From NCBI GenBank assembly GCA_947179485.1, contig OX359246.1:46727632-46791631 (forward strand): a stretch of 64,000 bases of DNA, given 5' to 3'. The stretch is from Allacma fusca. Lineage: Eukaryota; Arthropoda; Collembola; Symphypleona; Sminthuridae. Position 1 is the stretch's first letter. Every line of letters begins with the position of its first letter. Below the pieces are notes generated by a model, which saw only the letters and a program-made list of their open reading frames with translations, searched no databases and was not told the DNA's origin. The position numbers and the translations under genes were made by a program. This document shows positions 1 through 64,000 of this stretch, in pieces.

Positions 1-130
1 CTAACTCTGTAGTGAGGTTTATGATTACAAGTGCGCATTGAATCTACGACATTCCCACTTGTAAATAGTGGGCAAACACAATGGCCTCCCCCTTGATATC
101 CCACATGAGGGAGTAGCTCTTAAAATATTT
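1..130 (-). pseudogene. degenerate GOLD-like exon at the window edge
   Basis: Read on the minus strand, about 110-60 gives an L-x-W-x-I stretch followed by VFAHYL. Directly after it, in a shifted frame, comes VVDSMRTC. This order resembles the W-x-F ... RVDSH-x-C-x-x-K core of the GOLD exon in the intact SEC14-like genes of this window. The two parts are in different frames, and the first frame ends in a TAG at 44-46, so an intact gene here would need a frameshift. It may be a dead eighth copy, or the exon of a more divergent copy whose rest lies left of the window. The match is short and chance is possible. Confidence 0.28.
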
Positions 131-304
131 GATACCATCAGCTTGTAGAAAATTTATTTCTAGATTTTCTAAAAAATACCCCATTAAGCTGATTTTAATA
201 GGGTTGAAAGCACAGATATTTTTTGGAAAATGTTGGGAAGAAAGAGAAAAGCTATGGGCTTCCCGGGTAGCTATTTGATGGGACCTTACAAGGTCACTCC
301 TACC

Positions 305-1248
305 CAGGGTTGGGGGTTTTTTGGTTTTTTTCAAAAAAACCAAACAACCAGGTTTTTTTGGTTTAAACCGGGTTTTTTTGGTTTAAACCAGGTTTTTTTG
401 GTTTAAACAAATTTTCAATCCAAAACATTCATTCATACGCAAAAACATGTAAATTTGAACAAATTTACTTATTTCCCAAACTCAGTAACTATCATAAAGC
501 ATTAAATATTTAATAATTTCGACATAATTTTGACGATAAGTTTGCAGTATAAACACAAGTTTGGCAGCTTTTCCATTCTAAAAACGACTCCGAACTTCTA
601 AACGTACAAGACCAGAGGCTACTATTATTTACTTCACTTCACTAAAGTTAAACCGCACAATGTCCTGTTTTCTTCCTGATTTTTTAAAAAATTAAACAAT
701 GTGCTAACAAATAGCCCTCGCCATACGCCCACTCGGGATCCAAATTAAATTTTGTGTAACCTGGTCCAATGTCCCAGCAAGAACAGAAGTTCGGGCCGTC
801 TCGCCCTGGTTTCGCGCAGAATTTTTAAATTCTAACTCGTTAATAAGTGGTCTCCCTTGTCCAACTAAAATTTTCCAACGAGAAATCCCATACGAAATTT
901 TCATTTTCGAAAGTTGATGCTATATTAGACGAATGACACATTTATGGCATGCATTCATCATAAGTGATTCTAAGGGTATCTATTGGTTCTAAGAGTTGCA
1001 TGTGGCGACGGTTACTTGTGTTGTAAGTAAATAAGTTCACGATAAAGATGAAATAAAAACAGTAATAAAGGAGGTGAGTCCAATTAAAATGGGTGGAATT
1101 CAAAATGCAAGTTTTGTGCACGACGAAATATAAGCATTTTGGATTGAAAATGTTAAAATTTCAGGTATTTTGTACCTTGGTTTAAACCATTGGTTTTTAT
1201 AAAAAAAACCGTGTGGTTTAAACCATGGTTTAAACCAAACCAACCCTG
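305..1248. mobile_element. hAT-like non-autonomous DNA transposon A
   Basis: The ends are CAGGGTTGG and CCAACCCTG, perfect terminal inverted repeats. They are flanked by an exact 8-bp duplication CTCCTACC at 297-304 and 1249-1256. An 8-bp duplication with CAGGG termini is typical of the hAT superfamily. Close to the left end are three head-to-tail 20-bp units at 347-406 built on GGTTTAAACC and a T-run; the same words recur near the right end (about 1178-1240). The 944-bp interior has no convincing transposase, so it would depend on a transposase supplied elsewhere. Confidence 0.8.
347..406 (+). repeat. three tandem 20-bp units in element A
   Basis: Three consecutive 20-bp units start at 347, 367 and 387 and differ by one base (ACCAGG or ACCGGG, then a T-run, then GGTTTAA). 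They sit about 40 bp inside the left end of the hAT-like element. Such subterminal repeats are commonly transposase-binding sites in hAT elements, so that role is inferred. Confidence 0.75.
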
Positions 1249-1256
1249 CTCCTACC

Positions 1257-2686
1257 CCTCAAAAAATACTAAGCTCGCTCATAAATTGCTTGTATTTTTA
1301 TTTAAGAAGAAATTAAAGCATTCCTCTTCCAAAAAATATGTATAATTACACCGAATTACAGAACATTTTTCTCAACATAGTTCATGTTAAGGAAGATTTG
1401 ATATTACAAATGTGGGGGTCCTTCAAAGTCGGCACATACATGTAACTTTCGACAGACAATACAACATAAAATTAGGAAATTTGAGGAGAATTTGTGCCTG
1501 CAACGAGGACTCGTTGCATTCTACAGCCAAACGCGTAGTCGAACAGTGGGATCAACATTTTCGGGAAAGGGACAAAATTGTATTGATAAGCAGGGGCTCC
1601 AGTTACGGTAGCCCCACGTACATATGTACTGTTTTAAATATGACCCTTTTTACTGGTGATAATTATTTTGAATTCATTTATGAACTTTTATTTCAGTCAC
1701 TATTAATAAAAACTGTCAGAGCTGAAATTGTATAGTAGGGTGAAAAGTGAAATGGTAACTTATTGTTAGAAATTCAACACAAAACGGCCCCCGTCTAGCC
1801 CCCGTCAAGCAATAAACATCACTCTTCTAGTTCATCACTTGCCGTAATTCTCGGACTTGTTAAAATTACAATTAGAAAAATGACTCTCAGCCCTTCATTG
1901 CCAACTAACTCTCAATAAATGCTGGGAATGCTTATATACGGGGGAAAAAGTTTGACCTCGCCCAAGGTTTGGTTTATAACCCATGTCACAGTGGGACCAT
2001 GTTTCATGATCCTGCGCTTGGACCATACCCCACCAGAATTCGAGGAACAGGTGAACTAATAGCCTGCGGGCTCACAAGCAATGTAATGACAATAATAACT
2101 CAGTTTGAAGCTCATACGAGTTTGCTAGAACATAATACTTAGTGCAGCATCTGCTTTAAAATGTTTTGCAATATATGAGCTTCATTTGCTGTCTTGGGAA
2201 AGTTTACTTTACAAACATTCAAAGAAAATTCTTCAAAAATGGAGAATCGATACCACGCAAGCTTTTATGCACTAGCTATAGGAAAAAAAGTTATAGTGTA
2301 AACTTAAACCTGTTTGTGCACACTTGAGGAAGTGAAGTGACCTTTAATGTTTTTATAACTATTAAATGCACAGTCCAATGCACCTGAATGATTTTGAGAT
2401 ATTTTATCAGAGAATTTAATAAGTTAATTATGATTAATTTAATAACGAGTTTGCTAATTTATGATTCAGGCACGATTTGTCCTCCACTTTTTAAATGAAA
2501 TTTCTCTTGAGGAATTATAATATTCACATGAAAATATCTCGTCGGCTAAACTTGTTAACCGGTTATAATTTAAAATGCTTAGAAAGAAGAACGTCTATGT
2601 AGTGATAAAGCGCTCTCGTTCAAAACTCAAATGTGAAAACCAGCCATAATTACCGCTTCTCCTCCGCTTCGCGGTGCGGATTGCTT
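1257..2686. other. intergenic, no gene supported
   Basis: AT-rich unique-looking sequence between two DNA transposons. A 107-codon plus-strand frame at 1412-1735 starts only at a GTG, has no recognised motif and no clear splice partners, so it is not called as a gene. Confidence 0.5.
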
Positions 2687-2694
2687 ACTCTAAT

Positions 2695-3596
2695 TAGGGA
2701 TTGTCGATTTGAAAATGCCATAGGGCATTAGGGCATTTTGGGCATTTTCAGCTTTGGGCAAATACGTAGATTTTGGGCATATTCGGCACGGGCATTTTGG
2801 GCATTTTCACTCCTGGGCATATACGGCACTTTGGGCATATTCAGCTCAAATTTTCGGGTCGATTACCATTTCCAGACGTTATAGGTCGCTGCTACTACTT
2901 CACACTACCCCGCTCACATCGTTATAACTAAAAACGATTTTAGCACACAATTAAATTAATTTGGTCAGTAGACAATTGTAGGAGTTGTAGTTTTTAAAAC
3001 GTCTAACCATTCTTACTACTGGACAAAACTCACATTTTGGAATGCAATAAACTATGCCAACCTCGAAGCACTGGTCAGAAAATTTGATAAATTTTATTTA
3101 CGCTGGAGGCGGAGCAACTGCTACAGAGGATGAAAGTTATACAAATCAAAGTTCTGATGGGGAGGATTTGTTGATGACGTATTTATCACTCGAGTCTTCT
3201 GATTAACTTTATACAAAAAGCAACAAAATTGCATTCGTCCATAATTCAATATAAAGTGTCTGTATGATACACAGCGAGTATCGAAATATAATATATTTAA
3301 ACAAAATTGCCATGTACGCCTTTAATAGGATTTCCTTTTAATAGTGAATAGTGACATTTTTTGCTCGATTGTATTACTGAGTTTTACCTACCAGAAATGC
3401 AAAATATTCCCGGCTGAAAATTCCTCAAATGTCAAATATGCCCAAAATGCCGAATATGCCCTGCCCAAAATGCCGAAATTCAGGGCATTTTCCCAATGTG
3501 CCAATATGCCCAAAAATATGGCAGGTTAGCGAGCATTTTGGGCATCTTCAGCTTGGCAGGCATATATGCGAGGGCATTTTCAATCGACATTTCCTA
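2695..3596. mobile_element. hAT-like non-autonomous DNA transposon B
   Basis: The left end reads TAGGGATTGTCGATT and the right end, read in reverse complement, TAGGAAATGTCGATT; both continue into GAAAATGCC. The flanks ACTCTAAT (2687-2694) and ACTCTAGT (3597-3604) match at seven of eight bases, which fits an old 8-bp hAT-type duplication. GGGCATTTT and GGGCATAT words are repeated many times at both ends (about 2720-2850 and 3425-3575). Open frames over the right-hand array are by-products of the repeat. A small frame at 3054-3206 is described separately. Confidence 0.72.
3054..3206 (+). pseudogene. small acidic-tailed frame inside element B
   Basis: From an ATG at 3054 about 50 codons stay open to a TAA at 3204. 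The C-terminal half is acidic and serine-rich (SSDGEDLLMTYLSLESSD). It sits in the middle of the DNA transposon, where a transposase gene would lie in an autonomous relative. It could be the tail of a deleted transposase gene, but no family motif is visible and chance openness is possible at this length. Confidence 0.25.
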
Positions 3597-3649
3597 ACTC
3601 TAGTTAATTACAGAGAATTATGACCGGTTTTCAACATAGCTGCACGCGC

Positions 3650-4745
3650 ATATGCACTAGTCTAGTCAAGTCTAATCTTTGTTGGTCGTGGTATTGACTA
3701 GTATAGTCTAGTCAATTCACAACGGTTTCCACGAACTTAACTGTTTTAACTGCAGTATGTATGCAGGAAATGTTCCATTTAATTTTAGGAGGTAAATAAG
3801 TACCTAGCATGAATACAGAATTGAAAGAAATTGTGAAATATTTTGATAATCAATGCAGTATAATGGTTAAAACCCAGGAAACTAACGGATTGCACCATTT
3901 CATGTCCAGTTTTGATGCGTCTGGTTAGTGTTTTCTAAATTAAGAAATTCTGTGAACAATATTTGTTGCTTCAACTGCGGTGGCTTAACAGAAGCTCTGT
4001 GAGCACGCAATGGCTGACAGCTCAGAAAATAGTCCAAAATTAGTTGCATTGTCGTGATCTTCTCGAGATGTGATTCCATTTAGTTGTTCGTTGTTTTGTC
4101 GTTTTCTGCACTTTTTGGGGACGGGTTTTCTGGCGATGCTTTACTTTTCAGGATTTTTATGGTTCCTTCTTTAAACGTTTTTCACTACCTCAGGTTTATT
4201 TTTGTATGCAATTGTTACTGCATTTGCTTCGGCCTCAATCATTTAGGATATTTGTATAAATCTGTATGTCTGGTGTGTGATTTTACAGATTTTCGACTGG
4301 ACTTTGGGCGATTCACGATTTAATATTTTAATATAAATGAGTGTTTTTATTAAATTTCTTGAAACATACATGCCGTATATAGTACTGTTGCTGCCTATAT
4401 TGTGCAATGAATTAACGGCTTGAATAATTCAATTATGCACTGCATTTTTCCACACTGAATTTATTAATCGTTAAAGGATGCAGTTACAAGTCCTGATATA
4501 GAAATTGCTTATGGTTTGGAGCCTTCGTGAATGTTTGAAGTTCCCCCATTCCCTCCTAAAACTGCTTCATTGAATGATTTAGGCGTCATTTGAAGACACT
4601 CACAAATTGACTAGACTAGTTCCTGCACATTGTTCACCTAGTCAAGTCAATCATTATAATTTCTAATGCAATCTAGTCTAGTCAAGTCGATTCTTCGCGG
4701 TATTCGGTGCTTTCTAGTCAAGCGCTTAAACTTAGTCAAATCTTT
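3650..4745. repeat. CTAGTC-word arrays, possible fifth DNA element
   Basis: The word TAGTCTAGTCAAGTC and close variants recur at 3656-3716 and again at about 4606-4738, on both strands, some 900-1000 bp apart. That matches the layout of elements A and B, with short-word arrays near both ends and an AT-rich centre. I could not find matching terminal repeats or an 8-bp flank duplication, so it may be an eroded element. The centre includes an 80-codon plus-strand frame at 4084-4323 with no recognised feature. Confidence 0.4.
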
Positions 4746-5323
4746 ATACTTAAGACATTGATTGTCTTATTCTGTCTGTTCTAAAATGGCCGTTTAATCC
4801 TCGTGGCTAAGTTTAAGTATCCGACTCTCTCATCATTCTATTTTTTTGAGAATTTGTTTTCTCTTTTTGAACATTTCATATGTCATTATAGGGTGGGAGT
4901 GCATATTAGGGTTTATTTATACCGCAATAAGGTAAGTTTGAAATACATCTGACAAGGGTGTTTACGCCCAGTTAGTTCAACATGAAACAGGCAGTTCCTC
5001 AAGCGACCTCAGTCATACTCAAGAGGAAAACAAGTATGTTATCCAATTATCATGGAGTTATGAGCTATGCAATTAGAGACTTTTATTTCAGTGTACACTT
5101 TACATAACGCAAGCTAGGCCTGAAATTAGATACTTATCCAGTCAGAGCAGAATGATCCAAAAGTTCAAAGTAAACAAGAAAATCGTGAGTATAAATATTA
5201 AAAATTTCACAAATTAAAAACAGTGCAAACCTGAACTACAATAATTGTTACTTCTTTCCTTAATGTTTTCATTGCTAATTGAATTACATGGGGAAATTTC
5301 ATGGGCTGTCACAGGTATGAAAA

Positions 5324-8061
5324 TCATTTGAGACAGTGATTTCCTGTTATTGCTAGTTCCTGGTCACTAGCAAGTATCTTTACAACGTACTCCAGAGTTT
5401 TGGGATTGAACTTGCTGAAAGTATTGTCGAAGGTTAGAATATCTATGAGAATCACAAACATTGCACATGTTAATGCTTTTTTCCTATCATTGCATACACA
5501 TCGGTCTAAGAAATTGGAAACTCACAGTGCCCTTGCTTTTCACATGTGATCATCCCTTTCTGCACGTGGATATGAGAGTCGACCCGGCAGTTCTTCACAA
5601 TCGACTCGTCCCCCTCATTCCCTTGGAAATTCACACTGAATCCGATGTCGTAGTCAAAAGTTTTGAAATTCCAGCAGATCTGATTGCCCCTTTCCGCATC
5701 CACCTCCACAGTAAAATCTTGTCCAGCTTCTATTTCCTCTTGGATCATTTCATCCTCTGAGTATGTTTTGAAATGTGGGAAGGCATCCAGGTCGTACACT
5801 GAACGATACTGGAAATTTTAATTCATACTTACAGTTAGTACAGAAACTATAATTATCCATACTAACTTCATATGCAATTAATATAGAAAATTACTTTCAT
5901 TGTATCATTTAAGTTTACAAAATAATTTTGAGGCATTCCATCCAAATGTAGATATATAAAAATTGAAACGAAACCTTTACAAGATTTAAACAAGACAAGA
6001 GTGAGAATTTCTGCAAACTCTCCGTTTCTTTTTAACATTGTAATTGCACAGTTTTCCTTATATAATTTAGTACAGAGTCATTTTATCTTGAGATGATTAG
6101 CTTCACTTCTTGTAAATGTTGCATAAATCCCTTTTGGCTTTGTAAATACAATTTGGGGCTACTTAGATTTGGTTTTAAAACTATACTTCAAGGATTTAAA
6201 TTCCAAATAGTAAGCTCACAATGTTAGTTTTTATAGATTGAGTTTATATAATTTATTACATACTCTCAACACTTGAATAATTAGATATATAGTGCTCTTA
6301 CTCCTCGACATGTAGTAATAGCACCGCCATACTCCGAAGGTAAATTATCTGCATCAATATCCTCCAGAAACTGGGTCTTGTACTTGTCTTTGTTACTCCC
6401 ATAGAAAGATATTTTCGCCAGAGTTCGTTTAGTCAGCAGGGGTTTCACAACATGCCAAAGGATTTCAAAGATTTTTGGCACTGAAATGGTCCGTAGCCCA
6501 AAATTATTTGAAACTCTAAATGAACATTATGAGTGAAACTTTTCCTTCCATCAAGTGCTATATTTCCCGTACCATTAATGACTACAACAGCTCGAATATA
6601 CTCCGGGCAGTTAGCTTCAAAGATTCGGACAAGTTCAAGGGCCGTGTCAATTACTATGTATGTTGTATAAACATTATAAGAACATGCATGCAAAGAACTC
6701 ATGAAATATTTATGGGCCACATAGCCACGAATAATTATTTACATTCGAAAGCATTCATTCCGATTATCATTACTCAACCTTCTTTGCTCGCCACTTGTCG
6801 GAACTGAAACCCTTGGCAATCCACAATGCCATACATCTGGAAATAGTACTTATCCTTCGTTGAGATGTGCCGGCATAGGTTTGCAGCGGACTCGAAATGA
6901 CGCATTGCCAACTGCAAGAACAAATCTCTTTGCCCGGATTCCATTCTGGAGCGAACATCCCATTCTCCTACCTTCACTACCCCAACTTTTTTGAAATAAC
7001 AAATTAACAATAAGTTATTTTTTAAAATATCCTACAGATTTTTGTTTGTCAATTTTATTACCACGAGTCAGAGGTTGTGCGTCAAATTTTACCTAAATAG
7101 CCCGCTTTGTCCCGACCTGAAATGATCAAGGGATAGTCTATTTCCATTTCTCCAGGGAACTTGTGCTTCAGAATATTGTCGCAATCGTACTTGAGCCTGT
7201 GCTGGTGGTTCTGGAATAAATAATTAATTTTTTATAATTTTCCGAGTAATTACTCCGATCTTGCATGACATTGAATGGGACGGTAAATATTTACCTTTCG
7301 CATCATTTCCTCAGCTCTTTTCACATTGCATTCTCGCGCTGAAAGGACGTAAGAAATAGTTTTGTTAATGTTATAGCGTTTCATAAAAAAATTTATAATA
7401 AGCTTTGCAGTTAACACTTTCTATACGAGGCCCCTTTGAAGGAGCTTTCTCTTTAGGGACAAAAATACTTGGAATGAGTGTTATTTACTGTAATAATTTT
7501 AAATTTCTTCCATATAAATTGTACAAGCATAAATATACATACGTATAACAGTGAATTTCTTATATAGCGGCTTTCTCTTAGATGGAATTTGCTTTATAAT
7601 GACAGGATTAAATTTCTCCCAGGATTACATACACATTATTTAATATAGTAGGATATATAGCATTGGCATCTCCATATATTTTACCATCCCTTGGGAGACA
7701 CCATATAGTAAATTCATTGTAGGAGTTACTTTAAATGTAGATAAATGCCAATGCTCCTTCTAGGAATATTTTTACGGGGTGTGTTTTCAATCATTTGTTG
7801 ACAAATTTACCTCTTAAGAATCGCAACAAGTTCATGTCATGTCGGTAGAAGTCATCTTGAAACGCAGGTAAGATGTCTTGAATGCGCTTTCGGAGCTGTC
7901 AAATCAAAAGAGTTCAAAATAAGTTAAATTTTTTTCTGCAAACGTCATCAAAAAAAAAATCAGACCAAAAGTGGAGTCATTTGGTGAAGGTACGTGTTCA
8001 AAAGATTTACCTTTTTAATAGCCGCAACCTCTTTAGGTGTAGCTTCAGTGGCTGGGTTCAT
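5324..8061 (-). CDS. SEC14-like CRAL-TRIO/GOLD protein, copy 1
   Basis: Nine exons (transcript order): 8061-8011, 7895-7811, 7338-7295, 7210-7093, 6985-6779, 6653-6573, 6480-6302, 5808-5526, 5442-5324; 388 residues. All junctions are GT-AG and in frame. It starts MNPATEATPKEV; residues 1-60 match a CRAL-TRIO N-terminal domain (YRHDMNLLRFLRA, then ARECNVKRAEEMMRK). Residues about 75-250 form the lipid-binding CRAL-TRIO fold (SGRDKAGYL, VDCQGFQFRQVASKE, LPSEYGGA). Residues about 255-370 form a GOLD domain (WNFKTFDYDIGFSV, CRVDSH, then FDNTFSKF). The family (SEC14L type) moves hydrophobic ligands or phosphoinositides between membranes in the cytosol; the ligand here is unknown. The last exon is the longest in the array, giving a C-terminal tail ending NHCLK. 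Copies 1 and 2 look most divergent. The start was chosen because every copy begins with the same 17-codon exon. Confidence 0.9.
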
Positions 8062-11000
8062 TTTAGGAGATTAGTTTCACTTTCTCGACAGGATTCCTAA
8101 AATTTGAACTTATCAGAGACACGTTGAGCAACTCAAGGAACAACTCAAATTTGAAGAAATATGACTTGTGGGAAGACAGACAAATACAGGATATTCACTT
8201 GAATTGAGCATTTAGCAACTATCCCAAAGCTTGATCTGCATGGATTGTTCCATCCCAGTGAATCTGCTAAACGACAATGTCAATTGGTCACGACAGGGGC
8301 ACTTAATTCAGCTGGAGGAAAATAACATACTTTCTAGTACATTTAATTTATGCATTGAAAGCAGCTCCCACGTTTAAAATTGACACAATACCACGGAAAA
8401 CAAAGGTACACGTCAGTAGAGTATAATTTCCTTTTGTATGAAGCTCCCAAAAAATTATAATGTATTTAATTTTTAACAAATAATAATAAGTATGAAATTT
8501 GAGACTCTTAAATTTTTTTTTCAGTCGTCCTGGATGCAACTTTCCGTGTCAAATTAAGGATGGCTCGGAGGTCCTTAAAAAGACACTAAAGCTCATGCCA
8601 GTAGGCCGGTGTAATGAAAGGAGATGCTAAAATCCACATGGGCTTGTCTCTGACTTTCGAACGAAACTAACAAAAACTTGGCTTGAAAGTTGTCCAATTT
8701 TATTGATTTCACGAGAGAGCTTCTGACCCAAAAGGATGAAGGGGTATGGGCACGAGATGACTAATTATAACTGACTTTGGCGTAAAAGTTGTTGTGTTAC
8801 TTTTTCAGTCAGGTTACATACATATATATATTAGTAAATCCAAAGTTTCATTGTAGTAAGGGCTAGCTTGCACACTTATTATTATGCACCTGTGGGATTG
8901 TTATTTTATTAGATATTGCACACAAACGCACACACTCACGAATCAAAATATGCACAACTCACAATTTAGGATTGTGCTTGGAGGGCTTGCTTTGCAACTT
9001 ACCCCACAGCTGTAGTATTACATGTATGTAAATAATTATGTACATTAAAGCAATTACGCACGTAGTTATATGGGTTACGTTTAGCATTACACATACATAA
9101 TTGCCACAAAATTATAATCTCTGCACTGTGTAATAGGCATAGATACTCTCCATTGATTGAGAATGAGAATGTAGGAGAATGTGTGGATATTTTATGGGGT
9201 GAAGTGACACACACGTGAAAAATCAACTCCATCTTACATTACCTCTGTGTGTACTTTTGACGCATTTTGCATACAGAATATGCATATTATGTGTAAATAA
9301 ATCTATGGACTGAGCTAATCTAAAGACCCCCCAAAAGATCTACTGCTACAGTTTAAAATGTTTTTCACACATCAATTCTTTTTACGTACAAATGTTACAT
9401 ATATGTATGTATGTACCTATCTATAAGATTTACTAACAGGACCATATCTGGGGGAAAAAATGATGAGTCAAAAGTCAACAAGTTCGTTGCCGTGTGAGGG
9501 AAAAGTGCAATTATTATGTCATTTGACAGGGGCATGTAAACGTGTACAATCGTCGCAATGCCGTTGGCTAACAATCTGTCAAATTCAATGCTGCAGAGGC
9601 TGCAACTCATAATAAAAGCAAAAAGATTAAAAATCCCTCAAAGGAGGTTACTCTCATGGACTGTGTTTTTACAAAACTTTACAGCTACCATTGCAAAATT
9701 CTTATACTTTAAACCCTCAAATGTAGATAAATTATCTCAATATTATTACTAAAATCTGAGGACGCTCACAGAAACTGATTGTTGAGTGCATAGCCTATCC
9801 TCTCTACAAGGGCATCCCTGAGGGAAGTTATTTTTTTTAGAATAGTTCAAGAGAATTGAAGTCTGGTTACGGGAATTTATCCAAATAGTTGTGCATTAAT
9901 GGCAGAATTTTATGATGTAGCTCGCTGAGAGAAATATGTATCTTATAATGAATCTTTTTTTAGTGAGAGTAATCTCGTAATAGTTGTTAGTAAAGACTTT
10001 TAAAACAATCTAATAAAGTAACACGTGTCGGGGTCTAGTTTCATTACATACATTAATACTTACGTTGGGAATTAACTCACAGTCAGTCATGAGGGTACTT
10101 TTAGTTGCTTATATTCTACTTGCACATAGCTTTCTGTAACTGCTTTTAATGTCTCATGTTTGTGCATGGAATTTTTATATTTGCCATTAATCAACAACTG
10201 TGACTGTAAAGCTCAATTAAAAGTCTTGTGAATGTGCTACTCATGAGACTTGCAGACAAGAATAAAAATGAGGGTTGTTATTGAGAATCTTTTCGAGCTG
10301 CGACGAGAACACCTGCTTTATTTTTATTAACGCAGGGAGTATTGTTAGCTCACTTCCGTGATTTTGCTTATCGTCATACGACTCTAAACTTGAACTGAAG
10401 AGAGTCGCCTTTAGTATCCTTAGTTCCATAAATTGTGCCTGCAGTTTCATAATGGACTTGCGAAACTGGAAATATACAATGATTGAAATAAGGACAATAA
10501 TCACAGGCACGGTGTACAGGGGATGCTTCATCTGTCATTTGCCTGCTTGCATTTATTTCCGCATTAAAAGAACATTATTTTATACGTATGCAAGTAATAA
10601 TAGTATATAATCATATCTTTACAGTTCCTGAACGAGGAACTGTACACTATAAAAATGCTTAATATGTAAGGCAACTAAAGTGTAGAATCCATTGTGGCTT
10701 TTTGCACAACTTTGACTTACTTTTACGAGGCAGTGAAAGGACATGCCGGAATTATGTATTTGCACAAATAGAACCAAGTGGATACATTAATCATTTCTGT
10801 ACCAAACAATTATGGAAAATGCAAATTACAGTGACGAAATATGCTACTCCTGCATCTAATACATAGTAATGACCCTTATTAAATGATCCATGTTCAATGA
10901 GATTTTTAGTCTTTGGGGAAACATCTTGTGAAAATATAATAATTATTCGCAAATAGATTACTCGTTGGCTAAAATGGTCTAATGATAAATATTGCACGAA

Positions 11001-11763
11001 AAGTAGTAATTAAAAGCATGCATATTTGAAAATAGAGCTTATATTTCTCTGTGGCTGTTTGGATGAGGAGTGTACTTGGAGGCGTTTAAATATTTGAGTC
11101 ATCTTTGCTTGTACTATTGTGTACCATCGAATGGAGTTTTAAACAATGTTATGTTTTGTAAAAATGACAGGAGGAATGACCTGTGCCAAAAAATTGTATT
11201 ACTTCCTACTGATGCGACTTGAATCTTTAGAGATACTGTAATATTGGAGGAAGGTGAATTTAAAACTGAATAATAAAATTAATGTGAGCTAAAATGTTTT
11301 CAATGAATAAATTAGCAAATGAGATGAACAATTAGACTGGAAATTAGCTCATAGTTTATGTAAAGTTCAATCCCAATGATTCACCATTTATAGCTGAATT
11401 GGACTTGAAAAAGGTCTAAGTTAAATCCTTGCTGTATGGAGTAATAAATAGCAATGTAGGTAATTATATGTAATTGCACATCATCAGTATCAACTGCAGA
11501 CTTTTATTATTGTTTGAATTTGTCATATGAACCAGATTTATTTAGACGGGAAAATTCAGAGGAGCACCTGCGAGTTAAAATGTTTTATTACAAGTGCACC
11601 AGACTTACCCTCCCCGATCATATGTTTCCTGTCGAATGGCTTCTCTTAAAATATTGCTTAATTTCCGTAATAATTTTTGAAAATAGAATAATAAATGCAG
11701 GTTTTATTATCACGGAACTAAATTAATAGCAAGTTATACTCGGTTTCCAAAATAACTGGTGGG
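8062..11763. other. intergenic, no gene firmly supported
   Basis: About 3.7 kb of AT-rich sequence downstream of nothing recognisable. It holds a perfect 9-bp hairpin, ACAGTTCCT with AGGAACTGT, at 10621-10643. It also holds one possible membrane-protein exon, listed separately. No RNA gene or transposon ends were seen. Confidence 0.5.
10241..10531 (-). CDS. possible exon of a membrane-anchored protein, unrecognised
   Basis: A 96-codon minus-strand frame starts with ATG at 10531. The N-terminus has a clear hydrophobic run (VPVIIVLISIIVYF, residues 8-21) followed by basic residues. The rest is polar and could be partly helical (LQAQFMELRILKATLF). This layout would suit a type II membrane anchor or signal-anchor exon. 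No family motif, no second exon and no strong splice donor were found. It may equally be a chance frame in AT-rich DNA. Confidence 0.22.
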   Translation of the reverse strand: MKHPLYTVPVIIVLISIIVYFQFRKSIMKLQAQFMELRILKATLFSSSLESYDDKQNHGSELTILPALIKIKQVFSSQLEKILNNNPHFYSCLQVS

Positions 11764-11771
11764 TATAAATA
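11764..11771 (+). promoter_or_regulatory. TATA box of the serine protease homolog
   Basis: TATAAATA lies 93 bp upstream of the start codon at 11857. A TCAG initiator-like motif follows at 11784-11787, slightly closer than usual. The position is right for a core promoter giving a short 5' leader. Confidence 0.5.
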
Positions 11772-11856
11772 CACGGACAAGTTTCAGCAAAGTATAGTTC
11801 TCTTTTAACTTTGACATTATTTAGTAATTTCTCAAAGTTTCTAAAGTTGAGCAAAA

Positions 11857-13160
11857 ATGCACTTTCTCTTTAAAATCTGTTTTCTAACTTTAGCTTGGGG
11901 TAAGTTGTATCAAAATATCTACCTTATTACATAAAAATGTGCTAATTTCAAAAAGTAGAATTTACTTGATCAATAAATTAATTATTATTGATCAAAACAT
12001 TTTCAAATGTTATCACATGTTTCCGGACGTGTAAATTTTTTTTTATTAATAATCCAGATGTATTTTTGAGTGTAAGTTAATGTCTCATTACGTTGTGCTT
12101 TTATATAAGTATAGGAGCTGACTCAAAATCAAGGGGAAGATATCCGGACACTCAGCCCATTTTGCTGGCGGATGATGAAACTCTATCCGATTCTTTCACA
12201 GCCAATAGCAATCCTTCAATTCAGACAACGGAATTCCCACATCACGTCTCTCTCCAGTACAACCACAAGGCCAAGGGATGGCGCCACTTTTGCAGCGCTT
12301 CCATTATTGACGCATGCGCAGTTCTCACTACAGTCTCTTGCTATAACGTATTTACTAAGGATTCTTCCGATTGGGTCCTCAGAGTGATTGCTGGGGTGAA
12401 TAATCTGAGCATAAATGAACCCACTTGGCAGGTAACCACTGGACAATACATCTTCCAACACCCTCAGTTTGACAAGTGAGCAAAAATATTATTGGTTTTC
12501 GTAAAATTAATTAGATTAGGTCAGTGGGAATATAACTTCTATCAATGTAATTACATGTTTTCAAAAATTTCAGGGTTACATTGAACTACGATTTTGCTGT
12601 GATTTACCTGCGCAACTGCTTTACATTTAACGCTGCGGTCAACTCAACTAGCATGCCACGATCGGATAATCTTGCTGCAAATCAATCATGTATTACTTCT
12701 GGTTGGGACACATTCGGAACTAGTAACACCATCGACCCCACAAAAGTTCAGGGATCAATGGGCGTATCCGACCTGATTGTTGTTTTAGAAGGCGATTGTG
12801 ACAACTATGACCATGGAAACAATGTCATTGCTGATACTATGTTTTGCACTAAAGGAAACAGCTTACAAGTGGTAAGACCAAAAGGGAAACAGCGATTCTC
12901 CTATAATTCTTTACAGTGAACACCATTGTTGTGTAATTAAAATGTTAATTTAATATATATCTGACAGTTTTAAAATGGGTATTATTTTATTTCATTTCAA
13001 GAGGGACTTAGGAGCGCCACTGATTTGTGATGAGTTCTTGACGGGAATTATGACGTATCCGGAGTACATGGGTAATCCTCCCACTGACAAACAAGTGTCA
13101 ATATTTAGCAAAGTTTTTCCAGTAAAAGACTGGATTTTGAATCCATCTTATCATGTATAA
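11857..13160 (+). CDS. secreted chymotrypsin-like serine protease homolog (inactive)
   Basis: Four exons, 11857-11899, 12115-12475, 12574-12871 and 13002-13160, join in frame to 286 residues. Exon 1 is a signal peptide (MHFLFKICFLTLAWG). The S1 fold is recognisable from FPHHVSLQY, HFCSASIIDACAVLT and NYDFAVIYL to the C-terminal RDLGAPLICDEF. Where an active enzyme has TAAHC this protein has TVSC, so the catalytic His is gone. The Asp is kept in NYDFAVI. The GDSGGP motif is replaced by RDLGAP, so the catalytic Ser is Leu. It should therefore not cleave peptides. Arthropod relatives of this kind act outside the cell as cofactors or decoys in immunity, clotting or digestion; which applies here is unknown. 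It has its own TATA box, is on the opposite strand to the SEC14-like array and lies between copies 1 and 2. Confidence 0.85.
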
Positions 13161-15711
13161 TTCCAGGTCTTCAATTTAATCCTATTGGTAATGATAAATA
13201 GTTATTGTATAATCCAGTAATTAGTTTGAAGTATTTTCCCTTCTAAAAAATTTGTGTATTGTATATAATATTATTGATAATGTTTAACCAGGAAAATGCT
13301 TAACATTTTTCTTGACTCCGCTTTCTTTCTGATTCTTCAGAATGTCCTGATACTTTAAATTTCAGCCCGAACAAAGTCCATAGATTTTAAAAATATGCAA
13401 CGCTTCAATTTCACAAAAAAGCTTTCAATTGTAGTTGCAGTCTAAAAAGTTAGTTATTCCCAAAACTGTTTATGTTCTTCATTCACTAAAGGGAAAAATG
13501 GAAATAAAATCTGGGTACATATTGTCATTAAAATGCTAATAAATTAATTTGTTCATTAAGTTAGTAGAAATAAAGACTTTTCAAACCTACTTTCTAATGC
13601 ATTTGAGGCTCTTCTTATTTAATATAAGTGACTTGTTATAAAGTTGTTGTTACAGCTTAATCTGTCAATACATGGAGTACCCATGAGACAATGAAAGTAC
13701 TGATAGGTACATTTGACTTCTTGCGCGTATGTATAATAAAAAATATGGGGCTAAGTGACGTTTCCAAATAATTTTAAGTAATAAAATGTGATTGTGAGCG
13801 AGTCTCTTTTATGTACGTACATACATAAACATACATAGATTTGTATATCCATAGTGAGTGCAAGTGGATTCGGAAATTTATTTCCACAGAATTGATTTAT
13901 TGTTACTGCTAAGCTCTGGAAGAAACTTCAGCTACATGACCGAATTACATGCGTAACATAACATAAATGACTTACAGTACGCTCAATAAAATTAGTATTC
14001 CCAATTAATTGCGTTTAAAATGCCATTGTGTGATGACTGCTCTGTTTTTTATTGGAATGTCGCTTGTTGTAAGTCAAGCATTCCTAAAGACCAATGAATA
14101 TACATATGTATACAGTGCACATGCGGTACTACAGACAGTAACATTTTCTGTAATGGGACAAATAAAATATTTTGATCCGATCGCTCTATTACGCTGATGT
14201 TAATTTTTCCGGATACATAATTGGAAACCATATATCCAATTGCCAGATTTTGTAATGCTTTATATTGCTGCATTTAGGGGTGCTCTTGTACTAATTTAGG
14301 GTCATGTGCTTCTCAATGGAGGTACTCAGTCCATTCACGGTCAAATCAGTGCAGTGTGAAAAATCGTATAAATATTTTTATGACAGCTGCTCACAATACA
14401 GACACAACCTCACATATTACTTTCTAGTTTCAAAATATTAAGATCACTCGTAATCAAACTTGTATTTCACAGTTTGTACATACTGAGTATAATTTAGTAT
14501 ATTTATATGTATGTATTGTAAATACACGCTGTTAATTATGCCTAATAATTATTGTACATGCACACGATGTAGAAAAGTACATTGTGTAAAGTAACTATTT
14601 AGGGTCGCATAGGAATGTGATGCTTGCACGTGATTGATGAATTGTTTTTTTGTCTAGGGTTCCGCCCTAAAAATTCGAGAATTTATTTGATGTACAAGAA
14701 CCTAGAATATAAAGAGAGTATTGCCTAAGCACTTGTCTAGTAAGTAAGGAGCAATTTTAATATCTCACTTGATTTACTAAAGGAAAAAACGCGCCCTCAA
14801 CTTATGTTATTAACCATTTAATAATCATATTTTTTGGTAGTTTTAATTCAACCCCTGTTACTACGTGAACATACATGCAGGGTCCTTTATAGACATTTTT
14901 ACCCCATCTAGCCCATGAAAGATACACAGCTAAAGAAATTCGATTCCCCCATTTTGTAGAAAATGTTCTACCGGATTTTCCAATATTTGTTCCATCCCAG
15001 TACGTACATAGCTCAAAAACTCTGAATTCAGCGTTCAGAGAAGTGGTGAAAAGACAGTGATTTCTTGAAAAACGGAAATTTTGAAAGTTTGAAAACAAAT
15101 TTAAGCAAGTTGAAAGCAATTTAAAAGGCTTTCAAGTACAAAAAGACATCTCTATTATTCCATACGTTGAATAATTTAGACACGGGTAGCAAAAAATTGA
15201 AGAAAGATTTAACCACAAAATGATAAATCAACTTCATAAATCGAAAAATTAACTTTAATGAATAAATTCAAGTAATTAGTTTTTTAATTTATTTTTTATT
15301 TTTTTCAACTTCCCTTGACCTCGTTAAATGTCAGTACAGGCAAACACAAAATACTGTATTCTAAATACACTACTTTTCTTAAAGTACCCCAAATAATGCT
15401 CACTATTTTCAGCTTCTAAAACAAACAGCTTTAACAATCAACCTTTTTTAATCATATCAGATAGCTATATATTAGCTACAAGGAGTACATAAAAGACATG
15501 TATAGTGACAAATTGTAAAACTGTTGCCGAATAGGTCAGTCCATTATAATTACATTTCAAATTGTTAGACTACCGAAAATCAGCTATTTTGACTGCTTAT
15601 GAAGTAATGTGGATTAATATGATTCTTTCTTGATAATTAAATGTATTTTTGGAATATTTATTATACACAAGGAGTTTGTATCTGAAAATGAAACTGAGTT
15701 GGCCTTCGGGG
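13161..15711. other. intergenic, no gene supported
   Basis: AT-rich sequence after the protease homolog. Two short frames (14009-14197 plus; 14802-15119 minus) have no motif and no convincing splice context. Nothing else was seen. Confidence 0.5.
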
Positions 15712-15812
15712 TATCTTACATATCGTTGCTGAGGGGGCAAAATGGTCTAAGTGCTGTACGAAAGCATGCGGGTGTAGACCATTTTGCCTCTTCAGTGACG
15801 ACATATAATATC
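15712..15812 (+). ncRNA. candidate microRNA precursor hairpin
   Basis: Arms 15712-15749 and 15775-15812 are each 38 nt and pair without gaps around a 25-nt loop. The innermost part, GGCAAAATGGTCTA against TAGACCATTTTGCC, is a perfect 14-bp run. Below it most differences are G-U wobbles, with only a few true mismatches towards the base. The loop contains a further short TGCT/AGCA pairing. Length, lack of bulges and loop size are what an animal microRNA precursor looks like. I do not recognise the mature sequence as a known family. Either strand could be transcribed. A tiny inverted-repeat transposon is the alternative, but no target duplication was seen. Confidence 0.42.
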
Positions 15813-18742
15813 GAGAACCTGAACAGGTTTGATGTAATAAAGAGGATTCATTCCAGCGTATGTTAAAGCTAAAATGGAATTCTCACAGATATTATACAAA
15901 CTACATACAATGTCAAAGTTATAATCATGCTAGTGAAAAGTATTTTGAACTAAATAATTACTTTATTTGAAATACATTTTAAATAGCTTTGAGAGTAATT
16001 AAGTATGTAAATACTAAATGACTATTACGAAACAACTTATGTAGTGGACTACTGAGGTAATAATTTTACAGAAAATATAATTATATTAATCTTCATTGAT
16101 TTACGGTTGCAAAAAATCTACACATACGCAATTCTTCTTGTAATATTGACCCGTTGTCTTGAAGTAATGCCTATTTCTATATGTATATAATAAATTGTAA
16201 TAATTACACTACTAAGGAAACAATTTATCAGTGTAAGAAACAAAATGCATAGCCCATTTTTCAAGCTTCTTTAATTATTTTTTATTATTACTACAATATA
16301 TCTAATAATTAGAGAAGCTAAAGTGGCTATTCAGTACCAATGCTCTTGTAATAATAACTATTCGTGAAAAAAGTAAGAAATTGAACAGATAAGGGAAAAA
16401 ATGTATCTTCCTGTGAGCGGTTTTGAGCTTGGCTTAACATTGAGACGTATCCCACTTTAATTGTTATCAATTTCAAGCTTAACACTGGTACGTAATACAA
16501 AATAACAAAACGGGGACTCAATATAAATACAAAATTTTGAGACAAAAATGTAGTTATGTAGGAAGTTTTTCCCAAACTAACGGGTAATAGTCGTAAGCGT
16601 ATACAATGCACATTTTTAATCCCGATTTTTAACATTCAGGCTCTAAAATTTACTTGAGAAGTGATAATTTAAACCTATTTACCTTAAAATATGGACACAC
16701 TGAATTGTATTTAAATTTCTGAATTGAAATGACTTGCAAATATTGGCAACACACGCTTAATTGAACGTGAATGGTTTCCATGAACGTCGGAACAAAAATA
16801 ATAGATATTAAATCCCGAAATTGTTTTGACACTGAGTCACTGCGCAGAACAATTAATTATCAATAAATAAAATAATCCATTAACACCCTTGCTTGTTTGA
16901 CTGCGTTGTAAGGGGGGGGAGAACTGTGAACTATGTGTTTTTTTGCAGTAGATATAAATGTAATATCCAGGATATAGTCGTTATAACTGTACCCCTTAAA
17001 AGGAGCAAAAATTTACTCCTTGTAAGGAGATCTGACAAGTTGGTGCTGTGTCTAACGTCTTATCATGTTTTCCCCAAAAATGTGTACACATAAAAGGGGG
17101 TATTTCGAAACAATAATTCACCCTGACTGATATTCTTCATTTAAAGAATGTATCTATACTACATGCACCAAAGTATTAGTTTGGTAATGTAAGTTTTAGC
17201 AATCTAGGTAGATGAAGAATATTGTAACCCTTTACACGTTTCCAAATAAGAAACACTCGTGTTTTGTAAATTCTAATTTTCCGATCCTTTTTGCCATTAT
17301 CAAAAATATTAACTTGTAAGATGATCTAATGCATAGTACACTCTCGTTACAAGAGATCCCTTATATACGTACATTAGAAATATTTGAGCATATTCCCATT
17401 TACTATTATTTTTATTTTTTTCACCTATGTATGCACGATGCGTACAACATATGTAAACCATTGTAAGAGTAGCTTCTAGGTATTCTAGGAATTTGAAAAC
17501 AAGCAACGTGCTTATCACATGCTAGTATTTTATCTGCATAACAATACACGCTTAGAAAATATTGCCAGCATGTACATAATGAGCTTGTTTAGCTTTAACT
17601 ACCAATTAAACCGATATTTATTAGAGGAAATATCGTGACTGGTGGAAATTTTTATATTGCAGTTCGCTTTCTTTTTACGCAAGTTTAGCTCTATAAAAGC
17701 AGAAAATGTAAACACGATACAATTAGCATTACTAATGACATAATTCGCAAAACGGGAAGCACACTACTTGAAAAGATTTATAGCGACAGCAAACTGTATG
17801 CACACTGCGGGGTGTATAAATTATTGACATTTTTTCATTTCATCTCCAGGTCAATTGAGGACTCAAGTATACAAATAAATTCATATTATTTAAAAATAAT
17901 TACAACTATTAATTAGTCGTATTAGTAGTTTTTAATTGTCGTTAAACAAATTATCAGAATCATTTTTGATCTTGCGTATTTTCCATCATTTACTGTACAA
18001 TTGAATGCCCCTCTTCCAATTTGTAAAATTCCCTTAGTGTTGTTTGAATGAACTACTATCTAATTGTATGGTGTTTTAAATAAGATCAATAAATAATCAT
18101 TGCCCTGAAACTGCTGAATTATCTTCTTATAACCGTAATATTACATGAAGCATTTGAATAATTCAAGTGCAAATGATTTCAATTACATGATACTGGATTA
18201 GCCATAATTTTTGAACGGGATCTTTGTAGGACAAGGGGCACGTCAAATTTTACTTTTTAGACATACGACATGCATGCCGAGGTTACTAACGACCGGTTTG
18301 AATTAATGTGTGTAATTGTTGTCTTTCTGTAATAATTTAAGCAGTGTAGTCTCACTATAGTCATCACAGACGAAGATTCAAGATAAGATAAGACAAGACA
18401 GTATACTGACGCTACATCCAAATAAGTAATTATACCTTGATTGCACATGAACAAACAATACATTAAAGTCCTCAGAAATAATATTCACGCTGTCCATCTC
18501 ATTCGACCATACAGATCTCATCTTACAGATCATTAAATATAATTACCCAAATAGCATCCATTCAAAAAATTATTGCTGAACTAAAAAAGCTACCGTTTTA
18601 TTTTCGTGAGTATCGGAAAATAATTATTTCCATTCCCATCTGAAGCTTTGGAAATGGCTCAAAATTAAAACAGTTAACAGGGCATTTTGAAGTGGTTATT
18701 TATTACTTAAAAAGTTTGTATAAATCTTTGCTTCCATTAATA
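15813..18742. other. intergenic, no gene supported
   Basis: About 2.9 kb of AT-rich sequence. A short inverted repeat AAGGAG/CTCCTT lies near 17000. Several frames of 60-100 codons on both strands lack motifs, codon bias or splice partners. Confidence 0.5.
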
Positions 18743-20902
18743 TCATTTAATCCCTGCGCTTGTAATCCGACATCCATACATGAGAGCCTTTGCAGTGAAT
18801 TTGCTGAAGGAATTGTGGAAGCATAAAGAGTCTGCAAACAAAATAGACAGACAAAATCATATTTTAAGTACTCATCACATAGGGTCTGTTCCAAATGAAT
18901 GCATGTCGCTTCCGTTGTTTGAGTCGTGTTGTAAAGATTTTAACCTATACGAAAGAAAAATATTTTTTACAACTTACAAGTTCCGTCTACTTCACATAGG
19001 AAGGTTCCCTTTTGCAAGAATAGGTGGGAGTCCAAACGGGAATAGCCAATTATGTTCAGAGGTTCGGACTCAGTTTTTAAAGAAACTGAAAATCCAATGT
19101 CATAATCATCCGTTCTGAAATTCCAAGTGAGTCTTTGTCCAGATTGAAGTAGAAACTCCACAGTGTGATCTTGACCAGCGTTAAGAACCAACTTTTGCAA
19201 CTCTCGCTCCGGAAAAACCTCGTACGTGTTTAGAACATCCCAGCCAAGTTCGTACTTAAACTTCATTGGGTCAAGCAGCAAAGATAAATAAATAATAATT
19301 ACATTTTTAATTCAAAAGATATGTAAGTTTAGTCAAAATATGAGATTCCAATCACCAACTTAATTTTACTTCCAATATTTCGTATAAATAGTAATACCGT
19401 CAGGCAAGACGTAATGGCACCGCCATACTGGGAAGGAATGTTGTCCGGATCAATTCTCTTTATCCAATTGTCCCTCCATGTGTTACGATTGCTCCCTAAA
19501 ATCTGGATTTTCGATGCGGTCCTATCCGTCAGCAAAGGTCGGATGATTGCCCAAACAAATTGGAAAATTGTGGGTGCTGAAATGATTTAATAATGCGCGT
19601 TATTATCCATGAGTTCCTCCCTTCTTATTACCAAAATAATATTTAATTGGAGTCAATTGCACGTAATTGGCATTATTACCATTAATTATCCAGGCGCATC
19701 TCAGAAGCTCTGGATAATTGGCAATAAACATTTCTACAATTCTTGGGCCGAATTCTCGTACTGTTAAATTGAAAAAATATTAAATTATTATTATTCTTAT
19801 AAATCCAGTTTAATATCCTCATGTTTAAATACAGTTTGTCTTACCTTCCTTGCTAGCAATCTGCAGTAGTTCCAATCCATCCAAATCCACTATGACATTG
19901 AATTCAGTAAAGTATTTTTCAGAGGTTGACATATTGCTGCATAATTCCAAAAATAGTTCGAAAAACCTTTCCAAATACATCATCATGGTTTGTTCCTGTC
20001 CAGACTCCACTACTTCACGGAAGTTCCATCTGCCAGCGTTGAATGCCACGACTGACATCGAAATATGATTTAATGAATTTACATATTTGAGTATTTGATC
20101 ATTCTAAATTTAGTACGAATGAGTATTATAATATTTTTTTGGTGCAATAGGAACTTCAAATAGATAATTATTGCTGAAATTTGGATTGCAAAACCAGAAA
20201 TCGTAAATCTCACCTGGAAATCCATCACGGCAATAACCGCAGGCTGTCACGGGATATTTGAACTGGAAATCAGGTGGGAGGTGGACGGAGAGAATATTGT
20301 CAATGTTGTTTTTCTGCCTCCATACAATATGCTATTTAAAAATGTTAATTTTTGAATTATTTACAATTTTTAGTGAATTTCATACTCTGGTGCTTTTTTT
20401 TTGAAAGTTGAAATAATTTTTTTAAAGATAATAAAATGTCCACCCTAGTTTTAAGATATACCTTAACTTAATTTATATCATCTTTACGGTCACAGTAGAA
20501 GTCACTAACCTGACGAAGTAAATTCTCGGCTTTTACAATGTTCAGATTCCGAGCTGTTAAAGGATTAGAAGCCGTTAGTCTGTGGCATTTTTGAATGTGT
20601 ATTTGTAATAAAATGTACGTGCAAGTATTATTGTAGTAAATTATAAGCTATAAAATATGAGTCAATATCATACCTCTCAGAAATCGGATGAGGCTGAGAT
20701 CATGGCGCATAAAATCATTCTTGAGGAGTGGGAGGATATTTTGGGCTTGCTTTCGAAACTGGTTGGAAGCACAAAAAATTGTTTTGATTTCAGTATAATT
20801 TGAAATAAAGTTGCTAGCACCTTTTTGGAACTAAATTTATTGAAAACTTACCTGGCAAAGGACAGTGACTTCCTCATCGCTCAATGCTGAAGCGGCGTTC
20901 AT
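18743..20902 (-). CDS. SEC14-like CRAL-TRIO/GOLD protein, copy 2
   Basis: Exons: 20902-20852, 20758-20674, 20553-20510, 20331-20214, 20051-19845, 19760-19680, 19576-19398, 19260-18978, 18831-18743; 378 residues, all in frame. CRAL-TRIO N-terminal part: MRHDLSLIRFLR and ARNLNIVKAENLLRQ. CRAL-TRIO: VDLDGLELLQIASKE, IANYPELLRCAWIIN and IPSQYGGA. GOLD: LTWNFRTDDYDIGFSV and SRLDSH. This copy departs most from the array. The GRDKEGYL motif before the lipid-binding fold is replaced by YCRDGFP. The final FDNTYS of the GOLD domain is FHNSFS, and the tail ends TSAGIK. The FSKF motif is shared with copy 1, which suggests these two form an older pair. A member with altered ligand preference is possible. 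Introns are short (about 80-400 bp). Confidence 0.88.
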
Positions 20903-22503
20903 TAGGTGTAGAAGAAGCTACTTCGAAAAATTAGTTAAAATACTGTAATAAATTATTATGTAATATTTTTGTAAATAAATTGTAATCAAAATTGTTCTAT
21001 CTATATGTTTGGTCCCATAAAATTCCAGGGTTTTGTACTCACACTCAGAGAACGGACGCACTTTCCACTGGAGGAGACAATCTCATGAAGAAACAAGTTA
21101 CTTGAAAGCTTATGCCTGTAATTGTGTGTAACAAACTTGAATCTATAGGTTAAGAAAGGGAATCATTTTTAGGTCTGAGGCTTTAGCTCTTATCCTGAAA
21201 TTTATCGAAAATGTATTTATTTTAATCCGAGGGTCACGAACTTCAAGTGTAGAGGCACGTACAAAATGCAGTATCTGCAGATATGAAGTAGGACATTAGT
21301 TCATTTCTAATCTCAATTCAATAGATATCTACAATCAGAGGTCTTTATATTTCCCATTGAAGCTACTACTGTGGCTTATTTGGTCTTTTAATTTGTAAAA
21401 ATATGACAGATGCATCTGGCCTTACATGCAGTATTGGAGTCTGCTGTCCCTAACTTCACGTTGTGTGCATCGGGGTGTGTGAATACAAAGACAGTAATTG
21501 TTTTTTCAAAAAACAAATGGTCAAACTGTTTTTTGATTTAAGCCACAATTTTTACTAGCTCTTCCAGACTTTATTATTTTGATATGTCCTGGAAAGTGTC
21601 CGAAGTTATTCAAATTAATAGTAAAGTATAGTGTTTCTATATCCTGATTCCCATTACACTTTAAGCTGCATTTAACTTTTACATAAGACCCGGTCCCTAT
21701 ATTTCCCTAAATTGAAGTTACTCCGTAGGAAATAACAAACACAACAGAGTAGCAGGAACTGCACACAATCATTTCTGCTCATTCCTCACCTCAGTCTTTT
21801 TAGTAGGAGAAATTCAAGTATTCAGCTTTTAATTATGTCGCGCATGTATACACACACGTTCATAAAACAAACATGTCTTTCAGCTAACAAGGACACTAAT
21901 ACAATTAATATAAGCGTGTTTATTTTATCTCTATTATTATGCTAATCATAGATTATTGTCCCATAGACGATCATACCCTTGGCCAGTTGAGGGACAAGTA
22001 TCTAACTATAAGTAAATGCCATTGTTACTACAAGTACTGTTTCCTCTCCCAGTAAATAACCCCCAGAATATAAACATATTGAAACGTATACAATGACTAT
22101 AATAATTTAGTCATACAAAATTATTAGCTCTGTTCTTCTTTTCATAAAATTTTGCATTCATTAAAATTTTGCATCACATGTTTTTAGAAAATTGCTACAA
22201 GCTAGCTTTTACGTTACAATAATTCTTGTAATATTTTATTTACTATGTATGTACATACATCACGAAACTTACATATTGTATCACAGTGCCCCAAGTATAG
22301 CAAGTACAAAACCAGAGGTCCAACCAAAAATACTTTTTACTTTAAAATGTTATACACAACTCAACAGTAATTTTGATTGTATACTTATAGTAATATTATA
22401 AATAGATTTTGTAAGAAGGAACAAAAATTTCTGTTTTTCAACAACCAAAAATTGAGCAAGAAAACTTGAAGATTTATCCCAAAAGAGCCAAAGCTTGTAT
22501 CAT
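20903..22503. other. spacer between SEC14-like copies 2 and 3
   Basis: About 1.6 kb of AT-rich sequence that should include the promoter of copy 2 and the 3' region of copy 3. No clear TATA box, repeat or further gene was seen. Confidence 0.5.
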
Positions 22504-24852
22504 CTAACTTGTCCACACAATGTATCTCAGGGACTTCCCGGTATAAGAACTGTACGTATTGTCAAACACGAGCGTATCTGTCAATTCAAATTACATTTAA
22601 TTATTACACATACAATCGAGTAAAAGCACTTTCGTAAATGGGAATTATTATTATTGTCGTCAGTGAGCTTACACAATCCTTTCCTCTCACAAGTCATTCT
22701 GCCCTTCTGAACGCACAAGTGTGAGTCCACACGACAGGGCTCAAGAACAATCTCATCATCCTCAAAGTCAACGCGGAACATGATGTCAAATTTGTCGGTG
22801 CAGAAGTTCCAATTTATCTCCATCCCGTAGCCCGCATGAACTTCAACCGTGTACAACTGTCCCGGACTTACAACAACTTGGGTCATGTCCTCTTTTGGGT
22901 ATACTTTGTAACTTGGAGACAGCTTCATGGCGTCCAAACCAACTTCAAGTCGAAACTGTCAAAGATGAGTCAGAAATGGTTAAGTTTCAAAAGTGATTGA
23001 ATGTTGAAATTGTTTTAGTACATTCATATTAAGTAAGGAGATCCTACAATACTAGTGGATTTTATAGCGGATAAAAGAGAAGGACAAAAATATGACATTA
23101 CATTTGGACAAGTAGTATTTGCTCCGCTGTACAACGAAGGGAAGTTATCCTCATCAATCATAGTCACAATATCCGCCCTCCATTTATTTTTGTTACACCC
23201 GAAAATCCGTATTTTTGAGGTTGTTCGTTCCGAGATGAAAGGTTTGATGATTCCCCAGAAAATACTGAAGATGGAGGGTGCTAAAATGTGCCAGATGTAA
23301 ATTTATAGCGATTCTATTAAAAATGTGTTTGTAAATAATTTAAAAAGTTCCGCTGTCCTCTTACTATTTATAACCCAAATTGAGCAGAGAGCTTCGGGAT
23401 AGTTGGCTTCAAATACCTTGATGAGGTCCAATATCATGGAAATAACTGAAAATAGTTATTTACAGTAAATCCAATTGCAATCAATTCCAGAAATGCTTTT
23501 TCCATAGTTGAAATTTTTTGGAGGGACATTTGTTGACGTAAAAACTTACATGCTTTGGAAGCTAGCTGCATGTAAGAAAATCCCTCAAAGTCAAAAATTA
23601 TGCAGGCTTGAGTGTAGTATGTTTCATCCGTTGACATCTGATCAGAAATTGCCGCACCCCTTTCAATCCATTGCACAACAAACCATATAAAATCATCTTT
23701 CAATCCGGCATCTACCATGGATCGAAAGTCCCACTTCCCAATTTGTGCTGCGGCAACTGTTAAAATGATATTTACAAATGGAGTAAGTTTTAATTCAGAC
23801 CTTATTGACTGGATAATATTTCTTAATATAACTTTTTACAATATTTGTAAAAAGTTAGAAAGTTAAGGAAGTAATAATTTCATAATTACTTACCTAAATG
23901 TCCTTTTCTATCCCTCCCACAAATTTTAACAGGGAAGTCCTCAAAGAAATTTATAGGTATTTTCGCTTCCAAAATCTCGTTCACATGATTCTCTTCACGC
24001 CATTTCAGATGCTGAAGAATAAATCAAAATGTTTTATTATTGGCACATGCTATAATTATTACATAGTAAGATTATTCTCCCTATTTCCTTCAAATGCATT
24101 TTATCCAAAGAGGTTTTCCAAAATGTCGTTACAAGAGGAGCATATTATAAGAATCAAATTTTGCTCCGATTGGGGATGCTCTTATAAAAACAGCGTACTG
24201 TAAAAGGCAACCCCTATTTAATATTTAATTATTATGGCTTGTTCAGAAAATACATACATACATAATTATGTATATGCACCAGTAGTAAATTTACACAGCT
24301 TCTAGTAAGTACACTATGAGCATGAAATTGTGCCTCACATTTCTCAGCATTTTCTCACTGCGGTCCAAATGGAGGTCACGGGCTAGAGGTTGAAGAATAA
24401 ACCAAAAGAATATTAAAATGTCATACGAGTATTTTAATCAACTTTGCAACACACAACAAACAGCGCTGTTCTTGTCCTTCCCATTTGCATATAATTTCTG
24501 GACAGATTAGTACACAGTTCCGCTTGTTAATGTGTAATTGCACGTGTCCGATATGAGCCAATGAGCCTAAGGTATTTACTATTATGGGTTAAATAGAAAC
24601 AAAGCTTACCGCGAAGAAACCTCAAAAGGGACAAATCATTTCGGAAAAAGTCATTTTTAAACTTAGGCATTAAATCAGGGATCCTCTTCTTAAACTGCGG
24701 GACAATTACATTACAAATAAAAAAAAATAATTTGAACGTACATATGTAGATATGTATATATGTGCTGCGGTGCAGAAACTATTAAAATCTATAGATATTA
24801 CCTCTCGCATTGCATCCGCTTCTTGTGGACTCATTTCCTTAACCCGATCCAT
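22504..24852 (-). CDS. SEC14-like CRAL-TRIO/GOLD protein, copy 3
   Basis: Exons: 24852-24802, 24694-24610, 24382-24339, 24011-23894, 23756-23550, 23445-23365, 23280-23102, 22955-22673, 22577-22504; 373 residues. It starts MDRVKEMSPQEADAM. N-terminal domain: FFRNDLSLLRFLR and ARDLHLDRSEKMLRN. CRAL-TRIO: FEDFPVKICGRDRKGHL, FDFEGFSYMQLASKA and LPSLYSGANTTC. GOLD: INWNFCTDKFDIMFRVDF, CRVDSHLCVQKG, ending FDNTYSSYTGKSLRYIVWTS. The codon across the exon 5/6 junction encodes Phe, as in copy 4, where copies 1, 2, 5, 6 and 7 have Val. With the shared WREEN and ICG residues in exon 4, this makes copies 3 and 4 likely sisters. The donor after exon 6 is A-GTAAG rather than G-GTA, but is still standard. 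Confidence 0.9.
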
Positions 24853-27770
24853 TATTAAGTTTAAGCTGCAGTATCTTAGCAATTGGTTATAATAATTATT
24901 GTAAATTCTCCTGGAAATGTGCTCCAAAAATATTCCAAAAGTTCCACAGTATTTTCAAATTAGCAGCACTCCACTGAAATACACGATATAAAAAAATGTA
25001 CCGCACTATTATAGAGATGATTTTCCAAAACCAGCTCTCAACAAAGTAAAAAGGTGACCACTGCGGACAGTCTATTTTGTTCCAGCTCTTTTGGAGGATA
25101 GTTAAAAAAATATGAAGGTGGCTCACATTCTGCTTGAAGTTCAATGACGCGATTTTAATATTTGAATTGCTCCAGTCAGCATTTATACACGGAAGGAAGA
25201 AACTTAAATTACTTAATCAGGAAAATTTTAATTACCAGGTCCTTTGCCGCAGTTAAGTTGTATCCCAGTTTCCAGTTCTGAATTGGTCGGCCTCCACGAG
25301 GAGAATAAATGTGAAATAAGCTCCCTAATGTCTTCCATGTAATGCCTATCTGCTAACCATTATTACCAATATAACTTTAGAGCATATATAAGAGCAACTA
25401 CAATTGTTATTACTGCGAAAGAAAACATCTTTAAAGGTTTCGTGAGGATTCTTGAGGTCATAATTATGGACTGGATATGTGACGTATGTATGTATGTATT
25501 TCTGCCAATTATAGACAGTAAAAAATGCAGGTGCTGTGTGGAAATCAACTAGAAAAACTCGTCCATATTTTTTAACGCTGTTTGTATCAAGGGGAAAATT
25601 TACTTTGATAGAGGTACCCTGTATCCTTCAGTTGTTAGAGAAATGCAGCTTGAGATTTAGTTCGCAGTTCGTTAAATTTATTCGTAAGCTTGACTACAAT
25701 TATTATGTAAGTGCATGATTACATTCCAGGTGCTTATGCACGCATTCAAGTATGTTTTTTTTTCAAACTTAATGAGTAACATACTACAGATTACAGCCCA
25801 TGCAAATTTTTTCAATTATCTGAGAAAACCTGCTTAGAGGTGATACAGTGCACTGTATATATTTACACGCGCGCGGACACCAAACAAGCGAAAAAAATTT
25901 GGTTTATATAAAGGACTCGTCTTATTGTTAGTAAAGGCAAAATAACATTGTGTTCAACACCAGCAATGTGATCAAGTACATTTATGTATAAATGTGAAGG
26001 GATGAGATGGAAGTTGGAAAGTCCATTTGTTGTAATTCATTTTTTCTTTGTAAAGCAAGGCTTACTCAGGGGGAATATTCTAAAGGTCGTCGGAAGTGAA
26101 TACAATAATAACTAGATCAATAGTTTTCCAGAAGCAAAACGGAGTAAATCCATTCGCTACTTTGGTGTAAATTCGGATAGAAGTTATCAACAATTTTGAA
26201 AATCCCTGAAAATAAAAACAAATTTTGAAATCCCTGTTCACAAATTAGCTTCCTCAACAAGATGTCAAATAAATCCCTGCTAAAAAAATGTAAACCAATT
26301 AAAAAATCCCTGTTCCCAAAACAAGTTTCCTTCACTTTGAAATTTTCCCTTGGCAGGATTTTTTCCCGTGGGAAGTTTCTTCCCGCCCTACCAGAAAAAT
26401 TCGACCAACTATTATTAGAGCGCCTCGTGTAGGAAGGCACTATGTTATTATATCGGACATGTGTAATGGCTGAAGCCTCACTCATATTGGAATCCCATTT
26501 AATCAGAGCTCCAGTCAATTTCTAAGTTTAGACAAATTCTATTACAGTTTCTAAACTGATTTATTTAGCCACAAAAGGAGGTGCCGTTGGTTTACGTTGT
26601 GTCATAACTCATGCATATTGGTTCAGAAATTTCTGACTTAATAAATTATCTAGAAAATTTCATTGGATCAAAAGGTGAAAATGAAATATGGGAAAACTCA
26701 AATTTATACTAACAAAAGTGGAAGTTCGGAATATGTAATCTTTCCAGTTGCTCAGAGCTCGAACGAATTCGTATTTCAAAATGCTATACGCACATCAGTA
26801 CACTCTAGAATATTACGTAATAATTAATAAGCGCTGTCAGCGTAATATTTTTTGGGGCTATGGATTATTCTCAGGAGCGAACTGAAAAACTGGTATATGA
26901 GTTCAAATTACTGCAGATCCACTTATGTACATTATATCATTATAAGGTCATAAGTACTGTAAAACATGTAATCACTTATGGAATGTTGAAAAACTTAGTC
27001 TTTTTCCCAAGATCAGTATTATTATTTCTCGAAAATACTTCAATAGAGTCATTAATTATTCCAGAGCTTCCTCAAATAAAAAAACTAACAACCTTCTCTT
27101 GGAATATGAGTTAATGCAATGTAGTTGGAAGTTAAAGTGTGATGTGGAAGTAACGGAGTAATATGGAAGGAAGCACAGAATTATTTCTGTCGTATAAAAC
27201 CAACACTACAAAACCCTTCTTTGTAACCATCGGAAAAATTGAAATAATTTAAACTTTGCTTACAATTAATTATTATACTTGTGCATTTATGTATGTATGT
27301 AAATATCTGTACGTGCTCCATTTGAGAAAATTTTACCTTGGGATTTTCTTGATGTCTACGCCTATATTTAGAGAACTGCATTAAACGGTTCAAATTATTG
27401 TTGCAAATAATTAAAGACACAGAAGTCCTGTGGAAAGGATAACTCGTTTGTGCAGATTGTGAGTCAATTACACGCTTGCTATTTTGGACCATACAGTCTC
27501 AACGTAAAAAGATTTTCAAGGAGAAGGCGTTTAAAATCTCGTATTTTAATACGTATGTATATACTTCAGAACAGATAATAAATATCTGTTCTGGATATTT
27601 TTCAGTGGCTCTCATAATGTGTTTGTATTAATGTGCATGTAAACATCATTGTCGTGAAACCAGGAGCTGCTTAGCTACTTTACTAGGATATCTGGTACAT
27701 ACATATCCGGTCCTGTAACCTTGTCATTTGTGTATGTATGCCTTATAAGTCGTTTCCGCAGCTTTTTACC
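24853..27770. other. intergenic with an ATCCCTG-word patch
   Basis: AT-rich sequence left of the transposon block. At 26200-26320 the word AAATCCCTG occurs four times at 30-40 bp spacing, and at about 26355-26385 there is a TTCCCGTGGGAA palindrome. This resembles the subterminal arrays of the DNA elements here, but no ends or target duplication were found. No gene was recognised. Confidence 0.4.
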
Positions 27771-27778
27771 CTTAAAAC

Positions 27779-28757
27779 TAGGGAAGCGCAAAGGTACAAA
27801 AACTTGGTTCCTGTTCCTGGTCCTGAACAGGAACCCATAAATACAGGTACAAAAATAATGTTCCTGTACCTATGCTAAATTTTGCAGGTACAAATTTTCC
27901 GTTCCTGTACCTGTTCACACATCCAAAATCTTGTACCTGTTCCTGAAATTGTACCCGTTCCTGAAAAGTACCCAAAACGCGTACCCATTCCCAAAAGTTA
28001 TGCAAGTACCCGGGTGCGTCCCCGGGTACTTTAGTTTAAACATATAAATTTAAGCTCAACGTTTTTTACTATTTTTTTGCTTTTTCAATAAATATTTTCA
28101 TTATTCCTTCATACTTTTTTGCTTTTTCAATAAATAAATTCATTGTTCATGCATATTTTTGTACTATAAAATAATTATTGTACATTGTACCGTAACTTGT
28201 TTATTACTTTTAAGGGCGGAAAAGCAACTTTACTTTTAAGCTTTTTTGCTGCTAAGTTTATCTTCGTAAATGCTTCCTTATTTCAATGGAATTGTTTGCT
28301 GAATCCATGTTTATACTGAAATAATTACTTTAATGCAAAATAAGTCCAATGAGGTAATTAGTTTTAAAGCAACTAACGAGCATGGCAAATGATATTCATA
28401 ACCATGCATGCACAATTTTAGCATTCTTATAATCAGGCCATGCTCAAAATTCATTTCGAGCGTTCATTGGTGCTTTGGAAATGATCGAAGTTCAAAAACG
28501 TCAAAGTACCCGGGTCCACACGTTTAAATATGGGTCATTCCACAGTGTGGACCTGTTCCTATTGGGAACATACAAACAGGAACGACTTTCGTTTCTGTTC
28601 CTGTTTGTGATTGTGGTCACGGGTTTCTGGGTACAAAATAAAAGTACCTGAATTGTTCCTGTTATAATTGGGAACTTTTAAACTGTACCCATTTTGGACC
28701 TGTTCCTGTTCCTGTACCCAAATACCCGGGTTGGTCCTGTTCCCATGAGCTTCCCTA
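27779..28757. mobile_element. hAT-like non-autonomous DNA transposon C
   Basis: The ends are TAGGGAAGC and GCTTCCCTA, perfectly inverted. They are flanked by an exact 8-bp duplication CTTAAAAC at 27771-27778 and 28758-28765. Both subterminal regions (27795-28025 and 28505-28745) are dense in GTTCCTG and GTACCTG words in either orientation. The centre is AT-rich; around 28070-28145 a segment of roughly 45 bp containing GCTTTTTCAATAAAT is duplicated. There is no transposase. The 8-bp duplication and TAGGG end fit hAT. The element is 979 bp long, similar to A and B. Confidence 0.85.
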
Positions 28758-28765
28758 CTTAAAAC

Positions 28766-30009
28766 GGAACGTCATATCAACAATTGCATTCATCCCTAAT
28801 GATGCTTTGTATAATTATCTGAATTCCGATCATTAAGTCATTGTAATTAACATGCAACCGAGTTTCTTGGCTTGTTATTGGATTGTGGTAAAAATGCTGG
28901 AACATAGAAAGTACTGGGAAATAAAACCATAACAAGAACTTTAACCTCATTTAAACATACGTGCGGTTATGTCATTATAAGTGTAATTATTCGCGTGCAT
29001 TTTTAACGTGTGTTAGGCATACTTACCATTTTCACATTAACAACTTTTGTATGATTATATGAAGATGTACTAGGAAATGCACTGGAAGGATTATTATGAT
29101 GATTGATACAACTTACTAAGGTTAACAAGTACTATTTAGTAATTAAAGCAAGATATCACAGTGTGTAGGATTATGTGTAAAAGCCTGGGCTGTTTCTGAC
29201 TTATTTATTGCCACGTTTCACTTTTACCATCCAAAAAAATATTTTTGCATGAATCTTATTTAAAGTAGTGTTTTTTGTCTTGAACAACTGCGAAAATTTC
29301 CCGGCTATAAATCTGACCTTTATAAAATGTTAAATAAGTAGAATACACATGTACTAATGGTATGAAAGTAAGTCTGAATTTAACTTGACCTTCACTCTCG
29401 TATGCCTGAAATTATATATTATTTTAGGTAGCCGCAACTTATTTTGCGGTATAGCTAAATCTTGCAGCATCTAGCGGTCAATTAAACGAGGCTCACTAAC
29501 CGGCAGGATTTTGGGCTGTAGGGATTCCAGAGTTTTTGAGTTCCGAACTAGCGATATGAAATTTGAAAACGATGTGCTAAAACTTGGGGGAATCGAATTT
29601 TTTTGGGACAGCGGAGAAAGAGTAGTTCTGGTGGACAGATGATAGACAGAATTTTTTTAAATATTCCAGGTACCTCGGGAACGTCGAGGTTCTGGTGCTC
29701 CGGGTGTAGATACTTGAGTGCGTATACTTCGAAACCCCGAATCTTTGAAAAAATGAAGACGAGTTTCCCATAGAACAAGACTAATAAAAGCCGTGCTTCA
29801 CAGGGACAATTACTTGAAGAGGTGGTAGTGTGATTGTAGAAATTAAAAGCCAAACGGTTTACGAATCAAGCCCTGTCTAAAAGACTTGTTGTATGCTTAA
29901 GTCGTGCGGGATTATATTAAGAGTAGCGCTTTAAATACATAAGCGGACAGGTACGTTAATAATGAGTGCTTATCATGCCACCTTTTGGGAGTTGCGTGAG
30001 GCCCTTGAA
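28766..30009. other. intergenic, no gene supported
   Basis: About 1.2 kb between two DNA transposons. A 101-codon minus-strand frame at 29548-29853 overlaps a second frame in the same stretch and has no recognised motif, so it is not called. Nothing else was seen. Confidence 0.45.
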
Positions 30010-30300
30010 CTATGAAAGGTTATTCTTTCCTATCTGGTATATAGGATTTTAACATGGGATTTTTTCTGGTGTATTATATGGAATTTCCACTGGGACGCAC
30101 CAGGAAAATATCTGGTACAAGTTGTGGAATTTGTATTAGGTATATACCATGGTATCAATCGATTATACCAGTCATTTACTGAACCACAAAATGTCAATGT
30201 TAAAGGGCACGTCAGAAAGATTGGTCCTTTGGTTTGGGGCGGGGTTTTGGGCGAAAGGAAGAAGTATCAGGAATATACTGTGATCATTCCCTTAAGAGAA

Positions 30301-30540
30301 ACCAGGTATATTTTCACTACACCGAGAATATACTTGGTATTAATTTTTTTGAAACTGGTGTTGACTATGAGGATTCCCGTAAAAGAAACCAGGTATATTT
30401 TCACTCGACCGAGAACATACTTGGTATCAATTAAAGGTAAACTGGTATTAACAATAAGAAATGAAGTAAGTACCACCAAGTATATTCTGACTCCACCGAG
30501 AACATAACTGGTGGTATTTTTTTTTGCGAAACTGGTGCGG
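30301..30540 (+). repeat. 87-bp tandem units in the left arm of element D
   Basis: Units begin at 30301 and 30388, with a more degenerate third near 30473. Each holds ACCAGGTATATTTTCAC, CCGAGAA-ATACTTGG and an AAACTGGT box. The matching units on the right arm run in reverse orientation. Translating the repeat gives a repetitive frame that should not be read as protein. Confidence 0.7.
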
Positions 30541-30653
30541 ACAATAAGGAATCAGGCAGGTTTAAAGTAAGTATATTTAGTGTTTTTGTGAAACAACATG
30601 GCATTAATTGGACAAAATACTTTTCGGGTGAATCAGAATTTGTCGAATTGAGT

Positions 30654-30740
30654 GGAAAGGCGCGACATTGTCACCACGATGGCCCCTTCGGGGCCATCGC
30701 AGTGCCGGCGCTCCTTTCCAATCGAACTAACCTAACCTGA
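30654..30740. other. GC-rich cruciform-like module inside element D
   Basis: Within AT-rich DNA there is an island with a perfect 10-bp hairpin, CGATGGCCCC and GGGGCCATCG with a TTC loop (30677-30699). It is enclosed by an outer pairing of GGAAAGG (30654-30660) with CCTTTCC (30713-30719). It is followed by CTAACCTAACC, two copies of the arthropod telomere-type TTAGG motif on the minus strand. Its function is unknown. It could be a structured RNA, a SINE-like piece captured by the transposon, or part of the element's own termini from an earlier insertion. Confidence 0.4.
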
Positions 30741-31229
30741 ACGTCCGAAACGACCACCAACACGAAACAGACCCTCGGATGGTGATATCTTAATGTAATG
30801 GAATAAGAGGGTAGATGATAGAGTATGTTCTCGACGAGGAATTTAATCTGTGGAAGAAATAGGTTATATAGGAAGAATTTATGCAAGAAGCAGAGGGCAC
30901 ACGTGGTAGCTCTTTGCAAGAATTAACAAGTTGTGGGTTCACACGACAAATTATCTATTAACTTGGCACTACGTGGGGAATTACAATTACGTTTTTGGGG
31001 AAGGTTACCTTAGAATGTGTTTTGGGCTTCGAGACGGCCACTGCAGAATAAGTTTTCGGCTATGTCATCTACGGTCATGTTGATTCCGTTGTTTAGTATT
31101 TGTGTAAATTTAATTGTTACATGTTGAAACGTCCCTGCCATTTTGCTTGGGTACTTCTCCATTGATCTTATTGGTTGAAATGTACTTTGCGGTTATTTTT
31201 GGCCTACATAGCTACCCTCGGAAGCCATG

Positions 31230-31517
31230 TGTTATACATAAAGTTATAGTTTATTGTTACTATGGTTTCATTTGTTGGTAGTATTTGGATTTTGTTTGTA
31301 TTTGTGAAGATGTTTGTTGTAAATTGAATGTATGTAATGGAGTTGAGAGAAAAGGGGCATTCACTGTCGAGAGACGGTGTGAGGAAGGTGATTGTGTCAA
31401 AGTTGTATAAGGAAACAGGAAAATTAATAAAGAAAATTGCACATAAGTGCTGGTCCTTCGTAACGTTATTTACCAGAGGTAATATTAAAGACAACTTGAT
31501 ATATAGAGACCATAACA
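31230..31517 (+). repeat. 5' LTR of the BEL/Pao element
   Basis: It starts with TG and ends with CA. It contains TATAAGG near 31408 and an AATAAA polyadenylation-type signal near 31433, as expected for a promoter and terminator in one repeat. The last base is also the A of the gag ATG. Confidence 0.93.
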
Positions 31518-32733
31518 TGGCCTTTCGATCCGAATTAACTAGTCCTACGGACCAAAGTTCAAGTGAAAGTGAAGACGAAGTTCCATTCACCGCTAATGGT
31601 GGTGCCACCATTCGGAGAAGTCAGCGTTTACTTGGGAGCGCTCCATATTTTACTGGAATGAAAACTCCAACAAGCAAGAAGTTAGATGGGAGCGAAGAGC
31701 AAGTAAGCAAAGCAATAATAGACGAAGTTTCATCCCTGCGATCATCGTCATCGTCTAACAAGGCAAGTGCTCGGTCAACAACAAGTAGTAGTCGTAGCGA
31801 TGTTGCACGAAGAAGGTTGGAAGCTGAGTTACGAGCTAAGAAAGAGTTAGACAAGCTGGAGCAGGAGAAAGAAGAGCAAGCCAAGCAAAAATTGTTGAAA
31901 AGAACTTGGAGTTAGAGAAAGCAAAAATTGATGAAGAGATAGAAGATGACGATAATTTTTCACAGATCATTGACGATGTTTTGCCTAACAACATTGATGA
32001 ATGGGTAAACAACAACAAAGAGAAATGTGCTAAGGAAACTGTAGCAACCGAACCAGCCGAAAATCATATTCAACCAACTGCATGTAAAAATGACGTTGTA
32101 GAGATGAAGATTGATAAGTTCCTTGCAAGACAGTCAGTTCCGAAGGAGCTTCCAATATTCAACGGCGAAGTTACTGAATGGCCTATATTTAAGTCACAGT
32201 ATGAGAGGACAACAAAAATACTGGGACTATCTGATGACGAAAACCTGTCAAGACTACAGAAATGTCTTAGAGGGAGAGCGCGCGAAGCGGTTATACCGTT
32301 CCTGCTACTGCCAGAAAATGTTTCACACGTGATGAAGAATTTGGAACTAATGTTCGGTAGAGGAGACCAGATTGTGGATTCCATGGTGGAACAAGTAAAA
32401 TGTTTTCAAGCACCCAAGGAGAGTAAGCCTGAAACTTTGATTTCGTTTTCTAATTTAATTGCGAATCTTGTTGCCACCATGAAAGATCTCGAGAAGAATG
32501 GACACATGATGAATCCACAGCTTATAAAAGATTTAATTCTGAAACTCCCATATCAACTACGGTTCCAATGGTGTGAAAAGGCGAGGACAATGGAGATGGA
32601 ACCATCGTTGGAAGACTTGGCAAGATGGGTGTCTGACGTTGCTATGACCGCAAGTTTGATGCCGACGCAAGTTACAATGGAGAGTAAGCAAACGAACAAC
32701 TATAAAAATGATTTCAAAACTGATCGAAATTAA
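31517..32733 (+). pseudogene. gag region of the BEL/Pao element, frameshifted
   Basis: The ATG at 31517 opens a frame rich in Ser, Arg, Lys and Glu. Near its end is a charged, probably coiled-coil stretch (RLEAELRAKKELDKLEQEKE) that runs to a TAG at 31913. The coding signal continues in another frame from about 31890, so a one-base indel in an A-rich stretch is likely. The second part holds the DUF1759-type capsid region of BEL/Pao gag (ELPIFNGEVTEWPIFKSQYE, LRGRAREAV). It ends at a TAA at 32731. Gag would package the element's RNA in virus-like particles. No restored product is given. Confidence 0.88.
31518..31532 (+). promoter_or_regulatory. primer binding site
   Basis: TGGCCTTTCGATCCG follows the 5' LTR with no spacer. 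TGG complements the CCA end of a tRNA and the rest is of tRNA 3'-end type. The tRNA was not identified. Confidence 0.6.
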
Positions 32734-35700
32734 AAACATGTTTTGAGTATAAATGAAAAAAGTGACACGTGTCCAAAATGTCAGAGCAACGATCATTGTC
32801 TGAGCGATTGTGATACGTTTCGTGCGGAACAAATAAAATCTCGATTGGATTTTGTATTACAAAATCATTTATGTGTGTGTTGCCTAATGAGGGGACATAT
32901 TAGTCGTAATTGTAATGAGAAACAGAATTGTGGGCTAGAGGAATGCAAGAAATACCACAATAGGGTATTACATAAGAAGTCCACCAAAAATGTAACCAAA
33001 CCAGAAGATTCCATTACCAGCAGCAACAGTTTCAATGGGCATGCTTGGAATGGGATGAGAGAGACTCTTCTACGCGTATTGCCAGTCACGTTGTCAGGAC
33101 CTAATGGGGTGATCAAGACACACGCATTACTGGATGAAGGATCTACTTTGACATTAGTAAATGAACAAATTGCAGTTCGACGTGGACTGGTAGGAGAAGT
33201 AGATACGCTGTGTTTACATTGGACCAACAATGTTACTCGAGAAGAGCAGTAATCACGGAGAGTTTCCCTCAGAATTGCTTGTGATATCGAAAAGGCAAAG
33301 ATGTTCATCATTAGTAGGGTGAGAACAATTAATAATTTACAATTACCAGAGCACACCATTGATATGAAAGAGTTGCGCAAAGAATGCAAACACTTGGATG
33401 ATATTCCCTTCAAGTCACAGAAAAAGGTCAGACCCATGATACTGCTGGGACAAGATAATATCATTTTGTCAACAGCAAGAAAACTTGTTCGAGGGTCATG
33501 GTCAAGTCCAGTAGCAACTTTAACCGCATTAGGCTGGGTAGTTCACGGAAGAGTTCCAATGAGGAAAAGAATAGATGAAGTGTTGATGCTACACAGTAAC
33601 GACGGGGACCGAGAATTGAACCGTCTCCTCAAAGACTCATTTTCCACGGAAAACTTTGGGGTTCAAGTCTCAACCAGAAACCTACAGTCAAGAGACGATG
33701 ATGCAGCTTTAAAAATTATGACAAATACGACAAGAAGAGTAGGTGACAGATTTGAGACCAGACTGTTATGGCGTAAGGAGCATGTGTCCCTTCCTGACAG
33801 CAAGAATACGGCTCTTCGAAGATTGCAATGCGTCGAGCGTAGGATGGATCGGGATTCAGAATTTGCGGCTACTTACAATCAGAAGGTTCAAGAATGTATT
33901 GACAAAGGTTATGCGGAGCTCTTGTCACCAGATGACGCAGAAAATCGAGGTCCACGAACCTGGTATATACCTCTCTTCGGGGTTACAAATCCAAATAAAC
34001 CGGGGAAGGTCAGGCTGGTATTTGACGCAGCTGCGAAGACTGAAGGTGTAAGTCTGAATAGTTGTTTATACAAAGGTCCAGATCTATTAAATGCACTTCC
34101 TGCTGTACTTTGGAGATTTCGTCGGTACCCTGTAGCTGCTGTAGGCGACATCAAAGAAATGTTCCCGCAGATTATCATTAAGGGTGCAGATCAAGACGCG
34201 CAAAGATTCTTGTGGAGAGGCATGGATAGGAAATCGCCTCCAAAGGTATACAAGATGGTGAGGATGATTTTTGGAGCAGCATCATCACCATCCGCAGCAA
34301 ATTTTGTAAAGAATTTGAATGCTTCCGAATTTAAAGAAGACCATCCACGGGTTTTCAAAGCAATAATGGAAAATACATACATGGACGATCATCTGGATGG
34401 AGGATCCGACTACGAAGATGTGAAGAAACATATTACAGAAGTCATATATGTCTACAAACAAGCAGGTTTCACCATTTGTAATTGGCACTGTAGTTCTAGA
34501 GATGTTTTAGCTTCAATACCTCCTGATCTTAGATCAAATGAAAATGTAGATCTTTCCGGGAGTGTAGCATTATCAACCGAAAGAGTACTTGGGCTGTATT
34601 GGAATGCTGAACAAGAAGAGGTTTGCTTCAACTTTAAATTCCATAAAGTCGACCCCGCAGTTGTGGAAGGAAAGAAAATACCATCTAAAAGAGATGTGTT
34701 GAAGTTCCTTATGTCACTTTTCGATCCTTTAGGATTTCTCTCAAATTATCTGGTACGGGGGAAAATATTGTTCCAGAAGATATGGAGGTCTGGAGTTCAA
34801 TGGGATGATCAGTTATCTGCAAATCTGACGTTGGAATGGAGAACTTGGTCGGAAGACCTCAAAGAAGCTTGTTAGTTAAGGATACCCAGGTGTTATCATC
34901 AGAAGTTGGTAACGGCGAAGAAATTACAGCTTCACACATTTGTTGATGCAAGTGAAGATGCGTTTGATGCTGTAACTTATCTAAGGATGGAAGTGGACGA
35001 CGGAGTTGAGGTTGCATTTATAGCTGCAAAAACAAAAGTATCGCCTCTAAAACCCCTTTCCATTCCGCGTTTAGAGTTGCAGGCTGCTATTCTGGGAGTC
35101 AGACTGGTTAAAACTATCAAAGAAGAGTTACAATTAGAAATTGATAGAAGTGTATTTTGGTCAGATTCAAGAACGGTTATTTGCTGGATCCGGTCAGACG
35201 CTCGAAACTATAAACAGTTTGTTTCCCATCGCATTGGAGAGATTTTGGAGTCTACCGATGTGGAAGATTGGAGATGGGTTCCTACTGACAAAAACGTCGC
35301 AGACGATGCCACAAGGTCAACATCTCAATCAATTAATACGAGTAGGTGGTTGTTGGGACCAGAATTTTTAAAATTAGGCGAGAATTTGTGGACAGTGGAA
35401 AAGAAAGAGGAAGTAGGTTTGACTGGCGAAGAAAAGAAAGCTGAGTTTCTATTGGTTATACGGGAGGACGTCAGTTTTTCCCAGCTAAAATTACTACCAG
35501 ATGTGAGTCACTTTTCCAAATGATCTAGACTAGTTCGAGCTACAGCTTGGGTGCAGATTACCGCGGGAGTTTGGCGAAAGAAAAGAAGTCCGGCCATAAA
35601 TTTAGAGGATTTGTTATTTGCTGATATGTGTTGGTGGCGAAAGGTACAATATGATTGTTTCAGAGAGGAGTTGCTGTATCTAAAAGCTAACAAACTAGTT

Positions 35701-36954
35701 GAAAGCAGTAGTCGAATTGGGAAACTGGACGTGTTTCTAGATAAGGACGGTCTCATACGTATGCGAGGGCGAACAAGCGAAGCTGTAAAAGAAGTCTCAG
35801 AAACAGTAAATCCAGTTGTTCTTGACCATAAGCACCCTTATACTAAATTAATGATTACTCATTATCATATTCAAGCTGGTCATCAGGGAAGAGAGACCGT
35901 TGTTAATAATTTGCGACAAAAATTCCTTATTCTTGGAGCAAGATCAGCTGTAAGGAAGATATTTGCAGATTGCTGTTGGTGTAAAATGAGAAAAGTCAAA
36001 CCTCAGATTCCCAAGATGGCGGACTTGCCTCCTTCACGAGTTACATCTAGCGGAAGAGCCTTCATGCAGACGGGAATGGACTTTTTCGGACCTTTATATA
36101 TCAAGGTTGGGCGAAGGAGAGAAAAGAGGTACGGAGTCTTGTTTACTTGCCTAGCTATAAGGGCTGTGCACTTAGAAGTAGCATCAAGTTTAACGACTGA
36201 CTCGGCGATCAACGCAGTTCGTCGTTTCATTGACAGACGTGGTAATCCTTCTCACCTTTTTACGGACAATGGAAGAAACATGATTGGAGCTGAAAGAGAG
36301 TTACGAGATTCTATCCAAGAGATGAAGCAGGACGAAATCGGAGATTTTGCAATTGGAAGAGGCTTTGTTTGGTATTTCATTCCACCAGGAAGTCCGCATA
36401 TGGGGGGAAGTTGGGAGCGTCTGGTGCGTTCGGTAAAGTCAGCGATGTATGCAACTTTGACTGGTACAGTTTCTGAATAAGTTATGTTGACTCTGTTTAC
36501 GGAAGCAGAGGCAGTGGTAAACAGTCGGCCTCTTACTCATGTTCCAGTTGATCCAAATGATGGAGAGTGCCTAACACCTAACCATGTTTTGATTGGCCCA
36601 AGCTGCATTATATTACCTCCAGGTAATTTCTCAAATGAAGGTATTTGGCTCCGGAGTCAATGGAAGGTCTGTCAAAAGTTGGCGGATCATTTCTGGAGCA
36701 AGTGGTTAAAGGAATACGTTCCGACATTAGCCCGAAGAACGAAGTAGCTTAAAGAAGTTACTCCATTGAGTGTCGGTGACCTGGTCATAATTGCGGACAA
36801 TACTCAACCGAGAATGACGTGGACAAGAGGCGAAGTTGCTCGGGTATTTCCAGGAAAAGATGGTCAAGTTCGTGTGGTGGATGTGCGGACGGCCTACGGA
36901 GTTTACAGGAGACCGGCAGCAAAATTGTGTAAATTAGATGTAAAAGTTAAGTAA
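32734..36954 (+). pseudogene. pol region of the BEL/Pao element with in-frame stops
   Basis: It continues in the same frame as the second gag part. Two perfect CCHC zinc knuckles lie at about 32770-32811 and 32872-32913. A DUF1758-type aspartic protease follows (LLDEGST, about 33130). Reverse transcriptase has the catalytic YMDD at 34378-34389. An A17-type region, an RNase H region (FVDASEDAFDA, about 34935) and an integrase follow. The integrase has an HHCC-type zinc finger (H..H..C..C, about 35860-35985) and a core with GMDFFG (about 36075), FTDNG (about 36260) and GSWERLVR (about 36410). The tail is DUF5641-like (about 36770-36950). Stops interrupt at 33250 (TAA), 34873 (TAG), 35521 (TGA), 36478 (TAA) and 36745 (TAG), besides 32731 (TAA). 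All pieces share one frame, so these are point changes. Confidence 0.93.
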
Positions 36955-36973
36955 TAAAAGTTGTTCCTTTTAT

Positions 36974-36985
36974 GAGGGGAAGAAA
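36974..36985 (+). promoter_or_regulatory. polypurine tract
   Basis: GAGGGGAAGAAA lies directly before the 3' LTR. It is the usual plus-strand primer site for reverse transcription. Confidence 0.8.
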
Positions 36986-37273
36986 TGTTATACATAAAGT
37001 TATAGGTTATTGTTACTAAGATTTCATGTGTTGGTAGTATTTGGATTTTGTTTGTATTTGTAAAGATGTTTGTTGTAAGTTGAATGTATGTAATGGAGTT
37101 GAGAGAAAAGGGGCATTCACTGTCGAGAGACGGTGTGAGGAAGGTGATTGTGTCAAAGTTGTATAAGGAAACAGGAAAATTAATAAAGAAAATTGCACAT
37201 AAGTGCTGGTCCTTCGTAACGTTATTTACCAGAGGTAATATTAAAGACAACTTGATATAAAGAGACCATAACA
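36986..37273 (+). repeat. 3' LTR of the BEL/Pao element
   Basis: Same length as the 5' LTR, with about seven substitutions and no indel seen. It is followed by the CCATG target duplication and then the right arm of element D. Confidence 0.93.
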
Positions 37274-37299
37274 CCATGTTTTCTTGTCAATCCTCACTG

Positions 37300-37565
37300 T
37301 TACTAGCAGTTTTATACTTGGTGGAAGTTACGTGATTCCTCATTGTCAGCACCAGTTTTTCTTAAGTAGTACCAACTATATTCTCGGTGGAGTGAAAATA
37401 TACCTGGTTTCCCTTACGTGAATGATTACAGTCAGCACCAGTTTCAAAAAAATTAATACCAAGTATATTCTCGGTGGAGGGAAAATATACCTGGTTTCTT
37501 TTACGAGAATCCTCATAGTCAACACCAGTTTCAAAAAAATTAATAACAACTATATTCCTGGTTCA
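37300..37565 (-). repeat. 87-bp units in the right arm of element D
   Basis: These are inverted copies of the left-arm units, for example ACCAGTTTCAAAAAAATTAA followed by CCAAGTATATTCTCGGTGG. At least two full units and one partial unit are visible. The pairing of the arms would form a long stem in single-stranded DNA or RNA. Confidence 0.7.
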
Positions 37566-37706
37566 GTAAGTGTCTGGTATAATTGTAATGTACCAGGTAT
37601 TTTTCCTGGTAGTAGAAACGGGTCTTGATGTAGTGTGAACCAGCATATTCATACCAGGTATGTAGTTGGTGCCGTCTACCAGATAGGAAAGTATATCCCT
37701 ATGAAA

Positions 37707-38671
37707 GTGCGAAACTTTAAATAAAAGGACAGAAAGTGCCCTTTAATAATAAAGGATTGTCGGCTGTTGTCAGATGTTTTCAGGGCGAAGCGAAGCTGAT
37801 TGTCCCTATTCCAGTTGCATGTGTCTGTTCGCCGGTCATCACAATAGCGGTCGAACCAAGGGAACCAGGTACCAGGCCTTTTTTAGGATCCTATTAAATA
37901 TAACTTAAGAATCCTATTGTTTTTGAAGTACATCGGGTCATCCGTTTGACCTCAATAAATTAAATGAGTTTGTTATTGCCCGCCATGTCAGGGTCGCAGT
38001 TAACCTCTTGGTTAAAAATGATTAATTTAACAAAGGACCCACGCAAAGCGCAATGACTAGTTTTTCTCTATTTATGAGAATCCTTGACTTCATTGTCTCG
38101 CCTCAAATACGCCATCTTTCGGCTTAACCTTGTAAAATGTCGTACTTGAAAAAGACAAACTCAGAACTACATTTACTCTCGTCTTTCTTTTGACAAGTTT
38201 CAAAGCTGACTACTTTTAATAATCCTTTCAACGGAAAATATTAGGAATTATATTGAGCATAATCCAATGAATTCAATTACGTAAACATGAGTGTAAATGA
38301 ATAAATATAAATTTATAACAAGAACGTCATCAACAATAATTTATACGGTAGCCATGTGAGACGCTACAACGACTCAAGCCATAACAGAGGTATTGCAAAT
38401 ACTTACATAGAGAAAGTGGGAAATAGAGCTTTCATGGTGGGATTTGTCATTAAGAATAAATTTTTGCGAATAAAATAATAATAATAAAGCTATCGCTATT
38501 CAAAAATTCAAAAAAACTATTAAAGCTATACAAAAGAGAAGTAGGGGTGAAATCCACAAAGTACCACCTTAAAAGCGTAAAGTAACACACCATTAAATTA
38601 TGAAGAATTTCATACTTTGTTAAAACAGGTGCTGTCTCAATTCCAGACCCCTTTGTCAAATCAGTTCACAT
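37707..38671. other. spacer right of element D, no gene supported
   Basis: AT-rich DNA with a few GC-rich words (GGGCGAAGCGAAGC near 37785; GGAACCAGGTACCAGG near 37861). These may be remnants of other elements. No ends or coding region were found. Confidence 0.4.
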
Positions 38672-39108
38672 CCAGATGATCTTACTGCCTTGACTCCGGG
38701 TAACTTTGTTGCTGGTGGCCCCCTGACTGCTATAACTGAACCTATATTTATGATCATCTGAAGTTGAATCGTCTTTCAAGATAGCAACTTGTTCAGAGGC
38801 TCAATCAGCATTTTTGGCAAAGATGGAGTGCCGAATATTTAACGCGTCTCGAAGCCAGACCAAAATGGTGGTCCCATCAACCTAATTTGGAAGTTATAAA
38901 CCTGGTCTTGGTAATAGACGAACGCCTCCCATCTCAACAATGGCATCTTGCTCGTATCATCAAGACACATCCAGGTGATGATGGTAAGGTTCGTGTTGTG
39001 ACAATTAAGAGTGGTTCCGGAGAATTTAAGCAACCAATCACCAAGTTATGTGCATTGCCATTTGAAAATGAGGAAGAAGACTGGCGGGCAAATATTGTGC
39101 ACCTCTGA
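38672..39108 (+). pseudogene. fragment of a second BEL/Pao pol gene (integrase C-terminus)
   Basis: PDDLTALTPGNFVAGGPLTA (about 38672-38731) matches the region after the integrase core in BEL/Pao. After a frame change the signal resumes with HFWQRWSAEYLTRLEARPKW. It then gives a DUF5641-type tail from about 38887 (IIKTHPGDDGKVRVVTIK) with a stop at 39106. It is a different lineage from the full element: the latter has LTPNHVLIGP at the equivalent place. No LTR was seen on either side, so it is a dead remnant. Confidence 0.85.
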
Positions 39109-39741
39109 CCTACAGTTGAATTCTCATTCGCATTCTCAATCTCTTTTGTTTTTTTCGTTATTAAATGAGTAATCCTTTCTTGTTATTTTTTTTTAAATTA
39201 TGTATTTCAAGGCTGGCAGTATGTTCAATCTCAATACTGAAAATTTGACTAATTTGGATGTGGGCTTATGCAGTGGCTTTCTTGGTTAATTTTACCATTA
39301 CAGATTCCTGTTTGATCCTAACTCTGTTCCTATTCTTACATTGCCTCTCATCATTCTCCTGTCTTACCTAGTCTAAATAGGAAGATTTGAATGTGGAAAC
39401 GGAGTTTCCGAGGATATTCACTCTTGTGTATATCCGTGGGGAACTACTTACCTGGAACTCATATTCACTCAGAAGTCGGCAGTACTGCTAATTTGCATTG
39501 CTCAGAATCTGCCTTCTAAAATGAGATGACAATGAGATGCTGTGATACCACCAAGCCAATCATAATCCTTAGTACATTCCGTTGTTAAAATCAGGTCTAG
39601 CACAAACAGTCAATAACTCAGGACAAAATAAAGGTTCGTCAGGTATGCCTGTTCCATACACGACACCTAGGAGTTTTTCAGCGGCGGCTAAATTTTAAAT
39701 TGCAATTATATAATTGTAATGTTATCCGGATTTAAAAAAAG
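39109..39741. other. spacer, no gene supported
   Basis: Sequence between the BEL/Pao fragment and a group of unassigned frames. It may be more of the old retrotransposon's 3' region, but no LTR was recognised. Confidence 0.4.
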
Positions 39742-40743
39742 ATGAATTGCGGTTTTTGGTGGACATTGTCACTCTTATTCTCTTTTGTCACTCTCTTTCT
39801 GATAATTTCTGCTTACAATGCGTTAACGATTAACGAAAAACCCGAAGAAGAAAATACAGTATTGGATACACCCTTAAAAATTTCCCCCGATTTCTTGAAA
39901 CCTGCAATCTTCTTTAGGAAGCCATTAAACACGAGCTACACCTATGGCAATATTTTTCGGATTAATTTGAAACCAAGTGCAAGCTATACTAAACCAAGTC
40001 TAAACAAATTGTAAATACAAAAGTTGCCTGGTTTGTTTGTTCTTGTGACTTATTCTTACTGACTGGGCTAAATATGTTCTAATATATCTACTAATAACTA
40101 CTACTATAATATCTACTAAATATGTTTGTCTCATCAGGAGAAAATTTCCGCAAGGAATGGTAAATACAGATCGCTAGGAAACCGTTGTCTCTCCCTAGCT
40201 CATATAACATATTTGGGGTAAGGATATACAAACAAACAATTGAAGTTCCCCGTTTTCTTGGAAATTGCCTTCCGAATTTTCAAAAATATATTTTATCGAG
40301 AAATACCTGGACAGGAGCCCGAGGGAAGAAATTAACAGGAGCCAGTTCTGAAAATTACCGTTTTTTTCTGCAAGACCTAACCACTGGGGAAAATTTCAAA
40401 AACGCTAGACCTTTAGAAACTTCATTGGAAATTATTTACCAGCTTTAAGCATTATTACCTTACCATTACCACAAGTCAAAGTTCCGGTTACAGATAATTG
40501 CATGATCCAGAATTCCTACCCAAAATTATTAGCAATATTTTCAGTAACATAATGTTTTCTCATACAAGTGCTTATAACCTTAAAGCAGATTTCTTGTATC
40601 TACAACCCAAAGATTTGACTTCGACTGACGAAATAAAACTCGACAAGGCTAGCATCTTGAAAATGTTTCCTAACCACCAAGTCTTACACAATTATTTAAC
40701 GTGCCCTTGTTCCTATTACGTCTTTGACCCCTTTAGCCTGTGA
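39742..40743 (+). CDS. unassigned plus-strand frames, possible type II membrane protein or pseudogene
   Basis: Three frames follow one another: 39742-40014, about 40161-40448 and 40498-40743. The first starts with ATG and a strong hydrophobic anchor (FWWTLSLLFSFVTLFLIISA, residues 5-24), then polar sequence; it looks like the signal-anchor exon of a Golgi or secreted protein. The first and third are in the same frame; the second is in another. They could be exons of one gene, since a CAG acceptor precedes the second part at about 40138, or a broken copy. I do not recognise the family. They occupy the place where exons 7-9 of the truncated SEC14-like copy 4 would be expected. Confidence 0.3.
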
Positions 40744-41081
40744 GCTAGGTCAGTTACACTCATTTTGGAAAACCAAGAAAAACATTGACTACGACATGAG
40801 TCGGAATGAAATGTTTTGTTTAAACGCATATTGTTTTATGTGAGCTATTGAGGCACAAAGGTTTTTTGTATCACCGTTTATATATTGTACAGTTGTGTCA
40901 TTAAAAACAAAAGTAAAGACTGTAGAGTTTTCAATTTTAAAACTTGGCATTAAGTTAGAAAATTTTAAGGTTTTCCTGATAATTATTTTATGTAAACAAA
41001 TTTTTTATCTTACAGCTATCCAACTGTAAATACATTTAATGTTAATTTAAACAAACTAACATAGCCTCATTAGTAAATTAC

Positions 41082-42310
41082 CATTAATGATCCAAATACA
41101 GCGAAGAAATTCAGGATAATTTGCTTCGAAAACCGTCACTAACTCAATGACCATGGAAATGACTGAAAGAAATTATAACACATTTCATTGCTCAAATTTC
41201 AGGGATACATGGTTCTGAAATATCAGTTCAAAACTAAAATAATTATTTCATTCATTTTTCAATACATAATGTCTTGTCTGGTACAAGAAAACTCACATGC
41301 TTTCGAAGCCACCTGCCTGTACTGAAGCCCTGCTAAATCCAAAATTAGGGAAACCGCAGAGTAAAATTTCTCTTCCGTTGTCAACTGAGCGCAAATGTCG
41401 GTGGCTCTTTCAATCCATTGGATAACAAACCATATAAACTCATCTTTCATCCCGGTATCTACTGCAGATCGAATGTCCCATTTCCCAACTTGAGCAGCAA
41501 CCACTATTGGAAATATCCGAAAAAATCTTACTAATTATTTAGCACAAATGAAAATAATGAACCCACAGATTTAAAGCTCAGCTCATACATGTGGAATCAT
41601 ACATTAAATAGAAGTACATTTCTAATCTAATAATAATTTTTGTTAATTTATAATCTGTGCATTAGAACCTTTAAATTATATTCCAAAGGCGACAAAAATA
41701 TAATTATTATTACCTAAATATCCTTCTTTATCCAAACCACAAATTTTCGCCGGAAAATCCTCATAGAAATGAATCGGGACTTTTGCTTCCTGGACATCGT
41801 CTACTTGGTTCTCTTCACGCCATTTTGTATACTAATTTGTCAAGTGAAACATTTTAATGAAACTGGAGTTATTTTATTGAGGTGACCATTTAATTTATTT
41901 ATTTTAAAAATGTGAACCGATATTTTTTTTTAAACCAATGAAATATATTCTTACACTTCTTAGCATAGACTCAGCTTTGTTGGAATTGAGTTCTCGAGCT
42001 ATCAAATTTTCAGTAATAAAACAAAATTAATTACAAATATTCTCCAATAATTTTAAAAGGTGGAAATCCTGTCGTATGTACCTCTGAGAAATCTTAAAAG
42101 TGACAAATCGTGTTGTTCAATTTCCCTTTTGAATTTAGGAATTACATCGGATACCCTTCGTTTGAGCTACATAAGTACAGACGATTATTAAAATGTATAT
42201 TTTAACATTTTAGAGTGACGGATCATAAAAATAATAAAATTATTTTCCTTAAGTCATACCTCCTGAACAGCTTCTACTTCCCTCGGACTCATTTCCGTAG
42301 TTGGATCCAT
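41082..42310 (-). pseudogene. SEC14-like copy 4, truncated after exon 6
   Basis: Exons: 42310-42260, 42166-42082, 41998-41955, 41831-41714, 41503-41297, 41162-41082. They have the array's exact exon lengths and encode about 195 residues in frame. It starts MDPTTEMSPREVEAVQE. Other motifs are EQHDLSLLRFLR, WREENQVDDVQEAKVP, KICGLDKEGYL, LDLAGLQYRQVASKA and FEANYPEFLRCIWIIN. A good donor follows exon 6, but no exon 7, GOLD exon or last exon is found in the next several kilobases. The product would lack the end of the CRAL-TRIO fold and the whole GOLD domain, so it is probably non-functional. It shares the Phe at the exon 5/6 junction and exon 4 residues with copy 3, its likely sister. Promoter-side exons are clean of stops, so the loss may be recent. 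Confidence 0.85.
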
Positions 42311-44673
42311 TTTCAGGTATTTTCCTCAAACAAGCCAAGGAACCTCAAAAATGTACACTTTTATTGTCAAGATGAGGGTATAAAGCTTCCCCTAAATTAT
42401 ATTATAATGAAAGGAAACTTATTCTACTAATATCCTTCAATATCAGGAAAATATTCAAAAATGCAATTTCGAGAAGATTGTCTAGAAAATCTGGAACTAC
42501 TTTCAAAGCTGACAATGAGTGAGCTGAAGTCTTAAATATAGTTATAATGAGGAAAACCAATGACGAAATTAGCTGTTTTTATTATTATTAAAATGTGTAT
42601 GATCTCTTGCTCTTACAGATTTATAAACAATAAAAGGATTCCAGTATTTTTGATGTTTCGACGTATTACACAATGAAGAAAAATTCCGGCGGCGATATTA
42701 TTAAAGCAGCAAAAACGCTCTCATTCCTTGATGTCGTGATGTCTTGTTCATAGAATTTATAAAATATTTACCTTCACATCTGATGTTACGTAATGTATTG
42801 AGCTTGTAATGCAAGTCCAGTCGGCATCAATCAAACTTAATTGCTTATTTTTGGGACTAGACGAAGAAGAAAATCTTGTGGGATAAAAACATTTAAAATC
42901 AGACTCTTTACTCACGGTAAAGAGTCTGGAATAAATTCACTTGGATTTTCCTCAAAAGGCGGACGATAAGGAAAAATTGAACTATTATTATTCACCACCT
43001 TGAAGGTGATTTAATGTGTGGTTCATACGGTGTACAGTTGGAACGAGACTGTAATAAAATTGGTAATGAAATAATTTCTTGTTACAATTGATACGCAAGT
43101 TCTTTAGGCGGAAAAGTTTCCTCCATAAAATCTCACGTGAAACTTTCACGGATTACATTATGTGTATTATCAATTAGTATGCATACATAATTATGTAATA
43201 GCAATAACTACCAAAACTCCACAGACGGCTGTTTTGAAATACTTGTATACTTATTTAGTCAGTAGTGGATTATCAGTGAAACCCGGTTTAAACTCCCGAA
43301 AAAATATTGGGAAAAATCCCAGTTTGATTAAATTCAACAGACACAAGAAAAAGACAACCAAATAGTTTTATGACCTTGGCGTAATCATTTGTCATTGATA
43401 AAAAACTAACCTACCTTTTTATAATAAAGATAAATACTGACTATGTATATCATTTGCAAAAATTAGTCACAGCACATTCATGGCTGTGCTTTAAAATTAA
43501 TGAGATTTTTTTGGAGCTGTTTTATTCAAAAACTGTGCTTCCTGACATGCTTGAGCAAGTTGACGAAAATCTTTGTTTATCTTTCATCCTCGCATCCTTT
43601 GGGAATTTCAGAGGATGCTATAATGTATGTTACCTATAATTAATATGCAGACTGTGTCAAAAAAGTTGTTGTTGGTGTGAATCATTGTCACAGGAACTTC
43701 CGTATTTGTCTTGTCCCATCTTACTTGCATAATTTATTTTCCTTGAAAGAAAAAACAACAGGATTTTTTGTGCAAGATTCAATTCCAGAAAAACATTGAA
43801 CCATAGAATAAATGAGATTTTGAGATTCTTGTCGAGGGTGATAAAATCCAGAGCTTCCATTAAGAATTAAATAGGTCTCCAGATTAATTATTGAGTAATT
43901 TTTGGATTGCAAAAATATATTTGGCTGAATTGTAAACAGGATTTGAAGTTACAGCAATGCAATGTAAACCTTGCCATCAAAACTAGATGCAAAGAAAGAG
44001 GCCAGGCTCACCGCTAACCTACATCATTCCAACGCAACTTGTTTTACTGAAAAACAAGTGCAATGTGTAGGTAGATACAATAAACAAATTTTTACTTGCA
44101 CTACATCCCTCTATATACATATGTACATATTGTGTATACAATGTTACATGTCCATCCCCCAGATAAAAAATTTCAAAGAAATGCGGATGAAAATAGTAGG
44201 AACAGTTATAATCAATCCCATTTGCACGAATCTATATGTACGGGAAAATGTATTTTTCATGTAAATAAATAAATCTCCTGCAAAATGTCCTCTCAGCAGG
44301 TCTTTCAAATTTCTAAACAAGTAAAAATGATGAGATGTAAATAGATACTTGTATGCCACAACTACAGGCATTTCTCTACTATATCTTGAGGAAATCAGGA
44401 TTTTTGTGGTGACAATAGTAGCTTCACTCTTTCTTCTTAAATAATTATAAACACTACAGCTTTGAGTAGGAATGTAAATGAGCCCTGGTTTTCATTACGA
44501 AAACAGGGCGTGTAAGGAATTGTAAATAAACAATCACAAAATACTGAAACTTGATACAGTACATCGCAATGGAACGTAAATAAGGAACTGGGAAATCCTC
44601 CAAGAAATATTTGTAGAATCTATTGTTTACTTTGTAAGTGTCAAATTAAAATAAAATAACATTTCAAATCACT
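42311..44673. other. spacer between SEC14-like copies 4 and 5
   Basis: About 2.4 kb. It holds a perfect 10-bp hairpin AGACTCTTTA/TAAAGAGTCT near 42900-42927 and another, CCCTG...CAGGG, near 44481-44507. Several motif-free frames are present. No gene is supported. Confidence 0.5.
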
Positions 44674-47600
44674 TCAACTCTTGCGGACAATATACCCAAG
44701 GGATTTTCCGGTGAAGGAACTGTAAGTGTTGTCAAACGTGAGGGTATCTGAAAATAAATCATTTCGAATTGAGATCATTTTAATTATACTATTACATTCT
44801 AATAAGAGTTTAAATGACTCGTAATGGCTTACACAATCCGCTTTTTTCACAGGAAATAAACCCCTTCTGAAGGCACAAATGGGAGTCCACACGACAAGGT
44901 TTGATTATATCCTCAGTTTTGTTAAACTCAACCCCAAAGATAATGTCACAACTGTCAGTGAGGAAGTTCCAATTGATTTTTTCCCCAATGTTAGCCTTCA
45001 CATCGACTGTGTGTGTTTGTCCTGGACCCACAAGCACTCTCTTCCTGTCCTCAACTGGGAATATTTTGTAACTCGGGGAAATTTTTCTCACATCAAAGCC
45101 TTGCTCAATATTGAACTGCCGAAGGAATATTCATTCAATTAGTCATATTTTTTTTAAATTGGGTTTTAAATCTGCATTTAGATGCCTATCAAAAATGTAT
45201 CAAAGGATGCTTAGACAATTACATCGGGGCAGGTAGTATTGGATCCGCCGTAGATAGAGGATAAATTGTCTTCATCAACCATTGACAAAATATCCGCTCT
45301 CCATTTATTCCGGTTGCTCCCATGGATGCGAATTTTTGAGGTGGTTCTATCCGTGAGGAAGGGCTTCACAAGTCCCCACAAAACACTGAATATTGCTGGG
45401 GCTGTAATAATTCAAAAAAATAATCTAAAATAAGTACAAGTCAAAAATCCTGAAAGGATTTATAATAATACCACAAAATATTAATACTAATTTGTTGTTA
45501 CCATTAACAACCCAAATAACACGCAAAACTTCAGGGTAGTTAGCTTCAAAGATTTTGACTAGCTCCAGGATCACAGAAATTACTGAAAGTCAAATACGAT
45601 ATGTTTCGTATACAAATTAAAATTTAAAAAGGAATTAATAAAGCAAAAAATTGAGGGAATAAGCCAAAGTTACAAGTGAATTTTATTTAAGACTTAAACT
45701 AAAGCCGTACCAGTTTTCGACGCCAGTTGCGTGTAAGCAAAACCTTCAAAATCAAAAACAAGGCACACTTGAAAGTAAAATTTTTCATTGGTTGTCAGCC
45801 TCTCAACAATGTCCGCTCCCCTTTCGATCCATTGGCAGACAAATAAAATAAATTCATCTTTTAGTCCGGATTCCACAGCGGAACGGAAGTCCCATTTCCC
45901 AATTGGAGCGATTCCAACTGAAAGTCATATTTATTATTTCTTTTACCTTTGCAATAACCGAACACCTTAAAATGCTTGGGAATAACAAGAAAAAACCTTT
46001 GAAGTACCAGGATATCCCTCTTTGTCAGTTCCGCATATTTTGACAGGAAACTCTTGAAAAAATTGAGGAGGTACTTGATTCTTTTGTATTGAATCCACGT
46101 CATTCTCCGCACGCCATGTCATGTGCTGTAAAGATATTTACATAATTTGGCTCATCATTCTTCTTTACAGAATAGGATTGGAATTTCTCATTTCCTTTCT
46201 GAGAGATATGAAGAAGCTCTTTTGTTTCTTACGTTTCTTAGCATGGTTTCTGCTTTGTTCAAATTCAAGTCCCGGGCTAAAGAATATGATAAAAAATATT
46301 AATAATACTGCGTAGAGTGTATTTTCAGGCATTTTTATTTTATCCTCACTTTGTCAATTATAGGATTTCTTTTGAAGTAAAAATTACAAGGAAACATTTG
46401 ATTATCTACAAATTGAATTTTTTTCTCAGTATGAAAACATTAGAGGACATAATTACATTTATATGAGCATTTGATTTACATTTGCATGATTACTTCATAT
46501 TAGAAGGAATAATTACATGTAAATAGAGCAACCACAATAGAAACAAAATTAGAACAACAATAACAACGCATTCCTGCACTTTAATAGAAAAAGATTAAAG
46601 ATCGTGCATCATAAATTAATAGCTTGCTTTTTGAGTCACACCAACAATAAAAATTATGAGCAACGAACTTGTCTGCCATGCCAGACTCTCAATGACTCTG
46701 TCTCTGTGTTTATGCAAATGCATACAAAAAAAAAGAATTGTAAAACCAGTTGCTCACTCCAAATAACTGAAAATAATAAGTGAGCCGATTATGTCTCATT
46801 AATTTTGCTAGAGGGACATTGACAAACTTGTTTGCCTAAATTCAACCCTCAACATTTTTGTAATTTGTTCAAAAGATTTCAATCACGTGTTAATTATTTG
46901 AGAGTGTTGATTTAGCATTATAAATCCACATTCCGATCAAAATCTAGGGAATAATTTACAAGTATTTACTTTCAAAATGTTGAAATACACTGTAGTGTCG
47001 ATATCCATTGTTGACTGTTATTCATCTCAATCCAGACTTTTTTTTATTTAAAAGTTGGATTTTTATTGCTTTAGTGCAGGGCTTTAAAAAGTGATTTAAG
47101 TTCCAATCACGTTCAGTTTGTCCCAATACTTACTTTCTTACATTAGGTTTCCCCATATTTTGTACACAAGTATTTTGTACCAACGGAAATACTGTAAATG
47201 TGTATGAAAGTGACGACAGCATAGGGCTGAGATATTTATTTATTTTAATCAAGTCCAGAACCCACAAACCCAACGTATCCACAATTGACATATAATTCGG
47301 AACGTGATCAAAAACTATTATTATTACACACCGGCGTTTCAATCCCTTCTCTTTCAAACCACAGGAGTAAAAGAGGATTGGCCATGTGTGAATACTGCAC
47401 ATGCACTATTTCTGTGCAAGCCGTACGTAACATCAAAAGTAAATCCAACACATGCTTAACAAATAATAGCTAGATACATATAAGTATATAATCAGGCAGG
47501 TTGTTGTGGCAATAAATAAAAACCTGTTTGAGTGAAAGAGATGCAACTCTTAAAACTCCTGCAGCTTTTCCTTTACACTGATTGTAAGGATAGGTCAGGT

Positions 47601-48590
47601 TTGTATGCAATTTTACTATGCCTTGAATATCTACATATTGCACATATGTATGTTGATACGCACTGGTGAGTAAGCACAAATTGAAATGATTACATAAATA
47701 CACACATGATTACATACATAAATGGGATAAATCTGGCTGATATCAAAAGCGTGATGGACTATCAAGTGGAATTAAAATATCCATTTGAGAATAAAATTGC
47801 ATTTTGTAATACTGTACCTACACAAATCGTTTTAGGAGCTCGTGTCAATCAAATCATGGATTTAATATGACAGCTTACATCATAATCTAAAAATAAAATC
47901 GTAATGTGAATTTCATGTGCAATTGTGTTTATATCACTGCCAGAATCCCTTAGAAATAAAATTAAACGGAAGGAAAAAATGATTAAAAAATACAGAATTG
48001 TAGTAAAACATCGTGCGTTTTTTTTGTTCGGCTATAATTATGTACATAGCTAGCGTTCAATGCCTATCCTTATTAACAATAAAGTCTGAGTCCCTTGGCT
48101 AATGTTAATTATTTGATTCTAGAAATTCAAACAGGTCTTTGAACTCTGCTAAATGAAAATGCTGACAATGAGCACTCTTTGAACGGGGACACTCTACGTT
48201 ATTGCAATGTTAAAAAAATAATATTGTGGTAAATAGGAATATGTTCCCAAATTATTTTGACTCTCTACGAAAGAACAGTAGAAATTTGAGTCCCTCAATA
48301 CAAGAGCTAACTGTTGAATGCCTGATATTTTTATTATAATTGACAAATTGTGACTGTTAATAAAGAACTCACCCCTTAGAAATCTCAAAAGAGCCAAATC
48401 TTGCCGGTAAAAATCACTTTTGAACTTTGGTAGCAAATCCGCTATCCTTTTTCGGAACTATGGGGAAAGAAAGGGGACAATTTTTGAGCCAATTATAATT
48501 TTGTCACCCCAAAATAAAAAAAAAGGATCTGGACCGTACCTCCACCATAACTTCCGCTTCTTTCACACTCATTTCCTTGACGGGGTCCAT
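44674..48590 (-). CDS. SEC14-like CRAL-TRIO/GOLD protein, copy 5
   Basis: Exons: 48590-48540, 48457-48373, 46276-46233, 46125-46008, 45917-45711, 45582-45502, 45401-45223, 45115-44833, 44747-44674; 373 residues in frame. It starts MDPVKEMSVKEAEVM. N-terminal domain: FYRQDLALLRFLR and ARDLNLNKAETMLRN. CRAL-TRIO: FPVKICGTDKEGYP, FDFEGFAYTQLASKT and FEANYPEVLRVIWVVN. GOLD: INWNFLTDSCDIIFGVEF and CRVDSHLCLQKG, ending FDNTYSSFTGKSLGYIVRKS. GRDKEGYL has become GTDKEGYP. The exon 4 donor is GTACTT, weaker than in the other copies, so splicing there is the least certain. Intron 2 is about 2.1 kb, much longer than elsewhere in the array, and holds no recognisable gene. A 37-bp GA repeat lies about 80 bp upstream of the start. 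Confidence 0.88.
46277..48372. other. long second intron of SEC14-like copy 5
   Basis: About 2.1 kb of AT-rich intron, against 70-480 bp for intron 2 in most other copies. No transposon ends or coding region were recognised. Confidence 0.6.
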
Positions 48591-48669
48591 GGTTAAATTT
48601 TCGTCTGTGAAATGAACGATATATTGACAGGGGAAGCCTTCAAATTGAAAGTAGTACAACTTTAGTAGC

Positions 48670-48671
<2 letters not shown>

Positions 48672-48708
<37 letters not shown>
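48672..48708. repeat. (AG)n microsatellite upstream of copy 5
   Basis: About 18 uninterrupted AG dinucleotides end 82 bp upstream of the copy 5 start codon. On the gene's strand this reads as CTCTCT, a GAGA-factor-type promoter signal in arthropods; a regulatory role is inference. Confidence 0.85.
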
Positions 48709-48712
<4 letters not shown>

Positions 48713-49931
48713 ATGTGACACTAACACTGACACGTTCACCTGGCTCCAAAGCGAAGGGAACAATGCGTATGGTTAGCTTCACAGATAATGACGGTAGGTT
48801 AATATCCCTTGACAATATTTACGAGCTTACAGGTATACGCTCAAGGAATAAGGACAATCAATCATTTATTGTGAATCAAACCACCATTATTATTATGAAT
48901 GAGGGAGCATTTTTTTTCTGACAGGATGATGAGTGGAAAGAATTGGAAAGTATTTCATAGCAAAGTTATACGTTCCTTATTTTTAACTTATTTTGCAATC
49001 ACTTCCTCTCCATTCCCTAGAAATTACGCTATACACAGACACACAAGTTCTTCAGCCTTTATATCCCCTATATTAAATGTAGATATAAGTATTACTTTGT
49101 GGTAAAAGGATTACAGTACTTCAAGCTCACAAAGAGTTTCTCTGTAATTGTGCCAAATGTAGATATACAAAAGCATGTTTTTGTCAATGCATAGATACAT
49201 ATATCTACAGTAGTGCGAGAGACAGGCTGAAAAACCGGTCAAGACTTTTCTTCGCATGTAAACAGTGGAGCTAATGAAATCAAGAAACTTCATGGGTTCT
49301 TTGCCCCTTTAACATGCATCCCCTCTCAATATTTCCATTCCGCACACACTCAAGCGAATAATTTCAGCTCCTTTGGGATGCATTGATTCTGAGGAGAGGG
49401 CTTGGAAGGGACAAGTTTGACATGTGCTGATTGTGAATTATCCTGCTTCATATTCTTTTGTAAATAAATAATTACATTTCAAATGATTACAAACTGAGCT
49501 TGTACTGTAATTTATACTCACAGTTCTACAGATTATTATTGTAGAGGCTTTTTTATTACACCATAACAATTAAGATACTTCTTGGATTACAGATGTTAAT
49601 TCATGCCAAAGATACTAGAAATGAAAGGAACCTTGGGATTTATTTTGACACATATTTTAATTCTTGCTTTTATTTCCAATATCTACGTATACGTGTTTAA
49701 CCTTGTAAGAGAATTATTCAGTCCCCATACTTAATTCTACAACATTATTCATATGTAGATACATATGCCCATAGTTAAAAAAGCTCAAAACATCAATTAC
49801 CAAAACAATTGCCTTTTCCACACACTGCGGCACTCTTCACAATTTGAGGATTCGTATTCTCAAGTTTTTGTCACGACGCTCTGGGACTAGCCCAGGTATC
49901 CTCGTATGTGCGTAATTACATATGCTATATT

Positions 49932-49952
49932 CTGTGTGTGTGTGTGTGTGTG
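49932..49952. repeat. (TG)n microsatellite
   Basis: About ten TG dinucleotides in the spacer between copies 5 and 6. Confidence 0.85.
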
Positions 49953-50348
49953 ACAAAACTGGACGTTTGTTTTGTAATTTTATGTTGAGAAGCATGTTTT
50001 TCCATAGGAGGAAGTAATGCTTAAATGTCAATGAAGAATAAGTAGAAACTTGGTTTCCTTGAAACTCAACAGAGTTTATATTAATACTAAATAAATTGTA
50101 CATACATATATGGCCTTTATAAAACTAGATCCTCTATACATTAGATTACCACCTAATTATTTACAGTTTATAACCCTTTGCATACACATTTGATTGAGTA
50201 CATTTGTACAAATAAATAGCCTGATTTGAGTCCATGGAACATAGGATTCTTCAATGTTGACCCAATTATTTCTCAGAGAAATACATTTCTTGCAATGGTT
50301 CTTCTATAGAAAATGGGTTGATTCACTCACACGAGTTGCTCAATGTTC

Positions 50349-52522
50349 TTAGCTGGTCCATACAATGTACCTTAATGATTTCCCTTTGAAGGAGCTGTAG
50401 GTATTGTCGAATACCAGAGTGTCTGGAAAATATTAATTTTATTAATTTGGGAACCAAATTGTTGAAAATTCATATTGAAGTCTTAAATAGTTGTAGGAAC
50501 TTACAAAGTCCACTTGTCTCGCAGGAGATCTTGCCCTTTTGAGTACACAAGTGTGAGTCCACACGGCAAGGGCGGATGACCTCCTCGTCAGTCTCAAAAT
50601 TAACACGGAAATTAATGTCACACTTCTCAGTAGCAAAGTTCCAGTTGATTTCCGTCCCGCTACTGGCATTCACTTGAACTGTGTACGTCTGCCTCGCTCC
50701 TACAAATACTTTCGTCATGTCTTCCAGCCCGAATGTTTGGAATCTTGGGGAAATCTTCTTGAGGTCGAAGTCGGTATCATTGTTGTACTGGACAGAAGAG
50801 ATCAAAATCATTGAAATATGAAGGAGATCAAGGTCTTATTATGTACAGAGTGTGGATTAAAATGTAATTATTACATCGGGGCAACAGGTATTTGCTCCAC
50901 TGAACTCAGATGGAATGTTATCCTCATCAATCATATTTAAAATGTCAGTTCTCCACTTGTTCTTATTTGAGCCAAAAATACGGATTTTGGAATTAGTCCT
51001 CTCAGTGAGGAATGGCTTGATTACTCCCCAAAGGACATTGAAGATAGCTGGAGCTAAAAAAGTAAATATGAGATGTGAAATGGTCTGAATTTTTGTGACC
51101 TAACAGTCAGCAATGTTTCAACAATAATCACATGAGTAAATTGGAGAACAACAAAAAATTAAAAAACTGAGATATATCAAAATTTGACGTACCATTTACG
51201 ATCCAAACAACCCTCAAAATCTCAGGGTAGTTTGCCTCAAAAATCTGAATCAGCTCGATGACCATAGAAATGACTGTAAAATAATAAATAAAATTAATGA
51301 GTAATTAAATTGTAACTTTGCTCTCAAATGCATGGGAACATCAATTCCTCAGATGGCTACCTGCTTTGGAGGCTAATTGTTTGTATTCAAATCCTTCAAA
51401 ATCAAAGACTACGCAGAGCTGGGAATAAAATTTCTCCTTTGTAGACATTTGATCACAAATATCCAAAACTCTCTCGAACCATTGGACAACAAATAGCACA
51501 AACTCATCTTTCAAGCCGGACTCTACCATTGATCGGAAATCAAATTTGCCTACTGGGGCAGTAGCAACTGAAACAAAAAATTAACTTTTTTGAATTTTGT
51601 ATTTCAAGCTTATTATTATTTGCTCTGCATTCTTTTTGCTTATGGAATTTGAGGGGAAACTATATCTATGCTTACCCAAGTAACCTTCCTTGTCCCTTCC
51701 ACTTAATTTCACGGGGAAATCCTCAAAGAATTGAGGGTAAATTTGCTCATTCAGAATATTGTCCACTTGGTTCTCTGCCCGCCAGTTAATATGCTGTAAT
51801 AGAATACATTATTGATTAAGGGTTTATTAGAAATTGTAATAGCTCTCGCTCAAAAAAAATTATTACGCTTCCAAATTTCTTCTACTGTGCAAAAAAATGT
51901 AAGAAAATTCGGAATAAATAAATATAGTTAATCATTAAAGTAGCTTTCTCTTACTTTCCTCAGCATTTCCTCAGATTTGTTCAGATTGAGCTCTCGGGCT
52001 GGAAAAAATAATACAAGTTCAAGAACTATTCCAGACGCATTATAATAAGGCATGGCATTGAAGACATTAGACTTAAACCGGAGTACAGTATAATATGAGA
52101 CGAGCCAGACTGCTGAGTAATTATAATTTCAGTAAAAATTGTTTAAACTATGAAAGCAATTTTTTTAGCATTTTGTCAGAACCTGCTTATAACAGGGTTC
52201 AAATCTCAAAATCAACGATCCGAAGTCTTCCGTATTTACAATACAAATACAATTGTTTCAACTTACCTCGGAGAAATCTCAAAAGTGACAAGTCCTGACG
52301 CAGGAAGTCACTTTTAAATTTGGGTTCCAAGTCCGCAACTCGTTTTCTGAGCTGGAAGTAAAAATCATAAATTCAAACTTTTGCCAAATTGTTTTTTTTG
52401 TATCAGAACAAAACCTTCTGATGTTCAATTTCAAATTTTAAAAAAACTCTGGAATTTTAAAAAACAATTACCTCTTGCACTGCCTCAACTTCCTTCACAC
52501 TAAATTCTGTGGCGGGATCCAT
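50349..52522 (-). CDS. SEC14-like CRAL-TRIO/GOLD protein, copy 6
   Basis: Exons: 52522-52472, 52351-52267, 51998-51955, 51793-51676, 51567-51361, 51273-51193, 51053-50875, 50787-50505, 50422-50349; 373 residues in frame. It starts MDPATEFSVKEVEAVQE. N-terminal domain: FLRQDLSLLRFLR and ARELNLNKSEEMLRK. CRAL-TRIO: WRAENQVDNILNEQIYPQFF, KLSGRDKEGYL, FDFEGFEYKQLASKA and IPSEFSGANTCC. GOLD: INWNFATEKCDINFRVNF and CRVDSHLCTQKG, ending FDNTYSSFKGKSLRYIVWTS. It serves well as the reference copy: every family motif is present and introns are short. It probably binds a lipid-like ligand in the CRAL-TRIO pocket and uses GOLD for protein or membrane contacts. Neighbours 5 and 7 are close relatives. Confidence 0.92.
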
Positions 52523-55500
52523 AGTTTATGCAAAATATAATTGTGCAAATACTACCCGGGAATTTTTGGCCAACGGAATAATTGTGATGAGGTTTAGAAG
52601 TCAAGTACAAGAAATCCGATGCTCTCCAGAATTACTTTCGCACTAAATGTAATGCAGAAAATATTTGCAGGAGATGTCCAGCTCAGTCAACAGCCGTGTG
52701 CTAAGTGATTGTCCAGTGAGGATGGGTCAGTGCTTTAATACCAAATCCTAAAATGTATGTATATTAGATAAGAGGAAAGAATCGAGGTAGTCCACCTTGC
52801 ATCAGTTTAATGCTTTCTTGTTCCTACTCTAGATTAACCTGTGGGCAACCTAAGGGTTGTTTACTAACACTTATCCTCTAGGTTTGGAATCAACCTTAAA
52901 AATTCATGTGTGAATATCCATGTATGTACATACGCACCCCTGACATTTAAAACTACTTTGTTAATATTCACCTCCACTTGTTTCAAGATCGTAGGAAGAA
53001 AAACAAGGTTTTAATAGATTCCATTTGTCTCTCTTCACGTGAGCGTCTTGGAAAAATTCTGGAATAAAAACTTTTGATTGAGCTTCTCTTCCGTTGCATG
53101 TTTACAATATTTTTTCATTTGCATTTCCTTGGAAATACATACATATGGATAAGTAGAGTTGCAAATCCTTTCCGTATAATTAAATGTTATATAACAATGG
53201 AATCGAAGCCCTGCGTTGTCCCTTGCTTCGTGTGCATATAATTTTGACATTCAATCTATGCATGTGCCTATGCGAGTGGAAGCATCTGGAAGTCGATCTT
53301 CTCTGGGAAATCTGTAGAGGGCAAAGTTTATGGCCGGGTGTTTCTAAAGTTTTGCATGAGATGATGAGAAAAACCAGTTTTACAGTAAATTTTTCTCCCA
53401 TGGTTCCGTTTTTTTATTTTTAGCTACATATAGATATTAACGCATGCATTACATGAATTGCTCCTGTAAAGTCCGTTTCGAAATTGCATAAGTCTGTTCT
53501 ACAAGAAGTAATTGTGTTGAAAACACATGTAATAACAATCATTAATTTTAAATGCTATTGCATAACGCATACTATTTTCACAACAAGAGCACAGAATCGA
53601 AATGAAAACCTTTGCATGCCTTGGAACAGCATTGGCAAAATATTGCTGCCTGACATTGCTACAACTTTCCGAAATCTTATGAATTTCCCTTTAAATTTTA
53701 TTCCAAGAATTAATTAAGTCAAAACTTGATTATTCTCTGGGTCAAGGAATGATTGCAGAATATTATCCTTTGGGAATGTTAAGGCTTTAGAATAAAATGT
53801 CAAACCTAAGAAAAGTCGTATTTCTACTCTTGAAATTGAAACCTGAAAGTATTGCTCACTCAAACTTGATTTTTGTCTCTGGATTTTGGGAAAACGCCCA
53901 ATAATCTTAATTTAATATTTTTTTGATTTTTTATTGACACAGAATGTTGAGAGTGGATCAGGAAGAGCGAGATTATGTTAATTAGAACCCATTAATAAGT
54001 ATCTCGTACTGATCAAATCCCAGTGCTGGGCTGTCAAAATATTCGGGAAAAAAGAAACCCATACCCCCAAAAATTGTTCCAAAATTCTCAAACATTTCCG
54101 CAATACGTTGGACAAATAAGGAACTGATTTTATTTCCTTGCCACTTACGTACGTAGATACTGTAGGATCACGCAAAGGCTAATTATGCAAATTAATTTCT
54201 TTTCCCATTGACTTGAAACCTGAGCAGACGTGACGATCATAAAATTGCACTTGCTTGCAGAAATGCACTTGCGTTTCAAAATTATTGCTGCATTAGGATT
54301 GGTGTTTCCGTCAGAAAAACATTTGTTGAAGGTACAACCTTCATGGGAGCAATATCAAAGGCAATTAATGCTGTCGAATTGTTATAGGGATCCATGGGTT
54401 ACGTGTCAAAAATTATCCACGTTTTTGCTGGATAAGTGCGGCCATTAGCTCAAGATTTTACTGACTATATAGAGCTGAGTATGCCGTCTTTAATTATTTT
54501 ATTTACAATTTGTTTATAATGTGGGACAGGGGAAATCATATACCTGTTATGGGACTTTAGCTTATGAAGCATGCATGTACATACATTTGAGACTAAATGA
54601 AAAATCAAGACCTTTTTTTCTACTCCCAAGGGGTTTCAACAGATGTGTAAATCAAACTATAACATGCTATATGAACATATTATAATAATTATTATTACTT
54701 CGATTGCAAGGATCTTTTTCACAATTTATTGCGTGCTTAAAATTTTAGACGAATTTTATGGAAAGAGCATTTGCGTCAGGGAAATCTAATGATCCATATA
54801 ATGTGACACATTTGATCGGATCTGGCCCCTTCATTACTTCTTTTATACGACCTTTCAATAACGCAGCCTCAGTCAGGGAAACAGTCTCTGTGGCGTCAGT
54901 TATAAATTATATATTGTAACACCTATAATCTATTGAAACTAATGATTAAAATTTCTAGTACAAGTTTTATCCAACTTTTTAGTTGAATGCTTTGCTTCTG
55001 TGTTTCGTAATGTTAAGAATTCGCAGAAGCGCTAATGGACTAACCGGAGGGTTCAACATAATTACATATACAGAGTGGTAAGAAGGTCCTGGCTGTTTAA
55101 GCCGAAATTAAAAAACATTACGGTAAGTTAAAAGTAAACCGATTTGATTCTACGACCTGCGATCAGAGGTTGTGTAATTTTATTTTATTCAGAGGAATAA
55201 AGCACAGAGCAAGATGCGCTCGGTATCCAATACTCACAACATAAACGTGTCCATGTCCCAGATATTTTGACAGAATGATCCCTGTGACAGTTAGGGGAAT
55301 AATTGCTTAATTGGTACTGGAAGGTAGTTTTAATTATAATTTAAATTACAATGTTAAATGATCAAGCCCTGCTAATAAAAACCTACACCTTTAATTAATG
55401 ACGACAGGGTTAGAAATACTACAAGAGACCACAGAAAAGCTGAGGAAGAGAGACTTCAAGAGTGCACTGATTACAAAATTTTAATTAATTAGTATAAGTG

Positions 55501-57785
55501 CTATATATAAGAACGAACCATAGGACAAGGACCTTTTAGGTGCTTCTGAGGCGTCAGTTCGTGGGATCTTGAATTCATCGTGTGTAATACAGGACAGCAT
55601 CCACACCTTATTATTCTTGGTGGGTAAACAACTGAGTCATTTCCCACTCACGCAACATATATACATACTTGCACCCAGAACATACAGCATTACCAGTTCC
55701 TTATATGTATAGATTACTAATGATTGCTTTTGATTTATTAATTGCATTCCTGTCCAGACTCACTGAGTTAATAGTTGCGTAGTCTTCAGTGGGGAATACA
55801 ATTAGTAGCAAAATGTAAAATGTATTGTAAAATACTCAATCATAGCTTATTCGTCTTTGAACACAAGAAATTAAAGCTATTTTCAGTGCAGTAAATGATG
55901 AAATGACGAACATCATTTAGAGTTCATTAATAGCAGAAGTGCCAGTGATTTCTACAAATATTACATTTTGTATGTTAAGAACCGTACAGAAAATGATTCA
56001 CACTGGGAATTATAAATCTGTGACACGAAGGCCTAAAAATAATTTATAAAAATACAAACTACTATGCCGTTTCATCATTATTTGGATAACATTATTTGTA
56101 GCTCTTTATTTGGGATCAAGGCATAAAACAGAAAGACATCCTTGCTGATGAAGATTATAAAAACAAAATGGCGTATCGTCCGCCAACTTTACTATCGCCC
56201 TCTGGAATTGCCCGCAAGTTTCAAAACATTCTAATAAAACCCACAAATGTTGCTTTGGTCAAAACGTTTGTAGTGACTGTTTTGGAATTGTATTTTGACT
56301 AATTTCCATATTATGATATTAAATATGCTCAAAAGTGGATTTCCACGTTAAATGTTTTTATTTTTCTGTCAAAGCATCGGCCTTATCAGTGTCGGCTCTG
56401 TTGCTGTTGCTGTATACATTCGACAACAATGATTTTGTGCAACCCAGTATGGACACATGTACATACAACTTCAACACCCCTCTACTGTAGAAGGGGTGAT
56501 GAAATGGGAATGTAAGCATAATTAAGTAGAATATGTAATTAATATACATATTTATTACTTGATTTCTTCTGGATGAGTAAATCCTACGTCACAGAATTGC
56601 AATGATGTGTACATTGGAATAAAAAGTTGTACACGATTGTATTAACCTTGAATCTGTAAAAAAAATTGCTTAATTTTTGTACACATATACATATTCGAAA
56701 TATTGTTTACTAGAGCTCAACTCAGTACAAACATAATACATTATTTATTCAATTATTCATGTTAACGCATAAACGAGTGAGGAAACTTCAGTGAAAGCAA
56801 AAGATACCACTAATTCCTTTTAGCCGTATCTGATATTGAATCTTGACCAGTTCTAGGGAAAAAAGCTATCCTCAATTAAGATGCTTTCCGTTGAAATGTA
56901 GCTTGATTAGAAATTTTTAATAGTCGTGATTGGAGACTGTAAACAAATCATGGCTTCAATGAGTTCCTTTATGTATGAGTTGTTACAAAAATAAATGTAA
57001 AGTTCTTGATAGAAAATAAAGTCTAGTGTTCTCCTAGTTCTTTAAATACATGGGGCCAGATATATTTACACTTTCACAATACAGACTTTCTTGCAGTCGC
57101 ATAAAATAAAATGAATGAAACAAGTTACGACGGAAGTGTAAGAATGATGAACATTGACACCTTTGAACTCTACAGCTGAAAACAAGAAAGTACTTGTGCA
57201 TGAAAACCTGTGACGAGCAACTCATGAGAACAGTTTCGTCATTTGTTATTATTTTGCAATCAAGAATGTTGCAATATTTTGCAATTACATAAATTCCAAA
57301 TTTTCAGTTTCTTCTACGTCAAGGACTTCAATTTAAATCCCATAGGAAAAACTCCATCCAGTCTGCTACGTAATTATCACAAGAAATAATATTATTATCA
57401 ATTGAGGCTTTTGATTTATTTACCAAAAAATGACGTCGTTTCTTTTGCTACTTACAACTGCGATTTGGCTTTAATTACTGGGTTTATGTATTGATATATT
57501 TATTTTACATTTACATAATTATATACTAGCGTGCGTTCAAAACTTAGATGTAAACTTTGATTTAAGTAGATACCTTATCAAACATAATTACAATCGTTCA
57601 AAAATTAAAATAGGAAATCAAGAGATGCTCCTTCAAAATCCTGCAAGGAATTTTCAGCAAATTTGTGTCATGTTGTTTTAAGAATAAAATAATTATTTCC
57701 AGTCAGGATTTTATATTCAAAGGGAGTGTGAATGGCCCATTAACTATTAAAGCTGGATTACAAATATCGTGGACTTGAGTTTGAG
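52523..57785. other. 5.3-kb spacer between SEC14-like copies 6 and 7
   Basis: AT-rich sequence. A TATTAAAG box with a TCACTG motif about 23 bp further on lies some 190 bp upstream of copy 6 (minus strand, about 52740-52714) and could be its core promoter. The rest holds short motif-free frames, including 53184-53423 and 53484-53717, and no recognised gene, RNA or transposon. Confidence 0.5.
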
Positions 57786-60700
57786 TTAGTCCCCTAATGT
57801 TCTGGTCCACACAATGTATCGGAGGGGCTTGGCAGTGAAGGAACTGTAGGTATTGTCGAACACCAGGGTATCTAGAATTCAACGTAAGATTCGTGAGCTA
57901 TTAATAATTTATTAAATTAGGGATATAATGTGACATTGAAATTATTATTCATAATTGGTCAGTGACACACTAAGATCCTTAGAGATGGGCTGTAATTTTA
58001 TTATTAGTCTTGGTAGCTCATAGCACTTACATAATCCACTTTTCGCACAAGTAAGGCTCCCCTTCTGATTGCACAAATGTGAATCCACACGAAGAGGCCC
58101 AATGATGCGTTCATCATCCTCAAAATTGAATCCGAAAGTAATATCACAATTCTCAGTCCAGAAGCACCAAAGGATTTGTTCCCCAACCTTAGCAGAAATG
58201 TCCACACTGTAAAGCTCCCTCGCCCCCACACATACCTTCTTCACGTCATTGATCTGGAACTCTCCAAAATTCGGGGAGAGCATTTTAATGTCAAAGTTGA
58301 GCTTGAGGTTGAACTGTAACAAAAATAGTCTTAAATTATTAGAATCTTTTAATTATTCATATTTACATAAAGTTACGTATGTATATATTCACAACGTTAA
58401 TGACTTCCATGATTAAAGAACGTAAATTATTTGATTACATCAGGACAAGTAGTATTAGCTCCACTGTATATTGAGGGGATATTCTCTTCCTTGACCATAG
58501 ACACAATATCAGCTCTCCATTTACCTCTGTTACTCCCATGGATGCGGATCTTTGAGGTTGTTCTTTCAGTGAGGAAGGGTTTGATAATGCCCCACAGGAT
58601 GTTGAAGACTGCTGGAGCTACAATTCCCCCCACAAAATTCAGTAATTAAAGTAAATCAAAAGGAATGGTAATAATTTCAGTATTCCTCATTTGCAATGAA
58701 ATTAACCTACCATTTATAATCCAAATGACCCGCAGTACTTCAGGATAATTAGCCTCAAAAATCTGAATGAGCTCAACGAGCATTGTAATTACTACAAAAT
58801 AAATAATATTTTACGTGACATATTAGTTCCAAATCAAATAATTACATTTGGACTGTAAGTTCTGAACGCATTTTTATGTAAATTGAGACAAAAGTTCAGA
58901 GCTCCAGCTCATTAAAAGAGGTACCTCCTTTGGACGCCAACTGTCTGTAGGCAAAGCCCTCGAAATCAAAAATAATACAAAGCTGGCCATAGAATCTGTC
59001 CTTTGTTGACAACTGGTCGAAAATGTCCACGAGTCTTTCGAACCATTGGATAACAAAAAGAATGAATTCATTCTTCAGTCCCGCTTCCACAGCGGATCGA
59101 AAATCCCATTTGCCAATCTGAGCAGCAGCCACTGTATGAAATATAAAAACTAGTTATAGACAGCCCAATATGTAATTATGTATTTCATGAGCAAATACTC
59201 CCCAAGTATCTACATGTTTGCATCATCCCCGGTGTCATTTTTCGTGCCAATAAACTATACAAACTTTCTGAATCCCAATGAGACGAAACAAGTTACGAAA
59301 GGGGAAAAAATGCAATCCTGTCCTCTCCGTTGCATTTGAGTAAGTGTCAATAAACAAGTTGCAGTTCTATAGGGATGCATATTATAGTAGAAGCCAGAGA
59401 TTTCACACATATATATTTAATGCGCTCGCAATTTAACATACACCACACAGTGGGATCTTACTATAAGGGCATTCCTAAAACTTTGAGGGGAATAAATTGA
59501 CCATATACGTGGAAAAAAATGATTGTTGGAAGCCACGAGAATTTTACATATTTTTTTACTCCTTCAACAGATACTCTAATCAGGGCATCTCTTGTACAGA
59601 GCCTACACTGTACATAGGGATCTGTATTCCCAAAACACTAGCAACAAATGACTTGACTCACATTGCGTGAGAAACTTACCCAAGTATCCTTCTTTATCCT
59701 TGCCGCACAACTTAACGGGAAAATCCTCATAGAAATGCAAGGGCAATTTCTCCTTAAAAATCTCATCCACTCGGTTTTCCGACCTCCAAAACAGGTGCTA
59801 TTTAAATGTGAACAAATGGGCCGTTAAAAACCAAACTTTATCAGTTCCTCCTGTCAAATCTCCGGACTACATTATTGTACATAGCACATGATTAAATTGA
59901 ATCCTGCTATATGTATACGTGCATTTCATACCTTTCGCAGCATTTCCTCAGATTTATTCAGGTTCAGGTCTCGGGCTAAATAGCGAGAGAGAGAGAAAAA
60001 AAAGTAAACCTTAGTTTAATGACGACTTTAAATTATTTTGATCCAGTAAATCTAGAATTTCTACTTTTTCCCAACGTCTCCCCCCATCATTAAAATACGA
60101 AGGGAATTGTAACGTTTTACATGCAATCTTATATCTATACTATGTTATAGTAAAAGTAGAATCCTCGTAGCAAAATACACGTGTTTCTGTATATATATAT
60201 AAGCACCAACGCGCCGGCAGATATAGAGTCAAGAGATTTCACAGATATTTTGTATTTGGAAAGTATTTAATTGCAGCCTTGATTAAACAATTAAATGTTT
60301 TGTAAACGGAAGTCAATTCAAGTGGGAACAAGAAAGTTGTATTTTCCCACAAAAGTTACTTATTGAAGACATATTTATTTTCAAATTATTTCACAAGTAA
60401 AATTTGTTCTTGACATTCAAATGTAAAAAAAAAGGGTTTGTGTCTCCTGCATAATGTGTTGATATTAACATGGGCTTAAACACTGAGCCTGTCATTATAA
60501 AGACCATTGAAGGAGGAGAATACAGGGATTTCATGGGAATTAGTAGTAAACGCTGTAGAATTAGCACAATACTTGAATGAGCTGGAGATAACGGAAATAT
60601 TAGTACTCTATAGTTGTTGTTGTAATCTATTTATAATTACATGAGACATTAATCCATTGGAAGGGAAGCACAAGACTCAGGCTTTGGCTTCTCTTTCAAA

Positions 60701-61378
60701 ATCCAACTCCTGGTAGAGTACAATAAGTTATAAGTATTATGGGAGGTGTGAAGGAATAATGGAGGCAGTCACTGTTGAAACTGCAGGTCATTCCCTCCAA
60801 AGTAGCACGCTAATGACACTCAGCACAGAAACCTGATTTTGATACGAAGATGCGAGTCATAGGAGCAAGATTTCGCTTTCTCTTTCTATGCAATCCCTTC
60901 AGATTATAGACTGCAACCCTGCGGTCTCCCTACATTATTGAGTAATACTTATATATGTGCCACATAGTTGGCGAGCATGGTTTGAAGTAGTAAACAGTAC
61001 GCTAGACATCTTGCGTACGAGCAATTACTGTATTATGATTGTAACTAGGAACTGTCCCACTCATATATGACTCATGGGGAAATATATCTGTAAACAAAGG
61101 TTACCTCTGAGGAACCGGAGAAGGCCCAAGTCCTGCCGGTGAAAGTCACTTTTGAATTTCGGGATCAAGTCCGTGACACGCTTTCGGAACTGTAAGGAAT
61201 AATAAAAAAAAAATACGCACAAACAATTTAGAAAAACATTGGAGCTTTAAACAAATAAAAAAAATTGTTTTTCTAGGAGTGGATGTCCTGAGCATTAAAT
61301 TTATGGATGGTTTTTTAATTGAATTACTTCTCGGACTGCTTCCAGTTCCTTTTGGTTCATTTCCGTGGCAGGGTCCAT
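57786..61378 (-). CDS. SEC14-like CRAL-TRIO/GOLD protein, copy 7
   Basis: Exons: 61378-61328, 61189-61105, 59975-59932, 59797-59680, 59131-58925, 58791-58711, 58617-58439, 58313-58031, 57871-57786; 377 residues in frame. It starts MDPATEMNQKELEAVRE. N-terminal domain: FHRQDLGLLRFLR and ARDLNLNKSEEMLRK. CRAL-TRIO: FEDFPVKLCGKDKEGYLG, FDFEGFAYRQLASKG and IPSIYSGANTTC. GOLD: ILWCFWTENCDITFGFNF and RVDSHLCNQKG, ending FDNTYSSFTAKPLRYIVWTR plus four more residues (TLGD). The extra tail comes from a later stop than in copies 3, 5 and 6. The WNF core of the GOLD domain is WCF here. Intron 2 is about 1.1 kb. It is the first copy of the array in transcription order within the window. Confidence 0.9.
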
Positions 61379-64000
61379 GATTGTCACAAAACTGGGGGAT
61401 TATTTCACAAGGGGTGATAATTATTGACTGTCTGTCTGTGGAGACTATTTGACTACTAGATACAAATGGCACTATCACTCGACCAATACTTTCTAGTACA
61501 AGAGCTTCACTGATTGCGAATGAGCAGACACTATAGATACTAACTGTGTGTTCGTAAACGCCGGCCAAGGAATGACTGGGTTGGATCTCATGATGGACAG
61601 TCTTTTTTATGCATAAGTTCTGTGCATTGGTGCTGTAGGAGAAAGGGGTGGTATTCCTTAATTGAAGTGGGCTTTATTCTTTGAGACTTGCAAGTATGTA
61701 TACATACTATATACATATATGTATGTACTTACATGTGTTCATCTGTAGGACATGGGGCAGTAGATTTTCAAAAGGATCAAGTTTCCCAGAATCCTAAAAG
61801 ACAACTGCGAAATAACTTGTGGACGCTCGGACTGTCATTGCTCCTACAAAGTGAGGATTTAAAGGTAGCTGCGTGAGCAAAATCCAAGTCCAAGGAAATA
61901 TTAGAGATTATATGTACATGTAATTAATTGTCTGAGAATATTATACGCACATGGACGTCTGGATTTCCCTGTGGTAGTTCATACTTCCACAATTATTTTG
62001 GGAAATATTTTTACGGGTGACTTTATCAATCCCCAGACTGTCATATATTCTATAATTACATACGAAATGTACTCGTTGGATTTTAATGTGTACATTTACA
62101 ATAGGTTGAAACTGAAATAGGTATTTTGTCCTTGATGGGAAAGTTGCCTGCATTATCCATAAGGCACCGTGGGATGAGTATGTTGCATAACGCTCGGATA
62201 CACACAATTTTTCCTGCTTACATATATTTGTGTATATGAAATATGTAGATATACATTATATAGTTAAAATGTTTAACATAAAAAAACTTGCTCACTATTA
62301 GCTCCTGTTACAGAACAGTTTTCAAGTTATCCCATCCTTTTTTGCAGCTGGAATAAAAATCCTTCAGACTTGGAAGATTTTCCTTAAACATGTAAATATT
62401 TGCGTCTGCAGATCTTTTTTTACAAAAATAATCATCCTACTGTATTTGACGGTCAAGTTTTTTTTTTCTTAAGTTCTGAGGGAAAGTTTACCTTTGAGAC
62501 ATTTTTATTTGATGATTTTGTACCTAATAGGAACACATATTTGTGTTTATTGTCATGAGTTATTTTGTATTTTTAAGTTTCTAATAAATTTCTCTATTTT
62601 GTTGCTTCGGGTATCTATTCTAAAATACCTGTGGAATATTTAGTACGTAGTTTCACTTGGTCCAATAATTCTAAGAATGATGTGTTTTGTTTACCTGGGC
62701 TCTGCGAAGGGTATCTATTTGAGTCATTTCCCGGCTATGTCATTTGTTTCAGAGAGATCCATTCCTGTATGTATGGAGTATGTTAACACTGTTGTAAATA
62801 TGTGTACTATGCCATGTATCTATACATATTGGCCTATAATTTCCAACAAGTAGAACTACCGAACGAATGATTGAAACGAGTGCATATAAAACAATGCGGA
62901 ACTGACGATGAGCAATGTATTTGTATAGTCAGTGTGATGTTATATTGCTTGTGTGTTCGAGAACTTCATGCATGAAGGTATATGAGAGGCATCAGTTGTG
63001 AGAAGTACCTTGCGTGCAATTGCCGTGTCCTAATAACTCCCAGCTCTTCTTTTACCCTCATCTAATTTGCCCCAGCAATGTACCTTACAGGGATTCACTT
63101 TTGGATGACGCTCCATTCTCGCAATTGTGTGTATCTATTCGGGGGTATTGTTAATTGTAGTATCAGAGGGTTTGTATATTTGTAAACATCAGGAGCTATT
63201 TTTAAAATGTCATTTAACCAGTGAAATTTTAAATTTAAATGGACAAAGCACTAAACATGTGCGTAAGTATTCCAAGGGTACAGCATGACTTCAGATGTAA
63301 TGACAACGGCAGTTCCAAATGACCGAGTGTACCCACTGACTTGAATGTATATGTACGCACTTGAAACTAAATTTGACATACTGTAAATAAATCCTAATAC
63401 ATACTCCTGTTCCCCGTTAAGAAGTAGATACTGCAGGACTTACTGTGCGGAAGTTTTAAATCCAAAGTCAGTGCATTGTAAGATCTTGCCAAATAAAAAG
63501 TTATGCATTACAAAATTACTTCTTCGCACTGAATCTTTAGATTTAATCTGCTCTCCATTTAAGATCTAATCTTGTCCTTGTAGCTGTTGTCTCTCGAATT
63601 GCACTTCATCAGCTCTATTTTAAAATTAAAAGCTTGTAATTTGATTCTATTTTGAAGGTGTGTATTACTAAAAATAGATCTATATTCTATTTTTAAAACG
63701 GCGGGTTTCTAAATATTACCTATGTTGACAACATTTCCTTCAAACTGTTCATTTATCATATCCGCTTCAATGTAGCTTTCTATTATTTCACTAGTTTTTC
63801 ATAACCAACAATATAATTTGCAGTTAACCGCATGATGCAAATATGAAATATGATCATAAGGGCTAGTTGCATTTCAATTCAATTAGTATTTCAGTGTGAA
63901 AATTTTTTGCAGCATGGTTGTTCTCAATTTGTAGAAAGACGCACTTTGTAATCACTAAAAAAATAAGAACTCATTGAATTCATTGTTTAACAACTCAATA
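61379..64000. other. right-edge intergenic region, no gene supported
   Basis: About 2.6 kb upstream of copy 7, AT-rich, with ATACATACATA-type simple words around 61690-61730 and 62220-62260. No coding exon of the SEC14-like family, other gene or transposon end was recognised. Confidence 0.5.

Follow-up and report, generated by a model that had tools for sequence, protein, structure and literature searches.

Why do seven neighbouring genes with widely differing products share the lengths of almost all their exons, and what does this regularity say about the lipids that they might bind? The question is posed by a stretch of 64,000 nucleotides from the genome of the springtail Allacma fusca (contig C8, positions 46727632-46791631; hereafter the window), which a first-pass annotation described as a tandem array of SEC14-like genes with an invariant set of exon lengths and diversifying binding residues. 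Sequence comparison indicates that the array is probably an old expansion of cytosolic SEC14-GOLD lipid-transfer proteins of the SEC14L2/TAP type, a kind already known. The exon-length regularity is less striking than it first seemed, as equal lengths partly mask small indels, and the size of the family is of more interest than its exon ruler.

The genes and their family

The minus strand was scanned for exons of the annotated lengths that had an ATG or AG start, a GT or GC end and an open frame. Seven SEC14-GOLD genes were recovered, all on the minus strand, six complete (A, B, C, E, F and G) and one truncated (D). They extend from the start of exon 1 of copy A at 61378 to the end of the stop codon of copy G at 5324, so that both the tandem expansion and the coordinates of the seven-copy array, 5324..61378, had been given exactly.

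57786..61378, minus strand: copy A, complete, 377 aa; exon starts 61378, 61189, 59975, 59797, 59131, 58791, 58617, 58313, 57871
50349..52522, minus strand: copy B, complete, 373 aa; exon starts 52522, 52351, 51998, 51793, 51567, 51273, 51053, 50787, 50422
44674..48590, minus strand: copy C, complete, 373 aa; exon starts 48590, 48457, 46276, 46125, 45917, 45582, 45401, 45115, 44747
41082..42310, minus strand: copy D, truncated after exon 6; open frame of 195 codons with canonical splice sites
22504..24852, minus strand: copy E, complete, 373 aa; exon starts 24852, 24694, 24382, 24011, 23756, 23445, 23280, 22955, 22577
18743..20902, minus strand: copy F, complete, 378 aa; exon starts 20902, 20758, 20553, 20331, 20051, 19760, 19576, 19260, 18831
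5324..8061, minus strand: copy G, complete, 388 aa; exon starts 8061, 7895, 7338, 7210, 6985, 6653, 6480, 5808, 5442

Frames are open in all seven models, and all 53 introns proved to be GT-AG although the scan itself had allowed GT or GC. For exons 2-8 the true copies scored above every false candidate (for exon 4, at least 1.48 versus -0.28 per residue). Exon 1 of copy F, scoring 1.14 against 1.21 for one false candidate, did not rise above chance by score alone and was assigned from its position upstream of F exon 2. The exon 1 ATG lies 17 codons before the common exon 2 in all seven copies, giving full proteins of 373-388 aa, and the extra N-terminal region (PRELI) of the SEC14L1/L5 type appears to be absent from all seven of these DNA-derived models. 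By inspection, the N-termini lack a signal peptide.

The annotated SEC14-like CRAL-TRIO/GOLD identity was borne out by both domain and structure searches. Residues 6-370 of copy B matched SEC14L2 best in the PDB (E 6e-43), followed by SEC14L4 (5e-41) and SEC14L3 (9e-40); its top entries, 1o6u, 1olm, 4tlg and 4uyb, aligned over nearly the full length, and alpha-TTP and CRALBP matched far more weakly. Two of the seven copies, B and F, were scanned against Pfam and contained CRAL_TRIO (PF00650; E 8.7e-33 and 9.7e-25, respectively) and GOLD_2 (PF13897; 2.6e-9 and 3.4e-8). The remaining full copies align to B and F across the GOLD region, which is absent from the truncated D. CRAL_TRIO_N (PF03765) was found in B (E 2.7e-5) and fell below threshold (E<=0.001) in F, but F aligns there without gaps. 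The presence of GOLD places these genes outside the CRAL-TRIO-only class of alpha-TTP and CRALBP.

Other elements lie between the copies:

12081-13157, plus strand: trypsin-family exons between F and G (Pfam Trypsin, E 7.5e-9 and 1.1e-8)
30277-30519 and 37364-37567: inverted repeats on either side of the retroelement, built of 87-nt units in tandem and 80-88% complementary
31230-37273: retroelement of BEL/Pao type whose frames are broken by stops, with a pair of 288-nt direct repeats (98% alike) and Pfam Peptidase_A17 in one open piece
38785-39105, plus strand: second BEL/Pao-like fragment (Pfam DUF5641, E 3.8e-34)
39742-40740, plus strand: three open frames just downstream of D

The BEL/Pao element and the plus-strand open reading frames sit between D and E. 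The flanking inverted repeats suggest that the retroelement lies inside another repeat element. DUF5641 is a BEL/Pao-associated domain. The three open frames at 39742-40740 had no Pfam match at E<=0.05. The catalytic His and Ser motifs usual in trypsins seem to be absent from the trypsin-family exons, which may therefore belong to a serine protease homologue. Rfam and tRNA searches of the window gave no match, and a search of viral contigs gave no relative of it.

Exon lengths, cancelled indels and the wider family

Exons 1-8 measure 51, 85, 44, 118, 207, 81, 179 and 283 nt in the six full copies, precisely as first annotated, and D agrees over exons 1-6. Exon 9, including the stop codon, measures 86, 74, 74, 74, 89 and 119 nt in A, B, C, E, F and G, the extra residues being C-terminal. 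The further statement that no indel is tolerated does not hold, as exon 8 of F and G hides compensated indels and copies outside the window change exons 2, 4, 5, 7 and 8.

18978..19260, minus strand: exon 8 of copy F, 283 nt, with a 3-residue loss and a 3-residue gain relative to A, B, C and E
5526-5808, minus strand: exon 8 of copy G, in the same compensated-indel state as that of F

All eight cross-group pairs (F or G with A, B, C or E) score -2 to 47 ungapped versus 109 to 199 gapped, each gaining 99 to 166 score units from 6 to 8 gap letters; none of the seven within-group pairs (among A, B, C and E, or F with G) needs gaps. The 283-nt length of exon 8 is thus constant because the loss and the gain cancel.

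The window also cuts a longer array. In a search of the 393-Mb genome, exon models built in matching stretches only placed 26 copies (15 + 1 + 7 + 3) at C8 46.12-46.82 Mb, all on the minus strand, so that the array comprises about 26 same-strand copies over 0.69 Mb; in the same interval the CRAL_TRIO search gave 25 matches and the GOLD pairing 20. Outside copies were modelled over exons 2-8, and exon chaining there dropped exon 3 candidates scoring below 30 and, beyond block K1, exon 2 candidates below 33. Of the 16 outside copies in which exons 2-8 were all resolved, 15 break the ruler. Among all 20 modelled, only that at 46.796 Mb fits it over these exons, while those at 46.803, 46.812 and 46.681 Mb, the 15 of the sister cluster (46.13-46.42 Mb) and a copy at 26.7 Mb violate it. 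By best-scoring borders, with only same-phase lengths searched, length changes affect exon 2 in 17 of 20 outside copies, exon 4 in 8, exon 5 in 6, exon 7 in 2 and exon 8 in 15 of the 16 copies that yielded one; exons 3 and 6 are unchanged in all 20. The annotated rule that only the last exon changes length therefore stands inside the window (exon 9, 74-119 nt) and breaks down among the copies outside it. Within this same-phase search, intron positions and phases are conserved across the modelled exons of window and outside copies alike.

The copy at 46.803 Mb, with changes in exons 4, 5 and 8, branches as sister to a clade that unites the 46.796 Mb copy with A, B, C and E and leaves F and G outside (support 100), in a tree based on a 22-copy alignment that, like the rates derived from it, leaves out D and four outside copies without a located exon 8. 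The ruler therefore breaks among relatives closer than F and G are to A, B, C and E. The four copies left out, which are either truncated like D or too divergent, are:

C8 46.127, 46.284, 46.414 and 46.422 Mb (L023, L013, L021-L022), minus strand: exons 2-7, exon 8 not found in the fetched stretch

Beyond this array, copy C as a GOLD query (E<=0.01) found 63 places genome-wide (64 rows minus its own exon 9 row), of which at least 58 pair with a CRAL-TRIO match on the same strand that either shares their alignment or lies no more than 3 kb upstream, and five are unpaired; all these counts are lower bounds. The 58 paired loci are places whose gene models were checked only where fetched, and some show only the last part of CRAL-TRIO. 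They include the following:

C12:16.64-16.67 Mb (L001-L003, L005, L006): five intronless SEC14-GOLD genes in tandem, single open frames
C1:49.50 Mb (L004): one intronless SEC14-GOLD gene, single open frame
C10:23.39-23.43, C1:15.06-15.11, C1:74.55-74.64 and C8:31.05-31.14 Mb (samples L038-L047): further SEC14-GOLD clusters

The six intronless genes have open frames of 390-427 aa. The one on C1 groups with human SEC14L2-4 (support 97, long branches) and, on this placement, may be a conserved ancestor-like copy. In the clusters on C10, C1 and C8:31 Mb, the regions of exons 7-9 are fused in one open frame of approximately 170-210 aa. The end of contig C1 (L032) carries a long TTAGG/CCTAA telomere-type array, and about 386 of the 393 Mb fall into six large contigs of 48-82 Mb; both features suit an arthropod and speak against Diptera. 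No SEC14-GOLD expansion in an insect was described among the literature matches listed.

Could selection on exon length itself, for the splicing or dosage of exact sizes, keep the ruler? The constancy of exons 3 and 6 in seven window and 20 outside copies would fit, as would the absence of gaps in exons 1-7 among the six full copies versus five on the branch to human SEC14L (P ~0.0035, calculated by hand from the tree). That indel deficit was dropped as a candidate result once copies beyond the window proved to differ in the lengths of exons 2, 4 and 5, and the variation of outside copies in exons 2, 4, 5, 7 and 8 largely refutes the explanation, which we regard as extremely improbable. Being short, exons 3 and 6 should collect few indels, yet exon 2, hardly longer than exon 6, does vary, and relatives without introns exist. 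Human SEC14L2, L3 and L4 have no internal gap across their matched 374-residue stretches at 70-78% identity, so gap-free paralogues at such divergence are not peculiar to the array. The ruler is instead mostly inherited gene structure, with purifying selection and, in part, the chance cancelling of indels; together with a window that cuts a longer array, these can produce a striking regularity of this sort.

Selection, the ligand pocket and copy D

The copies are old: their introns are no longer alignable and their synonymous sites are mostly saturated. Identity is 61-68% among A, B, C and E, 36-47% between F or G and the other copies and 39.5% between F and G, and intron-to-intron blastn among the copies gave no match at E<=1e-3. 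Of 21 pairs, 15 are too saturated for NG86 dS to be defined and six give values of 1.28-4.32; dN within A-E is 0.22-0.28.

Codon models, in our own implementation and on one assumed topology, gave an M0 omega of 0.130 for the seven copies, indicating purifying selection and upholding the strong constraint proposed at the outset. M2a did not improve on M1a (2ΔlnL 0). M8 fitted nominally better than M7 (2ΔlnL 6.46), with an added class at omega 1.01 whose two top columns, both in the GOLD region, had posteriors of 0.92 and 0.89; this reads as relaxation rather than adaptation. With A-E only, M7 versus M8 gave 2ΔlnL 1.18 and M8 equalled M8a, and no site class clearly above 1 emerged in either set. 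Such tests lose power to detect ancient positive selection when synonymous sites are saturated, as here. An omega of 0.005 on the F branch is put down to saturation. Exon-block trees, made as a check for gene conversion, disagree with mostly low support.

The pocket was defined by 22 alpha-TTP ligand contacts, 20 distinct residues from Table 3 plus Ala156 and Val191 from the text of PMC3496730, which were transferred by alignment of distant proteins and not from a structure of the window copies. The alpha-TTP sequence was checked against the PDB; PMC3496730 gives Leu218 where alpha-TTP has Ile. Among the seven copies, mean posterior omega is 0.119 at the 22 pocket positions versus 0.152 at the other 138 CRAL-TRIO residues (permutation P for a value as high or higher, 0.94); in A-E alone the values are 0.137 and 0.156 (P 0.78), and amino-acid rates across 22 copies are 0.91 and 0.98 (P 0.71). 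No pocket site is among the 30 most variable sites in the seven copies or in A-E, and two are among the 40 fastest in the 22 copies versus 2.65 expected. The proposal that binding residues diversify thus fails because positions matched to alpha-TTP contacts were not faster than other CRAL-TRIO positions in any of the three tests, and the clustering of variable sites at the lipid pocket, named beforehand as the deciding test, was not seen.

The residues that hold phosphatidylinositol (PI) in yeast Sec14 are, by comparison, well kept. In Sec14, R65 and T236 are PI-binding and Y111, Y122, S173 and T175 are phosphatidylcholine (PC) residues. Positions R65, E207, T236 and K239 are kept in 20, 22, 21 and 22 of 22 copies (85 of 88 cells) and each in all six intronless copies (24 of 24). 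The four PC positions are hydrophobic or small in all seven window copies, largely as in SEC14L2-4; at the Y122 position SEC14L4 has Tyr and the window copies do not. Passages of PMC4331669 report E207 and K239 as essential for PI transfer, and their PI role is also documented in a section of PMC3313917. Kept PI residues are no proof of PI exchange, because they are general in the Sec14 superfamily and Sfh5, according to an extract of PMC7462610, keeps them yet shows only marginal PI exchange. Likewise, PC binding is still possible despite the lost residues, because SEC14L2 itself is reported to bind PC along with tocopherols, squalene and PI, tocopherol competing with PI (excerpt of PMC4077815).

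As PI residues are kept while the PC positions are hydrophobic or small, the proteins may act as cytosolic lipid-exchange or lipid-presenting proteins in which the conserved Sec14-type residues would hold the PI headgroup and PI would be swapped for an apolar second lipid. This second lipid could then be presented to enzymes in the membrane, and the GOLD domain would determine contacts with membranes or partners. The head-to-tail array would be one cluster of a large genome-wide SEC14-GOLD family, whose copies most likely diverged in where or when they act rather than by fast pocket change. A bolder version, in which at least 58 loci in nine-exon, 3'-fused-exon and intronless forms make up a family of PI-coupled lipid sensors for many apolar dietary or signalling lipids, with PI coordination kept in nearly all copies examined and a second-ligand pocket that differs between subfamilies, is speculative and on balance improbable. 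If the copies do bind different lipids, they would offer a natural series for probing the role of the second ligand in Sec14-type proteins.

The annotated comparison with odorant- or detoxification-type expansions, in which pockets diverge under selection for different small lipophilic compounds, draws on the large number and clustering of the copies and on pocket positions that vary between subfamilies (B residues 123 and 150 are among the 40 fastest sites of the 22 copies). The pocket, however, was not faster in any of the three tests, no class lies clearly above omega 1 and the inspected N-termini carry no secretion signal, which makes this reading unlikely. A still less probable view takes several of the copies for pseudogenes or for duplicates made in assembly, and not for working genes. 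That suspicion centres on D, which lacks exons 7-9, with no remnants in the window (best stray match E 0.038), and whose branch has a raised omega (0.304 versus 0.096, 2ΔlnL 6.57, on one assumed topology). This rise is suggestive only, because seven branches were tested, and omega 1 is not rejected for D (2ΔlnL 3.3). D carries no stop codon, whereas neutral simulation leaves the frame free of stops with a probability of 0.24 after 0.05 substitutions per site and of 0.008 after 0.2; any decay is therefore recent. The lack of stops favours either a recent loss or some remaining function. The other six copies are complete and open, omega is low across the set, N runs are absent, and copies at most 68% identical are not assembly duplicates. 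An old expansion of working SEC14-GOLD genes thus remains the preferred reading.

Comparison with known SEC14-type proteins

The window copies share the CRAL-TRIO fold with both alpha-TTP, which served as the pocket yardstick, and yeast Sec14, and neither of these is known to have a GOLD domain; the 278-residue PDB chain of alpha-TTP ends after its CRAL-TRIO part. Alpha-TTP also lacks three of the four Sec14 PI residues, with Arg at the K239 position. Yeast Sec14 has R65, E207, T236 and K239 in common with the window copies, in which its PC residues Y111, Y122, S173 and T175 are not kept. The CTD genes of Heliconius are likewise a lineage-specific tandem CRAL-TRIO duplication in an insect genome, but the array here joins CRAL-TRIO to GOLD, and GOLD-bearing copies are not described for the CTD genes in the available part of PMC5739039.

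The closest resemblance is to human SEC14L2, SEC14L3 and SEC14L4 (TAP1-3), which have the same three domains in identical order and share the four PI residues with the window copies. SEC14L2 is 29.5-33.1% identical to the six full copies over 356 aligned residues, and the human proteins differ in a longer GOLD loop and other loop indels on the human side. The human SEC14L2-4 genes also form a tandem cluster, on 22q12. This subgroup has three genes in human, in contrast to dozens of loci here, and with 58 paired CRAL-TRIO and GOLD places in one genome, insect SEC14L functions should not be inferred one-to-one from human SEC14L2.
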